64,000 bases of DNA from Caldilinea sp. CFX5. Its GTDB lineage: Bacteria > Chloroflexota > Anaerolineae > Caldilineales > Caldilineaceae. The notes under the pieces are model-generated. The model was not told the DNA's origin. It made no database searches and saw nothing but the letters and a program-made list of their open reading frames with translations. The position numbers were made by a program, and so were the translations under genes. Every line of letters begins with the position of its first letter. Position 1 is the stretch's first letter. Location: NCBI GenBank assembly GCA_021405325.1, contig QWII01000062.1:30389-94388 (forward strand), in the 5' to 3' direction. Of this stretch, positions 1 to 64,000 are shown in pieces.

Positions 1-2
1 AA

Positions 3-314
3 CTGATGGTGCAAGATGGCGCGCTGCATTTGGTTGACCAACTGGGTGACGCCTTGAGTCAGGTTGCCACCGGGCGCAGTGGTGCGCCCACCAAAGCCGA
101 AGTGGTCAGCGCGGTGGCGCTCTCGGCCGAAGAGCAAGCGGAGTTACGCCGTTCGCTGGCTGCCCGTTATGGCGAAGGGTTGACCTTTACCTTTTCGGTT
201 GATCCGTCGCTCATGGGCGGGTTGCGGGTGCGGGTCGGTGATCGTTTGATCGATACATCCGTGGCGAGCCGCCTACAAGCCATGCGCGAGACATTAAGCG
301 CCGTTGTTCGTTAA
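3..314 (+). CDS. atpH: ATP synthase F1 delta subunit, C-terminal part
   Basis: The gene enters from outside the window, so only about the last 104 codons are visible, ending in TAA. The protein would be the delta (OSCP-like) stalk subunit that joins F1 to the peripheral stalk. The visible part has the typical delta C-terminus: a helical region followed by strands around VDPSLMGGLRVRVGDRLID, then SRLQAMRETL. Position directly before atpA on the same strand supports the call. It could also be the end of a fused b-delta protein, which some lineages have; the upstream sequence would decide this. Confidence 0.88.
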   Translation: MMVQDGALHLVDQLGDALSQVATGRSGAPTKAEVVSAVALSAEEQAELRRSLAARYGEGLTFTFSVDPSLMGGLRVRVGDRLIDTSVASRLQAMRETLSAVVR

Positions 315-370
315 GGCCCAGCGCCTGAACAGATCACATGAACGGTTACACCGCTACCGATGAAAATAAG

Positions 371-429
371 TCCTGAGTCCTGAGTCAACTGACCGGACTG
401 CGGACTGTGGACTCTGGACTGCGGACTGT
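371..429 (+). repeat. Heptanucleotide tandem repeats upstream of atpA
   Basis: Five back-to-back heptamers of the form GGACTGC/GGACTGT/GGACTCT run from 395 to 429, preceded by two TCCTGAG units at 371-384. They end about 12 bases before the atpA ribosome binding site (AGGAGG, 439-444). They resemble the short tandemly repeated heptamers known from filamentous cyanobacteria. Function unknown. Confidence 0.8.
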
Positions 430-451
430 TTTCAGAACAGGAGGAGTACCT

Positions 452-1969
<1,518 letters not shown>

Positions 1970-1971
1970 TT

Positions 1972-2135
1972 GGTGACAAGGTGAAGGGGTGACAAGGTGA
2001 AGGGGTGACAAGGTGATAGGAGCGTAAGATCATAAGCTGGCAGTGTGGTTTGATTGATAAATCGTTCTGCCTAGCTCATGCGCCAACTTTCTATTCACCC
2101 TGTCACCCTGTCACCCTGTCACCCTGTCACCCTGT
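1972..2135 (+). repeat. Two facing octamer arrays between atpA and atpG
   Basis: Six octamers alternating GGTGACAA and GGTGAAGG run from 1972 to 2019. Five perfect CACCCTGT octamers run from 2096 to 2135. The two arrays are complementary apart from a few G-T or A-C positions, so the transcript can fold into a long stem with about 76 bases between. The second array stops just before the atpG ribosome binding site. Confidence 0.85.
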
Positions 2136-2166
2136 CAGACTGCGGCCTGGCTAAAGGAGAGTTCTC

Positions 2167-3030
2167 TTGGCTAGTACACGTGAAATTCGCCGACGTATTA
2201 AGTCGGTTAAAAATATTTCGCAAGTGACCAAAGCGATGGAGGCTGTTTCGGCGGCCAAGATGCGTAAGGCGCAGAATCAGGTGCTTGCCACCCGCCCTTA
2301 TGCCGAACAGGCGCGCAATGTGCTGGCCTATATTGCCCGTTTGTCGGGGAACGAAACGCACCCATTGCTTGAACAGCGCCCGGTGAAACGGGTGGGCGTG
2401 ATGCTGGTGACGGCGGATCGCGGCCTGGCCGGCGGCTTTAACATGAATGTGATCAAGAAGGCTGCTACCCTCATGCGCGAGAAGCGCAAGGCGGGCGCCG
2501 AAGTCCAGGTCGTCACCGTCGGCAAAAAGGGCCGCGACTGGATGTTGCGCTATGATCCGGTAATTCGCGCTGAATTTTCCAAATTGCCCGATTCACCAAA
2601 GAGCCAGGACATCGCCCCCATTGCCCGCGTCTTGCTGGACGATTACATGCAGGGTCACTTTGATGAAGTCTATGTGGTTTACACCGACTTTGTCAACACG
2701 ATTAAACAAGAGCCGGTAGCACGCAAATTGTTGCCGGTGGAACGCCCGACGGAAGCCGCCACCGGCATGGCGCCGGAGTATATCTTCGAGCCAAACCCGG
2801 AAGTCGTCTTGGGCCAGGTTCTCATGGGTTTTACCGAAGTCCAGATTTTGCAAGCACTTTATGAGTCGCTGGCAAGTGAACATTCGGCGCGGATGGTCGC
2901 CATGCGCAATGCGACCGACGCCGCCAACGAATTAATTGGCTCTTTAACCTTAACCTATAACAAAGCCCGCCAGGAAAACATCACGACCGAATTGATGGAT
3001 ATTATTGGCGGTAGTGCAGCCGTGAAATAA
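2167..3030 (+). CDS. atpG: ATP synthase F1 gamma subunit
   Basis: Central rotor shaft of the ATP synthase; 287 aa, normal length. The N-terminal coiled-coil start ([31 protein letters not shown]) and the C-terminal helix ([37 protein letters not shown]) are both clear family signatures. The start codon is TTG at 2167, supported by AAAGGAGA at 2152-2160; there is no ATG that would keep the conserved N-terminus. It lies between two repeat-filled gaps in the atp operon. Confidence 0.97.
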
Positions 3031-4532
<1,502 letters not shown>

Positions 4533-4556
4533 AGCGCGGGTATAAGGATAAGCATT

Positions 4557-4991
<435 letters not shown>

Positions 4992-5037
4992 GCTTTGTCG
5001 CTGGTCGTTGCCCTGTTGGCGAATAGATTTTGAAGGA

Positions 5038-5067
5038 AGCCGGATCTCCTACGAGATCCGGCTTTTT
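5038..5067 (+). terminator. Rho-independent terminator of the atp operon
   Basis: A perfect 11-bp stem (AGCCGGATCTC against GAGATCCGGCT) with a 4-base loop is followed at once by a run of five T. It lies just after atpC. Confidence 0.93.
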
Positions 5068-5079
5068 GGCGTGAGGACA

Positions 5080-5387
5080 CTACAACGGATCCGGAAAGTA
5101 GCGGATTTTTAGTTTGATAAGAATGGGGCATGATTGAAGCCGCATTCAGCTAAATCAGTTATACTGAGTTCAGCTTGAAAATCAACATATCCAAACGATA
5201 GGGATGAGAGAATCGTAGGTGCTGCTTGTAGCTGCACTTGCCAGGCGAACCAGTGCAGCTACAAGCAGCACCTACGATTCCCCCCATTCATTTTGCCTAG
5301 AACGCCGGTTTTCAATCTGATTCAAGTATAATCGATAAAGTATGGTCAATGCAGGTGAAAATCCGCTACTTTCCGGATCCGTTGTAG
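5080..5387. repeat. Nested palindromic element E1
   Basis: The outer arms, 5080-5109 and 5358-5387, are perfect 30-bp inverted copies. A middle zone is degenerately inverted (near 5158-5190 against 5300-5335). The centre is a perfect 28-bp inverted repeat, 5211-5238 against 5252-5279, with a 13-base loop. The inner stem begins AATCGTAGGTGC and is related to that of element E2 at 20.4 kb. There is no coding sequence inside. It fills the gap between the atp terminator and the mreB homologue and may be a miniature mobile element or a fold-back duplication. Confidence 0.85.
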
Positions 5388-5495
5388 GATTCTTGCCGCC
5401 CAACCATACCGACTGCTTTTTCCGTAGTTGCGTGAAATAAATATTTTCAGTTAAACTAGTTATGATGCTGCTGGATTGACTGCTGTTTCTTCTAC

Positions 5496-6533
5496 TTGAG
5501 TAATCCTATGTTTGGAAAACACATTGGTATTGATTTAGGCACCGTCAACGTGCTGGTTCATGTTAAGGGGCGCGGGATCGTCATGCACGAGCCTTCAGTC
5601 GTCGCCATTCGCCTGCGCGATAATACAATGGTGGCGGTGGGTCATGAAGCGTATGACATGTTGGGGCGCACGCCGGAAAGTTTGGAAGTGGCCCGTCCCA
5701 TTCGCGACGGCGTGATCGCCGACTTTGTCGTTACTGAAGGGATGTTGCGCTATTTTATCCAAGCGATTGTCGGCAACCCGAATCCCCTGTTCCGTAACCT
5801 CTTTAAGCCCAAAGTGATGATCAGTACGCCGCGCGGTGTCACCAGCGTCGAAGAGCGCGCGGTCCATGATGCCGCCATGCAGGCCGGCGCCGGCGCGGCC
5901 TATCTGATTCCTGAACCGCTGGCGGCGGCCTATGGCGCCGGTTTGCCCATCGGCACGCCAACGGGCAACATGGTGGTCGATATGGGCGGCGGCACCACCG
6001 AAGCGGCGGTAGTCTCCATGTACGACATTGTCGTTTGGAGCAGCGTGCGCGTCGGCGGCAACCGCTTTGATGAAGCGATTGTCAACTATGTACGCAAAAA
6101 ATATAATTTATTAATTGGCGAACAGACCGCCGAAGACATCAAAATTGCCATCGGCAGCGCGTTGCCGATGGAAGACGAGCGCCAAATGGAAGTGCGCGGG
6201 CGCGACCAGGTGACCGGCCTGCCCAAAATTATTCAAATTAATAGTAGTGAAGTCACCGAAGCCATTGCTGAGCCATTGCAGGCTGTGGTCAGCACCGTGC
6301 GCGCCACGCTGGAAAAGACGCCGCCGGAACTGGCCGCTGACATTATTGATCGCGGCATGGTCTTGACTGGTGGTGGCGCCCAGTTGCGCAATATTGCCCA
6401 GTTGCTGACCCAGGAAACCGGCGTTCCCTGTTATGTGGCGGAAAATCCCATTGCATGTGTCGCGCTGGGGGCAGGGAAGGCGCTGGAAAATTATGAAATT
6501 ATGCGCCGTAGCTTGCCGATTGTGCCCAATTAA
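5496..6533 (+). CDS. mreB: MreB-family rod-shape protein
   Basis: Actin-like filament protein that guides cell-wall synthesis at the membrane. The product is 345 aa, a normal MreB length. The actin-fold nucleotide motifs are present: phosphate-1 [12 protein letters not shown] near residue 12, phosphate-2 [16 protein letters not shown] near residue 160, and the adenosine motif [11 protein letters not shown] near residue 290. The start is uncertain: TTG at 5496 gives [11 protein letters not shown], while ATG at 5508 gives MFGKHIG; neither has a convincing ribosome binding site. No mreC or mreD follows, so it may be a free-standing paralogue. Confidence 0.92.
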
Positions 6534-6796
6534 GGAAATTAGCCCAAAGCTGCGCCGGCGCTTTGCCCTCCTATTTGCTGTCTAAATGGCGTGCTTTTTA
6601 CAATTGGGGGCGACAAATTGTTGTATTTAAATGAAAACGCTGGTTTTCTACGCATTTTCTCACAAAATTGTGCATTAACGCGTTTTTGATTTTTGCATGA
6701 TAGTGCAAGTTGAATTACAATTGAACTGTCGGTCTGGACAAAAGCTTTGCTACCAATCTTTTGCCAGGGCGATAATCCTACATTTCGAGGTATTGA

Positions 6797-7180
6797 GTGC
6801 AACAGCGCAACGTCATACAAACACAACATGCCCCTGCTGCAATTGGACCCTATTCCCAAGCAATTCGCGCAGGTAACTTAGTTTTTGCCTCGGGCCAATT
6901 AGGTCTCGACCCCCAAACTGGAAAATTACAAGACGGCGTCGAAGCGCAAGCTCGCCAGGCATTGGCCAATGTCAAGGCGTTATTAGCCGCGGCCGGCACA
7001 AGCGTGGAGCGGGTGGTTAAAGTCACCCTCTTCCTGGCCAACATGGCCGATTTTGCCAAAGTCAATGCCATTTACGGCGAAGTTTTCAACCATGAACCGC
7101 CGGCGCGCAGCACTATTCAGGTCGCTGCTTTGCCGCTGGGGGGTCTGGTTGAGATCGAAGTTGTCGCTTTGGTCGATTAG
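6797..7180 (+). CDS. ridA: RidA-family enamine/imine deaminase
   Basis: Small trimeric cytosolic enzyme of the YjgF/YER057c/UK114 family that hydrolyses reactive enamines and imines, for example 2-aminoacrylate from PLP enzymes. The product is 127 aa, the family length. Signatures are AAIGPYSQAIRAGNLVFASG, the substrate-binding Arg in PPARSTIQVAALPLGGLVEI, and the C-terminal EVVAL. The start is GTG at 6797, with CGAGG 6 bases upstream. A small hairpin (GATCCCTT against AAGGGATC, 7194-7214) lies after the stop but lacks a T run. Confidence 0.93.
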   Translation: MQQRNVIQTQHAPAAIGPYSQAIRAGNLVFASGQLGLDPQTGKLQDGVEAQARQALANVKALLAAAGTSVERVVKVTLFLANMADFAKVNAIYGEVFNHEPPARSTIQVAALPLGGLVEIEVVALVD

Positions 7181-7401
7181 TCTACTTGTCCGCGATCCCT
7201 TCTAGCAAGGGATCATTCGCGCTCGGGTTTCGGTGTACCACTGCTGTCAGTGGTCTGTTTTTTGCTGCGCGCCTGCCAGCCGATGGGCGAAACGCGCAGG
7301 ATCAATCCGCCCGCTTTTTAACGAAATGGGGGTGAATTGGTTGAGCAGAGCCAGCCACGACACCAGGGTTGTTATTATTTTATTCGGAGGAAATTGTTTG
7401 C

Positions 7402-8754
7402 ATGAAGGGAAATGGTCAAGCATTGGTTACTGCAATGCAAGGTTCGTGGCTTGGAACGTCGAATGAACTTCACCCGATGGCGCTCCTGCTCAATGAGATT
7501 GACAGCTCATTACAGGAACCGCAATTTGGGGAAATTCGCAACGGCATCATTGTTGACAAGCGCTCCCATGAATTGTTAGTCGATATCGGCTTCAAATCAG
7601 AAGGCGTGGTGGCCGGACGCGAAATGGAGCGCATCAGCGACGAAATCCATACGCTTCGGATTGGCGATGAAATCCCTGTCTACATTATGCGTGAAGACAA
7701 GGACGGCAATCTGATGCTGAGTGTAAGCCGTGCGCTGGCAGAAAAAGATTGGGAGCGCGCCGAAGGGTTGATGGAGAGCCAAAGCATCTTTGATGGCATT
7801 GTCGAATCCTTTAACCGCGGTGGCGTGATCATCAAGCTGGGGCATGTGCGGGGCTTTGTGCCGGCGAGTCAAATGAGCAGTGCTGTACCTGATTTCTCTT
7901 CCGGCGCAGAGGGCGAAGCTGAGTTGCCTGAGGGTGATGACCGCTGGTCCTCGCTGGTGGGTGAATCGCTCAAGTTGAAGGTGATCGATGTCGATCGCAA
8001 GCGCAACCGCCTGATTCTCTCCGAACGGTTGGCCATGCGCGATTGGCGCCGCCAGCAAAAAGAACAGTTGCTGGAAACCCTCAAGGAAGGCGCTACTTGT
8101 GAAGGCGTCATCAGCAACATTGCCGACTTTGGCGCTTTTGTGGACCTGGGCGGGGCTGACGGGTTGATCCACCTGAGCGAACTCAGTTGGAATCGCGTCA
8201 ACCACCCGAATGAAGTGGTCAGCGTTGGCGACCGCGTCAAGGTGCAGGTCTTGTCGGTCGATCTCGATCGCAAACGCATCGGCTTGAGTATGCGCCGGCT
8301 CATGCCCGAACCGTGGGAAATTATCAACGAGTATTACGAAGTCGGCCAGATCGTCCGCGGCCGCATTACCAAGTTGGTCAACTTTGGCGCCTTTGCTCGC
8401 CTGGATGAGAATGGCGTGGAAGGGTTGATTCACATCAGTGAACTCTCCGACCAACGGGTGGCCCATCCGCGTGAAGTGGTCAAGGAAGGCGAAGAGTACG
8501 ACCTGCGCATTATCCGGATCGACACCGATAAGCGCCGCATGGGGTTGAGCCTGAAGCAGGCGCTGCCGCCGGAAGAAAAGCCCGAACTCGACTGGCAGAT
8601 TGCTCCGAGTGATGGGGGAAGCGATGGGGGAAGCGATGGGGGAAGCGATGGCAGTAATGATACTGACGACCACAGCGCCAATGGGGTGACGAACGGCGTA
8701 GCGAAAGCGGTCGTGGCGGCGATGAGCGCTGACATGCTCCAACCGGCGGGTTGA
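7402..8754 (+). CDS. S1-domain RNA-binding protein (ribosomal protein S1 homologue)
   Basis: Protein of 450 aa with four S1 (OB-fold) domains in a row, starting near residues 42, 122, 225 and 310. The last two are the most canonical ([44 protein letters not shown]). It is expected to bind mRNA at the ribosome, as S1 does. The start is ATG at 7402 with CGGAGGAA upstream. The C-terminus is a low-complexity acidic tail: a 12-bp repeat (GATGGGGGAAGC, three copies plus a partial, near 8608-8650) encodes SDGG units. A terminator follows. Confidence 0.93.
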
Positions 8755-8808
8755 GCTTCGTAAGTAAACTGTCATGCCATTACTTAATTTTATGCGGTAG
8801 AATAGGAA

Positions 8809-8838
8809 ACGAGGGTGCGGTTAGCATCCTCGTTTTTT
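8809..8838 (+). terminator. Rho-independent terminator after the S1 gene
   Basis: The stem ACGAGGGTGC against GCATCCTCGT (one G-T pair) encloses a 5-base loop and is followed by a run of T. Confidence 0.88.
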
Positions 8839-9221
8839 ATATCGAATTTCCCAATAACGACCTACCCTGCTCTGTTAATCATGGCTTGGTCAAAAGCGGG
8901 GTTCAACCGCAACAGAAAATTGTGTCGATTACGTTTAATGATTATTATCCACTATTCTTTGGTGTTTTTTGAACCATGTCGTGCCTAGCGCACGTATGCG
9001 AAATTACGTATAGCAAAAGATTAATCGAGTATAATAAACGCTGTAATCTTGTGTCGTTTTGTCGTACAGTGCTAATTTACTCTTGAAGATAGGGGAAACG
9101 GCGTCCAAAGCTTACGTTTTACCTTGATGCGTAGAGCAACCATCGGTGCAACGTTGTTTTTTAGTTAGTTGCCTGCCTGCTGGTGGAGTAGCCGAAAGCT
9201 TGAATATAGTCGGTTATGCGG

Positions 9222-9251
9222 TTGACAAATTGTTACACTCATCGGTACAAT
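9222..9251 (+). promoter_or_regulatory. Strong sigma-70-type promoter for clpC
   Basis: TTGACA at 9222-9227 and TACAAT at 9246-9251 with an 18-bp spacer. Transcription would start near 9258, leaving a leader of about 250 bases before clpC. I found no convincing CtsR or CIRCE operator next to it. The rest of the 8755-9505 gap holds a possible second -10 (TATAAT, 9030-9035) and no open reading frame I trust. Confidence 0.72.
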
Positions 9252-9505
9252 ACGCATAGGAACCTCTGCACTCTCACCAGCTTAGTTTCTACCATCGGCT
9301 CCGGTTGACGATTGTTAGTTATCCAGTACGGATCGAGCGTCAATCGGGTAAATAAGTACGTCTCGTTAGCGTGCCCCACCCCCCAGCGGCCTGATGAGCA
9401 AGATTGGGAAAGAGGAACTCAAGTTACGGCAGTTGCGCTACTACTCTGTTACAGTTAGCACAACCAGCGAGCGTAGAATTCTTCACAGGATTTTGAGGAA
9501 GAGAT

Positions 9506-12031
9506 ATGTCAGATAAACTAGATCGTTTTACCAAACGTGCGCGGCGTGTGCTAACGCTCGCACAAGAAGAAGCGTTACGCCTGAATCATAACTATATTGG
9601 CACCGAACATCTGCTGTTAGGGCTGGTCCGTGAAGAGAATGGCGTTGCTGTGAAGGTGTTGCGCGAACTCGGCGTCGAACCCGGTCAGGTGATTCGGGCC
9701 GTCGAACGCACCGTTGGCAGAGGTGAACGGGCGCCCTTTGGCAAACCCACGCTGGCCCCCCGCACCAAGCGGGTCATTGAATTGGCCGTCGATGAAGCGC
9801 GGCTGATGGGCCACCACTATATCGGCACGGAACACCTCCTGCTGGGCTTAGTGCGTGAAGGGGAAGGCATCGCCGTCAACGTTCTACGTGGGTTGGGGAT
9901 TAATTTGGATCGCGTGCGCACACAGACGGCACGCAACCTGCTGCAAAACCAGGCGCAAAGCAAAGAAAAGCAAAAGAAAGAATCGAAAACGCCCCTGGTC
10001 GATCAGTTGGGTTATGACCTCACCGCCGCCGCCGAAGAAGGCCGGCTGGATCCGGTCATCGGGCGCCACAACGAGATCGAGCGGGTGATCCAAATTCTGA
10101 GCCGCCGCAACAAGAACAACCCGGCGCTGATCGGCGAGCCGGGTGTCGGCAAGACGGCGATTATTGAAGGGCTGGCACAGCGCATTATTGAAGGCAATGT
10201 GCCGGAACCGCTGTTGAACAAGCGTGTTCTCATGTTGGATGTCGGTAGTCTGGTCGCCGGCACCATGTATCGTGGTCAATTTGAAGAGCGTCTGAAGAAG
10301 GTCATCGAAGAGATTATCACCTCGCAGTCGATCCTCTTTATTGATGAAGTTCACATGTTGGTGGGCGCCGGCGCCGCCGGTAGCAGTGTCGATGCGGCGA
10401 ACATTTTGAAGCCTGCCCTCGGTCGTGGTGAACTACAAGTCATCGGCGCCACTACGTTAGATGAATACCGCAAGTATATTGAGAGTGACGCCGCCTTAGA
10501 ACGCCGTTTCCAACCGGTGATGGTCAACGAACCGTCGATTGAAGAAACGATTGAGATTTTGCGGGGCGTCAAGGGGCGCTACGAAGAGCATCACAAGTTG
10601 ATTATTACCGAAGATGCCATTTACTCTGCCGCTCATTTGGCCGCCCGCTATGTGCCGGATCGCTTTATGCCGGACAAGGCCATCGACCTGATCGACGAAG
10701 CCGGCAGCCGCGTGCGCATGTACAAGGCGCCTTTTGCCGCTAATCTGCGTGAGACCTTTATGAGTCTCAAGAAGTTGCAGAAGCAGAAGGATGAGGCGTT
10801 GGAGACCCAGCGCTTTGATGACGCCATCGACCTGCGCTACCGTGAAGTCGAACTGGAAGCGCGGCTTAATGAATTGCGCGAAGGCTGGAACGAAGCGGCT
10901 AACCAACCCAAGGTCAACCCGGAAGACATTGCCGAAGTGGTGGCAATGTGGACGGGCGTGCCGGTCAACCGCATTGCCGGTGAAGAGCGCGAACGGCTCT
11001 TGGAGATGGAAAAGGTGATGCGCCAGCGCATTATCGGCCAGGAAGAACCGATCAAGGCGATCAGCCGGGCGGTACGCCGTGCGCGTGCCGGTCTGAAAGA
11101 TCCCAAGCGCCCCATTGGCACCTTTATGTTCCTTGGCCCCACCGGCGTCGGCAAGTCGGAAACGGCGAAGACGCTGGCTGAATTCCTCTTTGGCAGCGAA
11201 GAGGCGCTCATCAAGTTGGACATGAGCGAATTTATGGAGCGCCACAATGTCAGCCGTCTGGTCGGCGCCCCCCCAGGCTATATCGGCTATGAAGAGGGCG
11301 GTCAGTTGACCGAGGCGGTGCGCCGTCGCCCCTATTGTGTGGTGTTGTTGGATGAAATTGAAAAGGCGCACCCGGAAGCCTTTAATATTTTGTTGCAAAT
11401 CATGGAAGACGGCTATCTGAGTGATGCCAAGGGCCGGCGGGTGGACTTCCGTAATGCGCTGATCTTGATGACCAGCAACATCGGCGCCAAGCTCATTCAG
11501 GGCGCCAATCGTCTTGGTTTTGCCATGACCAAGGAAGATGAAGCGAATCGCGAACAGGAATACGAGTCGATGAAGGCCAAGGTGATGGACGCCTTGAAGA
11601 AGACCTTCCGCCCCGAATTCATCAATCGGCTCGACGGTGTCATGGTCTATCGCAGCCTCTCGCGCAGCGAGATCGCCCAGATCGTGGACTTGCAGTTGCG
11701 CCCGCTGCGCCTGCAACTCACCGAGCAGGAGGTCACGCTGGTGATCACTGAAGCCGCCCGTATGGCGATTGCCGAAGCCGGTTTCGACCCGGATTACGGC
11801 GCCCGTCCGTTGCGCCGGGTGATCCAAAACCGCATCCAGGACACCTTGAGTGAACAGTTGTTGTCCAACCGCTTTGTGGCCGGCGATACGGTGCAGGTCG
11901 ATTATCGCGACGTGACCAACGAAGATGGTCGCACCATCAAGGACTTTGTCTTTGAGGTCATCGACCATGAAGATGTGGACTTAGAAGAAGACGAAGAGAC
12001 GACCGCGGCGCTTGCTGCTTTGCTGCAATAA
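9506..12031 (+). CDS. clpC: ClpC-type AAA+ unfoldase subunit of the Clp protease
   Basis: Hexameric ATPase that unfolds proteins and feeds them to ClpP; 841 aa. Domains in order: two Clp-N repeats (residues 1-150), AAA1 with Walker [10 protein letters not shown] near 210 and Walker [15 protein letters not shown], a UVR middle segment near 425-460 ([24 protein letters not shown]), AAA2 with GPTGVGKSE near 544 and [14 protein letters not shown], then the C-terminal small domain and an acidic tail. The LGF loop for ClpP docking is present ([12 protein letters not shown]). The start is ATG with TTGAGGAAGAG upstream. It is monocistronic, with its own promoter and terminator; no mcsAB or ctsR lies next to it. 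Confidence 0.97.
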
Positions 12032-12070
12032 GTGCGTTGGCGTCAGCTTAGGAAACACATAACTTGTTAG

Positions 12071-12106
12071 AACCAGGCTCACCAGTAGTTGGTGAGCCTG
12101 GTTTTT
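12071..12106 (+). terminator. Rho-independent terminator of clpC
   Basis: A perfect 13-bp stem (AACCAGGCTCACC against GGTGAGCCTGGTT) with a 7-base loop, running into T residues. Confidence 0.92.
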
Positions 12107-12269
12107 ATGACCTTTCTTGGTTTGGCTTCTAAACAGCGACACATAATAACACTTTGTAGGTCAATGAATTTCGTGGTATTATTCGAGTCATCGGTTGTGT
12201 ACCCAACAGCGAAACGGAAAATACAAGGTGTCGTGAACGCTATCACTATCTCAATGGAGAACTGAGTTG

Positions 12270-12875
12270 ATGCAGGTAACAATGAATGCAACTGCAGCTA
12301 GTACATTCGTGGTGAATGAGACTGAAGCCAAACGCCTAGCTGGCATGTATGTGACCACGCAAATTGCGCCAGCACTGTTTGTGTCGGATCGGGCTTCTTA
12401 TCACAAGGCGCATGATACTTGGTTGCTGATGATCCGTTGTGCCGAGAGTTCTCTCCATACACTTGAAGTCAAGGCGCAGACCGGTCAGGTCGTACCACTA
12501 ACGCAGGAACAGATTTGCTTGGTGCGTCAGCGGGCAGCGATTGCATCAGCGCGTAGTTGTCATACATTGCCATACGATGAAGATGGCTATGTAGTAGCCG
12601 AGTATGCTCGTCAGCGCGCCAATGAGTATCTGGACGCCAGTCTTTCTATGTTTTACTATGCAGCCGATCCGCTATTTGTGCCGGGGGAAGCGCCAACCTG
12701 GCAGATGACCATCCTCTTTCAAATGTACGGCGTTGGGCCATTGACCATCGGCACAATGCATGTCAATGCTTACACTGGTGAACCAGTGGCGCTACCCGAC
12801 GCCGAACTCACACAAATTCGAGAATGCACCAGTACTATTATTAGGAATCAGACACCGACGACAGCAAGAGGCTGA
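12270..12875 (+). CDS. Hypothetical protein with two PepSY-like halves, upstream frame of a C39 locus
   Basis: No function recognised. The product is 201 aa, with no signal peptide or membrane span. It holds two similar segments, LEVKAQTGQVVPLTQEQICL and MHVNAYTGEPVALPDAELTQ, a pattern of strand, TGE/TGQ turn and helix like that of PepSY-type inhibitory domains. The start is ATG at 12270 with GGAGA upstream (TTG at 12267 is also possible). The last 116 bases overlap a C39 peptidase frame. A single -1 shift near 12823 would join the two into one protein, so this may be the propeptide half of a frameshifted gene. Confidence 0.55.
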   Translation: MQVTMNATAASTFVVNETEAKRLAGMYVTTQIAPALFVSDRASYHKAHDTWLLMIRCAESSLHTLEVKAQTGQVVPLTQEQICLVRQRAAIASARSCHTLPYDEDGYVVAEYARQRANEYLDASLSMFYYAADPLFVPGEAPTWQMTILFQMYGVGPLTIGTMHVNAYTGEPVALPDAELTQIRECTSTIIRNQTPTTARG

Positions 12876-13311
12876 TTGTTTAGTTGCCTGTGCCAAGATG
12901 GTGCTGGACTACTTAGGCATTCCAGTTGAATACGCTGATTTGGCCCGGCGACTTGGCGCTACAGAGCAGGGTACACCATTTTCAAATATAGAACGGTTGA
13001 CAAGATTAGGCTTGTTTGTACAGACGGGTAGGTATGGCGCCCCTAGTCTCTTTGAAGATGCTATCGAGTGGGGCCTGCCTGTGATCGTCGCTGTCAAAAC
13101 CCTGAATTGGCAACACTGGGGTGAAATTCTCACCGATCACGCTGTGGTAGTCGTTGGTGTTGATCAGGCGCATGATCAAATTTATATCCATGATCCATTC
13201 TTTGCCGATGCACCAATCGTAATGTCACTTATCGAGTTTGAAGGTGGTTGGATTGAACGAGACCAGCGCTACGCAGTGATCAGCTTGACTTCACCGGAAG
13301 ATCAGGAGTAA
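12760..13311 (+). CDS. Peptidase C39-like (papain-fold) domain
   Basis: Carries the C39-like cysteine-protease signature: RRQQEADCLVACAKMVLDYL with the probable catalytic Cys, then DHAVVVVGVD with the catalytic His, and YIHDPFF with the Asp. Such domains cleave double-glycine leaders or act as stand-alone cysteine peptidases. The true start is unclear: the codons between 12760 and about 12825 are a shadow of the upstream gene, and no start codon lies between 12823 and the catalytic motif. Expression may need a frameshift from the upstream frame, or the locus may be broken. No ABC transporter is attached. Confidence 0.6.
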   Translation: MSMLTLVNQWRYPTPNSHKFENAPVLLLGIRHRRQQEADCLVACAKMVLDYLGIPVEYADLARRLGATEQGTPFSNIERLTRLGLFVQTGRYGAPSLFEDAIEWGLPVIVAVKTLNWQHWGEILTDHAVVVVGVDQAHDQIYIHDPFFADAPIVMSLIEFEGGWIERDQRYAVISLTSPEDQE

Positions 13312-13346
13312 AAAGGTAGAACAGAGTAGCGCTTTCTCTGATCGAC

Positions 13347-13375
13347 TTGGCTACTTTAGGTGATTCAGGTATACT
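13347..13375 (+). promoter_or_regulatory. Promoter of the solitary hicB-like gene
   Basis: TTGGCT at 13347-13352 and TATACT at 13370-13375, spaced 17 bp. The -10 lies 17 bases before the start codon, with AGGAGG between. The -10 is embedded in a dispersed motif (TGATTCAGGTATACT) that is also seen in element E1 and at 63.9 kb. Confidence 0.6.
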
Positions 13376-13392
13376 AAGGGCAGGAGGTTCTG

Positions 13393-13590
13393 ATGAAATA
13401 TAAAGTTGTCCTACACCAATCAGAAGAAGGCTTTAGCGTCTGGGTGCCGGGCCTGCCGGGTTGTGTTTCGCAAGGAGACACGGAAGCGGAAGCCCTCGTA
13501 AACATTGCCAACGCCATTCAGGAGTATTTGGAAGTAGTTAAGGAGCAAATCAAAGGCAACCTTGTACGCGAAGTCGCGGTAGCAACATAG
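13393..13590 (+). CDS. HicB-like antitoxin domain, solitary
   Basis: Protein of 65 aa with the HicB partial RNase-H-like fold: MKYKVVLHQSEEGFSVWVPG, LPGCVSQGDTEAEALVNI, NAIQEYLEVV. It lacks the extra DNA-binding helix-turn-helix of longer HicB proteins. It has a strong AGGAGG site and its own promoter. The next 20 codons after the stop (13592-13651, starting MPKPNHWRQ) look like a HicA start that ends early, so the partner toxin may have been lost. A full hicAB pair lies on the other strand 100 bases away. Confidence 0.78.
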   Translation: MKYKVVLHQSEEGFSVWVPGLPGCVSQGDTEAEALVNIANAIQEYLEVVKEQIKGNLVREVAVAT

Positions 13591-13687
13591 TATGCCAAAG
13601 CCAAACCACTGGCGCCAGACGAAAAGCGCCTCTCTCATTAGAATACTCTAACTTCTATAGCTGAACACAGGGTAAGAGCGAAACGAG

Positions 13688-14050
13688 CTACTGCGGCTGA
13701 ACCTCACGCCGGCCCAGACTTTCGGCCAACAGCACAGACACCAAAGCGTTCATACTGACCCCTTCTTGTTTGGCGCGTAACGCCAAACGTGCATGCAGGC
13801 TCTTAGGCACCCGTTGGATGAATTTCCCACTGTAGACGCTGCCGCTGCCGGGTTCAGGCACAGGTAAGCCCATCGCTTCCAAAGCAGCAATCGTTTCGTG
13901 CAGAGCGTCCAGCCCATTGTGGATTGTTTCTTCCGGCGTTTCGCCATCAGCGATGCATTCGGAAAAGTCGGGGAAGGAAATCAAAAAACCGCCCCCTTCT
14001 GCCACGGCGAGGGGACGCACTTCAAACGGATAATGGCTTAGATCACGCAT
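13688..14050 (-). CDS. hicB: HicB-type antitoxin
   Basis: Antitoxin of 120 aa. The N-terminal HicB fold (YPFEVRPLAVAEGGGFLISF, FPDFSECIADGETPEETI) is followed by a C-terminal ribbon-helix-helix-like segment (IQRVPKSLHARLALRAKQEG, SMNALVSVLLAESL) that should bind the operator. It lies 3 bases after the HicA gene on the same strand, the usual toxin-first hicAB order. The pair is expected to form a neutralised complex that represses its own promoter. Confidence 0.85.
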   Translation of the reverse strand: MRDLSHYPFEVRPLAVAEGGGFLISFPDFSECIADGETPEETIHNGLDALHETIAALEAMGLPVPEPGSGSVYSGKFIQRVPKSLHARLALRAKQEGVSMNALVSVLLAESLGRREVQPQ

Positions 14051-14053
14051 AAT

Positions 14054-14278
14054 TCATCCCGTCACAAAGTCAACAAATTTCTTAATATAGATTGGCTTAA
14101 TCGGACGACGAGCAGGCACCGGCAACGTCCGGCCATCTTTGCGCACAAACACGACGTGGTTGGTTCCTTGCTGCCGCCATTCAATGTTGTAGGCGCGCGC
14201 TACGGTCTTCAAGCTATCAATTCGCCAATCCTGTGGATTGGTGCGCATCTTTTCAAGAAGCTTATCCACTTTGCTCAT
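14054..14278 (-). CDS. hicA: HicA-type mRNA interferase toxin
   Basis: Small toxin of 74 aa. The dsRBD-like HicA fold is visible: the N-terminal helix, then WRQQGTNHVVFVRKDGRTLP with the catalytic His in the G-T-N-H motif, then VPARRPIKPIYIKKFVDFV. It would cleave mRNA when free of HicB. I chose the ATG at 14278 (MSKVDKLLEK); upstream ATGs give a longer tail without family similarity. No strong ribosome binding site is seen. Confidence 0.83.
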   Translation of the reverse strand: MSKVDKLLEKMRTNPQDWRIDSLKTVARAYNIEWRQQGTNHVVFVRKDGRTLPVPARRPIKPIYIKKFVDFVTG

Positions 14279-14470
14279 GACTGGCATGATACTACATATG
14301 ATAGCACAGTGCAAACACCAAAACTGTTGAAAATGTTACAAAAGCTGGTGCGTACAGAATCAAGTGCCTGGCTTGAAATCTTGGGGAACCCGGTCCTTAC
14401 ATTGCAACGGCACGAATGACAAGAGCCGCCTATTACGCTTTGTCAACCATGTTGGCGATGCCAACCTTGC

Positions 14471-14932
14471 CTACTGCCCCACCGGCGCGACCAAACCCAC
14501 ATTGCGTACAGACCCTGCCCCCACAATGTGGATGTCTGGCTTTAACGATGGTTGATCTGGCACTTCTGTGAAGGCAGCTAATCCTACAACTCGCGCTGCG
14601 CCTGCCCCTTCAACTTGGATACTGGTTTGTATTGGCTGCGCGCTCGTGAAGGATGCCATCTCCAAACTACGCACGGCTCCTGCCCCACCAACAACAATGC
14701 GGGGGCGAACCCTGAGTTGTTTCTGAATCTCTTCAGGTGTGATCCCGATCCTTTCCAAGAATTGGACAGGTTGAACTAGCGACTGTTCAAAAATGTCATC
14801 TGCACCTGTCGTAATTATTTTGCTCTTTATTATCTGAAGGCCGGTTGCAGACATCTGTCCAAATATGATCAGTGTACTAACCAAGCCGAGTATCCCAAAT
14901 CGTTGAAAATGTCGAACACTTTCTTTCTTCAC
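14471..14932 (-). CDS. Secreted hypothetical protein with three GAG-VR repeats
   Basis: Last gene of a four-gene cassette. The 153-aa product starts at a GTG that overlaps the upstream stop (GTGA), with GAGG 7 bases upstream, so translation is coupled. An N-terminal hydrophobic helix (FGILGLVSTLIIFGQMSATG) serves as signal or anchor. The C-terminal 70 residues hold three copies of one motif: IVVGGAGAVRSLEM, IQVEGAGAARVVGL and IHIVGAGSVRNVGL. The same motif ends the neighbouring protease. No known family is recognised. Confidence 0.7.
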   Translation of the reverse strand: MKKESVRHFQRFGILGLVSTLIIFGQMSATGLQIIKSKIITTGADDIFEQSLVQPVQFLERIGITPEEIQKQLRVRPRIVVGGAGAVRSLEMASFTSAQPIQTSIQVEGAGAARVVGLAAFTEVPDQPSLKPDIHIVGAGSVRNVGLVAPVGQ

Positions 14933-15858
14933 TTGATTGCCTCTCGGTAAACAATTGCTACGCCGCAATAGGCCCGAACCCCAGACCCAGTAACACTAAA
15001 TTTTTGATCTTTATTCGGCGCTAATTTGACTTTGCTCAGATCTTCAATTGCAAGTTTCCACTTATCACTACCAGTATCGTAAGGTATCAATTTAATTTCA
15101 TCTTCATTAAATGTGCATGAACCGAGATAATGTGTTCCAAAAGTAAAATTTACAGCTATGTCGAACTGGGAATAGGACCAAGAACTTTCATAGACCGTAA
15201 GCTCTCTTGGGATGTTAAGCTGGAAAGATTCATTCAGTATGATATCATCAGCACGATCTGCAATAAGCGCAATGCTCGTTGCTTCAGGGTTGCGAAAGTC
15301 GTAATATGCAATCGTGAAGTTGGTTGCACCTCCATCTAACGCCAAAGTGCGAACTACATTTTCGAGCAGTGTACTGTCTTTTAAGCGCTTGTCATCATAA
15401 TTCACCCAATCAAACATTGCTGCTGCAGGCTGCCATCTGGTTAAGTAAGCGACAATCCACCCATCATAATGTAAAAAAACCTGCACCTCAGCATTTTCGC
15501 CAAATTCAGCTAATTTCTCATAGCCAGGTGCAACCATAATCCCGCTAATAAATTGATCAGTTTGCCGTCCGATAGTCTTAAAGCGAGACTCCAGAATTTG
15601 CCAGTCAAGTTCCTGGTCAAGCTTAGTATAAGCAGTTATTCCTGCCTCCTCTACTAAAAAGCCAAAATCAACTTGTGTCGCATCCTGAGCGCGTGCTGCT
15701 TTGAGAAATGCAGGCGGTTGCAGGGCAATGCCGCCGCTAGTTTCAGTTACTGCTGGTTGTACCTCTTGCTGTCTTATGAACAGAGACAGGGCAAGCAACA
15801 GGATGGACAAGCACAGTGCGGCAGCAAGCTTTAAAAGATTTGAATTACGCTTCATCAT
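14929..15858 (-). CDS. Secreted or membrane-anchored hypothetical protein of the trypsin cassette
   Basis: Product of 309 aa. The start is ATG 15858 with AAGGAG 8 bases upstream; the earlier ATG lies ahead of that site and is rejected. A signal anchor (LLKLAAALCLSILLLALSLF) precedes an extracytoplasmic domain of unknown family rich in aromatic residues (YDGWIVAYLTRWQPAAAMFD). It ends KFSVTGSGVRAYCGVAIVYR, which loosely matches the GAG-VR motif of its neighbours. It lies between the protease gene and the coupled small gene. Confidence 0.7.
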   Translation of the reverse strand: MMKRNSNLLKLAAALCLSILLLALSLFIRQQEVQPAVTETSGGIALQPPAFLKAARAQDATQVDFGFLVEEAGITAYTKLDQELDWQILESRFKTIGRQTDQFISGIMVAPGYEKLAEFGENAEVQVFLHYDGWIVAYLTRWQPAAAMFDWVNYDDKRLKDSTLLENVVRTLALDGGATNFTIAYYDFRNPEATSIALIADRADDIILNESFQLNIPRELTVYESSWSYSQFDIAVNFTFGTHYLGSCTFNEDEIKLIPYDTGSDKWKLAIEDLSKVKLAPNKDQKFSVTGSGVRAYCGVAIVYREAIK

Positions 15859-15889
15859 AAGTTTGTCTCCTTGCACAGAACCAACGGGA

Positions 15890-16864
15890 TCAGGGTTGTG
15901 TATTAGTAAACTCTTGACGTGATACGAGATTTATTTTGCGCACCTGGCCTGCTCCTATTACCTTAATTTCAAGACTTGGCTTGCGTGGCGTGGCGGTAAC
16001 ACCAGGTGTCGGCGCAACTGTTGGTGTCAACGTTGGTATGACAGTCGGGGTTGCCGTAGAATCATTCGCTTCATCAAGCGCAGCAAACGCAAAAAGATGC
16101 GGATCGCTCTTTGTCAATATTTGCAGCCGTCGAAAATCAGCCCAGGAAACAGTTTGTGACGCAGCCGGTGCCACTGGTTTCCATTCGATCAGATGCCAGG
16201 GAATGGCCCAACCCATCTCCACACGGCCCAAGTCCAGCCCGCCATTTCCCACACCGATGACCTGGCCTTTGCCGTTAACTAAAGGCGCACCAGAGTGACC
16301 TGGCACCAAATGCGCCTGAACACTGAGTACCTGAATATCGATGGCAGGACTGGAACGGTCATTCAGCGCTAGAATTAAGTCAGGCGGAACCAAATTGCCC
16401 AACTCAGTAATTTCCAAAATTTTCACTTCGACCGTTGGTTTTTGCCGGAAAAGCCCGTAGGGATAACCGATCAAGGCGACTTGTTGATAATCGCTGGTCT
16501 GTGTTTTCGTAATCGCTGCCAACCCATCTGTTGGCAGCGCTTCCAGTTCCTTTGACCATAAGCGGGCAACATCACGGTCAATGTCAACTTGGGCAATCAT
16601 GAGGCTATTGAGTGGATTACCGCTGATTGGCTGGGCATTGATGATCTGGCAATCAGCCACACCATGTAAGGCTGTGATAATGCCAATTTGACCCTTGACA
16701 CGAAAACCGGTCAGTACGCGTTCAGCAGGTTCATAGCGACAGCCGCCAATTTTCAATTTGTAGATGTATGGCGAAGGCTCGAATGACGTTGTCTGCGCCA
16801 GAACAACCACGCTTGCCGACAAGAGCAGCGCCAACGCCAGGATCATTAGCGACCATCGGTACAT
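15890..16864 (-). CDS. Secreted trypsin-like serine protease with C-terminal GAG-VR tail
   Basis: Product of 324 aa. The start is ATG 16864 (MYRWSLMILALALLLSASVV), with a GGAG site upstream and a clear signal peptide. The trypsin-fold catalytic triad is visible: His in ITALHGVADC, Asp in VDIDRDVARLW, Ser in VPGHSGAPLVNG (GHSG in place of GDSG/GNSG). A Thr/Pro-rich linker (TPTVIPTLTPTVAPTPG) then leads to a last strand, LEIKVIGAGQVRKINLV. It overlaps the upstream membrane-protein gene by 19 bases. It probably cleaves substrates outside the membrane; partner unknown. Confidence 0.85.
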   Translation of the reverse strand: MYRWSLMILALALLLSASVVVLAQTTSFEPSPYIYKLKIGGCRYEPAERVLTGFRVKGQIGIITALHGVADCQIINAQPISGNPLNSLMIAQVDIDRDVARLWSKELEALPTDGLAAITKTQTSDYQQVALIGYPYGLFRQKPTVEVKILEITELGNLVPPDLILALNDRSSPAIDIQVLSVQAHLVPGHSGAPLVNGKGQVIGVGNGGLDLGRVEMGWAIPWHLIEWKPVAPAASQTVSWADFRRLQILTKSDPHLFAFAALDEANDSTATPTVIPTLTPTVAPTPGVTATPRKPSLEIKVIGAGQVRKINLVSRQEFTNTQP

Positions 16865-17541
16865 AGCACCTGCTCCACCACATTCTGTAAAACCGTCGTA
16901 TCGGTGATAATCACCGGCAATTGCCATAATTGCTGGTTGGTTGAACTGGATAATTCGGCTCGCAACACGCTATCATCGGCACCTTGCCTGGCAAGATCAA
17001 CAGCCCCTAGCAAGCGTTTACATTCTGTGGCATCAACGGCAAACAAATAACCACCGACAGGACTCACTGACGGCGCAGACGTTGTTACCGTATTCGTCAC
17101 TGTGCTGCCTGCCAGATAACGGCTTTCAAATAATTTTCGTGCGATTTCTTCTCGTGTCCAGCCAGGCCCAGTTAGCCCTGCTTGCGTCCACTGGGTGATC
17201 TCGCCAGCTACGGCTGATCCCAACCAGCTTTGATTGCGCGCCCGCACGCCAAACGCAGAACCGACCAAAATACCGACAACCAAGATAGTCAACGGCAAGG
17301 GGTTAATACTCCAGCGTGTGCGGATTGGTTGACCTCTGTTGGCTACCTCTAGCGTTTCCGGCTTTTCTTCCAAACCACTCAAGGCAGCAACAATCGCCGC
17401 TGCCGAACCGGTGACGCTGGTAATAACAATCGAGACGACCGGCGACACGGAAAGGCCAACCAACCAGCCGATGCCAAGCCCTGTGATCAGGAGGCAGGTA
17501 ACCATCATAAACTGGTTTGAGTTGAGGAGACGTTTCAACAT
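16846..17541 (-). CDS. Membrane protein heading the trypsin cassette
   Basis: No family recognised. The product is 231 aa from ATG 17541 (MLKRLLNSNQFMMV). Two adjacent hydrophobic helices (VTCLLITGLGIGWLVGLSV; VVSIVITSVTGSAAAIVAAL) and a third (PLPLTILVVGILVGSAFGV) place it in the membrane. A C-terminal domain follows, containing REEIARKLFESRYL and two Cys near the end. It is the first gene of the cassette and overlaps the protease gene, so the two are likely made together. Confidence 0.72.
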   Translation of the reverse strand: MLKRLLNSNQFMMVTCLLITGLGIGWLVGLSVSPVVSIVITSVTGSAAAIVAALSGLEEKPETLEVANRGQPIRTRWSINPLPLTILVVGILVGSAFGVRARNQSWLGSAVAGEITQWTQAGLTGPGWTREEIARKLFESRYLAGSTVTNTVTTSAPSVSPVGGYLFAVDATECKRLLGAVDLARQGADDSVLRAELSSSTNQQLWQLPVIITDTTVLQNVVEQVLCTDGR

Positions 17542-17817
17542 GATGCACCCGATTAGCTGTTGGCACGCGAACGGATTATGTTGACGCAAGTAAAGACAAA
17601 AGAAGAATTGGGTATGCAGGCAAGGCGCTACCCTGCAAAATGGTGCGTAAGGAAAACTTACAATTCCAGTATAGCAGAATTGTTTTGTTTGTCAATACCC
17701 AGCGAAAGGCCAAATAAAGCGAGTCGATTATGGCTTACGGTTCATCGTCGCTATTGACTATTGCCAGATTGATGTAAAATAAGGTGAGAGGGTTAATCGC
17801 AAGTAAAGGGGACTGGC

Positions 17818-17994
17818 ATGACTGTAGAAGCAATTTTGAGTGAAGTCATTACTTTACCAGTAGTAACCGAAGACCACGGGCGACCGCGTCTGGTGGTTCC
17901 AATCTGGGCCGATACGAAGCTTGCTTACTATAACTGCCTTGCCGCATTACACGCAATATATGTTGGCTATTTCGGTTTGATGATCAACACATAA
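17818..17994 (+). CDS. Short hypothetical ORF, possible truncated antitoxin
   Basis: An ORF of 58 codons starts at ATG 17818, preceded by AAAGGGGA and by a weak promoter-like pair (TTGACT 17754, TAAAAT 17775, spacer 15). It begins MTVEAILSEVITLPVVTEDH. The 3' end runs into the opposite-strand toxin gene, so the original gene may have been cut short by that insertion. No family recognised. Confidence 0.3.
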   Translation: MTVEAILSEVITLPVVTEDHGRPRLVVPIWADTKLAYYNCLAALHAIYVGYFGLMINT

Positions 17995-18206
17995 ACAATT
18001 TGCCGACTCTCATCACGTTCATAAACCACTTGATGGTTTTCCGGCTCAAACAAATATACATCCGGTTCAATGATCCTTGCGCCGATGACAATCCCTTCGC
18101 TTTCGGCCAAGGCTTCAATCGCAAAGAAGAGCTTCGCCACCAGTGACCCGTTGTCTTCTAAATAGTTGGCTGCCAGTCTTGCGTATTCAACCCACCACGA
18201 CGCCAT
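17967..18206 (-). CDS. ParE/RelE-like toxin
   Basis: Protein of 79 aa starting MASWWVEYARLAANYLEDNG. The order of two N-terminal helices followed by strands (IEPDVYLFEPENHQVVYERD, IVYVLIIKP) fits the ParE/RelE superfamily; the match is by pattern and is not strong. It starts 20 bases inside the upstream antitoxin gene, so the two are translationally linked. A longer ORF from 18263 would only repeat antitoxin-coding sequence out of frame. Confidence 0.6.
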   Translation of the reverse strand: MASWWVEYARLAANYLEDNGSLVAKLFFAIEALAESEGIVIGARIIEPDVYLFEPENHQVVYERDESRQIVYVLIIKPK

Positions 18207-18471
18207 GTGCCGCCATCCGCTCGCGCATCTCTTTGCTGGAAACCCATGTACCGTTCGCGTCATTCTCCGCTTTTACCCGGCGCGCCTCAGCCGCTAATCG
18301 CAAAGTGGCCAGTTCATCAGCTAGACGATCCCACTCTTCCACACTCACGAGAACCGCTGCTGGTCGTGAGCGCTGCGCAAGAATAACCGGCCCGTTGACC
18401 AACATAGCTAATATTTCTGTCGGCGCCTTCTGTATCGTTGTAATCGGTTCGATCTGTTGAACTCGGTTCAT
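18187..18471 (-). CDS. Phd/YefM-family antitoxin
   Basis: Antitoxin of 94 aa with a typical N-terminal DNA-binding domain (ITTIQKAPTEILAMLVNGPV, ILAQRSRPAAVLVSVEEWDR) and a C-terminal helical toxin-binding tail. It should neutralise the ParE-like protein encoded just downstream and repress the shared promoter. A clear promoter and a palindrome lie in front. Confidence 0.87.
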   Translation of the reverse strand: MNRVQQIEPITTIQKAPTEILAMLVNGPVILAQRSRPAAVLVSVEEWDRLADELATLRLAAEARRVKAENDANGTWVSSKEMRERMAAHGVVVG

Positions 18472-18512
18472 TTGTCCCTTACCATATTAGATTACTGTCA
18501 GATTTGTGTCTG

Positions 18513-18542
18513 ATAATAGCACGATGTTACAATGCTTGTCAA
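18513..18542 (-). promoter_or_regulatory. Promoter and probable operator of the Phd/ParE-like operon
   Basis: On the minus strand, TTGACA (18537-18542) and TATTAT (18513-18518) are spaced 18 bp. A short palindrome (ATCAGA and TCTGAC with 6 bases between, about 18498-18515) overlaps the -10, the expected place for autorepression by the antitoxin. Confidence 0.65.
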
Positions 18543-18745
18543 CCCCGTAATTTTTACGAAGCAAAAATAAGCCGGTTCAACCAGAACGCAGCGGCTCTAC
18601 AACCATCTTCCGAGGCAGGTTTGACGAGACGGTCAGCGCCCAGTGGGCTACCAATGCGACTAACCTTCCAGGAAGATTTGTTTGTCATCCCCTTGGGGAA
18701 GCCCTTAGGGCGTGGTTGATCCAATAAACCATTGGAGGCGAAATC

Positions 18746-19645
18746 ATGAGCGAAACAGTAGGCTATGTCGGGTTAGGTATCATGGGCATGGGGATGGCCC
18801 GCAATTTGTTAAAAGCTGGCTTTCCCCTCTCGGTCTGGAATCGTACAGCAAGCAAAGCGGAAGCGTTAGCCGCCGAGGGCGCCACAGCCCGCGCCACTCC
18901 GGCTGAAGTCGCCGCCAACAGTGACATCATTGTCATTTGTGTGAGCGACACCCCGGATGTCGAGGCGGTGTTGTTAGGCGACAATGGCATCATTCATGGC
19001 GCCAAGGCCGGTTCATTGGTCATTGATTGCAGCACTATTAGCCCGCAAGCTACCCAAGCGATGGCGGAGAAACTGGCGGACAAAGGGGTAAAGATGCTGG
19101 ACGCGCCCGTCAGCGGCGGCAGCGAAGGCGCAGTCAAAGGCACCTTGAGCATCATGGTCGGCGGTGCAGCAGAAGATTTTGAGCGGGCCATGCCGGTCTT
19201 CAAGGCAATGGGCAAGACGATTACCCATGTCGGCGGCACAGGCGCCGGACAGACGGTGAAGCTGGTCAATCAAGTGCTGGTGGTCGGCAACTGTCTCGCC
19301 ATGTGCGAAGCGTTGTTGCTGGCGCAGGCCGGCGGCGTCGATCTGAAGAAGACCTACGACGCCATCAGCCAGGGTGCGGCCGGTAGTTGGATGTTTACCA
19401 ATCGGGCGCCGCAGATCATCAACCGTGACTGGCGGCCCGGTTTCATGGTTTCGCTCCAACAGAAAGATTTGCGTCTGGTTTTGGAAGCGGCCGATCAACT
19501 GGGCGTTCCGCTCCCTGGCACCAGCCTGATCTTCAACCTCTACCGCACGCTTGAAAACAAACTCGGTCACGAGGGCAACCACGCGCTGGTCAAGGCGCTG
19601 GAACATCTCTCCGGCATTGAAGTGGGTGGTCAGACAGGCGGATGA
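18746..19645 (+). CDS. 3-hydroxyisobutyrate dehydrogenase family NAD(P)-dependent oxidoreductase
   Basis: Beta-hydroxyacid dehydrogenase of 299 aa. The Rossmann motif GLGIMGMGMARNLLKAG sits at the N-terminus, the substrate loop DAPVSGGSEGAVKGTLSIMV near residue 119, and the catalytic Lys in GAGQTVKLVNQ near residue 174. Likely substrates are tartronate semialdehyde, 3-hydroxyisobutyrate or succinic semialdehyde; sequence alone does not separate these. The start is ATG with TTGGAGGCG upstream. The next gene overlaps by 4 bases (ATGA). Confidence 0.93.
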   Translation: MSETVGYVGLGIMGMGMARNLLKAGFPLSVWNRTASKAEALAAEGATARATPAEVAANSDIIVICVSDTPDVEAVLLGDNGIIHGAKAGSLVIDCSTISPQATQAMAEKLADKGVKMLDAPVSGGSEGAVKGTLSIMVGGAAEDFERAMPVFKAMGKTITHVGGTGAGQTVKLVNQVLVVGNCLAMCEALLLAQAGGVDLKKTYDAISQGAAGSWMFTNRAPQIINRDWRPGFMVSLQQKDLRLVLEAADQLGVPLPGTSLIFNLYRTLENKLGHEGNHALVKALEHLSGIEVGGQTGG

Positions 19646-20379
19646 TGAGCGTGTATGAAGAAACGCCGACGCGCAAAGATTGGTGGCGGCTCCACGGCCA
19701 AAAGGTGGTGGCGTTGTTCATCTGGGCGCTGCTGCTCGGCGGCTATAGCTTCTATTACCAGCGCCAGGGGTTGACCTTAGAAAGTTCGCTGCAACAGTTG
19801 TTGGCTCTCTTTGCCACGCCCTATGGGCCGTTGCTCTACTTGGCGAGCTTTCTGCTCCGGCCGCTGATCTTCTTTTCTGTGGGCATTCTCTGCATCATGG
19901 GCGGGATTATCTTTGGTGTCGGGGGCGCCGGCCACCTGTTGCTTGCTCTTGGTTACACCGTGATCGGCGTCATGGCTTCGGCGCTCATCAGCTTTGGGAT
20001 TGGGCGTTTTTTCGGTCACGGACTGATCGGCCAGGCGGACGCGGAGACCGACCATCTGGTGCAGCGCTACGCCAATCGCTTACGACGCAATGGCTTTCTG
20101 ACTGTGTTGACCATGCGCTTGATTCTGCTGCCCTTTGACATTGTGAACTACCTGGCGGCGTTGGTGGCAGTGGATTGGAAAGCCTTTACGTTGGGGACGG
20201 CGATTGGCGCGCTCCCTAGCACCATCGCCTTTGTCACCTTTGGCGCGGCCATTGATCTAAGCCAGGTCGCCGCCGGCAAAATGCCAACCCTGAACGGCAA
20301 ACTGATCATCCTCGCCGTCGCCCTCTTTGGGGTGAGTGTGCTAATTTCCCGTTGGTATAAAAGAGACGATACGGCATGA
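19642..20379 (+). CDS. VTT (TVP38/TMEM64, SNARE-associated) family membrane protein
   Basis: Integral membrane protein of 245 aa. The family core is visible: LLYLASFLLRPLIFFSVGIL, GGIIFGVGGAGHLLLALGYT, FGIGRFFGHGLI, and MRLILLPFDIVNYLAALVAV. Members of the DedA/VTT superfamily are implicated in lipid transport. It is coupled to the upstream dehydrogenase by an ATGA overlap, though no shared function is obvious. Confidence 0.9.
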   Translation: MMSVYEETPTRKDWWRLHGQKVVALFIWALLLGGYSFYYQRQGLTLESSLQQLLALFATPYGPLLYLASFLLRPLIFFSVGILCIMGGIIFGVGGAGHLLLALGYTVIGVMASALISFGIGRFFGHGLIGQADAETDHLVQRYANRLRRNGFLTVLTMRLILLPFDIVNYLAALVAVDWKAFTLGTAIGALPSTIAFVTFGAAIDLSQVAAGKMPTLNGKLIILAVALFGVSVLISRWYKRDDTA

Positions 20380-20382
20380 TTG

Positions 20383-20553
20383 TGGAATCGGTAGGAAAGA
20401 CTTATGAAGGTTAGGAAAATAAACCGGTAATCGTAGTAATCGTAGGTGCGGTTTGTAACCGCACGGTTCCCAGGGAGCAAGTGCGGTTACAAACCGCACC
20501 TACGATTACCGAAACAAATTCCTAACTCCCATAAGTCTTTACGACCGATTCCA
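20383..20553. repeat. Nested palindromic element E2
   Basis: Imperfect outer arms of about 35 bp (20383-20417 against 20519-20553) enclose a perfect 28-bp inner inverted repeat (20437-20464 against 20481-20508). Each inner arm is itself a small hairpin (GTGCGGTT-TGT-AACCGCAC). The inner stem begins TAATCGTAGGTGC, close to E1. The left flank (ATGAAGGTTAGGAAAATAAA) matches E4 at 48.1 kb. Confidence 0.85.
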
Positions 20554-20584
20554 ACTTTGTTGACAAAACAGAGGTGGTGAAAGG

Positions 20585-20619
20585 ACAAAAGAAAACCGGC
20601 CTGCGCCAACAGGCCGGTT
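20585..20619 (-). terminator. Rho-independent terminator of the MFS gene
   Basis: A 10-bp GC-rich stem (AACCGGCCTG against CAGGCCGGTT) with a 6-base loop; on the minus strand it runs into TTTTCTTTTG. It lies 124 bases after the MFS stop. Confidence 0.8.
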
Positions 20620-20742
20620 CAGGTAGTAGTAGAGATTGTTGGACGGCAACTCTACTGGCTAGAGTATAGCAAATTTTTTCGCCGTTGTCTACGAAAAAAT
20701 GTTTACAGTTTTTTAAGATTTACAGTGTTTGTGCAAGGCTGT

Positions 20743-22035
20743 TCAATGTTGGTCAAGCTGCCGCACGCCGGGGAGGGACCATAAGAGCAGGGTAACGATC
20801 CCCATCACAACCCCCGTCATCACCATCAGCAGCGCCATGCCCGACCCGGCTTGCTGACCCACCAGCGGTGCAATTCCTGACCACCAAGCGCGTTCCACGC
20901 CTGGCTCCAACACACGGTCTACCAGCGGTCCAATGGTCAGAAATGATAACGTTGAGCCGACAAAGCCTAGCTGTGCGTGAATAGCAAAGATCCGCCCTTG
21001 CAGGGGCGGCGGTACGCGTGTTTGTAGCAGCGATTGCATCAGGGCGCCACCCATCGGCAGCGGGATCATCAAGATCAAGATGACGGCTGCCAACAGCCAG
21101 GGCGAGCGTACAACCCCATAGACCAGATACATGAGCGCCACCACGCCACTCCCCACCAACATCCACTGCACCCGCTTACGGATATTGGCGCGGGCCGCGA
21201 TAATCGCACCGCCCAAAAAAGCGCCGACACTCATCGCCGTCAACACCAACCCGGTAATCACTTCACTCCCGGTAATGGTAATGACATAGGGTATGGTAAT
21301 CTCCAGTGAGCCATTGAGCAGGTAGTTGGCGATGACGGTATTGACAAACAGCGCCAGCAAGCCGCGTTGCGCGGCTAAAAACCCTACCCCGGCGCGCCAA
21401 TCCTGCCAAAGGGTGGTTGGCTCACTTGTCTCTGTTGCCAGAGGCGGCTGTGGAATGTGCATAAAGAGCAACGCGGCAGCGGCAATGGCAAAGGTCGCCA
21501 GATCAACCGCAAAGACAGCGCCAATCCCCCCCGTTGCATAGAGCAGCCCGGTGAGCGCCGGGGCCACGATGCCGGCAAAGGGAAAGAGCATCTGGCGGAG
21601 GCCGTTGATCCGGTCGCGGTTCTGTTCCGGTATCATCAAGCTGAGCGTAGCTTCGCTGGCGGGGCTTTGGAAAATGGCGATCGTTCCTTGCCCCAACGCT
21701 ACTCCGTAGAGCAGGGCTACACTAAAGGTGTCCGTGGCGATACTGACCAGAAGGACAAGCGTGCCGAGCGCTAAACCGGCGTCGGTTAAAATCAGCACCG
21801 GCTTGCGCGGCGCGCGATCCACCACGGCGCCGGCGATACTCCCCAACAACATTCCCGGCACTTCCAGAAAAAAGGCCACCAGCAGCAACGGCGTGGTAGC
21901 GCCGGTTTCGGCAAAGAGCCACAACCCCAACCCGACCGCCGTCATCCGGCTGCCAATCATGGAGAGCGCCTGGGTCACGAGCATGGTATAAAGGGCGGGC
22001 AGACCACGGAGCAGTGGCGGTTTCGATGCAAACAT
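20743..22035 (-). CDS. MFS transporter
   Basis: Major facilitator protein of 430 aa with about 12 membrane helices. It resembles the MFS_3 (enterobactin-exporter-like) group: LLVAFFLEVPGMLLGSIAGA, VVDRAPRKPVLILTD (motif A) and FQSPASEATLSLMIPEQNRD. It is a probable drug or siderophore exporter; substrate unknown. I chose the ATG at 22035 (MFASKPPLL, GAGAGG upstream). The longer form from 22077 would translate the left arm of repeat E3. Confidence 0.9.
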   Translation of the reverse strand: MFASKPPLLRGLPALYTMLVTQALSMIGSRMTAVGLGLWLFAETGATTPLLLVAFFLEVPGMLLGSIAGAVVDRAPRKPVLILTDAGLALGTLVLLVSIATDTFSVALLYGVALGQGTIAIFQSPASEATLSLMIPEQNRDRINGLRQMLFPFAGIVAPALTGLLYATGGIGAVFAVDLATFAIAAAALLFMHIPQPPLATETSEPTTLWQDWRAGVGFLAAQRGLLALFVNTVIANYLLNGSLEITIPYVITITGSEVITGLVLTAMSVGAFLGGAIIAARANIRKRVQWMLVGSGVVALMYLVYGVVRSPWLLAAVILILMIPLPMGGALMQSLLQTRVPPPLQGRIFAIHAQLGFVGSTLSFLTIGPLVDRVLEPGVERAWWSGIAPLVGQQAGSGMALLMVMTGVVMGIVTLLLWSLPGVRQLDQH

Positions 22036-22061
22036 GGTGTTGACCTCTCGCCCTTCCGGGC

Positions 22062-22156
22062 TAGGTTCTGTTGACATTTTGTGACTCCCCGCTCATGCAC
22101 CGGCCAGGTTTCTAAAACCTGGCCGGTGTGTACGTCCCCAATGTCAACAGAACCTA
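22062..22156. repeat. Nested palindromic element E3
   Basis: The outer arms (22062-22078 and 22140-22156, TAGGTTCTGTTGACATT) are perfect 17-bp inverted copies. The inner hairpin has a perfect 14-bp stem (CACCGGCCAGGTTT, 22098-22111 against 22115-22128) and a 3-base loop. The inner stem has the same framework as that of E5 at 59.8 kb, with paired changes. It sits in the 5' leader of the MFS gene. Confidence 0.85.
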
Positions 22157-22222
22157 ACTTAGCGGGTAATGCTCTATGCCTACCATCCTACCATAAACGA
22201 GCCTATTGCGATAAGACAAACG

Positions 22223-23617
22223 TTACATGCCACCTTGTAATGACGGTTCCACCCGTTCCATGGCGCCACGGTAGGTCGGCGCTGCCGGTTGCCCTTTCTG
22301 CCCACCCGTCAGGACGCGCCAGAGCATTTTCGGCGCAAAGAGCGCGGTCGGCGGCTTGAGCATATTCGCCACATCAAAGAAGGTGCGACAGACCACCGCA
22401 TCATAGCGGGCGACAAAATGCACCCGGTCAAGAAAGCGGTGGAGTAGCGCGGTACCGGCTGGTCGCTTGCCGGCAATGGTCGGATAGCGAAAATCCTCAC
22501 CCGTCGCCATCGACCAGGGGACATCGACGATTTTGGCGACGCGGGCAAAGAAGCGGCGGTGCAAGTTATTGAGATTGGCATCAGTCTGCAACAGCTCTTC
22601 CAATGCCTGCACTTCCAGGGCAGCCACGGTCATCCCTTGCCCATAGACTGGGTTGAAAGCGCAAAGGGCGTCGCCCATCACCACAAAACCGGCGGGGCTG
22701 CGGCGCAACTGCTCATAACGGCGCCGGATGTTGGCTGGAATTTTATGCACTACAATGTCGCTCAACGGCTCGGCATTTTTCACCACCTCATAAATGTCGG
22801 GCGCCGACAGCGTGCGGGCAAATTCGATCCATCCGGCGGCATCGGTCGGCGGATGGTCGCCCAACCAACCGCCGACCGAGATAATCCAACGGTCGCCTTC
22901 CATCGGCACCATAAAGCCCACGCGCGTTTGTTCAGGCGCCGTCGGGGTGATGAAGGCGGCGAGATCGCCATTGAGATCCGCCGGTCGGCGGCGGAAGATC
23001 TGCGTCGCATAGCCGACACCGATGTTAATACGCTCCTCAACTGGTTTGGCATAGCCCAGCGCTTCCAACCAAACCGGCGCCCGTGAGCCGCGCCCACTGG
23101 CATCGACGACAAAGTCAGCCAGCACGCTTGTGCCATCGGCCAGCCGCACCCCTGTCACCCGGCTGTGATCGGCAGAGGCTACCAATTCCTGCACGCCCGC
23201 TTCTTGCAGGCGTACATTGGGCAATGCCAACACCCGGCGGCGGATGACCATTTCGATCAAGGGGCGGCTAACGAGAATCCCCTGCAAGCCACTCTTGAAT
23301 TTCGCTTTGTAGCCGCCCCGTTGGTACCAACGGGCGTCACCAATCACATCACAAGGCAAGGCGCCATTGGCGACCAGTTCGTCACCAAAGCCGGGCAGCA
23401 GCCGTTCCATAATTTGGCAGCCGGCGGCCAACAAGCCGTGGCCGTGGCGACTTTGCGGTGTCCCTTTGCGCGGTTCGGCTCCTTCCGGCAACTGGTCGCG
23501 TTCGACGATGGTCACCTGGGCAAAGTGTTCACTGAGAACACGGGCGGCCAAGAGACCGGCAATGCTGCCGCCAATGACAACGGCGTGATTAGCGGATGTT
23601 GTGGGTTGCGCTTGCAT
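22223..23617 (-). CDS. FAD-dependent oxidoreductase, geranylgeranyl-reductase/hydroxylase-like
   Basis: Flavoprotein of 464 aa of the PHBH-fold monooxygenase group. It shows the N-terminal dinucleotide motif VIGGSIAGLLAARVLSEHF, a central DASGRGSRAPVWLEALGY, and the C-terminal FAD motif VVMGDALCAFNPVYGQGMTV. The substrate cannot be read from sequence; polyketide or isoprenoid hydroxylation or reduction are typical. ATG is preceded by GAAGGAGC. It is co-directional with the MFS gene but separated by E3. Confidence 0.87.
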   Translation of the reverse strand: MQAQPTTSANHAVVIGGSIAGLLAARVLSEHFAQVTIVERDQLPEGAEPRKGTPQSRHGHGLLAAGCQIMERLLPGFGDELVANGALPCDVIGDARWYQRGGYKAKFKSGLQGILVSRPLIEMVIRRRVLALPNVRLQEAGVQELVASADHSRVTGVRLADGTSVLADFVVDASGRGSRAPVWLEALGYAKPVEERINIGVGYATQIFRRRPADLNGDLAAFITPTAPEQTRVGFMVPMEGDRWIISVGGWLGDHPPTDAAGWIEFARTLSAPDIYEVVKNAEPLSDIVVHKIPANIRRRYEQLRRSPAGFVVMGDALCAFNPVYGQGMTVAALEVQALEELLQTDANLNNLHRRFFARVAKIVDVPWSMATGEDFRYPTIAGKRPAGTALLHRFLDRVHFVARYDAVVCRTFFDVANMLKPPTALFAPKMLWRVLTGGQKGQPAAPTYRGAMERVEPSLQGGM

Positions 23618-24077
23618 AAAATTGCTCCTTCATGCTGTTACTTGGTTTGTCGGATAACTACATTCGGTCTGCCGCTCATTTAAGCAGAAAGACAAATCGT
23701 TGTGGAGCAACTGTTCACTACAAAAAGCGCTACGCCAGCGCTACAAAAAGTGTTACAGCGGGTTGTAACAGCAAACTGCTCAGATATGATGGGGGCCACC
23801 CTGTCCTGAAAACGACAGGGATTTCGCAGATTATACAGATTAATTTGCAATATGAATCTTTGAAATCTGCGGCATTCCTGTTGTTTTCATTGGTTGTGGC
23901 GCACAATGGTGCAAGGCTACTTCCTGGCAGAGGCGGGAGCCGTTTGATTATTGTAGGCGCTCGTTGCCTCTTCCAGGAAGGGTTACCCGGCCCCCTCAAC
24001 CGCGTCCCACCCATGCTTCTGATCGTCTTCTGATCGTCTTCTCATCTAATTCATATCTATGGTTAACAATACCGTGG
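23618..24077. other. Intergenic region with two degenerate inverted repeats
   Basis: No gene seen. Bases 23806-23830 and a stretch near 23830-23880 contain short inverted pieces (CCTGTC/GACAGG; ATTTCGCAGATT against AATCTTTGAAATC). A 15-bp stem with one mismatch joins 23920-23934 (CTTCCTGGCAGAGGC) and 23966-23980. None has a terminator T run. Confidence 0.55.
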
Positions 24078-24143
24078 TATAATCAAGAGAGAAACGAATG
24101 CAGTGAGACAGTCGAACTGTGCTACTGCTTGACTGTCTCACTG
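24075..24143 (+). promoter_or_regulatory. Extended -10 promoter and leader hairpin of the S41 peptidase gene
   Basis: TGGTATAAT (-10 TATAAT at 24078-24083, TG extension at 24075) has no good -35. In the leader, CAGTGAGACAGTC (24101-24113) and GACTGTCTCACTG (24131-24143) are a perfect 13-bp inverted repeat with a 17-base loop, ending 14 bases before the GGAG site, so it could affect translation. Confidence 0.55.
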
Positions 24144-24168
24144 TGCGACTGATATCGTGGAGAAAAGT

Positions 24169-25431
24169 ATGTCATTGTTAAAACCGAAAGCGCTGCGTTT
24201 TGTCGGGTTCTGCTTGGTGATCCTGCTGGCCTTTGGCGCCGGCACGATGGTCGGCGGCGCCAACGCCATTGCCCAGAGTGACGGCGAGACGCCGACCGAT
24301 TTTCAGATTTTCTGGCAAGCCTGGTCGATCATTCAAGCCCACTTTATCGACCGTGATGTGCTGAACACCAAAGAGCTGACCTACGGCGCTATCAACGGAC
24401 TGGTGCAAGCGTTGGGCGATGAAGGCCACACCACCTTTTTGACCCCCAAGGAACTGGAACATCAACAGAGCGCCATGGCCGGCAGCTTTAGCGGCATCGG
24501 CGCCCAGTTGGGGATCAAGGAAGGCTTGCCGGTGATTGTCGCGCCGATTGACAACTCGCCGGCGGCCGAAGCGGGCATTCGCGCTGGGGACATTATTCTC
24601 GGTGTGGACGGCGAAGATGTAACCAGCCTCACCTTAGATGAGATCGTGGATCGGGTGCGTGGCCCGTCCGGCACCGAGGTGGTATTGACCCTCTTGCGCG
24701 AAGGCGAAGATGCCAGCATCGAAATGACCTTGGTGCGGCGTGAGATCAAGGTGGCGGCCGTTTCCTGGACAATGGTCCCCGGCACCAAGACGGCGTTGGT
24801 GCGCTTGAATCAATTTAGCGCCACCGCAAAGAATGAACTGGTGACCGCGCTGAAAGCGGCTGAGGCGGCGGGCGCCGAAAGTCTGGTCTTTGATGTGCGC
24901 AACAACCCCGGCGGTCTGTTACAGCAGGCCATTGGTGTCACCAGCCAATTTCTGAAGGACGGCAATGTCTTACAAGAAGAAGATGCTCAGGGCAACCGGC
25001 GCCCCTTCCGCGTTGAACGGGGCGGCGTGGCGACCGAGATTCCGCTGGTGGTGCTGATCAACCCCGGCTCGGCCAGTTCGGCGGAGATTTTCGCCGGCGC
25101 CATTCAGGATCACAAGCGCGGCCAGTTGATCGGCGAAACCACCTTTGGCACCGGCACCGTCTTACAGACCTTCAACCTGGATGACGGCTCGGCGCTGCTG
25201 CTCGGCACCAGTCAGTGGTTGACGGCGGATGGGCGCCTGATTCGCAAGCAGGGGATTGCCCCTGATATTGAGGTGAAACTGCCGGCTGACGGCGACTGCC
25301 TCACCCCGGCGCTGGTGAAAGAACTGACGGCGGAGAAGTTGGCAAAGAGTGGTGATGCCCAGTTGCTGGCCGGGTTAAAAGCGTTGGACGCCTTACCGAC
25401 CGCACCGGCCCAGGCCCAGAAACAGCCGTAG
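24169..25431 (+). CDS. S41 (C-terminal processing) peptidase family protein
   Basis: Exported protein of 420 aa. N-terminal signal anchor (FVGFCLVILLAFGAGTMVGG), a Ctp N-terminal helical part, a PDZ domain (LPVIVAPIDNSPAAEAGIRA, GDIILGVDGEDV) near residues 115-185, then the S41 fold with FDVRNNPGGLLQQAI and the nucleophile in NPGSASSAEIFAGAIQDHKR. Where CtpA/Prc enzymes have TFGKG with the catalytic Lys, this protein has TFGTG. The start is ATG 24169 with GGAG upstream; GTG 24157 lies ahead of that site. It probably acts in the periplasm-like space or outside the cell. Confidence 0.9.
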   Translation: MSLLKPKALRFVGFCLVILLAFGAGTMVGGANAIAQSDGETPTDFQIFWQAWSIIQAHFIDRDVLNTKELTYGAINGLVQALGDEGHTTFLTPKELEHQQSAMAGSFSGIGAQLGIKEGLPVIVAPIDNSPAAEAGIRAGDIILGVDGEDVTSLTLDEIVDRVRGPSGTEVVLTLLREGEDASIEMTLVRREIKVAAVSWTMVPGTKTALVRLNQFSATAKNELVTALKAAEAAGAESLVFDVRNNPGGLLQQAIGVTSQFLKDGNVLQEEDAQGNRRPFRVERGGVATEIPLVVLINPGSASSAEIFAGAIQDHKRGQLIGETTFGTGTVLQTFNLDDGSALLLGTSQWLTADGRLIRKQGIAPDIEVKLPADGDCLTPALVKELTAEKLAKSGDAQLLAGLKALDALPTAPAQAQKQP

Positions 25432-25453
25432 CAAAACCCGAAACAAAGTAGGA

Positions 25454-25498
25454 AGGAAGCAACCAACCCTGGGAAAGCTGGTTGCTTCCTTTTATTTT
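25454..25498 (+). terminator. Rho-independent terminator of the S41 peptidase gene
   Basis: A perfect 12-bp stem (AGGAAGCAACCA against TGGTTGCTTCCT) with a 13-base loop, then TTTATTTTG. Confidence 0.9.
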
Positions 25499-25509
25499 GC
25501 TTCATTGCG

Positions 25510-25755
25510 TTACGAGAGGCAAGAACAGGGCTTTGCTCTCGACGGTCGTGCTGATGGGCAGATCAGGCGCCAACTGTTGACCGCCGGCCGGAACCCTGGC
25601 AACCAGGGCGCAAAGAGGCCACACGCCAGCACCACCACCCCGCCGCTGACAAAGTAGAGCAGTTGCACATCCCACCAATCGGCCAGCCCGCCGCCGGCCA
25701 TGCCAACCAGGCCGAGCGTATCGGTGACGATAAACCAGGCGCTGTTAACGGGCAA
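25510..25755 (-). pseudogene. Remnant of an MFS transporter
   Basis: Only about 55 residues of transporter-like sequence remain (AWFIVTDTLGLVGMAGGGLA, VQLLYFVSGGVVVLACGLFA), matching the end of an MFS fold. The frame then runs into a non-hydrophobic tail. It directly follows the small minus-strand gene at 25.9 kb, the place held by a complete MFS gene in the paralogous locus at 53.9-55.4 kb. This supports decay of a duplicated module. Confidence 0.65.
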
Positions 25756-25963
25756 CGTGTTCGGCAGTTAAAGAGATGGCCGACCTGGCTTTACCGCTCG
25801 TCAACCATTGTCCCCAGGTAAGTAGGCGTTGGGCGACCCACGCCCGCATAGGGTGAAGCTGGCGTGTAATTGCACGTTTGGCTAGCCGCCGTTGTTCGGC
25901 TTCTGCCAGCAAGGTTGCTTGACGGTCGTAGGTTAAGCTTTCGATCTGTCGATAGTTCATCAT
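25745..25963 (-). CDS. Small protein paralogous to the 55.3-kb one
   Basis: Protein of 72 aa with no known family. It aligns along its length with the 71-aa product at 55156-55371: both start M-x-NY-x-x-I, then T-x-x-QR/QA-x-LL-x-x-AEQ-x-RL, HP-x-x-AW-x-x-Q-x-L and WGQ. Strong ribosome binding site (AAGGAGG). The upstream promoter is a TATGCT box with SARP-type operator repeats about 300 bases away, and the BTAD regulator lies beyond it in divergent orientation. It overlaps the MFS remnant downstream. The role is probably tied to that transporter, by inference. Confidence 0.7.
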   Translation of the reverse strand: MMNYRQIESLTYDRQATLLAEAEQRRLAKRAITRQLHPMRAWVAQRLLTWGQWLTSGKARSAISLTAEHVAR

Positions 25964-26268
25964 ATGGCCTCCTTATTGGCGCAAAATGGGCGTAAAATGG
26001 GCTTTTCAGTAGGCGATCCGTCCCCCGCTGGTGCGAGAACGGTAGGAATACCCTACAGCAGGGTTGACCAGTTGCGCGAAAACAATGTTTACGATAAAAT
26101 TAGCTACTATTTACTAGCAGGGTTTACTAGCCGGATTGGCTTCTGCTCCGAAAATTGTCAGTAGCCAGCGCAACGCGCCTACCCTGTATGGTCTGCAACG
26201 CTCTTCCTGGTTATCAACACGGTCGCGATTGACATTGACGGTAACGTGCTTGCGGGTGGCTTGACCAT

Positions 26269-26352
26269 AGCATACCCCTTTGCCGTTAGAGCAACGTCAA
26301 TGGGCGGCCCCTTTTCGCGCTAAAACCGTCAAAAATCGTTAGAGCAACGTTA
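26269..26352 (-). promoter_or_regulatory. SARP-type operator-promoter, locus 1
   Basis: Four heptamers (written on the plus strand): GCCGTTA 26282, AACGTCA 26293, ATCGTTA 26335, AACGTTA 26346. Start spacings are 11, 42 and 11. On the minus strand the first lies 7 nt from TATGCT (26269-26274). The last repeat ends 12 bases before the start codon of the giant regulator, so binding could both activate the minus-strand gene and affect the regulator's own expression. Confidence 0.8.
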
Positions 26353-26364
26353 AAGGGTTTCCCC

Positions 26365-29300
26365 ATGTTAGAATTGAAGTTGCTCGGCAGTCCACAAATC
26401 CTTCTTAATGGACAACCGGTCACGGGTCTCTCCGCGACCAAGAGCCAGGCGCTGCTCTTTGCGCTGGCGGTGCAGGGGCGCCCACAATCGCGGCTGGCGT
26501 TGGCAGGTCTCCTCTGGCCGGATAAGCCGGAGAGCGATGCCTTGGCCAATGTGCGCCAGGCGCTCTACCATCTGCGCAATGCCCTGGCCGATTACCTGCT
26601 CATCAACCGCGCGACCGTGGCGCTCAACCCAGCGTTACCCTGTCAGATCGACGTTCTCCTCTTTGAACAGGAGTGCGTCCCCACCAACCCGCTTGCGCTA
26701 CGTCAAACAGCCGTTGACCGTTACGCCGGCGACTTTCTCGCCGGTTTCTATGTGGAAAATGCCGACCCCTTTGAAGAATGGGCGGTGGTCATGCGCGAAC
26801 GGCTACACCGCCTGGCGACCACCACCTTCTGGGAGGGACAGACCCAAGCCGCCTTCGCCCACTACGAACGCTGTCGCCAACTGCTGGCCGAGGAGCTAGG
26901 GGCCGAACCATCCGCCGAGACGGTGGCCCTGGTGGAGCAGATCCGGCGGGGGGAGATAGAAGGGAAGACAAGAAGACAGGAAGACCAGAAGGCAGAAGGG
27001 CAGAAGACAGAAGCGTCCGCCCCGTCAATCCAAAATCCAAAATCTAAAATCCAAAATCAGCATGATTGGGGCGAAATGCCGGATGTGCGCGCCTTGTGGG
27101 GGCGGGATGGCGAAGTGCAGCAGCTTGAACAGTGGCTGGTGACGGAGCACCAGCGCATTGTCACCCTTGTGGGCATGGGCGGGATGGGCAAGACGACGCT
27201 GGCTGCGACTGTGGTGACCCGGTTGGCGCCTCAGTTCACTTGGGTGCTGTGGCGTTCGTTGCTCAATGCGCCTCCCCTGTCCGACATTTTGCGCGATTGG
27301 GTGCAGGCCCTCGCCGGCTATACCCTCGCCACCTGGCCCACGCTGCTCGATGCCCAGTTGGCTTTGCTCTTTGAGCAGTTGCGTCAGCAGCGCTGCTTAC
27401 TTGTGCTGGATAATGTGGAAAGCATCCTCAGCGCGCCTGGTTCGCAGCCGAACGGCGCCTACCAGCCTGATTATGCCGACTATGGTCATTTTTTTGCGCG
27501 CCTGGGGGAAAGTGCGCACCAGAGTTCGTTGCTGCTGACCAGCCGTGAACTGCCACCGGAGGTTGTGCGCCTGGAACGACGGGGGGCGCCCGTGCGGCGG
27601 CTGCCCCTGCCCGGTTTGCCGCTGGCCGCCGGTCAACATCTATTGACCGATGCCGGTTTGATCGGCAGCGTCGCGCAACAGCGTGAACTGTTGACCCGCT
27701 ATTCGGGCAACCCGTTAGCGCTGCAACTGGTGGGCAAAACGATTCAAGATTTCTTTGCCGGCGCGATTGCCGCCTTTCTCAGCGATGAGACGCTTCTCTT
27801 TGATGATGTACGGGAGATGTTGGATCAGCAATTTGCCCGCCTGACCGGGTTGGAGCGCGAATTATTGCTCTGGCTGGCGATTGAACGGGAGCCGGTCACG
27901 CTGCCCATGCTGCAAGGTGCGCTGCTCTACGCCGGGGCCAAAAGCGCCATCCTCGACGCCTTGCTGGACTTGCAGCAGCGGTCGCTGTTGGAAAAGCTGC
28001 CTACTGGCTTCACCCTGCAAAATGTGATCATGGAGTACGCCACCACCTATCTGGTGGATGGCGTCTGCCACGAGATCGAAACGGCCACGCCCCATCTGTT
28101 ACACAGCCATGCCTTGCTCCGGGCGCAGGCCAAGGCCTATGTGCGCGAAAGCCAGGCGCGCCTGCTCCTCCACCCCATCGGTGAACGGCTGCAGAAGAAA
28201 TTGGGTACAGCAGGAATGGGCGCGCAGTTCAAAACACTGCTCGACCAGGTACGCCATGGCGATATGGCGCGAGCGAGTTATCTCGGCGGCAACATCTTAA
28301 ATCTGTTGCTCCATTTGGGTCTAGATCCTAGCTCCTATGATTTCTCGCAACTGGCGGTTTGGCAGGCCGACCTGCGCAAAGCTGATCTACCAGCGCTGAA
28401 TTTGGCGGGGGCCGATTTGCGACATACGATCTTTGCCCAACATTTTACCGGCTGTCACACGCTGGCCTTTTCTCCGCGCGGTCATCTCCTGGCAGGTGGC
28501 ATGGCCAATGGCGAAATTCACCTCTGGCAAACGGCGAATCGGCAACTGGCTACGGTGATCAAAGCACACACCACGATCATCTGGGATCTGGTTTTCAGCC
28601 CGGATGGGCAGTGGCTGGCGAGTGGTAGTAAAGATGGCAGCGTGCGCCTGTGGGATGTAGAGACGCACCAATGTCGGCAGACCTTCACCGGTCACAGCGA
28701 CTGGGTACGGACCGTGGCCTTTCATCCGACGGGACGGCTCCTGGCCTCCGGTGGTCACGACCAGACCGTGCGCTTGTGGGATGTAAACAGCGGCCGCACC
28801 CTGCATGTGCTGAACAAGCACACCGGCTGGGTCATGGGGCTGGCCTTTAGCCCGGACGGCACGCGCTTGGTGAGCGCTAGCACCGATCAGACCGTGCGGC
28901 TGTGGGATGTCCAGACCGGTCAAGAGCAGGTGGTGTTGCGCGGGCATAGCGCTTGCACCGAATCCCTCTGTTTTAGCCCGGATGGATCGATTTTGGCAAC
29001 CGCCAGCTATGACCAAACCATCTGTTTGTGGGATCTCACCACCACAGTAGAAGCCGAGGCAGAAGCCGACAGGTATGCCCTACTGCGCGTCTTGCGCGGT
29101 CACCAAGGCGCTGTCTACGGGGCCGCCTTCAGCGCCGATGGCCGGCGGTTCTTTAGCGCCGGTCACGAAGCGCTGATCTACGTTTGGGACGTCGCGACGG
29201 GGCAACGCTTATATACATTGGCCGGGCATAAGCGCGAGGTCAATGCACTGGCTGTTCATCCCACGGATGCGCTGTTGGCGACCAGTGAAACCGGCACCAG

Positions 29301-32300
29301 CACCATTTGCCTCTGGGAGAGCGAGGCAAAGCCGACCCTTACCCACATCTTCTATGGCTACCGTAACTGGGCGAATAGCGTAGCTTTTCATCCCCACCTT
29401 CCGCTGGTCGCGAGTGCCAGTCCCGCCGAGAAGGCGCATCTGTGGGATGCGCTGACAGGTCAACATTTGCAGAGCTTGCATTGTGAAAATGGGATGGGCG
29501 CTAGTCTGGCCTTTGGCAGCCGGCCAAACGAAGATCGTGCGCAACTCGCCTTCGGCAGCATGGATCACAGCGTCTGGTTGTGGCCTATCCAATACCCAGC
29601 GTCCACTATCCCCAGCCCACACGCTGCGCCCCTGGTCTTGCGCACGCCGGATGAGGTTCATTCGGTGGCCTTTAGTCCTGACGGTCGCCATGTACTAGCC
29701 GGCAGTTATGACGGCGTTATTCATCTGTGGGATGCCCAGACCGGTCAACCGTTACGCCAATTCATGATTGCCGGTGATCGGCGGCTCAAAGCGGTTGCGA
29801 TGAGTGCTGATGGGGACTTTATTGCCGCCGGTAGTCACAACTTGACCGTTGCACTTTGGCAGGTCGCCACCGGGGCCTATCGACAACTACATGGGCATAC
29901 AGAATGGGTGTGGGCCGTTGCCTTTCATCCGAGTGGCATTTTGGCCTCCGGCAGCTTTGATCGCACCGTGCGCTTATGGCATGTCCATAGCGGTGAAGTA
30001 CAACAGGTTTTGTCTCATGATGCCAGTATCGTTCAAGTGTTGGCCTTCAACCGCGATGGCAGCTTGTTGGCGGTTGGCACAGGCGATGCCATGATCTATC
30101 TGTGGGATACGCGCACCCTTGCCACTGCGCCGACCACGCCCCTGCCCCTCCTCCACAAATGGCAAGCGCATTCCGAGGTGATCCAGGGGCTGGCCTTTAG
30201 CAGCGAAGGGCAATTGCTCGCCAGCGCCAGCCTGGATGGCACGGTGAAGATATGGGATGTGTACACCCGGCAATGCCGTCACACTTTGCAAGCGCCTGGC
30301 CCCTATGCCGGCATGACCATCAGCGGTGTCACCGGGATTAGTGAAGCGCAAAAGATCGCCTTGAAAACGCTGGGAGCCATAGACGAAGCGCCTACCAATA
30401 GCCTGAGTGCGGCGCCTAGTTTGGCTATTGCGGAGCGGAGGACGATAGAACCTCCGATGGACAAAGAAGACGAGCGTTTGACAGACGCAACGCTCGTCTT
30501 GCCCGCACCTGCGCTACATAACTTGCCGGTGCAAACCACCTCGTTTATTGGGCGCACTACCGAACTTGTGGAGCTGACGCAAAAACTCAGCCACTCGGAT
30601 TGCCGGCTAATGACGCTGATTGGACTGGGGGGCATTGGCAAGACGCGACTAGCCATCGAACTGGCGCGTCAGATGATACCTATTTTTCCGAATGGCGTCT
30701 ACTTCGTAACACTGGCTGCCATCAATGATGCCGCACAGATCCCCCAAAGCATAACAACAGCCCTCGGTTTGACCGTTGCCAGTGATAGTGACCCACTGAC
30801 TCGTCTATTGGACTATCTGAAGTCACGCAAGCTGTTGCTGGTGCTAGATAACCTGGAACACCTGCGCGACACGCCCGCTTTGATCGCCACTTTCTTGCAG
30901 GCTGCTCCGATGCTGACCGTGCTTTGCACTTCACGGACGCGAATCAACCTGCAAGTCGCCTGGCAGATCGACATCACGGGATTGATGCTACCCAACGTTC
31001 CTAGCCTAGCTGCTCCATTGACGGATGAAGCTATCGCCAGTTTGAGCCAGGTCGAAGCTGTACAACTCTTTAGCGAGCGCGCCCAACGCGCTCGGCACTC
31101 CTTTGCAGTGGATGCACAGAACCTACCGGCGATTCTACGCATCTGTCACCTCGTAGGTGGGATGCCACTAGCTTTGGAACTGGCCGCGGGCTGGGTGCCG
31201 CTCTTCTCCTGCCAAGAAATCGCTGAGAAGCTGTCCCAGAATTTGGATGCACTCACTACCACTGCCAACGATGTGCCTGACCGCCAACGCAGTGTACAAT
31301 CCGTATTGGAAACTACCTGGCAGCAATTGGATGATGCGACACATTATGCCTTGATGGCGCTCGCCGTCTTTCGTGGCGGCATTCAGCAGCGCGCTACTGC
31401 GGTGGTGGCTGCCGTGACAGTGCCTATGCTCACCCATCTCATAAATCACTCGTTGCTACGTCGCCTTTCGCCCGACCGTTATGAACTGCATGAACTGCTG
31501 CGCCAGTTTGTCTATCAGAAGCTCACCCTGCTGCCGACGCTTTGGCAAAAAGCTGCCACCGATCATTCACACTTTTTTGCCCTGTTTCTGGCCGAGCGTC
31601 GTAATCTATTGAGTGGTGATGTGGCGTATAAGGCAAACGAGATTGAGCGTGAGTTTGAAAATATTTGGGTGGCGTGGCGCCACTTGCTGCAAAATCTGGC
31701 CGATCCCGCCGGTCAGAGCGAAGGGGCAGCCTTACATGATCTAGGGTTGATGGTAGATGGACTCTATCTTTTTTTCGATTTGCATGACCGCTTTCGCGAA
31801 GGGGTGGTGTGGTTCAGCGAAGCCATAGTGCAACTGGCGCAGCCAGCGCTTGCTCAGTCCAAAGCTGCAACGCTGCTCCGGGGTAAGTTGTTGAGTCGAG
31901 CGGCGCGCTTCCACTATTATCTGGATCAGATGGAGCAGACCAAGCAGTTAGCGCAACAAGCCTTGCCCATTGCTACCGAGTATGCCCAGACGAGTGAGGT
32001 TGCCTTCTGTTGGATGCAATTCGCCAATATTGCTACCTATACGGGCGATCACCCGACAGCCGTGCAACACTTTACGCATGCCCACAATCTCTATAAGCAA
32101 TGTGGTGATGCGGAGGGGATCGTGGCGGCGCTCAATGGACTCGGCGTTGCGCAGCAAAGCGCAGGGCAACTCTCACAGGCGCACCGCTATTTTCAAGAGG
32201 CGCACCAACGGGTGCTGCACCTTGATCATGCAATGTTGCTCTCCATCAGTTTGAATAATTTAGGCGAAACGCATTTGAACCGGGGCGAATATTCCCAGGC

Positions 32301-35300
32301 GCTGGCCTGTCTGCGCGAGGCGCTGCAGATCAACCAACGATTGGCGTCACATGAGGGTGCGGCTTTTGCCTTGAGAAATATGGCGGCAATCTTAACCTAT
32401 CAAGGGAAATTAACAGAGGCGCACCAGCACATTCTGCGCGCACGGGCGCTCTTTGGTGAAATGGGTCATCACCGTGGTGTTGTCTTTTCGTTGTTGCAAT
32501 TGGCGGGGATTGCCCAAGCGACGCAACATTTTGACGAGGCGGAAGGCGCGTTGACAGAAGCTGAGGCGCTCATTCAACGTTTGCAGATCAACCAATACGC
32601 CCACATGGTGACAATGGAGTGGGCACGTCTCCGCTTTGCCCAAAACGACTGGCGCCAGGCGCAGGTACTAGCGCAGAAAGTATTAAACGTTTGTCAAGCC
32701 TCTGGTATCCGTGACACGGCGGGACAGGCCCAGCTCTTGTTGGGCGAGATTGCGCTACTCCAACACGCCTGGGCTGAAGCAGCAACGCATTTTACGGCTG
32801 TTGCTGCGCTGGCGCTGGCTGATGAAGTGCCTCCGCTATTGCTCGAAGCCATCAGCGGGCAGGCCAGGCTACTGCAACAGCAAAACCAGGTTGAACCGGC
32901 TGTCACTCTTCTCTTCTTTATCGTTGCGCAAAGCGCAGTTACAGACACGGTGCGTCGGCAAGCGCAACAAGCGTTGGCGGCCTTACAACCATTGCTTGCA
33001 GCGGATGCGGCGCAACAAGCGCAACAAGCCGCGGCGAGTATGACGTTGGCGACGGCTGTAACCTTAGCACAGGACGCCATCAGCGACCGGGATCGTCCAC
33101 CAACAGATAAGAAGTCGGTCGCAACGGTGGCGACCACTGTTCCGCTGCCCCTTTCCTCCTCTATCACCCTGCCTGCAGAGGTGACAAGCTTTGTCGGGCG
33201 GGAAATGGAGAGCGCCCTGGTGCAGCAGCGGCTGGCCGACCCCGCCTGTCGCCTGCTCACCATCACCGGGATGGGGGGGGTGGGCAAGACGCGGCTGGCC
33301 TTGCGCACTGCCCATCTGCTGGCTGATCGTCTGACCAACACGCAAGCGCCCCAATTCCCGGATGGCATCTACTATGTGCCGCTGGCCGCCCTGGAGCCGC
33401 ACCCGCAATTGGAGCATCTTCTGGCGACCACCATTGCTGCTGCCCTGGGGATTTCGCTGGCCGGCGCAGCAACGCCCACCCAGCAACTGCTCCAGGCGCT
33501 GACAGAGAAAGACCTCTTGTTGATTCTGGATAACTGCGAACATTTGCCGGTGGCTGCCTTTATCAACCAACTGTTGCAGCAGACCCAGACGGTCAAAGTG
33601 CTGGTGACGTCACGCGCCCGGCTCAATGTGCGCGGCGAGCAGTTGATCCGGCTGACCGGCCTGACGACGCCCACGGCGCTGCTGCCTGCTCAGGTGACAG
33701 ACGATGATCTTTGGCGGCTCCATGATCATAGCGCCATTCGCCTCTTTGTGCAGAGCGTGCAGGCCATGCTGCCGGACTTTACGCTGGACACGACGACTGC
33801 TGCGCCCGTCGTGCAGATTTGCCAACTGTTGCATGGGTTGCCGCTGGGGCTTGAATTAGCCGCCACCTGGGCGCAACTCTTGCCGTTGCCGGAGATTGTG
33901 CAAGAAATTCGCCAAAACCTCGACTTTTTGGAAAGCGCGCAACTGGACGCGCCGGCCCATCAACGCAGCTTGCGCGCCGTCTTCAACCATTCCTGGCAAC
34001 GCTTGACGACGGCTGAACAGCACGCGTTGCGCCGCCTGACCGTCTTCACCGGCGGCTTTACGCGGGAGGCCGCCGCGCAGGTAGCAGGGGCCACGCTGCC
34101 CTTGTTGGCCCAACTCACCGACAAGTCGCTGGTGCAGCGTGTTGACCCAACAAGTAAGGTCGCCGCAAGTGTGAAGACACCCCCTCCTAACCTCCCCCAA
34201 ACTGGGGGAGGAACTGACACGGGAGCCACGGTTCCCTCCCCAGGCTGGGGAGGGTTAGGGAGGGGTGAGTCGTTACAGGTGCGTTATGAACTCCAGCCCG
34301 TGGTGCGCCAATATGCTGCGGAAGCGTTACAGCAGGCCGATGAAACCGCGGCCTATCAGGAGCGCCACGCCGCCTATATGGCGCAATTCCTGGCGGCCCA
34401 GCGCGCCGATCTGCAAGCGGCCAAACAGCAGGAAGCGTTGCGCGCCATTGATGCCGAGATTGAAAATGTACGCAGCGCCTGGCAGTGGTTGCTGGCCCAT
34501 CTGCCAACGGCCCAAAGCGGTCTGGCGCAGCTTGCCGAGCAGGTGAGCCAGAGCCTTGATAGCCTCTTTCATTTCTATGATATGCGCAGTTGGTTTCAAG
34601 AGGGGGAGACAATCTTTGGGCAACTCGCCCAGCAGTTGGCTGCCGTCATTCCGCCGCTGACCACTCCGGTCGCGGCCCACGACCCGGCGCTTGCCCTGTG
34701 GCGGCTTCAGGCCAAAGCGCAAGCGCGGCAGGGGTGGTTTGCCTGTCAACTGGGGCGCTATACTGAAAGCCGCCAGTTGTTGACCGCAAGTCTGCAGCGC
34801 TTGCAGCAACTAGAGGCCGAGGCGGACACCCTCTTTAATCTGAACTACCTGGGCGCACTCCTCCGGCATACAGGTGAATTTGCCCAAGCCACCGCCTATC
34901 TACAAACGGCGCTGCGGCTGGCGGAGCAACACCATGATCCGATGGCCATGAGCATTGCCCTCAACATTCGCGGTCAAATTGCCCTGGTGCAGGGAGAGTT
35001 GGCCGCCGCGCAGCAGTTCTGCCAACAGGCGTTGCAGATCAAACGCACCCTTGGCGACCGTTGGGGGATGACCTTTTCGTTGGGCTATTTGGGCCGGGCG
35101 GCGCAGTACGGGGGGGATTATGCTGCCGCGCAAAAACTCTTTGCCGAATGCCTGACCATTGCCCGTGAACTGGGCGACCAGCGCGGCGCAGCTTTTGCGC
35201 TTCAATGCTTGGGCGATACTGCCTACGCAGCCAGCGATCTGGCTGCTGCACAAGCACGTTACCAGGAAAGTTTGGCCCTCTACCGGGCGATCAGCAACCA

Positions 35301-38300
35301 CTATGAGAGTAGTGTCACCCTGGCGCGCTTGGGCGAGACCTGGCGCACCGCGGGGAATCGCACTCAGGCACATCAAGCGCTACGCGATGCATTGGCATTG
35401 GCCTGGTCGCTGCCCGCAACCCCCGGCCTATTGGCGGCGCTCTTAGGGCTGGCCAACCTGGCCCTGGACGCCGGTCAAGACGCGGACGCCTTACCGCCTC
35501 TCCGGTTTGTCGCCCGGCACGCCGCGAGTAGCCAGCAGCAGCGGCAGCAAGCCACTCAGTTGCTCGCCGCCCTGGGGGCGGCCGTCACGGATGACAGCAC
35601 TTGGGATCTGACCGCTTATGTACAGAGGATGTTGCACGACGGACAAGCAACGGATGTCACCACAGTCACGATCCAACCAGTCGTGGCGGCCTTACCCGCA
35701 CCCGCAGCCGCGACGGGATTGGTCGCCCGCAGCCAGGAACTGGCGCGCCTGGAAGCGGCGCTGACGCAGATGTTGGCTGGACGGGGCCAGATCTACTTTG
35801 TGACGGGGGAAGCGGGCAGCGGCAAGAGCGCGCTGATTCGCGCCTTTGTCCAGCAGAGCCAGGCCAGTCATCCCAATCTCGTTGTGGTGGGTGCACTTTG
35901 TAGCGCACAGAACGGTATCGGTGATCCCTACCTGCCTTTCCGTGAGCTGTTGAACCAGCTAGCCGGAACCGCCGGGACGACGAACGGTGCGGGCTGGTTG
36001 ACGCCGGCGGCGACGATCAAGCGTCTGTTGCCAATGGTAGCGACAGCTTTGGTGGCGCGCGGCGCCGACTTGATCGAACACTTTGTCCCTGGCGCCGCCT
36101 TGCTGGCGCACGCCGAAACGGTGGGCAATGGGGACAATGAGTGGTTGCCGCGGCTGCGCACCTGTGTGGCCCAAGCGCAAACGCACGCCATGCCGGCCGT
36201 CGCCACGTCGCGCGTTTTTGCGCAATATACGGCTGTGTTGCAGCAGATCGCCGCTAACGCCCCCTTATTGCTCGTTCTCGACGATCTGCAATGGGCCGAC
36301 GCCTCTTCCCTAAGCCTGCTCTTTCATCTGCTCCGCAATAGTGAGCAGAGCCGCATCATGCTCCTGGGCGCCTATCGTCCAGAGGAGGTAACACAGAGCA
36401 ATGGGGATCCGAAGCAAGATGGGGCGCATCCGCTGGCGACGCTGGTTCATGAATGCAAACGGAGCTTTGGCGATGTGCTGGTTGATCTGGATCGCGCCAT
36501 CGAACGCGCTGGGCGCAGCTTTGTGGATGCGTTCCTCGACAGCGAGCCAAATCGGTTGGGGGAACGCTTCCGCCAGGCCTTGTTTGCCCACACCAAAGGC
36601 CATCCGCTCTTCACTATCGAACTGCTACGTGATCTGCAAACACGGGAACATTTACAACGCGATGCCGCCGGCGATTGGGTGGAGCCAACAGCTATTGCGT
36701 GGACAAGCTTGCCTGCCCGTGTGGAAGGGGTCATTGCCGCACGTATTGACCGGCTGCCCGTTGCCTTACGCCAGTTGTTGCAAGCTGCTAGTGTTGAGGG
36801 TGAAGAATTCACTGCCGAAGTTGTGGCGCGCGTACAGGCGCTTAGCGAACGCGAGGTTGTGCGCCGGTTGGAGCACGAAGCGGAGCGCCAACATCGCCTG
36901 GTTGTCGCCCAAGACAATGCGCCCAGCGTTACACCACATGTCACGCGCTATCGCTTTCGCCATAACTTGTTCCAGCACTACATCTATCATGCGTTGGGCG
37001 TGGGTGAACGGCGCCTTTTGCACAAGGATGTGGCAGAGGCGTTGCGTGCGCTCTACGGACGGGATGACAACGCCATCACCGTGGCGCTCGCCCGCCACCT
37101 GGCGGAAGCCGGCGAAAATGAAAGAGCCGCCGCCTATGCCATCCGGGCCGGTGATAGCAGCGCACGCGCGTTTGCCTTTGCCGAAGCCCGCTTGCACTAT
37201 GAACAAGCGCTAAAGCTCCTCGCTACCCTGGCGGCGACGGTTGCCGTCTGCCGTCTGCGCATCGACATCACCTGTCGCTATGCCGATGCAGCCTTGAGTT
37301 TTGCCCCCTCAGCGCAAGTTGTGGCGCAAATCAAGGCCGCCGAACCATTGCTGGCGCTCCTGCCCGTGCCGCTGGATCAGGCGGATCGCACGCGGCGCGC
37401 CTGGTTGCAGCGCTGGCTTGGCCATTTCGCCCGCTTGCGCAATGAGACGGCAACCGCCTTTGCCTATTTGGAACCGTTGCTGGCGGAAGCGCAGGCGTTG
37501 GGCAATGATGCGTTGGGCGCCGACGTGGCCGGCATTTTAGGCTGGATCTATCTCTTTCTTGGCCGCTTTGCCGAAGCCGAACCGCTCTTGCAACAGACGC
37601 TGGCCTTTCGTGAAAAGGAGGGGAATCAACGCGAATGGGCGCAAAGCGCGAATGATTGCGGCGTGGTCATTGCCCACCGTGGGCGCTGTGCAGAGGGGAT
37701 CGCGCTGGTGCAACGCTGTCTCCAGATTGCTCAGGCTGCCAATGACGCCGAGGCCATCGCCACCAACCATTTCTATCTCGCCTGGCTCTATTTGATCGTT
37801 GGCGACTATGCCCAAGCTTTTGCGCAACTACACCTGGTGTTGGCCGTCGAGGCAGAAGCCGGTCAGGTGGGGTTGGCCGATGTGGTGGCCATGTTCCAAG
37901 GGTGGCTCCACGGTCGCCAGGGTGAGGTTGCGCTGGCGCAGGCGGCGCTGGCCCGGATGCAAAGTCAGGATAACTATTTGTACAGCGTGGTCTATCCGAT
38001 CATTCAACTGGAATTGGTTCTTCTGTCAGGGCAACCTGACCAAACGGTTGCCCTCGCCCATCAAACGCTTGCCGCCATCACTGCCAACGGCGACCGCTGG
38101 GGCGAGGGTTGTGTACAACGTCTGTGGGCGCTGGCGCTGGCGACCAGCAGCCCAACCCTCTGGACCGAAGTGGATCAACATTTTGCCGAAAGCCTGCGTG
38201 CGTTTGCTGCGGGGGGCGCCCGTCTGGAAGCAGCCCGCACCCAGGTCGCCTGGGGCAAGACGCTGGTTCAACGTGATGCGCTGCAATTGGGCGTGACCCA

Positions 38301-38415
38301 TTTTGACCAGGCCGCTGCGCAATTCGCCTCATCCGGCTTGACACAGGAGTTGGCCGAAGTCCGCACGCTGCTTGCCGGCTTGACAGCAAACAGCGATGGC
38401 TCATCTACGGAATGA
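26365..38415 (+). CDS. Giant 4016-aa BTAD/STAND regulator with four P-loop domains, WD40 and TPR arrays
   Basis: One uninterrupted frame. Order: OmpR-like winged helix (residues 1-95) and a shortened BTAD domain (to about 190); a low-complexity linker; NB-ARC 1 with GMGGMGKTT near 270; a WD40 array of about 14 blades (690-1310) ending GPYAGMTISGVTGISEAQK; NB-ARC 2 with GLGGIGKTR near 1422; TPR repeats; NB-ARC 3 with GMGGVGKTR near 2302; TPR repeats; an AAA_16-type ATPase with TGEAGSGKS near 3147 and LLLVLDDLQWADASS; and TPR repeats to the end. The first 1340 residues match the 1350-aa regulator at 48.8 kb, so the rest is an appended fusion. Probable cytosolic signal-sensing transcription regulator; ligand unknown. 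A strong ribosome site is not evident. Confidence 0.9.
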   Translation: MLELKLLGSPQILLNGQPVTGLSATKSQALLFALAVQGRPQSRLALAGLLWPDKPESDALANVRQALYHLRNALADYLLINRATVALNPALPCQIDVLLFEQECVPTNPLALRQTAVDRYAGDFLAGFYVENADPFEEWAVVMRERLHRLATTTFWEGQTQAAFAHYERCRQLLAEELGAEPSAETVALVEQIRRGEIEGKTRRQEDQKAEGQKTEASAPSIQNPKSKIQNQHDWGEMPDVRALWGRDGEVQQLEQWLVTEHQRIVTLVGMGGMGKTTLAATVVTRLAPQFTWVLWRSLLNAPPLSDILRDWVQALAGYTLATWPTLLDAQLALLFEQLRQQRCLLVLDNVESILSAPGSQPNGAYQPDYADYGHFFARLGESAHQSSLLLTSRELPPEVVRLERRGAPVRRLPLPGLPLAAGQHLLTDAGLIGSVAQQRELLTRYSGNPLALQLVGKTIQDFFAGAIAAFLSDETLLFDDVREMLDQQFARLTGLERELLLWLAIEREPVTLPMLQGALLYAGAKSAILDALLDLQQRSLLEKLPTGFTLQNVIMEYATTYLVDGVCHEIETATPHLLHSHALLRAQAKAYVRESQARLLLHPIGERLQKKLGTAGMGAQFKTLLDQVRHGDMARASYLGGNILNLLLHLGLDPSSYDFSQLAVWQADLRKADLPALNLAGADLRHTIFAQHFTGCHTLAFSPRGHLLAGGMANGEIHLWQTANRQLATVIKAHTTIIWDLVFSPDGQWLASGSKDGSVRLWDVETHQCRQTFTGHSDWVRTVAFHPTGRLLASGGHDQTVRLWDVNSGRTLHVLNKHTGWVMGLAFSPDGTRLVSASTDQTVRLWDVQTGQEQVVLRGHSACTESLCFSPDGSILATASYDQTICLWDLTTTVEAEAEADRYALLRVLRGHQGAVYGAAFSADGRRFFSAGHEALIYVWDVATGQRLYTLAGHKREVNALAVHPTDALLATSETGTSTICLWESEAKPTLTHIFYGYRNWANSVAFHPHLPLVASASPAEKAHLWDALTGQHLQSLHCENGMGASLAFGSRPNEDRAQLAFGSMDHSVWLWPIQYPASTIPSPHAAPLVLRTPDEVHSVAFSPDGRHVLAGSYDGVIHLWDAQTGQPLRQFMIAGDRRLKAVAMSADGDFIAAGSHNLTVALWQVATGAYRQLHGHTEWVWAVAFHPSGILASGSFDRTVRLWHVHSGEVQQVLSHDASIVQVLAFNRDGSLLAVGTGDAMIYLWDTRTLATAPTTPLPLLHKWQAHSEVIQGLAFSSEGQLLASASLDGTVKIWDVYTRQCRHTLQAPGPYAGMTISGVTGISEAQKIALKTLGAIDEAPTNSLSAAPSLAIAERRTIEPPMDKEDERLTDATLVLPAPALHNLPVQTTSFIGRTTELVELTQKLSHSDCRLMTLIGLGGIGKTRLAIELARQMIPIFPNGVYFVTLAAINDAAQIPQSITTALGLTVASDSDPLTRLLDYLKSRKLLLVLDNLEHLRDTPALIATFLQAAPMLTVLCTSRTRINLQVAWQIDITGLMLPNVPSLAAPLTDEAIASLSQVEAVQLFSERAQRARHSFAVDAQNLPAILRICHLVGGMPLALELAAGWVPLFSCQEIAEKLSQNLDALTTTANDVPDRQRSVQSVLETTWQQLDDATHYALMALAVFRGGIQQRATAVVAAVTVPMLTHLINHSLLRRLSPDRYELHELLRQFVYQKLTLLPTLWQKAATDHSHFFALFLAERRNLLSGDVAYKANEIEREFENIWVAWRHLLQNLADPAGQSEGAALHDLGLMVDGLYLFFDLHDRFREGVVWFSEAIVQLAQPALAQSKAATLLRGKLLSRAARFHYYLDQMEQTKQLAQQALPIATEYAQTSEVAFCWMQFANIATYTGDHPTAVQHFTHAHNLYKQCGDAEGIVAALNGLGVAQQSAGQLSQAHRYFQEAHQRVLHLDHAMLLSISLNNLGETHLNRGEYSQALACLREALQINQRLASHEGAAFALRNMAAILTYQGKLTEAHQHILRARALFGEMGHHRGVVFSLLQLAGIAQATQHFDEAEGALTEAEALIQRLQINQYAHMVTMEWARLRFAQNDWRQAQVLAQKVLNVCQASGIRDTAGQAQLLLGEIALLQHAWAEAATHFTAVAALALADEVPPLLLEAISGQARLLQQQNQVEPAVTLLFFIVAQSAVTDTVRRQAQQALAALQPLLAADAAQQAQQAAASMTLATAVTLAQDAISDRDRPPTDKKSVATVATTVPLPLSSSITLPAEVTSFVGREMESALVQQRLADPACRLLTITGMGGVGKTRLALRTAHLLADRLTNTQAPQFPDGIYYVPLAALEPHPQLEHLLATTIAAALGISLAGAATPTQQLLQALTEKDLLLILDNCEHLPVAAFINQLLQQTQTVKVLVTSRARLNVRGEQLIRLTGLTTPTALLPAQVTDDDLWRLHDHSAIRLFVQSVQAMLPDFTLDTTTAAPVVQICQLLHGLPLGLELAATWAQLLPLPEIVQEIRQNLDFLESAQLDAPAHQRSLRAVFNHSWQRLTTAEQHALRRLTVFTGGFTREAAAQVAGATLPLLAQLTDKSLVQRVDPTSKVAASVKTPPPNLPQTGGGTDTGATVPSPGWGGLGRGESLQVRYELQPVVRQYAAEALQQADETAAYQERHAAYMAQFLAAQRADLQAAKQQEALRAIDAEIENVRSAWQWLLAHLPTAQSGLAQLAEQVSQSLDSLFHFYDMRSWFQEGETIFGQLAQQLAAVIPPLTTPVAAHDPALALWRLQAKAQARQGWFACQLGRYTESRQLLTASLQRLQQLEAEADTLFNLNYLGALLRHTGEFAQATAYLQTALRLAEQHHDPMAMSIALNIRGQIALVQGELAAAQQFCQQALQIKRTLGDRWGMTFSLGYLGRAAQYGGDYAAAQKLFAECLTIARELGDQRGAAFALQCLGDTAYAASDLAAAQARYQESLALYRAISNHYESSVTLARLGETWRTAGNRTQAHQALRDALALAWSLPATPGLLAALLGLANLALDAGQDADALPPLRFVARHAASSQQQRQQATQLLAALGAAVTDDSTWDLTAYVQRMLHDGQATDVTTVTIQPVVAALPAPAAATGLVARSQELARLEAALTQMLAGRGQIYFVTGEAGSGKSALIRAFVQQSQASHPNLVVVGALCSAQNGIGDPYLPFRELLNQLAGTAGTTNGAGWLTPAATIKRLLPMVATALVARGADLIEHFVPGAALLAHAETVGNGDNEWLPRLRTCVAQAQTHAMPAVATSRVFAQYTAVLQQIAANAPLLLVLDDLQWADASSLSLLFHLLRNSEQSRIMLLGAYRPEEVTQSNGDPKQDGAHPLATLVHECKRSFGDVLVDLDRAIERAGRSFVDAFLDSEPNRLGERFRQALFAHTKGHPLFTIELLRDLQTREHLQRDAAGDWVEPTAIAWTSLPARVEGVIAARIDRLPVALRQLLQAASVEGEEFTAEVVARVQALSEREVVRRLEHEAERQHRLVVAQDNAPSVTPHVTRYRFRHNLFQHYIYHALGVGERRLLHKDVAEALRALYGRDDNAITVALARHLAEAGENERAAAYAIRAGDSSARAFAFAEARLHYEQALKLLATLAATVAVCRLRIDITCRYADAALSFAPSAQVVAQIKAAEPLLALLPVPLDQADRTRRAWLQRWLGHFARLRNETATAFAYLEPLLAEAQALGNDALGADVAGILGWIYLFLGRFAEAEPLLQQTLAFREKEGNQREWAQSANDCGVVIAHRGRCAEGIALVQRCLQIAQAANDAEAIATNHFYLAWLYLIVGDYAQAFAQLHLVLAVEAEAGQVGLADVVAMFQGWLHGRQGEVALAQAALARMQSQDNYLYSVVYPIIQLELVLLSGQPDQTVALAHQTLAAITANGDRWGEGCVQRLWALALATSSPTLWTEVDQHFAESLRAFAAGGARLEAARTQVAWGKTLVQRDALQLGVTHFDQAAAQFASSGLTQELAEVRTLLAGLTANSDGSSTE
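26940..27060 (+). repeat. In-frame short tandem repeats in the giant gene's linker
   Basis: Purine-rich 7-8 bp units (GAAGACAG-like, about 26955-27015) are followed by ATCCAAA heptamers (27029-27058) that read as IQNPKSKIQNQ in frame. The unit resembles cyanobacterial STRR heptamers. The same linker in the 48.8-kb paralogue lacks the perfect array. Confidence 0.75.
34178..34267. repeat. In-frame palindromic element E7 inside the giant gene
   Basis: Two inverted copies of a C-rich unit (CCCCTCCTAACCTCCCCC and its inverse, near 34180-34211 and 34235-34266) sit inside the third NB-ARC module. They add about 30 codons (VKTPPPNLPQTGGG...PSPGWGGLGRGES) between DKSLVQRVD and RYELQPVVRQYAAEAL without a stop or frameshift. 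The copies themselves contain smaller palindromes. Confidence 0.82.
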
Positions 38416-38548
38416 ATGAGTTGCGCCGGCCAGAAACCGGGTTTTTACCATGCTTTCCGTCAGGCGTTTTTGCAGGGCGGTAAGCTGGGTGATGCTCCTT
38501 TTGTTTGTAGAATTCATAAAGTGTTACCACAAATCACGGCGCCGCTCT

Positions 38549-38662
38549 TGTTCTGTGAAATAAGGAATGTTTAGTGAAACACCCTGCCATATCACCGCGA
38601 ATCCTGGGATTCGCGGTGATATGGACGAGCAACCCAACCGATCATTCTCATTTCACAAAACA
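38549..38662. repeat. Nested palindromic element E6
   Basis: A perfect 18-bp palindrome (CCATATCACCGCGAATCC, 38587-38604 against 38607-38624, 2-base loop) is enclosed by imperfect arms (TGTTCTGTGAAAT... at 38549-38569 against 38643-38662). Half copies of the inner motif ATTCGCGGTGAT occur at 52870-52881 and 60905-60918. It lies between the convergent giant regulator and secreted repeat gene, and could add a transcription barrier, though no T run follows. Confidence 0.8.
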
Positions 38663-38706
38663 TGACTGCCCAGGTTGATCAAAGCGGGCGAGGCGAGCGC
38701 CGTATG

Positions 38707-41334
38707 TCACTGATTAATGAGCGGCAGGAAGATGTGTATGGCTTGTTCATCCTCCTCAGCGCTGCGCCCTTTGCCGTTGAACTGGAAGAGTGCAACGTGA
38801 TCGACGCCATCGATCAGACGCACGATCAACTGGCGGCAGCTCCCGGCCCAGGCCTTGTCGGTCTTCCAGACATACGTGTAGGTCTGGGTAGTGGCGTCAT
38901 ATTGCAGACTACTGCTGCCCGCAGTCACCGTCTCTTCAATGTCATCGCTGCCGTTGCTGCCACCACTACTACAACTGATGTTCTGCGAGGCAGGGTAACC
39001 GCTGGCGAAGATGTTCAACCCAAAGTTGCCGCCCAGGCTGAACTTAACTGGAATGCCGGCCCCCGCGTTAACCTTGTTCATGATAGAGGGATTGTCCACC
39101 GGTTGGAAAAAACCGCCCCAGCGATAGATAACCTTATAGCTCACACTGGCGCTACCGGGGTTGCCGGCGTTATCAGTCGCCCCACTGCAAGTGGCGGTGA
39201 AGGTCCCCGTGCCATCGGTGTTGCCGCCCGTCACGCTGAGGGTGGCCTGGGTCGCTACACCGGCGAGTGCATCACTCGTGCTGCACCCCGCCACCGGCAC
39301 ACTGCCCACGGGGTAGGTGGCGCCGTTGCTTACACCAGTAACGGCAACGACCGGAGCCGTTTTGTCAATCTTCACGCTGACGACCTTGTTGAGGGTGCTT
39401 TGGTTACCCGCCAGGTCATTGATGGTGGGCGTAGTTGCGGTCACAGCGGCGCCTTCGCTGCTTAAGACTTCATTATCGGGGCAGCTTGCCACGCCTGATA
39501 CGTTGTCACTACAGGTAAAGCGGACGGTGACATCGCTGTTGTACCAGCCGTTAGCATTGGACAGCGTTGTCGCTGCTGCACTGATCGTGGGTGGCGTGGC
39601 ATCGCGTTGGATCGTCATACTCTGGCTGCTGCTGCCCCCAGCACTGGTGGCGGCGCAGGTGAAGGTGACGCCCATGGTGTCGCTGGTGACACTCTGTGTC
39701 TCACAGCCAGCCTGACTGGTGATAGGTGTCTCGGCATCCACCACACGCCAACTCACGGTGACAGTGCTGATATACCAACCAGGATTGCCTAACGTTCCCA
39801 CTACCTGTGGCGTGATGACGGGTGGCGTGCTGTCAGTGTTGAATGTCACCGTATTGTCGGTGCTGGTGCTGGCGAGATTGCCATTGCCCACAGCATCTGT
39901 GGCAACATTGGCCCCAATCGTGGCGATCAGCGTGCCGTTGCCCGCCACACCCGCCACGCTAATGGTGTATTCACTCGGCCCACCACTGACACTGATGTTG
40001 ACGCCGGACAAGTTAGCAGTTCCACTGAGGGTGACATCGCTAGCGCTAAAGTCGTTGACCGCTTCGCTAAACACAACGCTAAACAACACCGGATTGCTAT
40101 TGGTGGGATCTGCCTGCCCTGCCTGCTGGTTGATCGTGATGCTGGGAGGCGTATTGTCATCTTCCAGCCTCGCCAACTTGAGGGTTTGGTTGCTCTTGTC
40201 ATAGTAACTGATGACAGGGTTGCCGCTGCTGTCCAAACGCAGCGATGTATACTCCCCGACCTCTCCGTCACTGTCTAGGGTCTGGATGTGATTGCCGCTG
40301 GAACAGTCGGCATTGCCACAGCGCACCAGTTTGAGGTCGAAGTTGGTTACATCAAGGTAACTGATGACGGGGTTGCCGTTGCTGTCCAACACCAGCGATG
40401 TGTAGGCCCCGGTCGCTCCAGCACCGTCTACGACCTGGATGCTGTTGCCGCTGGAACAGTCGCTATTGCCACAGTGTACTAACTTGAGAATGAGGGTGGC
40501 AGCAGAAGCGTTTCTATATTCATAATAACTGATAACGGGGTTGTCGTTGCTGTCCAGTGCCAGTGATGTGTATGCCCCGACCTGCCCAATACTCTCTATC
40601 GTCTGGATGCTATTGCCGCTGGAACAGTCGGCAGTGCCACAGCGCACTAGTTTGAGGTCGCCGTCAAGATGGACATAATAACTGATAACAGGGTTGCCGC
40701 TACTATTCAGCGCTAATGATATGAAAAATCCGACTCGTCCAATGCTGTCTACGGTCTGGATGCGATTGCCACTGGAACAGTCGGCAGTGCCACAGCGCAC
40801 CAACTTGAGGTTGTGGTTACCATCGTCAGAGTAGCTGATGACAGGGATGTCGCCATTGTCCAACACCAGCGAGGTGTATGTTCCGACCCGCCCGTCACTG
40901 TCCACGGTCTGGATGCGATTGCCACTGGAACAATCGGCATTGCCACAGCGCACTAGCTTGAGGTCGTAGTTGGTTTGATCAAGGTAACTGATGACGGGGT
41001 TGCCGCTGCTATCCAGCGCCAGTGACGTGTATGCGCCAACATTTCCGTCACTGTCCACGGTCTGGATGCTGTTGCCACTGGAACAGGTGGCATTGCCACA
41101 GCGCACCAGCTTGAGATCGCCATTGACATTGTCATAATAACTGATGACGGGGTTGCCACTGCTGTCCAGCACCAGCGAGGTAAAGTGCCCGACATCGCCA
41201 GCATTGTCCACAGTTTGGAGATGCCAGATCAGGGCAGCTAGGGCAGGTTGGGCCAGCCCCCAACCCAGGCTGAGAATCAGCAGCAGCGCCAGGCTGCGGC
41301 CGATCCAGTGGGAGAAGAGTTGTTGATGCCGCAT
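38707..41334 (-). CDS. Large secreted protein with seven SGNPVISY repeats and Ig-like domains
   Basis: Product of 875 aa. Start ATG 41334 (AAGGAG upstream) and signal peptide (SLALLLILSLGWGLAQPALA). Residues about 35-390 hold seven repeats of about 50 aa, each with TSL-x-LDS-x-GNPVISY and LKLVRCG-x-A-x-CSSGN, probably a beta-propeller. Then come Ig-like domains (PPSITINQQAGQADPTNSNP; FSASDVTLSGTANLSGV), repeated DxTPP-type domains, and a PxKF-type end (PSIMNKVNAGAGIPVKFSLG). The tail is IFLPLINQ, like other exported proteins here. Paired Cys suggest extracellular disulphides. Probable surface or matrix protein. Confidence 0.85.
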   Translation of the reverse strand: MRHQQLFSHWIGRSLALLLILSLGWGLAQPALAALIWHLQTVDNAGDVGHFTSLVLDSSGNPVISYYDNVNGDLKLVRCGNATCSSGNSIQTVDSDGNVGAYTSLALDSSGNPVISYLDQTNYDLKLVRCGNADCSSGNRIQTVDSDGRVGTYTSLVLDNGDIPVISYSDDGNHNLKLVRCGTADCSSGNRIQTVDSIGRVGFFISLALNSSGNPVISYYVHLDGDLKLVRCGTADCSSGNSIQTIESIGQVGAYTSLALDSNDNPVISYYEYRNASAATLILKLVHCGNSDCSSGNSIQVVDGAGATGAYTSLVLDSNGNPVISYLDVTNFDLKLVRCGNADCSSGNHIQTLDSDGEVGEYTSLRLDSSGNPVISYYDKSNQTLKLARLEDDNTPPSITINQQAGQADPTNSNPVLFSVVFSEAVNDFSASDVTLSGTANLSGVNISVSGGPSEYTISVAGVAGNGTLIATIGANVATDAVGNGNLASTSTDNTVTFNTDSTPPVITPQVVGTLGNPGWYISTVTVSWRVVDAETPITSQAGCETQSVTSDTMGVTFTCAATSAGGSSSQSMTIQRDATPPTISAAATTLSNANGWYNSDVTVRFTCSDNVSGVASCPDNEVLSSEGAAVTATTPTINDLAGNQSTLNKVVSVKIDKTAPVVAVTGVSNGATYPVGSVPVAGCSTSDALAGVATQATLSVTGGNTDGTGTFTATCSGATDNAGNPGSASVSYKVIYRWGGFFQPVDNPSIMNKVNAGAGIPVKFSLGGNFGLNIFASGYPASQNISCSSGGSNGSDDIEETVTAGSSSLQYDATTQTYTYVWKTDKAWAGSCRQLIVRLIDGVDHVALFQFNGKGRSAEEDEQAIHIFLPLINQ

Positions 41335-41515
41335 AGATTGACTCCTTTTTGGCAGATAAACGATTAAAGCGAAAAGAAGATAAGTGCAGGTAGATTCTCC
41401 GTAGGCGTGTCGTCCAGCGTTAACGTGGCGGGTGGCGAACAAACACCCGCCACTTATCTTGTTATTGTTGTTGACAACGTTTGCGCCAAACTAGCAGCGG
41501 CAGGACGGCAAGCCG

Positions 41516-41890
41516 TTACCGCCGTCCGCGGGTGATGGTTTTGCCGGTGTATTGATCGACAGTCAGCAGCAGTGCCCCATCAAGCTGACCGTTCGGCGCA
41601 GCAAGCCGGGGTGCGTTCCTTCTTCTGCGCAGCATCGGGTCCCCGGTCGGCAACCCATCGGTTAAGCCGGGGCGATTTCCCTTTTTGCGTAACAGCGTGG
41701 TGGCGTCCGGCCATGACTGCGGCAGGGCGGTCAACCCCGGCCCGTCGCAGCAACCTGACCAGAACAAGCGGGGAGCCCCTGGCAGGCTGCCGGCGGCGCC
41801 TGGCATAGACGCCGCTTCCGCAAGGGCGCTGCCCACCGACAACAACAACAGCGTGCTGACCAGAAAGAAAACAGCGATCCAGCGCTTCAT
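41516..41890 (-). CDS. Small secreted protein under a SARP-type promoter
   Basis: Product of 124 aa from ATG 41890, with AAAGGAG upstream. A clear signal peptide (MKRWIAVFFLVSTLLLLSVG, cleavage after SALA) precedes a mature part of about 100 residues rich in Pro, Gly, Arg and Leu, with one CC pair (FWSGCCDGPG) and basic clusters (LRKKGNRPG, LRRRRNAPR). No family recognised; an exported peptide or its precursor is possible. The promoter 145 bases upstream carries the four-heptamer operator. The start of its 5' leader resembles that of the 55.3-kb small gene (TTACTTCGGCTG on the plus strand at both sites). Confidence 0.6.
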   Translation of the reverse strand: MKRWIAVFFLVSTLLLLSVGSALAEAASMPGAAGSLPGAPRLFWSGCCDGPGLTALPQSWPDATTLLRKKGNRPGLTDGLPTGDPMLRRRRNAPRLAAPNGQLDGALLLTVDQYTGKTITRGRR

Positions 41891-42035
41891 AAGAGTCTCC
41901 TTTCCCCTTGCTAAGGGGTGTACTAGGTAGGTACGGGGACAACAATAGCCCCCACAAGACAACACTGTGGACAGAGGATTGCTCTAGCACCCGGAACAAG
42001 ATGGACACATTGCTTGGGTTACTTCGGCTGATTCG

Positions 42036-42119
42036 AGCATACCAGCCAAACGTTAAAGCAACGTCAGCGGATAGCGCTGTTGCCTGGCAAAATGGGCCGC
42101 TATCGTTAGCGCATCGTTA
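42036..42119 (-). promoter_or_regulatory. SARP-type operator-promoter, locus 2
   Basis: Heptamers (plus-strand form) AACGTTA 42049, AACGTCA 42060, ATCGTTA 42102 and ATCGTTA 42113, with spacings 11, 42, 11. TATGCT (minus strand, 42036-42041) lies 7 nt from the first. Here no regulator gene is adjacent; the target should be the secreted protein gene ending at 41516. Confidence 0.8.
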
Positions 42120-42131
42120 AAGCAGTCAAAT

Positions 42132-45100
42132 TCAGGGTTTGTACCGAAGGAGACCGCCGTTGATCGCATCAGTGGCCCAGATTTCCCCTTGCGCGCTGAT
42201 ATCGGCGCCGATGAGTTTTGTGCGGGTTTCGCCAGCGAGCATAAAGCGCCACTGTTGCTGGATGGCGCCCTGTTCGGTAATACGCACCAACGCACCGCTT
42301 TCCGGGTTGGTGACATAGAGCTTGCCGGCCGGGTCAGCGGCAAAATGGGCGCCTTCCGCCGTGTTAAACGGGGCGATGCGCTGGCGCGCCAACAACTCGC
42401 CGGTGACGGAAAAGCGGAGGATCTCGCCCAACGTCCCTTCCGTCACCAAGAGGTCGCCGGCGCTGGTGACAATCACATCCACCGGTTGGCCGCTGCCATC
42501 CTTGCCAATCGGGATCGCGCGTTGTTCGGCGCCATCGGCGTTAAGCTGTAGAAGCTGGCCCAAGCTGGTGGCGGCGACCCAAATGGAACCGTCGGCAGCC
42601 ACTGTTAGCCCACGCGCCACCCCCAGCTTGCCTTGCGCTTGCGCCAGCAGATGACGAAAGTTGCCCGCCGCATCAAAGACACTGATGACCGACTGCTGCG
42701 CATCCAACACGTAGAGATTGCCCTGGCTATCGACATCCAGGTCGCTCAACTCCTGGAAGGGGAGAGCCGCTTGCTCAAGGTGGGTCAGCACCGCACCCGT
42801 CTGATCCAGAATGTAAATGCGCTTTCCGGCACTATCCAGCACATAGATCTGGCCACCGGGGCCAATCACCAACGCTTGCGCCCGCACCAGACCGGCCAGT
42901 TGTTCACGCCGGTAGTAGGTGTATTGATTGGGCGCAATCACCTGCTCCGGCGCGTCCACCGCCGGCAGCGGTAAGGGGGCGGCTTCCGCTGCGGTGAAGG
43001 CAAGTCGTTCAGCCGCCGACGCCAACCGCACCCTGGGCAAAGCAGGCGGCAGGGGTTGACCTTTCACCTGGAGGGCAACCACTTCATCAGCGTCCCAATC
43101 GGTCACCAGCAAGCGGCCGTCGTGGGTTGCGGCCAAGTCCATAGGCCGCAGCAGCCCCCCGTAGCTATGGACTACGCGGCCCGCGTTTGTCAATTCATAG
43201 AGTTGCCCCTGTTCGGGCGCCAGCGTGAGGAGTGTATTCTGGTTGGTGACGGCCAGGCGCCCCACCCAATCTGGATTGCTGAACGGGCTCGCCATTTCAG
43301 CCACCACCTGATCGGTGGCCGGCGCCAGTTGATAGAGACGACCGGCAACTGCATCCAGCGACCAGAGCGCCTTTTCGTCCGGGCTAAGGGCCAGCATCGC
43401 CGGTTGCCCCAACTTGCCCCCGCCGGTTAGCCGTCGGCGCAATTCCCCGGCGGCGGAAAAGTGCGCAATGGCGTAATTGTCCGGATCAGCCGCATAGATC
43501 TCGCCTTGTTGGGTAACGGCCAGTGCGACTAAAGCGCCCACTTGCTCGGTGGGCGGCAACATGCGGACGGGTGCGCCGCCGGCATCATACCAGACCAGCT
43601 TCTTGTCGGCGGCGGCCACCAATAGCAGACCATCCGGCGTAATAGCAAGGTCATGCGGATTTTGTTGCACTAACGTAAATTGATCGAACTGCCCACTGGT
43701 CAAGTCCAGCCGGTAGAGCAACGCCTGGGACCGGGCGATACCGTAAAGGACGTTTTGCCCGTCAATGGCAATTCTTTCGGCTTTACGCAACCCATGTCGC
43801 CAGGTTGGCGCGGCGGTGGCGTGATAGAGCGCCCCTGGCGTCCTCGCCATTTGCGCCTGGGCCGCCGGGGTCAGAAAGCGGGTGTAAACGAGTTGGCCGG
43901 CTTGATCGGTAAGGTGATCCTGCGTCGCCGTCGGCCAACAGTCCCGGAGATGATCCACCATTGCCGCGTAGTCAGCCGCGCTGACGTGGAGCAGAACCAT
44001 TTGGGGTTGGTCAGCCCCTTGGCAGAGCGCGGTGGCGTTCAACAGCTCGGTTGGCTGCAAGAACGCAATCCGCCCCCCATTCAGCGCATAGGCGCGCAGC
44101 ATGAGATTGATCAACCGCATATTGACCTCAGGCCAGACGACATAGAGCGAAAGATCAGCGTTGGGGGTTGCCGCCAACCGTTGCGCTTGCTGAATCAGCA
44201 ACGCCGGCGGCGAGATGGGAAGCGCCGGCATTGCCACCTTGGCAATATGCAGTTGATTGACCAAGGCAATCACACAGATGAGCGTGACCGGGCCGAGCGT
44301 ACTCTTGTTCTGCCCTTTCCCCTGCCCTAACCCCGGCAGCAGCGCGGCGCCGACCCCGGCAAAGATAGCATAGAAGAAGGTGGAGACAAAGACGCGGGTT
44401 GTGGCAATCCGTTCATATTGTTGGATGCCGCTCACCAACACGATAAAGGCCAGGCTGGCGAGCAACCAACTGAGGTAGCGACGCTCCCGCCACCCATTAG
44501 CCATGAGAAAGGCGACCCCCAGCAGGACAAGGAGGATTGTCAGGGGATCAACCAGGGGGCCAATCACATAATGGGTGTTGGTTGGATTCAGCGCAAAGAC
44601 CAGCAGACCGGCGAAGACATTACGGATCACTTGATCGACGACACTGAGTTGCGCGCCGGCGACTTCGCTCTGTAGCGGGGTCGCTTTTAACAACGATTGC
44701 CAGTTGGTCAGGTTAAAGAGCATGGGCGCCGCCGACGCCAATGCTCCCACGCCGATAAAAAAGGTGCTGGTGAACCAACGGCGCCAGGAAGGCCAGCCAT
44801 GAAAAGCGAGCAGAAGCGCGAGCGAAATAAAGACCAGGCGCGCCGAGGCATAGGTGATAAAACTACAGCCGGCCACCAGCCCGACCAGGCCATAGAGGAG
44901 CGGGCTATTGCGGCGCAAGGCCAGGAGAAGCAGCGCCAAACTGATGGCGATCACCGGCATGGCCTGCGTATTGTTGTAGGGGACCATGGCAAATTGCAAC
45001 AAGCTGTGTTGAACCGCAAAGAGACCGGCTGCCAACAGCCCGGCTTCTTTGCCCAGCAACCACTCACCAATGACATAGAGCGCCGGCACAGCGATCACCA

Positions 45101-46115
45101 GCGGCAGCAGACTCGCCAGCCGCCAGCCGTAGATCGTATCGCCGAAGAGTTGCAGCGACCAGCCGATCATCTGGGAGGAAAACGCCGCAAAGTAGCCGTT
45201 GTAGCCGCGAATTTCAAACCAATGCCAGGGCTGCACGTTATGCAAAGCGGTAAAGCCCCAATCGTAAAAAGCCCATTCGTCGCCGATATAGGCCAATTGC
45301 CAGGCCCAGGCGCGCGCCAAGCCTAATTCCAACATGAGGATGGTCAGCAGCAGCAGGGTCAAGCTATAGCGCCAGGGCAGGTGCGCCCCGGCTTGATCGA
45401 CACGCTCGGCCCCCCAGCAAAACAGGAACAGGCCCACGCCGACCAACGCAAGGGCCAGCAACATGCTGCTCTGGCCGGCTTGCAGCGCAGCCAGCCCAAT
45501 CACGATCCCCACAATCCCCAAGCCGGTCAGCAGGGCATAGGCGCTTTCGCCGATCCCGCCCAAGGCCGCCGGCGGTTCAAAGGCGAGCGCCAGGGCCAGG
45601 GCCAGCCCCATCCCGCCTAGCCACAGCGCACCGTGGGGCGGCGCCCCTTTGACCAGCGCCAGATACGCTTGCCAGAGTATCGCCACCAACCAACTGCTCG
45701 CCACCGCCAGGCGTACCAGCACCAGCCAGGGGGTGTCCAGGGCGTCCGACGGTGCCACCGCCGCCGTCACACGACCCTGCCGCTGGATGACCAGGCCAAG
45801 GCTACAGAAGAAAATTGCTGCCACAACCAAGGCTGTGCCCAACGGGTGATCGAGCCAAACCGGCTCTACACAAAAGCGGGGCAGCAGACAGCGATTCTTT
45901 TCAAACCACTCGGCAAAGGGCGGCGTGAGCTTGAGCCAGGGTTGCAGATAGAACAACCAGATCGCCGTGATGGCTGCCAGCAAGGCCAACAAAAAGCTGC
46001 CCACTGCAACGGCCCGGCGCAGAATATGGGCCGCTGTTTTTGGGGGTGCAGCCAGCACCGCTGCCATCATCAATGGGTCGCCATCACTGCTTTGTTCGAG
46101 TTTACTAAGTAACAT
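42132..46115 (-). CDS. GT39/ArnT-like membrane protein fused to NHL-repeat propeller
   Basis: Product of about 1327 aa from ATG 46115 (MLLSKLEQ). Residues 30-650 contain many membrane helices and resemble the PMT/ArnT (GT39) glycosyltransferase fold, with an acidic loop after an early helix (YIGDEWAFYDWGF) and MVPYNNTQAMPVIAISLALL. After an extracytoplasmic segment, residues about 770-1327 form two or more NHL-type propellers (LAITPDGLLLVAA, DLDVDSQGNLYVLDAQQ, GLTVAADGSIWVAA). It probably moves sugars from lipid-linked donors to exported targets. The start is uncertain since the ribosome site is weak. Confidence 0.82.
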   Translation of the reverse strand: MLLSKLEQSSDGDPLMMAAVLAAPPKTAAHILRRAVAVGSFLLALLAAITAIWLFYLQPWLKLTPPFAEWFEKNRCLLPRFCVEPVWLDHPLGTALVVAAIFFCSLGLVIQRQGRVTAAVAPSDALDTPWLVLVRLAVASSWLVAILWQAYLALVKGAPPHGALWLGGMGLALALALAFEPPAALGGIGESAYALLTGLGIVGIVIGLAALQAGQSSMLLALALVGVGLFLFCWGAERVDQAGAHLPWRYSLTLLLLTILMLELGLARAWAWQLAYIGDEWAFYDWGFTALHNVQPWHWFEIRGYNGYFAAFSSQMIGWSLQLFGDTIYGWRLASLLPLVIAVPALYVIGEWLLGKEAGLLAAGLFAVQHSLLQFAMVPYNNTQAMPVIAISLALLLLALRRNSPLLYGLVGLVAGCSFITYASARLVFISLALLLAFHGWPSWRRWFTSTFFIGVGALASAAPMLFNLTNWQSLLKATPLQSEVAGAQLSVVDQVIRNVFAGLLVFALNPTNTHYVIGPLVDPLTILLVLLGVAFLMANGWRERRYLSWLLASLAFIVLVSGIQQYERIATTRVFVSTFFYAIFAGVGAALLPGLGQGKGQNKSTLGPVTLICVIALVNQLHIAKVAMPALPISPPALLIQQAQRLAATPNADLSLYVVWPEVNMRLINLMLRAYALNGGRIAFLQPTELLNATALCQGADQPQMVLLHVSAADYAAMVDHLRDCWPTATQDHLTDQAGQLVYTRFLTPAAQAQMARTPGALYHATAAPTWRHGLRKAERIAIDGQNVLYGIARSQALLYRLDLTSGQFDQFTLVQQNPHDLAITPDGLLLVAAADKKLVWYDAGGAPVRMLPPTEQVGALVALAVTQQGEIYAADPDNYAIAHFSAAGELRRRLTGGGKLGQPAMLALSPDEKALWSLDAVAGRLYQLAPATDQVVAEMASPFSNPDWVGRLAVTNQNTLLTLAPEQGQLYELTNAGRVVHSYGGLLRPMDLAATHDGRLLVTDWDADEVVALQVKGQPLPPALPRVRLASAAERLAFTAAEAAPLPLPAVDAPEQVIAPNQYTYYRREQLAGLVRAQALVIGPGGQIYVLDSAGKRIYILDQTGAVLTHLEQAALPFQELSDLDVDSQGNLYVLDAQQSVISVFDAAGNFRHLLAQAQGKLGVARGLTVAADGSIWVAATSLGQLLQLNADGAEQRAIPIGKDGSGQPVDVIVTSAGDLLVTEGTLGEILRFSVTGELLARQRIAPFNTAEGAHFAADPAGKLYVTNPESGALVRITEQGAIQQQWRFMLAGETRTKLIGADISAQGEIWATDAINGGLLRYKP

Positions 46116-46211
46116 TACATATCCCTTAACGCTATTATCAAAGCTGCCCATCAGGGCTTGCGCTATTCGTTGCAAAGACCAGCGCTGTTGGCGCGCCGGT
46201 CTTTGCTGCGC

Positions 46212-47599
46212 CTAGCGCGTCACCAGGGGTAGGAAGAGGGTATTGGCGCCCTCCGCTGGCGCCTCCGGCCACGGGTCGGGCAGGGGCGTGACCATGTTGC
46301 CCTCGTCGTCCGTATCCGGTAAATCTATCATCACGACATCGTTGACCACCCCTGCGTCAGCCCCAGCCAGCAACGGGGTGGTGCTGTTGCCAAAGAGCGC
46401 GGCGACGGCTTGACCAGGGGCAAAGCGCACCGGGTAGCAGGGCTTGGCGTAGATTGGATCAAGCGTGTGGTGATGGTGGCGGTCGCGATATTGGACAGGG
46501 CGGGGGTGGCGTCCCGCACTTTGTCAACGACCTGGTAGGTAAAGCTATCTACCCCGACGTAGCCTGGGTTCGGTTTGTAGACAAAGGCGCCGGTTGCCCC
46601 ATCAAAGGTAAGGACACCGTGGTTGGGGCCGTTACGCATGAACGCTTCCCCTAAGGAATCACGATCGGGGTCCGTATCGTTGGCCAGCACGGTCAAGGCA
46701 GGATCGGAAATCACCAGGCTTGTATCTTGCCATGTGGTATAGTTGTCATTCTGGGCAACCGGGGGCCGGTTGATCCGCTGGATGGTCACGTTTACCTTGA
46801 CCACCGGTGAATCGACCACGCCGTCATTTGCCTTATACCCGAAATAATCGACGCCAAGGTAACCGGGAACTGTAGGCGTATAGGTAAAGGAGCCATCCAG
46901 GTTTAGCACGACGCTCCCGTATTGCGGATTCGCAACCTTGATCGCCTGCAATGGGTCGCCGTCCGGGTCGCTGTCATTGGTCAGTACATTGCCGCTGACA
47001 GGGGTATCTACGGTGGTGGTGAAGAAGTCGGTGATGGCAATGGGCGGCTTCCCCTTCAGGTTGAGATCGAAGGAATCGATGGTAATGAAACCCTGATCGG
47101 TGGTGTTGCCCCCTTTGTCGACTGTCATTTGGAGGATGATGGTAACAGTGGTCTGCGCTGGATTGTTCTGGGTCAGCACGGTCGTCGTAGGGACGAAATA
47201 ATCTTGGTTCGTTGGCCCCACGAAGGGTGTAACGTGGGTAGGCTGACTGGCCTGTAGGACATCCTGGCGTTGGTTGCCGGTCATCCCCCCCGGCAGTTGG
47301 ACTTGCCCACGCGCAGCCAACGATGCCACCACGCTATCATTGCTCTGCAGCGTCAAATCGATGCGACAGGACTTCACCACCGCGCTCTCCAGGGTGTTTG
47401 GTTCTGCCGAAACGACGAATTGATCGAAGATCAGCGTTAGCATTTGACCATCAGGTGAGATGCGCTGCCCTACTGAACCCTGCGGGCATCCCGCCCCTTC
47501 ATAAACAAAGCCGGCAATGCCGTTTGCCTGTGCTGTACTCCAGGCAAACATGAGACTACCTATACTAACCGCGATTATCCACCAGATATTCTTTTTCAT
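46212..47599 (-). CDS. Secreted protein with cadherin-like tandem domains, frameshifted near its end
   Basis: Start ATG 47599 with AGAGGAG upstream; signal peptide IAVSIGSLMFAWSTAQA. An unknown N-terminal domain is followed by two tandem Ig/cadherin-like units (TVDTPVSGNVLTNDSDPDGD; AQNDNYTTWQDTSL, VLANDTDPDRDSLG). The main frame runs to 46331 but turns nonsensical after TATITTRL near 46470. The frame ending at 46212 continues naturally (LDPIYAKPCYPVRFAPGQAV) and ends in FLPLVTR, the local exported-protein tail. A one-base indel near 46465-46475 splits the gene; mutation or assembly error cannot be told apart. Confidence 0.72.
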
Positions 47600-47697
47600 A
47601 GCTTCTCCTCTCTTGCCCCAGTTGGGCGCGTCGGTTTTCCTGGTATTTTTTGCTACCATCAGGCGTTATCCGTTGCAGGTTCAGAAAGCCGTCACCC

Positions 47698-47991
47698 TCA
47701 GGTTGAGATGATGATATAGCCAGTGTGGGTGACGGTTTCCACCTGTAACAGATCAGCGCTCTGCCCAAACAGTTCTTGATAGACATCGCTCGCTTGACCG
47801 GCCAGGGCCTCCGCTTCACAGGCATAAATGCTGAAAACCATCAGCGTCTCGGTCGCCGGGTTGACGAGGAGATAGAGATCGACCAGTTCAGGAAGCTGGT
47901 TGATCGCCGGTTCGATGACGGTGCGCCAGCGTTGGCAAAAGGCGGCGACGCAGTGTGCTTTGATGTGGACGGTGCTGACGGTGGCGTACAT
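47698..47991 (-). CDS. Small ABM/dimeric ferredoxin-like-barrel protein
   Basis: Protein of 97 aa whose pattern (YATVSTVHIKAHCVAAFCQR, strand LYLLVNPATETLMVFSIYAC, then helix and final strand) fits the antibiotic-biosynthesis-monooxygenase (ABM) superfamily. Catalytic role uncertain. No clear ribosome binding site. It lies between element E4 and the cadherin-like secreted protein gene. Confidence 0.55.
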   Translation of the reverse strand: MYATVSTVHIKAHCVAAFCQRWRTVIEPAINQLPELVDLYLLVNPATETLMVFSIYACEAEALAGQASDVYQELFGQSADLLQVETVTHTGYIIIST

Positions 47992-48070
47992 ATTGTTTAT
48001 GCCCTGGGGCGCGGTTCGCTCACGGCCCTATATGGATCAAGGGAAGGCAATGCGCCCATGCCCACGGGTT

Positions 48071-48230
48071 GATGAAGGTTATGAAAATAAATCGGTAACC
48101 GCACGGTAGGGGCACGCACCCCACGGGCACGAGGTGGGCGGCGGGAAACCTTCGGGTAACAGGAAAGACACTTGCCGCCCACCTCATGCCCCTACCGTGC
48201 GGTTACCGGTTTATTTTCGTAACTTTCATC
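48071..48230. repeat. Nested palindromic element E4
   Basis: Outer arms of 44 bp (48071-48114 against 48187-48230) match at 41 positions. An inner 12-bp inverted repeat (GAGGTGGGCGGC, 48131-48142 against 48174-48185) lies inside. The outer arm carries ATGAAGGTTATGAAAATAAA, nearly the same as the E2 flank at 20.4 kb. Confidence 0.87.
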
Positions 48231-48382
48231 ATTCACCGCGATCGGGCTTTTCTCCGCTTGATACACATGGGCAGGTTCGCTCACGCCCCACGTTTCCGAA
48301 CGTAATTCAGCGGAAAGTTGACAGTTGCAAAGGTACAAGCTTTGTGGTACGCTTTCCTTGAAAATTAGCAAGGTGTTGCCGG

Positions 48383-48604
48383 TCAGGCCCACTGCACCGT
48401 TAGCCGAAGGGGACGGACGGCCAAGGTGATCACGATGGGCCGGACCGTCATCCGCCGGATTTTTGACCACCAAGCGCCGGCTTCTTTGTAGCAATGACCT
48501 TGCGCCAATTCGACTTGGCGGACAAAGCGTTCCTGGGTAAAGGTATGCTGTTTGTCGGTGTGCAGCACCTGGGACAGATTTTCTAAACTCAAGCCAGTTA
48601 ACAT
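48383..48604 (-). CDS. Small hypothetical protein next to the 1350-aa regulator
   Basis: Product of 73 aa from ATG 48604, with a strong GAGAGGAG site. It begins MLTGLSLENLSQVLHTDKQH, then FVRQVELAQGHCYKEAGAWW. It is not similar to the other two small proteins. It is driven by the operator-promoter at 48654-48737 with a leader of about 45 bases. Role unknown. Confidence 0.6.
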   Translation of the reverse strand: MLTGLSLENLSQVLHTDKQHTFTQERFVRQVELAQGHCYKEAGAWWSKIRRMTVRPIVITLAVRPLRLTVQWA

Positions 48605-48653
48605 CGGTTGCTCCTCTCTTGCTAACAATAACGGGGTGTTTCTGCTTGGCCCT

Positions 48654-48737
48654 AGCATAGCAGGCAAACGTTAAAGCAACGTCAGCGCATGACCCCACAC
48701 CAGCCCAAAAACAGGCAAGATCGTTAGAGCAACGTTA
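48654..48737 (-). promoter_or_regulatory. SARP-type operator-promoter, locus 3
   Basis: Heptamers (plus-strand form) AACGTTA 48667, AACGTCA 48678, ATCGTTA 48720 and AACGTTA 48731, spaced 11, 42, 11; minus-strand TATGCT at 48654-48659, 7 nt from the first. The last repeat ends 23 bases before the start of the 1350-aa regulator. Confidence 0.82.
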
Positions 48738-48760
48738 AAGCGATAGCCAAGGAGTCCCCA

Positions 48761-51700
48761 ATGTTGGAACTCAAGTTGCTGGGCAGCCCCCAAATTCTGC
48801 TGGCTGGCCGGCCCGTGAACAGTCTCGTTGCGGCCAAAAGTCAGGCATTGCTCTTCTACCTGGCGGTGACCGGTCGCCCACAATCGCGCCTGGCGCTGGC
48901 CGGCCTGCTTTGGCCCGACAAACGCGAAGCCGACGCCCTGGCCAATCTGCGGCAAGCGCTCTATCATCTCCGCAACGCCCTGCCCGACTACCTGGCAATC
49001 ACCCGCTTAACCGTGGCGCTCAACCCGGCGCAGCCCTGCCAAATTGATGCGGCGCTGTTTGAAACCGAGGTTGCTGAGACCAATCCGCCGGCTGTGCGTC
49101 AACGGGCCGTTGACGGTTACACCGGAGAATTCCTTGCCGGTTTCCAGGTGGACGAAGCCGAACCCTTTGAAGCATGGGCGGTCGTGATCCGTGAACGACT
49201 GCATCGCCTGGCGACCGAGACGCTACACCAGGTCGTCGCCCACTTTACCGCGCAATCAGAGAGCCGCCAAGGGTTGCATTACACCAACCAATGGCTGACA
49301 CTCGAACCCTGGCGTGAAGAAGCCCACCGCTACAAGATGCAACTCCTGGCCTTAGCTGGTCAACGGCAGGCCGCGTTGGACTATTATGGACAGTGCCAAC
49401 AACTGTTGCGCGAAGAGTTGAACGCCACGCCGGATGCCGAAACGGTGGCCATCTATGAGCAAATCCGCAGTGGAGCGATCGGGAGCCAGGAAGAACGACA
49501 GCAAAGCGAAGCCAACGCTGACAGCGCAAGCCAAAATCCAAAGCTTCCTGCCAGGGCAACTGTGGTGGAACCATCAAAAAGCGCAAATCAAACCGATTGG
49601 GGCGAAGCGCCGACGCCGACCGCCTTCTATGGCCGGCAAACCGAGTGTGCGCAGGTAGCCCACTGGTTGGGGCAGGATCATTGTCGCCTGGTGATGATCC
49701 TGGGGCTGGGGGGCATGGGCAAGACCGCACTGGCCGTGCAGGTGGCGCACGGCCTGGCGCACCACTTTGCGGTGGTGATCTGGCGTTCGTTGCTCAATGC
49801 GCCGCCGCTTACGGCGATTCTGGCCGGCTGGCTGCATAGCCTCGCCCCACAACCACTGACGGAAGTGCCAACCACGCTGGATGCGCAACTGGCGCTCTTG
49901 TTTGACTATTTGCGGCAGCGGCGGTGTCTGTTGATTCTTGACAACTGTGAAAGCATTCTCCAGACCGATACGCGGGCCGGCCTCTACCGTCCGGGCTACG
50001 AGGGGTATGGGCAACTGTTGCGCCGTATGGGGACCAGCGACCATCAGAGTACCCTCCTGTTGACCAGCCGCGAGCAGCCGCAGGGCGTTGAGCTATTGCC
50101 GCGCGATCCCGCCGTGGTGCAAGTGCTGCGCTTGACCGGGCTGGAAGCTGATTCCGGCCAGACGCTCCTCCAATCACGGGGCATCATCGGCGTTAACACA
50201 GAAACTGCACAGATGATCAGCCAGTACTCCGGCAACCCGCTGGCGTTGCAGATCGTGGCCCAGGTGGTCGTTGATCTCTTTGACGGCGATCTGACCGCTT
50301 TCCTCAGCCAGGAGGTGGTGATCTTTGACGACATTCGTGACGTGTTGGATCAGCAATGGGCGCGGCTAACGGCGTTGGAACGCGATCTGCTGCTCTGGCT
50401 GGCGATTGAACGTGAGCGGGTGGGGCTTGAGACGCTGCGTACCAATCTCGTCGGTGGCAGCAGCGGCTCGGCGCTGATGGAGGCCCTCCGCTCGCTCCAA
50501 CGCCGGTCGCTGATCGAGCAGCATGGGTCGACCTTCGCCTTGCAAAATGTTGTCACCGAATACCTGACCGACCGCTTGATTACTACCGTGAGTAACGAGT
50601 TGGTCAGCGGCAACTGGCACTATTTCGACAGCCATGCGCTGATCCGCACGCAGGCGAAGGAATATGTGCGCGAGAGCCAGATCCGCATCATTCTCGCCCC
50701 CCTTGCAGCCCGCCTGGTGCAGCAAGGGGGGCGCAACGAATTGGCCCACCGGCTGCGCGAAGGATTGGCGGCGCTGCGTCAACAGAGCGCACGCCGTCCT
50801 AGCTACGCCGGCGGCAATGTGCTGAATCTGTTGATCCACCTCGGCTATGACCTGCGCGGCTATGACTTTTCCAATCTCTGCGTTTGGCAAGCCAATCTCC
50901 AAAATATTCGTTTGCCGGCGGTAAACTTCGCCGACACTGATTTACGCGGTACGATCTTCACCGAGTCGTTTCGCGCTCATGATCCACTGGCGTGGAGTCC
51001 TACTGGCGATCTGCTGGCCGTCGGGACGGGAAGCGGCGAAGTGCGTTTGTGGCATGTGGCCGAACGCCGCTTGCTTGGCGTCTGTGTTGGCCACAGCGGC
51101 TTTCTCTGGACACTAGCCTTCAGTCCCGATGGTCGGTGGCTGGCCAGCGCCGGCGCGGACCAGACCGTGTCTGTTTGGGAGGTGCATACCCGTCAGTTAA
51201 CCTATCTCCTGCGCGGTCACACCCGCGGCGTGCGAGCGCTCATCTGGACAGCAGATGGGACAACGCTCATTAGTGGCAGCCTGGATCAGAGCATTTGTCT
51301 GTGGAATATCCAGAGCGGTCAACTCAGCACGACGCTGTACAACCATCAGGGGGAGGTGCGTGTGCTAGCCGTGAGTCCAAACGGCAAGCACTTGGTGAGC
51401 GGCACTTTTGACGGGCTGTTTCAACTTTGGGAGCTGCCAAGCCGCCAGATCATTTACGAGCGCCGCCATGGAGAGCACTTAACAACCATTGCTTGGGGTC
51501 CCGATGGTCGCTTGCTAGCGACTGGCGGTGGTCCATCTGTCCAGCTTTGGGATAGCGCAACCGGAACGCAATTATTCTCACTGATCGAGACAGCGCACGT
51601 CACCAGGGTCGTCGCCTTCAGTCCAGATGGGTCTACACTCGCCAGCGGCGACGGTCATGGCATACGGCTCTGGAATGTCAATACGCGCCAGAGTCGCGGC

Positions 51701-52813
51701 ATGCTCTATGGGCATATCCCTCCCGTAACAGCCGTTGCCTGGAGTCCCGACGGCGCGCACCTGGCCAGTCTGGGCGGCGGCAATATCCGGGTGTGGGATT
51801 GGCAACGCGGGCAGATCATCACGACCTTTCAAGGCTACTCTGATGAGGTCTTGAGTGTTGTCTTCAGCCCGGATGGCCGATGCGCCGCCAGCAGCCATAC
51901 TGATAACATTATCCGCATCTGGGAGACGACCACCTGGCAGGTCAGTACCATGCTCTTTGGGCACAAAAACAAGGCGCGCGACGTGCGTTTCACGCCAGAC
52001 GGCGCAACCTTGATCAGTGGCGGCTATGACCAGACCGTGCGCCTTTGGGATAGCCAAAGCGGACAGCAGCGGTGTCTGCTGGGCAGTCACAACAGTTGGA
52101 TCGGGAGTATGACGAATAGCCCGGATGGTCGCCTAATCGCAACGAGTTGCATTGATTGTACCATTTGGCTATGGGATATAGCGCGGGGTCAAGTGTTGCA
52201 TATTCTGCGCGAAGATAGCGAAATGTCGGGTCTGGCCTTTAGCCCTGACAGTCGCTGGTTGGCCGCCGGTTCTCTGGGCAGCACGATCCATCTGTGGGAT
52301 ACGAAGAGATGGCAGGCAGTGCAGACGCTCCACGGACATACGCAAGAAATCCATAGTTTGGCATTTGACCACTCAGGCCATTATCTGCTGAGTGCGAGCG
52401 CCGACGAGACGATTGGCGTGTGGGATCTCCGCACTGGTCAACGGCTGCGTACCTTGGTTGGTCATACGGCGACTGTCAATGAGTTAGCCTTGCATCCCAC
52501 TGGCGTCCTCCTGGCTAGTTGTGGCTCTGGCGATCAAACAGTGCGCCTCTGGGACTGGGCCAGCGGCACCCCCTTGGGGGTACTTCCGCAGGACGCCTGG
52601 GTGGTGACGCTGGCGTTCAGCCCGGATGGCCGAACGCTGCTTGTTGGCTGCGAGGATGGTCGGTTGCGGTTGTGGGATGTGCAGAGTGGGCAGTGTCAAC
52701 GCGTCTTCCGCGCCCCCGGTCCCTATGCCGGTATGAACATCACCGGCGTCACCGGGATTAGCGATGCGCAAAAGGCGGCGTTGAAGGCGCTAGGGGCGAT
52801 TGATGGCACTTGA
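48761..52813 (+). CDS. BTAD/NB-ARC/WD40 regulator, 1350 aa
   Basis: SARP-like STAND regulator. Residues 1-95 are an OmpR-like winged helix (MLELKLLGSPQILLAGRPVN), then a full BTAD (VIRERLHRLATETLHQVVAH to AETVAIYEQI, near 240), a linker, NB-ARC with GLGGMGKTA near 315, a helical stretch, and a WD40 array from about 727 to 1310 that ends GPYAGMNITGVTGISDAQKA. It is a paralogue of the first third of the 4016-aa protein. ATG is preceded by AAGGAG. WD40 probably senses a ligand, NB-ARC acts as switch, and the N-terminus binds DNA. The nearby heptamer operator is its likely target. Confidence 0.93.
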   Translation: MLELKLLGSPQILLAGRPVNSLVAAKSQALLFYLAVTGRPQSRLALAGLLWPDKREADALANLRQALYHLRNALPDYLAITRLTVALNPAQPCQIDAALFETEVAETNPPAVRQRAVDGYTGEFLAGFQVDEAEPFEAWAVVIRERLHRLATETLHQVVAHFTAQSESRQGLHYTNQWLTLEPWREEAHRYKMQLLALAGQRQAALDYYGQCQQLLREELNATPDAETVAIYEQIRSGAIGSQEERQQSEANADSASQNPKLPARATVVEPSKSANQTDWGEAPTPTAFYGRQTECAQVAHWLGQDHCRLVMILGLGGMGKTALAVQVAHGLAHHFAVVIWRSLLNAPPLTAILAGWLHSLAPQPLTEVPTTLDAQLALLFDYLRQRRCLLILDNCESILQTDTRAGLYRPGYEGYGQLLRRMGTSDHQSTLLLTSREQPQGVELLPRDPAVVQVLRLTGLEADSGQTLLQSRGIIGVNTETAQMISQYSGNPLALQIVAQVVVDLFDGDLTAFLSQEVVIFDDIRDVLDQQWARLTALERDLLLWLAIERERVGLETLRTNLVGGSSGSALMEALRSLQRRSLIEQHGSTFALQNVVTEYLTDRLITTVSNELVSGNWHYFDSHALIRTQAKEYVRESQIRIILAPLAARLVQQGGRNELAHRLREGLAALRQQSARRPSYAGGNVLNLLIHLGYDLRGYDFSNLCVWQANLQNIRLPAVNFADTDLRGTIFTESFRAHDPLAWSPTGDLLAVGTGSGEVRLWHVAERRLLGVCVGHSGFLWTLAFSPDGRWLASAGADQTVSVWEVHTRQLTYLLRGHTRGVRALIWTADGTTLISGSLDQSICLWNIQSGQLSTTLYNHQGEVRVLAVSPNGKHLVSGTFDGLFQLWELPSRQIIYERRHGEHLTTIAWGPDGRLLATGGGPSVQLWDSATGTQLFSLIETAHVTRVVAFSPDGSTLASGDGHGIRLWNVNTRQSRGMLYGHIPPVTAVAWSPDGAHLASLGGGNIRVWDWQRGQIITTFQGYSDEVLSVVFSPDGRCAASSHTDNIIRIWETTTWQVSTMLFGHKNKARDVRFTPDGATLISGGYDQTVRLWDSQSGQQRCLLGSHNSWIGSMTNSPDGRLIATSCIDCTIWLWDIARGQVLHILREDSEMSGLAFSPDSRWLAAGSLGSTIHLWDTKRWQAVQTLHGHTQEIHSLAFDHSGHYLLSASADETIGVWDLRTGQRLRTLVGHTATVNELALHPTGVLLASCGSGDQTVRLWDWASGTPLGVLPQDAWVVTLAFSPDGRTLLVGCEDGRLRLWDVQSGQCQRVFRAPGPYAGMNITGVTGISDAQKAALKALGAIDGT

Positions 52814-52927
52814 TGCAGAAGAGAGAGCATGGCGAATCGCGTCTGAACAGGCGAAGGCCGCACCGCACCATCACCGCGAATGGGTAGGACTGGCGAATCT
52901 TTTTGTGGCAAATTCGATTAACTTTTG

Positions 52928-53343
52928 TCAACGACGGCCGCGCAAGCGACGTACGATAACATCATCAACCAGATATGTCTGTTGTTGCGGACCATCTAGA
53001 AAGAGCGGGAGCATATTCAGTAGATTACGGCCAAGAATAATTTCGTCGGCTGTCTCATCACCCGCCACGAGGACACCCGGAAAGACTTGACCGTCAATGT
53101 CCAGATCGACCAGATAGAGGACGACAGCATGTCGATCACCCCAAGGGCTGACCAGCGTTGTTTCTTGCACATCCTGCGCTGCAGGTTGACCAGAATCTCG
53201 GCCGACGCCATTGTCATATCAGCACCGGTATCGACAATCGCCTGATACGCTTTCGTCGCAATCGATTCGCCTAATCGACGAAAACGGACAGAAAGCACAG
53301 GGATGGGAAAGTGATAACCGACACGCTGATAAGCGACACTCAT
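52928..53343 (-). pseudogene. Retropepsin-like aspartic protease, frameshifted
   Basis: The N-terminal frame holds the catalytic motif AYQAIVDTGADMTMASAEIL. After about residue 55 the homology moves to the next frame: VQETTLVSPWGDRHAVVLYL, VDLDIDGQVFPGVLVAGDET, then ILGRNLLNMLPLFLDG, the family's second motif. The shift lies near 53175-53185. The gene starts with ATG overlapping the upstream stop (ATGA). The break may be real decay, a sequencing error or recoding. Confidence 0.7.
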
Positions 53344-53711
53344 GGTTGCTCCGCTTGCAGGCGTGGGGAACGTATTTTGTACTCCGTTACCGGTTCAGGT
53401 GTAACTTGTGCAATCACTACCGGCAAATTGCCGTGATCGGCTCGCACGCGCAACGCCAACGCCCGCATATCGTTGTCATGATCGAGGACAGCGTCATTAT
53501 AAAAGGCGACGTACTGATTCGGATATTGCGCGTAGAGGGTCATTTGCTTGGCCTGGAAGCGTTGGGTTTGCGCGGCCAGTTGGCCGCGCCGCAACGTTTG
53601 ATATTGTTGTCGCAGCCACTCCTCGACAAGCATAGAAAGTGTTTTGCCGCTACGTTCCGCTTCAGCCGTCAAAATATCGGTGAGTTCAGATGACAGCGTT
53701 ACCGTTTGCAT
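53340..53711 (-). CDS. RHH/DUF5678-like protein coupled to the retropepsin gene
   Basis: Product of 123 aa from ATG 53711 (AAAGGAG upstream). The N-terminus MQTVTLSSELTDILTAEAER looks like a ribbon-helix-helix DNA-binding or antitoxin domain. The second half (LYAQYPNQYVAFYNDAVLDH, ALALRVRADHGNLPVVIAQV) matches the DUF5678 pattern. The stop overlaps the start of the retropepsin-like gene by 4 bases, so they form one unit. Role unknown. Confidence 0.72.
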   Translation of the reverse strand: MQTVTLSSELTDILTAEAERSGKTLSMLVEEWLRQQYQTLRRGQLAAQTQRFQAKQMTLYAQYPNQYVAFYNDAVLDHDNDMRALALRVRADHGNLPVVIAQVTPEPVTEYKIRSPRLQAEQP

Positions 53712-53865
53712 GAAATTCACTCCTTTCTGCTGCCATTATAACACAAGCAGAAGCGCGAAACAACGAGGACAAACTCGCAAAACTGAGGACGCGTTCTTGC
53801 CGTCAATGGCATTGATCACCCACCGCCAGCCATTGACATTCCTGCAAGCAGTATGGACACAGGCT

Positions 53866-55128
53866 TTATTTTTGCACCGCCGCCCACCCCACGGCCCCCA
53901 CGCCCGCCGCCGTCAGCACAGCCGCCACCGGGAAAATGGCAAAGAGGCTTTGCTGGGTGATCAGTGCGCCCAACCCCGGCCCCAGCATATTGGCCAAGAG
54001 CAGGGGCAGATAGGCAAAACACATGATCCGCCCGCGCATGGCCGGCGCAATCGCATCGGCCAGCACGGTGAAGGAGAGGGCAAAGACGCCCGTGGTCAAC
54101 CCATTGAGGATCGCCCAGGCCACGCCAAAGCTCCACAAGGTGGCCATGAACGCCGGCAGCGGCCAGAGCAGCACCGACACGGTCGCGGCAATAATCAACA
54201 CCCGCCAGCAGCCATAGCGATCCCCCAATGCCCCCAGCAGCGGGGCGACCAGCATCGCCAGCAATCCGCCGGCGCCCACCACCAGCCCCACCGTAAAGCC
54301 CAGCCGCGCCCCGTGATAGTAGGTCGGCACGATCAACGGAATGTAGGTGGTGGCCAACATCCAGCCGGTAAAGAGCAGAAAGAGCGCCGGAAAGAGCGTG
54401 CGCAAGCGGGGGGATTGCCCGATATGGCGCAACGACTCTACGGCCATCTGCCAGAGCGAGTCTGTCACCGGCGTGGGGCGGTTGCCCTGGTAGCCCCAAA
54501 GCAGACCGGCGATACAGGCCGTGAGAATGAAGCCATCGAGCAGCAACAACGTGCGGATGCCCCAAGCGTCGATCACCGGGCCGCCCAGGATGGGGCCAAG
54601 GAAGGAGCCGATGGGGCCGGCGCCATTCATAATGGCAAAGGCCACGCCCAGCCGCCGGGCCGGGGTGCGTTCGGCCAGCGCCGCCATCATCAACCCGGTG
54701 CTGCCCAGGGCAAAGCCGGTCGCCGCCCGCCCCAGCACCACCAGCCAGGGCGAAGTAGCGATCAAGGTCAACCCCGCCCCGACCAGCAGCGCCACATAGG
54801 CGCGCACGATCAACGGCTTGTGGCCATAGCGGTCGGCCAGCGCACCCCAAAAGGGGACAAAGGGGATGCCGAGCAGACCGCCGAAGACGGCAATCCGTCC
54901 CAACCACAGGGGAACTTCCCCCGGCGCCACACCAAGCAGCGGCAGATAGAGCGGCGTAAAGGCCAGCAACTGTCCCCAGAAGACCGACTCAAAAAAGCCG
55001 GCTACGGTAAAGAGGGTCAACAGCCAGAGCCAGTTGGTCGTGATCGCTAACCTGTTGACGGGGGCAGTACGCCGCGCCCACCAACGCATGAGAAGCTGTT
55101 GTCGGATTTTGTACACCACGGGCGTCAT
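53866..55128 (-). CDS. MFS transporter
   Basis: Major facilitator protein of about 420 aa with 12 predicted helices: FVPFWGALADRYGHKPLIVR (motif A), GRAATGFALGSTGLMMAALA, and a second-half motif LLGALGDRYGCWRVLIIAAT. It is a probable multidrug-type exporter; substrate unknown. AAGGAG touches the ATG at 55128, so the GTG at 55119 or 55116 may be the true start. It lies 27 bases after the small gene and is likely transcribed from the operator-promoter at 55.4 kb. Confidence 0.9.
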   Translation of the reverse strand: MTPVVYKIRQQLLMRWWARRTAPVNRLAITTNWLWLLTLFTVAGFFESVFWGQLLAFTPLYLPLLGVAPGEVPLWLGRIAVFGGLLGIPFVPFWGALADRYGHKPLIVRAYVALLVGAGLTLIATSPWLVVLGRAATGFALGSTGLMMAALAERTPARRLGVAFAIMNGAGPIGSFLGPILGGPVIDAWGIRTLLLLDGFILTACIAGLLWGYQGNRPTPVTDSLWQMAVESLRHIGQSPRLRTLFPALFLLFTGWMLATTYIPLIVPTYYHGARLGFTVGLVVGAGGLLAMLVAPLLGALGDRYGCWRVLIIAATVSVLLWPLPAFMATLWSFGVAWAILNGLTTGVFALSFTVLADAIAPAMRGRIMCFAYLPLLLANMLGPGLGALITQQSLFAIFPVAAVLTAAGVGAVGWAAVQK

Positions 55129-55155
55129 CTCCTTGTGTCGATAAGCTTGATTTGG

Positions 55156-55371
55156 TCAGGCAATCGTTGCTGGCGCCGCCGGTGCGGGAACAACGTTACT
55201 TTGCCCTTGTAAACGCTGCCCCCAAACGATCAACTGTTGCCCGATCCAGGCGCTGACGGGATGCGGCTGCGACGCGACCAGGGATTGGGTCAGGCGCTGT
55301 TGTTCAGCGTTGGTCAGCAACAAAGCGCGCTGGGCTTCTGTGCGAGTGACAATCTCATCATAATTCAACAT
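55156..55371 (-). CDS. Small protein paralogous to the 25.9-kb one
   Basis: Protein of 71 aa (MLNYDEIVTRTEAQRALLLT, AEQQRLTQSLVASQPHPVSA, IGQQLIVWGQRL). No membrane span or known domain; probably helical. The same gene-next-to-MFS arrangement occurs at 25.5-26 kb. Excellent AAAGGAGG site. Leader of about 55 bases from the TATGCT promoter. Confidence 0.72.
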   Translation of the reverse strand: MLNYDEIVTRTEAQRALLLTNAEQQRLTQSLVASQPHPVSAWIGQQLIVWGQRLQGQSNVVPAPAAPATIA

Positions 55372-55430
55372 AGCGCCTCCTTTAGGCTGGTAGAACGAGA
55401 ATCTTTGTTTGGATTACTTCGGCTGGCTCC

Positions 55431-55514
55431 AGCATACCAAGCGAACGTTAAAGCAACGTCAGCGCCTAGCCGCTTAACCATCCCCAAATAAGCAAGATCG
55501 TTAGAGCAACGTTA
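55431..55514 (-). promoter_or_regulatory. SARP-type operator-promoter, locus 4
   Basis: Heptamers (plus-strand form) AACGTTA 55444, AACGTCA 55455, ATCGTTA 55497 and AACGTTA 55508, spaced 11, 42, 11; minus-strand TATGCT at 55431-55436, 7 nt from the first. The adjacent regulator here is XRE-type, so control by a BTAD protein would act from another locus. Confidence 0.82.
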
Positions 55515-55632
55515 ATCTGCTCCTTGTTAGTTAAGGATGCGGCAGCCCTGACCACCGAGGCGCAGGGCGGGTTGGAGTTAGTTGATGGGTTGGAAAGACT
55601 TTATTAGCTAGCACCCGCTGACCAAGTATAGG

Positions 55633-55683
55633 GCAGTTCGCCTTTTGGCAAAAGGCGAACTGCTGGGATAATTGTGTTATAAT
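55633..55683 (+). promoter_or_regulatory. Palindromic operator and leaderless promoter of the XRE regulator
   Basis: A perfect 14-bp inverted repeat (GCAGTTCGCCTTTT, 55633-55646 against 55650-55663) lies directly upstream of a TATAAT (55678-55683). The ATG follows 6 bases later, which predicts a leaderless mRNA. The palindrome covers the expected -35 area, a good place for autoregulation. Confidence 0.6.
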
Positions 55684-55689
55684 CTGGCT

Positions 55690-58197
55690 ATGATGCCTTC
55701 AAATTCAACTCCACCATCATTTGGTCAATGGCTGCGCCGGCTGCGCAACCAGCAGGATCTCACCCAGGAGGCGCTGGCCGAAGCGGCCTACTGTTCGGTA
55801 CAGACTATCCGCTTTTTTGAAACCGGCAAACGGCGCCCTTCGCTGGAAATGGCGGAACGGCTGGCGGAAGTGTTGCAAGTACCGGCGGCGCAACAGGAGG
55901 AGTTTTGTCGCCTGGCGCGTCAGCCGCTGGAAAAAGCCGAGAGCGCCGACGGGGAAGCCTCGCCATCCCCACCCGCCGTGATCCACAAACCGCTCCTGCC
56001 CCATACGCCGACGGCGCTTGTCGGGCGGGAAGGCGAGCGTAACATCTTGATTCGCCTCTTGCACCATGATCAGCACCGGTTGGTCACGCTGGTGGGAGCC
56101 GGCGGCATGGGCAAGACGCGTCTAGCGCTGGAAACGGCCAATGCCCTGGCCCCCCACTTTGCCGACGGCGTCGCCTTTGTCACCCTGACGCCAGTGCAGG
56201 CGGCGACACAATTGCCGGCAGCGGTGGCGGAAGTCATGGGTGTTGACCTGAAAGGCGGTCGCGATCCGGGTGCGCAGATGCTATCCCGGCTGGCAACGCG
56301 CCATCTCCTCCTCATCCTGGATAACTTTGAGCATCTCCTGGAAGATGACAACCATTCGCTATCGCCACAAGCAGGCGAACCGGAGAGCCAGAACGCCATT
56401 ACCTGGCTCAAGGCGCTACTGGCCGGCGCGCCCAAAGTACATCTATTGATCACCTCGCGCGAGCGGTTGCGCGTCAGTGGCGAACGGATCTTTGAACTGG
56501 GGGGACTCTCCTTGCCCGGCCCGACCATTGCGCCGGAGGATGCAGAAGCGGTGAAGCTCTTTGTCGAGCGCGCCCAACATGTCAGTGGTGATTTTGTGCT
56601 GGATGACACCAATAAAGCGGCGATTGTGCGCGTCTGCCAATTAGTGGGCGGAATGCCGTTGGGCATTGAACTGGCCGCGACGTGGGTGCGCGCCTTGAGC
56701 TGTGAAGAGATTGCCGAGGAGATGGCGCGTAGCCTCGATTTTCTGGTGCGCGCCGACCGGGATGTGGCGCCGCGCCATCACAGTATGCGGGCCGTCTTTG
56801 ACTCGTCGTGGCGCTTGCTGACGCCAGGAGAACAGCAGGTAGCGGCGCGTCTGGCTGTGTTGCGCGGCAGCTTTGATCGCGCCGCGGCGCAAGCAATTGC
56901 CGGCGCCACCTTGCCGCAACTGGCGGCGCTGGTGGATAAATCCTTGATTCGTGTCGGCGGCGCCGAAGCCGGCGGTGTAACAGGCGCCCAGCGCTATGAT
57001 ATTCATGAACTTCTGCGCCAATATCTCTATGACCAATTACAGGCCGCCGGGGAAGAGTTGGCTAGTAAACGGCGTCATGCGGAATTTTATACACAACTGG
57101 CGGAGCGGATCGATCCGGACTTTCACACCGAGCATACAGTCCATTGGCGCCGGCGCCTGGCCGTAGAGCAGAACAACTTGCGTACCGCCCTGGCGTGGAG
57201 CGTGGGCGAAGGCCATGACCCAGCCTTGGGGTTGCGGCTGACCGCGGCGCTGGGCAGTTTTTGGGAAACGGTCTGCAACTGGAAAGAGGGACGGCAATGG
57301 CTCCACAGCGCGCTGCTGCAAACGCAAGCGCCGCACGCGGTGCGGGCGCGCGCCTTGGTCAAGCTTGGTGAGTTACACCACCTCTTGGAAGAAGCGGCGC
57401 CGGCCGAACAGCGCATAAAAGAAGGACTGACGCTCTGGCAGACATTGGCCGATCGACCCAGTATTGCCTATACGCTGCTGCAACTGGGCAAAGTGGCTGC
57501 CACTCGTGGCGACTATGAGCAGGCGAAAACGCTGCTGGCGGAAAGCCTGACGATCTACCGGCAGTTGGGCCACCGTTGGGGCATCCCCTTCTTGCTCAAC
57601 CAGTTAGGCGGCCTTGAGATTCATCTGGGCAATTACGAACATGCCGGTCAACTATTGGACGAAGCGTGGCCCCTGATACAAACCATGGAGCAGCGGCCAA
57701 CCATCGGCGTGGCCGCTAACTTACTGGGGCGGGCGCTTTTGGGGCAAGGGCAGATCGAACGAGCCATTACGCTGTTCCAGCGGGCGCTCCAGCTCTTTCA
57801 ACAGGAGGAATCCCAAGCGGGGATAGCCTGGTCGTTGATCAACCTGGCCTTGACCTATTTACAAATCGAGGAATTGCCGACGGCCCAACGCTATTTTCAA
57901 GATTGTTTCCGCATCTATCGCCTGTTGGAGAGCAAAGGGGGCATGATGGCGGCGCTAGAGGGGCTGGCAGCCATTGCCGCCCGCCAGGGGGAGGCGATCA
58001 AGGCGGTGCAACTGCTGGCAGTCGCCGCGCAATGGCGCCAGGAGAGCGGGCAAGCGCTCACTGAACATGAACTCGTCACCCAACAACAGACGCGACGCCT
58101 GACCGAAACGGCGCTCGACCCGCCGGTCTGGCAGACGACCTGGCAGAGCGTTCAGCACTGGTCCGTAGCGCAGGTAGCAAAAGTGGCGTTGGGGTAA
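55690..58197 (+). CDS. XRE/NB-ARC/TPR transcription regulator
   Basis: Regulator of 836 aa. Residues about 10-70 are an XRE helix-turn-helix (FGQWLRRLRNQQDLTQEALA, CSVQTIRFFETGKRRPSLEM). NB-ARC follows with GAGGMGKTR near 137, LLLILDNFEHLLED, and the GMPLGIELAATWV motif, then a winged helix (YDIHELLRQYLYDQL), and TPR repeats from about 500 to the end. It is a typical STAND switch. The start is ATG 55690 (or 55693); the TTG at 55672 would place the -10 inside the gene. Confidence 0.92.
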   Translation: MMPSNSTPPSFGQWLRRLRNQQDLTQEALAEAAYCSVQTIRFFETGKRRPSLEMAERLAEVLQVPAAQQEEFCRLARQPLEKAESADGEASPSPPAVIHKPLLPHTPTALVGREGERNILIRLLHHDQHRLVTLVGAGGMGKTRLALETANALAPHFADGVAFVTLTPVQAATQLPAAVAEVMGVDLKGGRDPGAQMLSRLATRHLLLILDNFEHLLEDDNHSLSPQAGEPESQNAITWLKALLAGAPKVHLLITSRERLRVSGERIFELGGLSLPGPTIAPEDAEAVKLFVERAQHVSGDFVLDDTNKAAIVRVCQLVGGMPLGIELAATWVRALSCEEIAEEMARSLDFLVRADRDVAPRHHSMRAVFDSSWRLLTPGEQQVAARLAVLRGSFDRAAAQAIAGATLPQLAALVDKSLIRVGGAEAGGVTGAQRYDIHELLRQYLYDQLQAAGEELASKRRHAEFYTQLAERIDPDFHTEHTVHWRRRLAVEQNNLRTALAWSVGEGHDPALGLRLTAALGSFWETVCNWKEGRQWLHSALLQTQAPHAVRARALVKLGELHHLLEEAAPAEQRIKEGLTLWQTLADRPSIAYTLLQLGKVAATRGDYEQAKTLLAESLTIYRQLGHRWGIPFLLNQLGGLEIHLGNYEHAGQLLDEAWPLIQTMEQRPTIGVAANLLGRALLGQGQIERAITLFQRALQLFQQEESQAGIAWSLINLALTYLQIEELPTAQRYFQDCFRIYRLLESKGGMMAALEGLAAIAARQGEAIKAVQLLAVAAQWRQESGQALTEHELVTQQQTRRLTETALDPPVWQTTWQSVQHWSVAQVAKVALG

Positions 58198-58203
58198 ACC
58201 ACC

Positions 58204-59622
58204 TTATAAACGCGCCAGCGCCCGCCCCAACTGTTCACGGCTCTCCTGGTTGACCAGTTCCGCGAAGGCAGTCGGTGTTTGTCGGCGTAATTCCTCCACC
58301 AGTTCCGCTTGTGCTTGTTGATAGGCCAGCGTATCCGGCGCTTCTTTGCTTTCATCCACCAGCGTCTGGGCAATTACGGCGTCATTGAGATCGCCCAGTA
58401 GCTCCTGCAACGCCTTTAACCGTGTGATCATCATCTCACATTCCGGGCCGAGCAGATGGCGGACAAATTCCAGGTTATAGCGCAGATGTTTGCACGCAAT
58501 CCGCAGATTGTGTAAAAATTCAGGCGCAACCGCCGTCTCGTCCGCAAAGAGCGTTTCATAGGCGCGCACGGCGGCAAAGCCTTCCCCAATCTGCATGGGA
58601 ACGACATGGCGCACCTGTTGTGGGATGGTGGGGTCAAGGTCATGCTTGACGGGCGCAGTCGGCAGGGCGCAAAAGGCTTGAAAGTCCGCCAACAGGTTGC
58701 TGTACTCGCTGCTGTCGAGCCAGGCCACCAACGCTTCATGCACGGCTTTGCGCTGTGCGCGCCACGCTTTCACCCATTTTTTCGGCGCCTGTGCGGCTAT
58801 CTCGTCAGTACGGGCGCGGCGCGCTTTGGCCAGGGTCACATCCAAATTACGCACCTGCCCAAGCAGCCGACCTGTCTTGCGGAGAAAGTGCAGATAGGGG
58901 CGAATCCGTTTACGCGGAAAGAAGTGACCATACAATTTCGCCGCCGCTCGTGCGCGCCGAATGGCGACACGCATGTTATGCACATAGTCGCGCTCCTGAC
59001 TATAGCGGACGCCGGCTTCGTTGACGATCATGGTCATGAGTTGCTCTTGCCAGATTAGACGACAGGCATCAGCCACCAACATCTGCGGCTGGATCCCAAC
59101 CTGATCGGGCGCACCGGGCGCTTGCCGACTCGCCGCCAATAGGCTTTCCGCTAAGCGGACAAAAGGGGCGGGCGCAGATGGTTGTTCCGTTTGCGACGCC
59201 ATTGTCAGAATGGGCTGCAAGTTGGCATGCTTGGGCAGCACCGACGCCACCGTCTTGCGTAGCGTTTTGGGCCAGCTTTTGAATGTCAACGCCTCATCTT
59301 CACAAGCGATTGACGCTGTCCCGGTGTCCCGTCGCCGGATCGCTTTGTCTACCTTGCCCGTTAAGTCGGCGCCGGCATTTTCAACAGTCAACCGCAGGTG
59401 ATCGTCACTTTCGTCCAGACGTACCGTAAAGCCGGTGCGCAATAGATGGTAAGCGGCTGTATCGACATAGCGGGTGCGCGCGCCCTTGCTTTCCTGCCAC
59501 CCATTTGTCAAGAGTGATGGTTGGTGAGTATGTAATACGCCATCAGGAAAACCGTTGGGAAGCTCGTCAGGCGCAGTTAGTGATTGTGTCGCGTGTCGAT
59601 CGTTATTGTTGATATTTTTCAT
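58204..59622 (-). CDS. CHAD-domain protein with degenerate CYTH-like N-terminus
   Basis: Protein of 472 aa. Residues about 50-130 carry a CYTH-like remnant (RYVDTAAYHLLRTGFTVRLD). Residues about 190-470 are a CHAD domain with conserved His and basic helices (VHNMRVAIRRARAAAKLYGH, NLRIACKHLRYNLEFVRHLL, KALQELLGDLNDA). CHAD domains bind polyphosphate and often accompany triphosphate-tunnel enzymes. The CYTH part seems too short to be active. It is convergent with the XRE regulator (6-base gap, no terminator). Confidence 0.87.
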   Translation of the reverse strand: MKNINNNDRHATQSLTAPDELPNGFPDGVLHTHQPSLLTNGWQESKGARTRYVDTAAYHLLRTGFTVRLDESDDHLRLTVENAGADLTGKVDKAIRRRDTGTASIACEDEALTFKSWPKTLRKTVASVLPKHANLQPILTMASQTEQPSAPAPFVRLAESLLAASRQAPGAPDQVGIQPQMLVADACRLIWQEQLMTMIVNEAGVRYSQERDYVHNMRVAIRRARAAAKLYGHFFPRKRIRPYLHFLRKTGRLLGQVRNLDVTLAKARRARTDEIAAQAPKKWVKAWRAQRKAVHEALVAWLDSSEYSNLLADFQAFCALPTAPVKHDLDPTIPQQVRHVVPMQIGEGFAAVRAYETLFADETAVAPEFLHNLRIACKHLRYNLEFVRHLLGPECEMMITRLKALQELLGDLNDAVIAQTLVDESKEAPDTLAYQQAQAELVEELRRQTPTAFAELVNQESREQLGRALARL

Positions 59623-59743
59623 GCACTATCCTAAATGAAATTACCACATAGAACGCAAAAACTGCGTAGGCCGCAAAAATGGTCTTCCGGTGGCCTATCT
59701 GCGCGACAAATCAGAACGCAATATGCCGACCAGAAACAAGCGG

Positions 59744-59857
59744 GAGAAAAGACTTTGGCTCATCTACGGAAAGTGTGAACACCTGTCAGGTTTCCAAAAC
59801 CTGACAGGTGTGGCGGGTCGAAACCTCACACTTTCTGTAGATGAGCGAAGACTTTTC
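59744..59857. repeat. Nested palindromic element E5
   Basis: Outer arms of about 33 bp (59744-59778 against 59826-59857, core GCTCATCTAC) enclose a perfect 15-bp hairpin (ACACCTGTCAGGTTT, 59779-59793 against 59797-59811, 3-base loop). Compared with E3, the inner stem has TGT/ACA where E3 has GGC/GCC, so pairing is kept. The remaining 59623-60095 gap is AT-rich and shows no gene. Confidence 0.87.
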
Positions 59858-60095
59858 CTAAAAGGAATTGCCCCATTGCCATAGTAGCGATTCGCTTTGT
59901 CAGCATAGCGCACTTGCTTTAACGGATTGTTAACAATATATTAACAAAGTAGATTTGATAGCGTTTGATAGAAATTTGAAACAAATATTGCTAAATATAG
60001 CTTGCGACTTTCTTGGTTAAAAGCAATGCCCAACAGGAGAATAGCCTTGCCCCGGTTGCGGAAGGGTAGATCATAAGATTTGGTGTGCCGGGTAG

Positions 60096-60818
60096 TTACT
60101 GCACTTTCGTCCCTACATGAATCGCCACCGCGCCCAACATGCGCTCCCTGTAGACGACGTTGCGCAACCCGCCCTGCTCCATCAAGTGTTGCAGCACCCG
60201 TGGCTCCGGGAAATCGACCGTGCTATGCGGCAGGTAGCTATACGCCTGGCGATCCCCGCTGATGATACCCCCCAGGATCGGCACAAAGCGAAAGAAGTAG
60301 AGGCTAAAGAACGGCCCCAAGACCGAGTTGGTCGGCGGCGTAATCTCTAAACAGACCACCCGTCCGCCCGGTTTGGTCACGCGCGCCTGTTCGCGAAAGG
60401 CGGCGGCGCGATCCACCACATTGCGGATCATAAAACCGCTGACCACGGCGTCAAAGGTATTATCAGGAAAGGGCAGGGCAAAGGTGTCGCCTTGTGCAAA
60501 AGGCAGCACACGACCCGGCAGTTTCCCAACCCCCGCCGCCATCATCTCATAGGTAAAATCGGCGCCATATGCCTGCACACCGGGAAAACGCCGCATCGCT
60601 TCGTAGGCAATGTCACCGGTGCCGGTGCCGACATCCAGTAACTTGCCATGCGGCGGCAATTGACAATAGTCGAGCATCTCCCGGCGCCAGCGCTGATCCT
60701 GTCCCATGCTCATCAGGCGGTTCATCAGGTCATAGGTGGCGGCAATGCGGGCAAACATGCGGTTGACAAAACGGGGCTTTTCGTCGGTGGCGGGTAAAGC
60801 GGTTGATTGTGCAGTCAT
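60096..60818 (-). CDS. menG: MenG/UbiE-family quinone-biosynthesis methyltransferase
   Basis: SAM-dependent C-methyltransferase of 240 aa for the last step of menaquinone (or ubiquinone) synthesis. Family motifs: MFARIAATYDLMNRLMSMGQ, the SAM motif LLDVGTGTGDIAYEAM, FPDNTFDAVVSGFMIRNVVD and VCLEITPP. A menaquinone role is more likely in this phylum. No other men gene lies nearby. Confidence 0.93.
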   Translation of the reverse strand: MTAQSTALPATDEKPRFVNRMFARIAATYDLMNRLMSMGQDQRWRREMLDYCQLPPHGKLLDVGTGTGDIAYEAMRRFPGVQAYGADFTYEMMAAGVGKLPGRVLPFAQGDTFALPFPDNTFDAVVSGFMIRNVVDRAAAFREQARVTKPGGRVVCLEITPPTNSVLGPFFSLYFFRFVPILGGIISGDRQAYSYLPHSTVDFPEPRVLQHLMEQGGLRNVVYRERMLGAVAIHVGTKVQ

Positions 60819-60935
60819 AGAAAGGTAACGTCGTTTTAATAATTCCGTGATTCGTGAATAGACCGGGCGTCATCCCAAACCGAAAAAGATGCGCAAATTC
60901 CAATGATTCGCGGTGATACCCAGCCCATTGTACCG

Positions 60936-61706
60936 TCACTTCCCCCGTTGCGCCTGTGCGATTGCATCCAGTGTAGCGGCGGGATTGTTAGTCAAGAGCG
61001 CATCAACCCCCAGCCGCAGGTAGTACGGCACACGCGCTTCCGGCGTCGGATCGAGCGGGCAGACAATTTTATCCAACCGGTGCGCCCACCAGACATAGAA
61101 CGGGTTGAGATAGATCAAGGGCCAGACTGGCCCTAACAACTCTGCTTTTCCGGTCGGCAGGGCATTCCACATCGTAATGTTACCGGTGGGAATCGCCGGT
61201 TGCACCGCTTCGACGCCGGCCACATACTCGGCGTGGAACGAAACAATCGCACAGCGTTGCACCATGTCATAGCGTTCCAATACCGTAATCAGGCGGGCGG
61301 CGTCGTTTGGTTGGGCAAAACGTGGGTCTTTGAGTTCTAAGAGCAGAGGCGTTTGGGCGTTGGTCGCTTCAATCAATTCGACCAGCGAAAGAATGCGCGA
61401 CCCCGTCAACTGCCCACCCGGCGCCCGTGTCTGGTAACGCTTGAGTTCGGCCAGCGTATGGTTTTGCAGCGCGCCTTGGCCTTCGGTCATGCGGTCAACC
61501 GTGTGATCATGAAAAAGGACGATCGCATTGTCACGCGTAAAGTGGAGGTCGGTTTCCAGTACATCGGCGCCTTGCGCTAGTGCCAATTGAAACGACGGCA
61601 AGGTATTTTCCGGTTGCACATTGGGCGTCCCCCGATGGGCAACAATCACGGGGCGTGTGCGTTGGCGGCGGGTAGCGCGAAATTGGGACCAGGTAAGTGC
61701 TGTCAT
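60936..61706 (-). CDS. Glycerophosphodiester phosphodiesterase
   Basis: GDPD-family TIM-barrel enzyme of 256 aa that hydrolyses glycerophosphodiesters to glycerol-3-phosphate and an alcohol. The catalytic motif is intact: VAHRGTPNVQPENTLPSFQL with HR and E-N-T, then DVLETDLHFTRDNAIVLFHD with E-x-D and the second His. No signal peptide, so cytosolic. It overlaps the preceding DUF1428-like gene by ATGA, so the two are co-translated. Confidence 0.93.
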   Translation of the reverse strand: MTALTWSQFRATRRQRTRPVIVAHRGTPNVQPENTLPSFQLALAQGADVLETDLHFTRDNAIVLFHDHTVDRMTEGQGALQNHTLAELKRYQTRAPGGQLTGSRILSLVELIEATNAQTPLLLELKDPRFAQPNDAARLITVLERYDMVQRCAIVSFHAEYVAGVEAVQPAIPTGNITMWNALPTGKAELLGPVWPLIYLNPFYVWWAHRLDKIVCPLDPTPEARVPYYLRLGVDALLTNNPAATLDAIAQAQRGK

Positions 61707-62056
61707 ATAACTCGTTCAAACTCGCCGCGTAGAATGCGACTGACATCCAGAATTTTGGTAATTTGTTGGTACAACTGGGTAATTTCCGGGTCATTATCCA
61801 CCTGGGCCATGACAGCATCATGATGGGTGCGATCCCGAAAGCGGCTGACACTGATAAAGATTCGCTCATCGGGGCGGAGTGCAATTTCGTCATCTAGGGC
61901 GATACAACCATATTTGGCATCCAGGTTAACCGGCACAAAGGTTTCATCATCCAGCGCCCCATACTGTCGATAAATCACGGCGGCAGCGGCCTGGATCCGT
62001 AGAAATTCAGCAACATTGTTTTGGGGAACTCGGTAGATGTAGATTGATGAAAACAT
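61703..62056 (-). CDS. DUF1428-like small protein
   Basis: Protein of 117 aa with a dimeric alpha/beta-barrel pattern similar to DUF1428 (YbaA): FSSIYIYRVPQNNVAEFLRI, IYRQYGALDDETFV, PDERIFISVSRFRDRTHHDA. Function unknown. It begins 14 bases after the phosphoesterase gene and is coupled to the GDPD gene. Confidence 0.7.
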   Translation of the reverse strand: MFSSIYIYRVPQNNVAEFLRIQAAAAVIYRQYGALDDETFVPVNLDAKYGCIALDDEIALRPDERIFISVSRFRDRTHHDAVMAQVDNDPEITQLYQQITKILDVSRILRGEFERVI

Positions 62057-62069
62057 GATGAACCTCCGA

Positions 62070-63470
62070 TTACGCCAAAAGGAGCTGTTTATGATGCCAG
62101 GAAACGCGCAAGTTATGCCCGCGAAACGGTCGATCCGCTGGCCCCTGCTTGCCCTGTCCCACGCTCCAGTGCGCCGGCCAGGTCAAGCGCTCCACACCCC
62201 AGGCCGAAGCGCCCCGCATGGACGACCAGGGCGACTCATCGTCCCAGCGCCAGAGGAGACCGCCCGGTCCCATGCCGGTATGTAGCGCCACTTCCAGCAG
62301 AAAGGGTTCATCGGCGGTCAGCGCTGGCCCCGTCCATAAGTGAGGACTACGCCCCGCTTGCGGCGACAGCAGAATGCCCAACCGTTGCTCACAGCCGATC
62401 AGCCCAATCCAAAGCGGGGTGAAGGCCGACCCTTGATTCCATGCTGAAAGTAGCGTCTGTGGCGAGCCGTCTTCGTCAGCGGTGGCATGACCCTGAAAAC
62501 GCCAGACAAACAAGTCTGCCGCTGTGGCCGGTTGGTTGGTGGTTGAAAACAGGGCGGCGCTTTCGCCTGGGGGGAGCACTTGCCACTGGTTAGACGGCGG
62601 CAACCGGATCGGCCATTGAAGCCATTCCCGCCGCTGGCCTTCCGTGTCCAATACTTGGTAGCGCAACCCATCAGCATCAACAGCGGCTTGGACGCAGTGC
62701 AAATACTCCTGCTCCGCCGGCATCCGGTGGGCCGTACCGGCCCCCGCCGTGAGGATCTGCAAGACGCCTTCATGCACCTGCACATCAAAAGCGAGAATAT
62801 GGCTGCACCAATAGGCCAGGACGCCATGTTGCACCAGAATGCGCCAAAATGCCTGTCCGCAACGTTTTTCCAGTTCGCGCTGTCGTGCGCCAGAGAAACC
62901 ATTCACCGGAAACACCGGATGGTGGCCAAAGACAAATTTATAGCGCGCATCGGTATGAGCGGCCAGCGTTTGCTCAAGCCAGGTGGTTTCCACATAGCCT
63001 TCGCCCCCCAACCCTGACCACAGCGTATTGACAAAGACTAACAACAGATCATCCCGCCGGATAAAATAGCTCAACCTCTCCTGCCCCGGCGGGCCATTGT
63101 GGGGCAAGTGCGCCATCACTTCGCGAAAGATGGCTTCGCTGGCTGGGTCATAGACGGTGTGGTTGCCGGTGGTGTGATAGAGCGGTATCGTTGCCTGATC
63201 CAGCCAAGCCATTTCGTGGGTGAACCAATGCTGCCACTGCCGGCGCAGTTCGGCGTCATCGGTCGTCAAGCCGATGATCTCATCGCCGGGAAAGCAGATG
63301 AATTGCGGCGGCGGCGCCAGACGGGGCACCACCGCGTTGACGGTAGCCAAGGTCTGTTCATGGAGCGCGCCCGCCACGCCGGAGCAACTGTCGGCATAGC
63401 AAACAAAGTGATGGCCGGCGCCATTAGGAACAAGCGCAGGAATTGTTTGTGGAAGCTGGTTACTTGACGC
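62070..63470 (-). CDS. Metallophosphoesterase-like protein
   Basis: About 466 aa from GTG 63470, which overlaps the HNH stop by 11 bases; longer starts to 63551 run through the HNH gene. The calcineurin-like motifs are partly visible: ICFPGDEIIG, TTGNHTVYD (GNH), and VFGHHPVFPVNG (GHH). The first Asp-x-His motif seems replaced (FVCYADSCSG), so metal binding may differ. C-terminal beta-rich region of unknown role. No signal peptide seen. Confidence 0.75.
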   Translation of the reverse strand, partial: ASSNQLPQTIPALVPNGAGHHFVCYADSCSGVAGALHEQTLATVNAVVPRLAPPPQFICFPGDEIIGLTTDDAELRRQWQHWFTHEMAWLDQATIPLYHTTGNHTVYDPASEAIFREVMAHLPHNGPPGQERLSYFIRRDDLLLVFVNTLWSGLGGEGYVETTWLEQTLAAHTDARYKFVFGHHPVFPVNGFSGARQRELEKRCGQAFWRILVQHGVLAYWCSHILAFDVQVHEGVLQILTAGAGTAHRMPAEQEYLHCVQAAVDADGLRYQVLDTEGQRREWLQWPIRLPPSNQWQVLPPGESAALFSTTNQPATAADLFVWRFQGHATADEDGSPQTLLSAWNQGSAFTPLWIGLIGCEQRLGILLSPQAGRSPHLWTGPALTADEPFLLEVALHTGMGPGGLLWRWDDESPWSSMRGASAWGVERLTWPAHWSVGQGKQGPADRPFRGHNLRVSWHHKQLLLA

Positions 63471-63885
63471 CACGAAAAGTATTTGCCTCGCGAATATATT
63501 CAAGGCGCGGCCACGATGAGCGATCCGCCGGTAAATGAATGCGCATACCAAGGTAGGTTTTAAAATAATCTAAACCGCCATCCAACCCGCTTGCAATCAA
63601 CTCTTGCTCTTTGGCAGGGTTGATTTGCATTTGCCAGGCATCATCCAGATAGATCAAGGCGCGGTCAAAAGCGCGGTGATAAGTCGGGGATAGGCAAATA
63701 CCGTTACTGATTTCATCCGTGCTACCTTCCGCTCCTACCGGGAGGATGTGGGCGGCATCAATCAGCTGAACAATAAATCGCCGCGGATTGCCTTGCATTG
63801 ATGACAGCAGAACAGCCGATGCATCACTTTCATCAAACGCATTGGTAATTGCTTTTATGATTTGCGGTGCGCTTAACGCCGGCAT
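63460..63885 (-). CDS. HNH endonuclease-family protein, shortened
   Basis: Protein of 141 aa. The C-terminal 100 residues match an HNH family (IDAAHILPVGAEGSTDEISN, GICLSPTYHRAFDRALIYLD). The N-terminal 40 (ASAVLLSSMQGNPRRFIVQ) match the family's start. In full-length relatives, as I recall them, about 150 residues lie between these parts, including the first HNH Cys pair. The junction at NPRRFIVQ-LIDAAHI suggests an in-frame internal deletion, so activity is doubtful. Confidence 0.65.
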   Translation of the reverse strand: MPALSAPQIIKAITNAFDESDASAVLLSSMQGNPRRFIVQLIDAAHILPVGAEGSTDEISNGICLSPTYHRAFDRALIYLDDAWQMQINPAKEQELIASGLDGGLDYFKTYLGMRIHLPADRSSWPRLEYIREANTFRGVK

Positions 63886-63903
63886 AAATAATCAAGGCCC
63901 TAC

Positions 63904-63929
63904 TATACTGAAATCAGGGTGAAAACCGG
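63904..63929. repeat. Partial copy of the E1 middle arm
   Basis: TATACTGAAATCAG...TGAAAACCGG here matches the inverse of 5304-5332 in E1 with a few changes. It lies just upstream of the HNH gene and may carry its promoter (rev. TATAGT). Confidence 0.5.
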
Positions 63930-64000
63930 AGGTTTTCGACTTCCGGGTCAAGGTCAAAGCGTGGCCAAAGCCGCTGAATGATCTGAAAGGGATAGCGGTT

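Follow-up and report, generated by a model that had tools for sequence, protein, structure and literature searches.

We analysed a stretch of 64,000 nucleotides from Caldilinea sp. CFX5 (contig QWII01000062.1, positions 30,389 to 94,388), which we call the window. It contains two large plus-strand genes for regulators. The first (26365..38415) encodes a protein of 4,016 amino acids that, according to Pfam and an alignment of its N terminus, begins with SARP/BTAD, NB-ARC and WD40 parts and continues with additional NB-ARC, NACHT, AAA, and TPR modules; all of these are fused in a single open reading frame. The second (48761..52813) encodes a protein of 1,350 amino acids with a SARP/BTAD part, an ATPase region and a WD40 propeller (as found by Pfam, an AF2 model, and Foldseek). 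The two regulators are paralogues and are 79% identical over their first 110 amino acids.

Both proteins have the N-terminal arrangement of a SARP protein, that is, an OmpR-type winged helix followed by a BTAD domain. As in the large SARPs, a NOD/ATPase region comes after the SARP domain (NB-ARC in the 26.4-kb protein; for the 48.8-kb protein, a precomputed match to PF05729). The 48.8-kb regulator matches PF03704 with 64.5 bits (the cut-off is 22.1), and the AF2 model of its N-terminal 240 residues has a pLDDT of 96.7. Foldseek matched this model to AfsR (8k60, E = 8.7e-11) and EmbR (2fez, E = 1.3e-8). Searching the PDB with phmmer gave no match at E ≤ 0.01 for the one regulator used as query, and profile searches against the PDB did find matches. 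The NCBIfam equivalog model for AfsR gives the two regulators 34 and 46 bits, which is far below its cut-off of 1,430, so we do not call them AfsR orthologues. Among the proteins closest to the 48.8-kb regulator, those with a named source come from Caldilineaceae MAGs, and databases already annotate relatives as “DNA-binding SARP family transcriptional activator.”

The window also contains four putative promoters on the minus strand. Each one has two pairs of 11-bp direct repeats, exactly 53 bp apart, and the proximal pair is followed by seven nucleotides and a TATGCT box. Read in the direction of transcription, the layout is pair, 33 bp, pair, N7, and TATGCT, with pairs of the type TRACG(T/A)TGCNYTAACG, and the starts of the heptamers are spaced by 11, 42, and 11 in all four sites. 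(On the plus strand, the -10 box reads AGCATA and starts at 26269, 42036, 48654, and 55431.) At site 1, the -10 box (26269..26274) is preceded by a proximal pair at 26282..26301, whose second unit is degenerate (ACGGC), and by a distal pair at 26335..26354, which ends 10 nt before the start codon of the 26.4-kb BTAD gene. Site 2 has its -10 box at 42036..42041, its proximal pair at 42049..42068, and its distal pair at 42102..42121. Site 3 consists of a -10 box at 48654..48659, a proximal pair at 48667..48686, and a distal pair at 48720..48739, and the other BTAD gene starts 21 nt beyond the end of the distal pair. The corresponding features of site 4 are at 55431..55436, 55444..55463, and 55497..55516. 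A preliminary description of this DNA had reported four sites with these positions and spacings, two of them adjoining BTAD regulators and all with 11-bp repeats about 8 bp from the -10 box, as is known for SARPs; all of this is borne out by the sequence.

These patterns are far more frequent than would be expected by chance. If three mismatches are allowed, one of the pairs matches the window 7 times (0.02 expected, from shuffles) and the other 8 times (0.21 expected). A weight matrix built from the eight 20-mers scores the same eight, which are its own training set, at 27–32 bits, and the next match has just 13.5 bits; given this fall, there is no clear fifth site in the window.

The sites were originally described as identical, which is true of the -10 boxes but not of the rest: between sites, the repeat pairs are 75–100% identical, compared with 36–58% for the DNA between the pairs, 26–56% for the leader, and 18–28% for the upstream DNA. 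The proximal pair is the same in three sites and is 75% identical at 26.3 kb, while the distal pairs are 85–100% identical. The contrast between the repeats and the DNA between them agrees with the earlier statement that the spacing is kept while the intervening bases differ. It also bears on the idea that the four sites have no regulatory role and are copies that arose by duplication not long ago or spread as a mobile repeat. The regulators are indeed paralogous, and the leaders at 42.0 and 55.4 kb share 56% identity, but the repeats are much more alike than the DNA between and upstream of them, and the same repeat-to-box geometry is found in relatives that have different repeat sequences (see below). 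We therefore regard copying without function as scarcely credible.

All four sites face small minus-strand genes, as had been claimed, namely open reading frames of 72, 124, 73, and 71 amino acids with Shine-Dalgarno sequences. Site 1 has a long leader (about 300 nt) ahead of the 72-amino-acid gene (25745..25963). Site 2 precedes the 124-amino-acid open reading frame (41516..41890), which has a signal-peptide-like start (a hydrophobic N terminus, by eye). A possible operon partner beyond it encodes 911 amino acids (38707..41442, minus strand) with weak Ig-like and BNR matches that fall below the Pfam cut-off. Site 3 precedes the 73-amino-acid open reading frame (48383..48604; its Shine-Dalgarno sequence is GAGGAG), and site 4 precedes the 71-amino-acid gene (55156..55371), which is probably in an operon with the MFS transporter gene that follows it (53866..55128, minus strand; Pfam MFS_1). 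Farther downstream of site 3, a minus-strand gene (46331–47659) encodes a 442-amino-acid protein with DUF4360 and cadherin-like repeats, which is a possible surface target. On the other side of site 4, an HTH-NACHT-TPR STAND gene (55672–58197) points away from the site, and in the DNA between them (55517–55671), by eye, the gene has a TATAAT of its own and there is a hairpin.

The 72- and 71-amino-acid products are homologous (35% identity) and belong to a family that we refer to by its MLNYDEI motif. For the 71-amino-acid protein, we ran a homologue search, an alignment, and a structure prediction, which gave a two-helix model (pLDDT 77, pTM 0.37). The search listed 16 proteins, including the query itself. 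The longest contigs associated with four of these 16 match in length those of BTAD proteins related to the 48.8-kb regulator (50,153; 54,068 twice; and 139,700), which suggests that they may lie on the same contigs. Pfam gave no match above its cut-off for three of the small proteins of the window (all but the 73-amino-acid one; one was searched as a 116-amino-acid fragment). In further sets of genomes, the 71-amino-acid protein had matches in 0 of 56, 0 of 25, and 4 of 393, and these four were weak (E = 1.7e-4 to 7.4e-4), with no repeat promoter in their flanks by our script's criterion. Weak MLNYDEI relatives at three loci (L210–L212) are beside open reading frames that look, by eye, like DinB, an ABC-2 transporter, and an arsenic methyltransferase.

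We used the first 240 residues of the regulator in a class-level search of 396 sampled genomes. There were matches at E ≤ 1e-50 in 32 genomes, and 30 of these had a total of 322 matches at E ≤ 1e-20. Our locus set has 152 loci from 32 genomes: 150 of the 322 matches, chosen as the best-scoring among those listed, and two from two further genomes. Choosing the best-scoring loci biases the set towards close relatives of the 48.8-kb regulator. Sufficient upstream DNA was available for 150 of the 152 loci, and 143 were left after similar upstream regions were removed. We scanned these for pairs of 7-mer units (at least 6/7 identical) together with a TANNNT hexamer.

On the strand that is divergent from the BTAD gene, pairs with a spacing of 11 were found at 56, 59, 60, and 56 of the 143 loci for gaps to the hexamer of 7, 8, 9, and 10 (about 40% of loci). 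With a gap of 7 and any other spacing from 5 to 21, the count was 0–6. At the window sites (N7) as well as in relatives (peak at 7–10), the 11-bp direct repeats have their 3' unit about 8 bp before the -10 box, overlapping the -35 region. With a fixed criterion, 67 of the 143 divergent strands pass and 76 fail, as compared to a mean of 3.05 (maximum 7) across 20 Markov shuffles. The gene strands also show an excess (21 of 143 pass, versus about 3 in shuffles), which may partly reflect the same repeats in reverse reading. Some of the 66 operators that we called in relatives are probably false, mainly AT-rich ones. Tandem extra copies of the repeat are present at -11 in 17 of the 66 and at -22 in 6, and none of the 66 has a second pair at -53, so the two-pair layout is so far the window's own.

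The strand preference is relevant to another explanation, in which the main function of the sites is repression or autoregulation of the BTAD genes and not activation of the divergent genes. The closeness of the distal pairs to the BTAD start codons at 26.3 and 48.7 kb would fit this explanation. On the gene strand, however, pairs with a spacing of 11 occur at just 5–12 of the 143 loci with no preferred gap, so the preferred distance to a -10 box belongs to the divergent strand; furthermore, the layout is the same at 42.0 and 55.4 kb, where no BTAD gene is adjacent. We consider it very unlikely that control of the BTAD genes is the main role. A mixed function, with regulation of the BTAD genes as well as activation of the divergent genes, is possible.

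Two ideas about the targets at relatives' loci were set aside. Signal-peptide-like open reading frames, as identified by a crude rule, are present at 28 of 49 operator loci and 18 of 39 others, so secreted targets are not clearly enriched. An uncharacterised small family (YLLRCWQE ... WRFSLEDPHTGERRGFASLEALMAFL) is divergent from 48 of the 143 BTAD loci (L012–L163), and two of its members had no match in Pfam. It is enriched (31 of 66 operator loci versus 17 of 77 others) but is not universal, so it is not a constant target, and by eye the small genes of the window are unlike it.

The preliminary description had proposed a check, namely enrichment of the spaced motif near BTAD genes in related genomes, and this is what we observed. 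The pattern TNNACGNT-N3-TNNACGNT-N7-TANNNT has 47 matches in 30 genomes (21 of the 30 have a match), versus 3 for the reversed pattern and 2 for a control in which the repeat spacing is widened by 2, to 13 (3 if this control is reversed). Of the 47 matches, 19 are divergent from a BTAD gene and within 400 bp of it. About 0.02 would be expected from 322 genes in 176.4 Mb, which is somewhat low because the 322 genes were counted at E ≤ 1e-20 and the neighbours were detected at 1e-6. The 28 matches without a detected divergent BTAD gene precede varied genes, as do the window sites at 42.0 and 55.4 kb, or no open reading frame listed by the script.

We found no close relative of the window in the genomes searched, and the motif pattern had no match in the six genomes of the order that includes genome G361. 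The exact dual-pair pattern matched five loci in the genome contigs, which are probably chance or tandem-repeat matches: one is from Thermaceae, and four are from one Chloroflexi MAG with 11-bp TGACGC repeats. By eye, we rejected all five as relatives. In that MAG (CF_72, L002–L005), arrays of TGACGC units with an 11-bp period occur on several contigs, and in L005, TGACG recurs at 11-bp steps 20 times in succession. These arrays resemble repeated SARP boxes and may be an unrelated repeat.

Across the 66 loci and the two window regulators, operator similarity is correlated with similarity of the DNA-binding domain (Mantel r = 0.32, 0 of 2,000 permutations). With all pairs included, most flanks also track domain similarity, as shared descent would lead one to expect. 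Among pairs with under 55% domain identity, the association holds for both repeat units (0 of 500 permutations for unit 1 and 4 of 500 for unit 2) and is weak for N7 (7 of 500); there is none for the -10 box, downstream, or upstream DNA (121 to 245 of 500).

The residue that covaries most strongly with the repeats is residue 64, in the recognition helix (z = 9.5 and 9.3 with repeat positions 7 and 6 across 47 less related loci; the best other residue has z = 4.9). Where residue 64 is arginine, CG is found at positions 6–7 in at least one unit at 54 of 57 loci (two of these are the window's) and in both units at 48 of 57. Where it is serine or threonine, this is so for 0 of 11 (Fisher P = 2.4e-10, uncorrected for kinship). 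The three arginine loci without CG are perhaps false operator calls. With a strict repeat criterion and CG counted anywhere in the units, it is present for 37 of 38 arginine, 3 of 4 threonine, and 0 of 1 serine loci; as CG is still present, at other positions, in most threonine loci, threonine seems to shift it and not to abolish it. On a tree of residues 101–240 (the BTAD part, which leaves out residue 64) with 68 tips, the residue class has to change 5 times and the CG class 8 times. For example, two sister regulators from one genome have NLS with ATG repeats (L085) and NLR with ACG repeats (L105).

Covariation also helps to judge whether the repeats are instead boxes of another response regulator of the OmpR/PhoB type, with BTAD genes as incidental neighbours. 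Such regulators also use 11-bp direct repeats that overlap the -35 region. A review reports that the AfsR site on afsS is recognised by PhoP as well, so boxes of different regulators can resemble one another, and the 28 genome-wide matches without a detected BTAD neighbour would suit this explanation as well. But the repeats vary from locus to locus along with the recognition helix of the adjacent BTAD protein, and the 19 matches that adjoin BTAD genes are many more than expected. Recognition by another such regulator seems very unlikely to us.

Known systems offer several parallels for a SARP-type arrangement. EmbR of Mycobacterium tuberculosis contains an FHA domain. According to Foldseek and a profile alignment (PDB 2fez and 2ff4), it shares the winged-helix and BTAD fold, but the window regulators have ATPase and WD40 parts at the position of the FHA domain. 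The target of AfsR, afsS, is a small gene, as are the predicted targets in the window, which have no known relation to AfsS.

AfsR of Streptomyces coelicolor is, like the window regulators, a large SARP with SARP, NOD, and TPR parts, and its N-terminal fold matches. The following details are from the cryo-EM paper on AfsR (PMC10936776). The AfsR site on afsS comprises two 11-bp repeats that overlap the -35 region, as here, and AfsR binds as a side-by-side dimer that adapts sigma region 4. The afs box ends at -19. If the -10 element is at -12 to -7, as we read the description of the scaffold, then 6 bp separate it from the end of the 11-bp unit, as at the window sites, and with this shared register, the operator geometry is that of AfsR. 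Our profile alignment places R64 on R87 of AfsR (chain numbers as printed exceed those of the paper by 20). According to the paper, R87 contacts the phosphates of T-35 to G-33, which are repeat positions 5–7 in our register, and R92 contacts T-38, which has T-27 as its partner, and these correspond to repeat position 2 (T in 42/66 and 41/66 of the relatives' operators). The system in the window differs from AfsR in being from Chloroflexota, in its WD40 sensor parts, in the ACG core of the repeats, and in having two pairs 53 bp apart.

PimR, a SARP-LAL regulator, provides another partial parallel, according to a paper on its operators (PMC5930380). On pimM, it recognises heptameric direct repeats with 4-bp spacers, its binding requires at least two repeats, and the promoter has two separate operators, which resembles the two-pair layout of the window. 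Unlike the window sites, the main PimR operator lies clear of the -35 region and contains three repeats, and the second has a 3-bp spacer; the LAL-type C-terminal half of PimR is another difference.

Overall, we predict from the DNA that the two large regulators of the window act on the four sites as activator promoters of the SARP type, with a probability of roughly 85%. What we computed for this prediction is the sequence geometry, the presence of the same repeat-to-box arrangement in relatives, the covariation with the recognition helix, and the predicted fold. The results support the earlier interpretation of these genes as a SARP-type regulon in Chloroflexota, in which binding and activation are inferred steps. 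The OmpR-like winged helices and BTAD domains of the 26.4- and 48.8-kb regulators would bind the 11-bp repeats side by side. By analogy with AfsR, the bound DNA would stand in for a -35 box, and RNA polymerase would be recruited to the TATGCT box, which lies 7 bp farther downstream. The small minus-strand genes would thereby be expressed, probably along with the transport or surface genes that follow them. As in AfsR, a signal presumably controls activation through the ATPase and WD40/TPR parts. As 53 bp is about five helical turns, the distal pair probably seats a second dimer on the same face of the DNA. It may make recruitment stronger, or it may additionally act on the BTAD gene at 26.3 and 48.7 kb.

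A 2024 review (PMC10972967) describes SARPs as exclusive to actinobacteria. In Chloroflexota, we find that the fold, the repeat spacing, and the -10 register occur together, with repeats that covary with the regulator. Among the open-licence papers in PubMed Central that our searches listed, none describes operators of Chloroflexota SARP/BTAD proteins. The proteins themselves are already annotated in databases as SARP family members.

More tentatively, Chloroflexota genomes may each contain many private, fast-diversifying pairs of SARP regulators and operators, with specificity set largely by residue 64 (arginine versus serine or threonine). In the window, two paralogous giant STAND-SARPs might share four two-pair operators, and the five-turn spacing might let an NB-ARC oligomer put four DNA-binding heads on one face. 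If the SARP-type reading is correct, many orphan giant STAND regulators would have a cognate site that can be read from the genome, their target genes would be predictable, and a single residue could be named for a swap of specificity.
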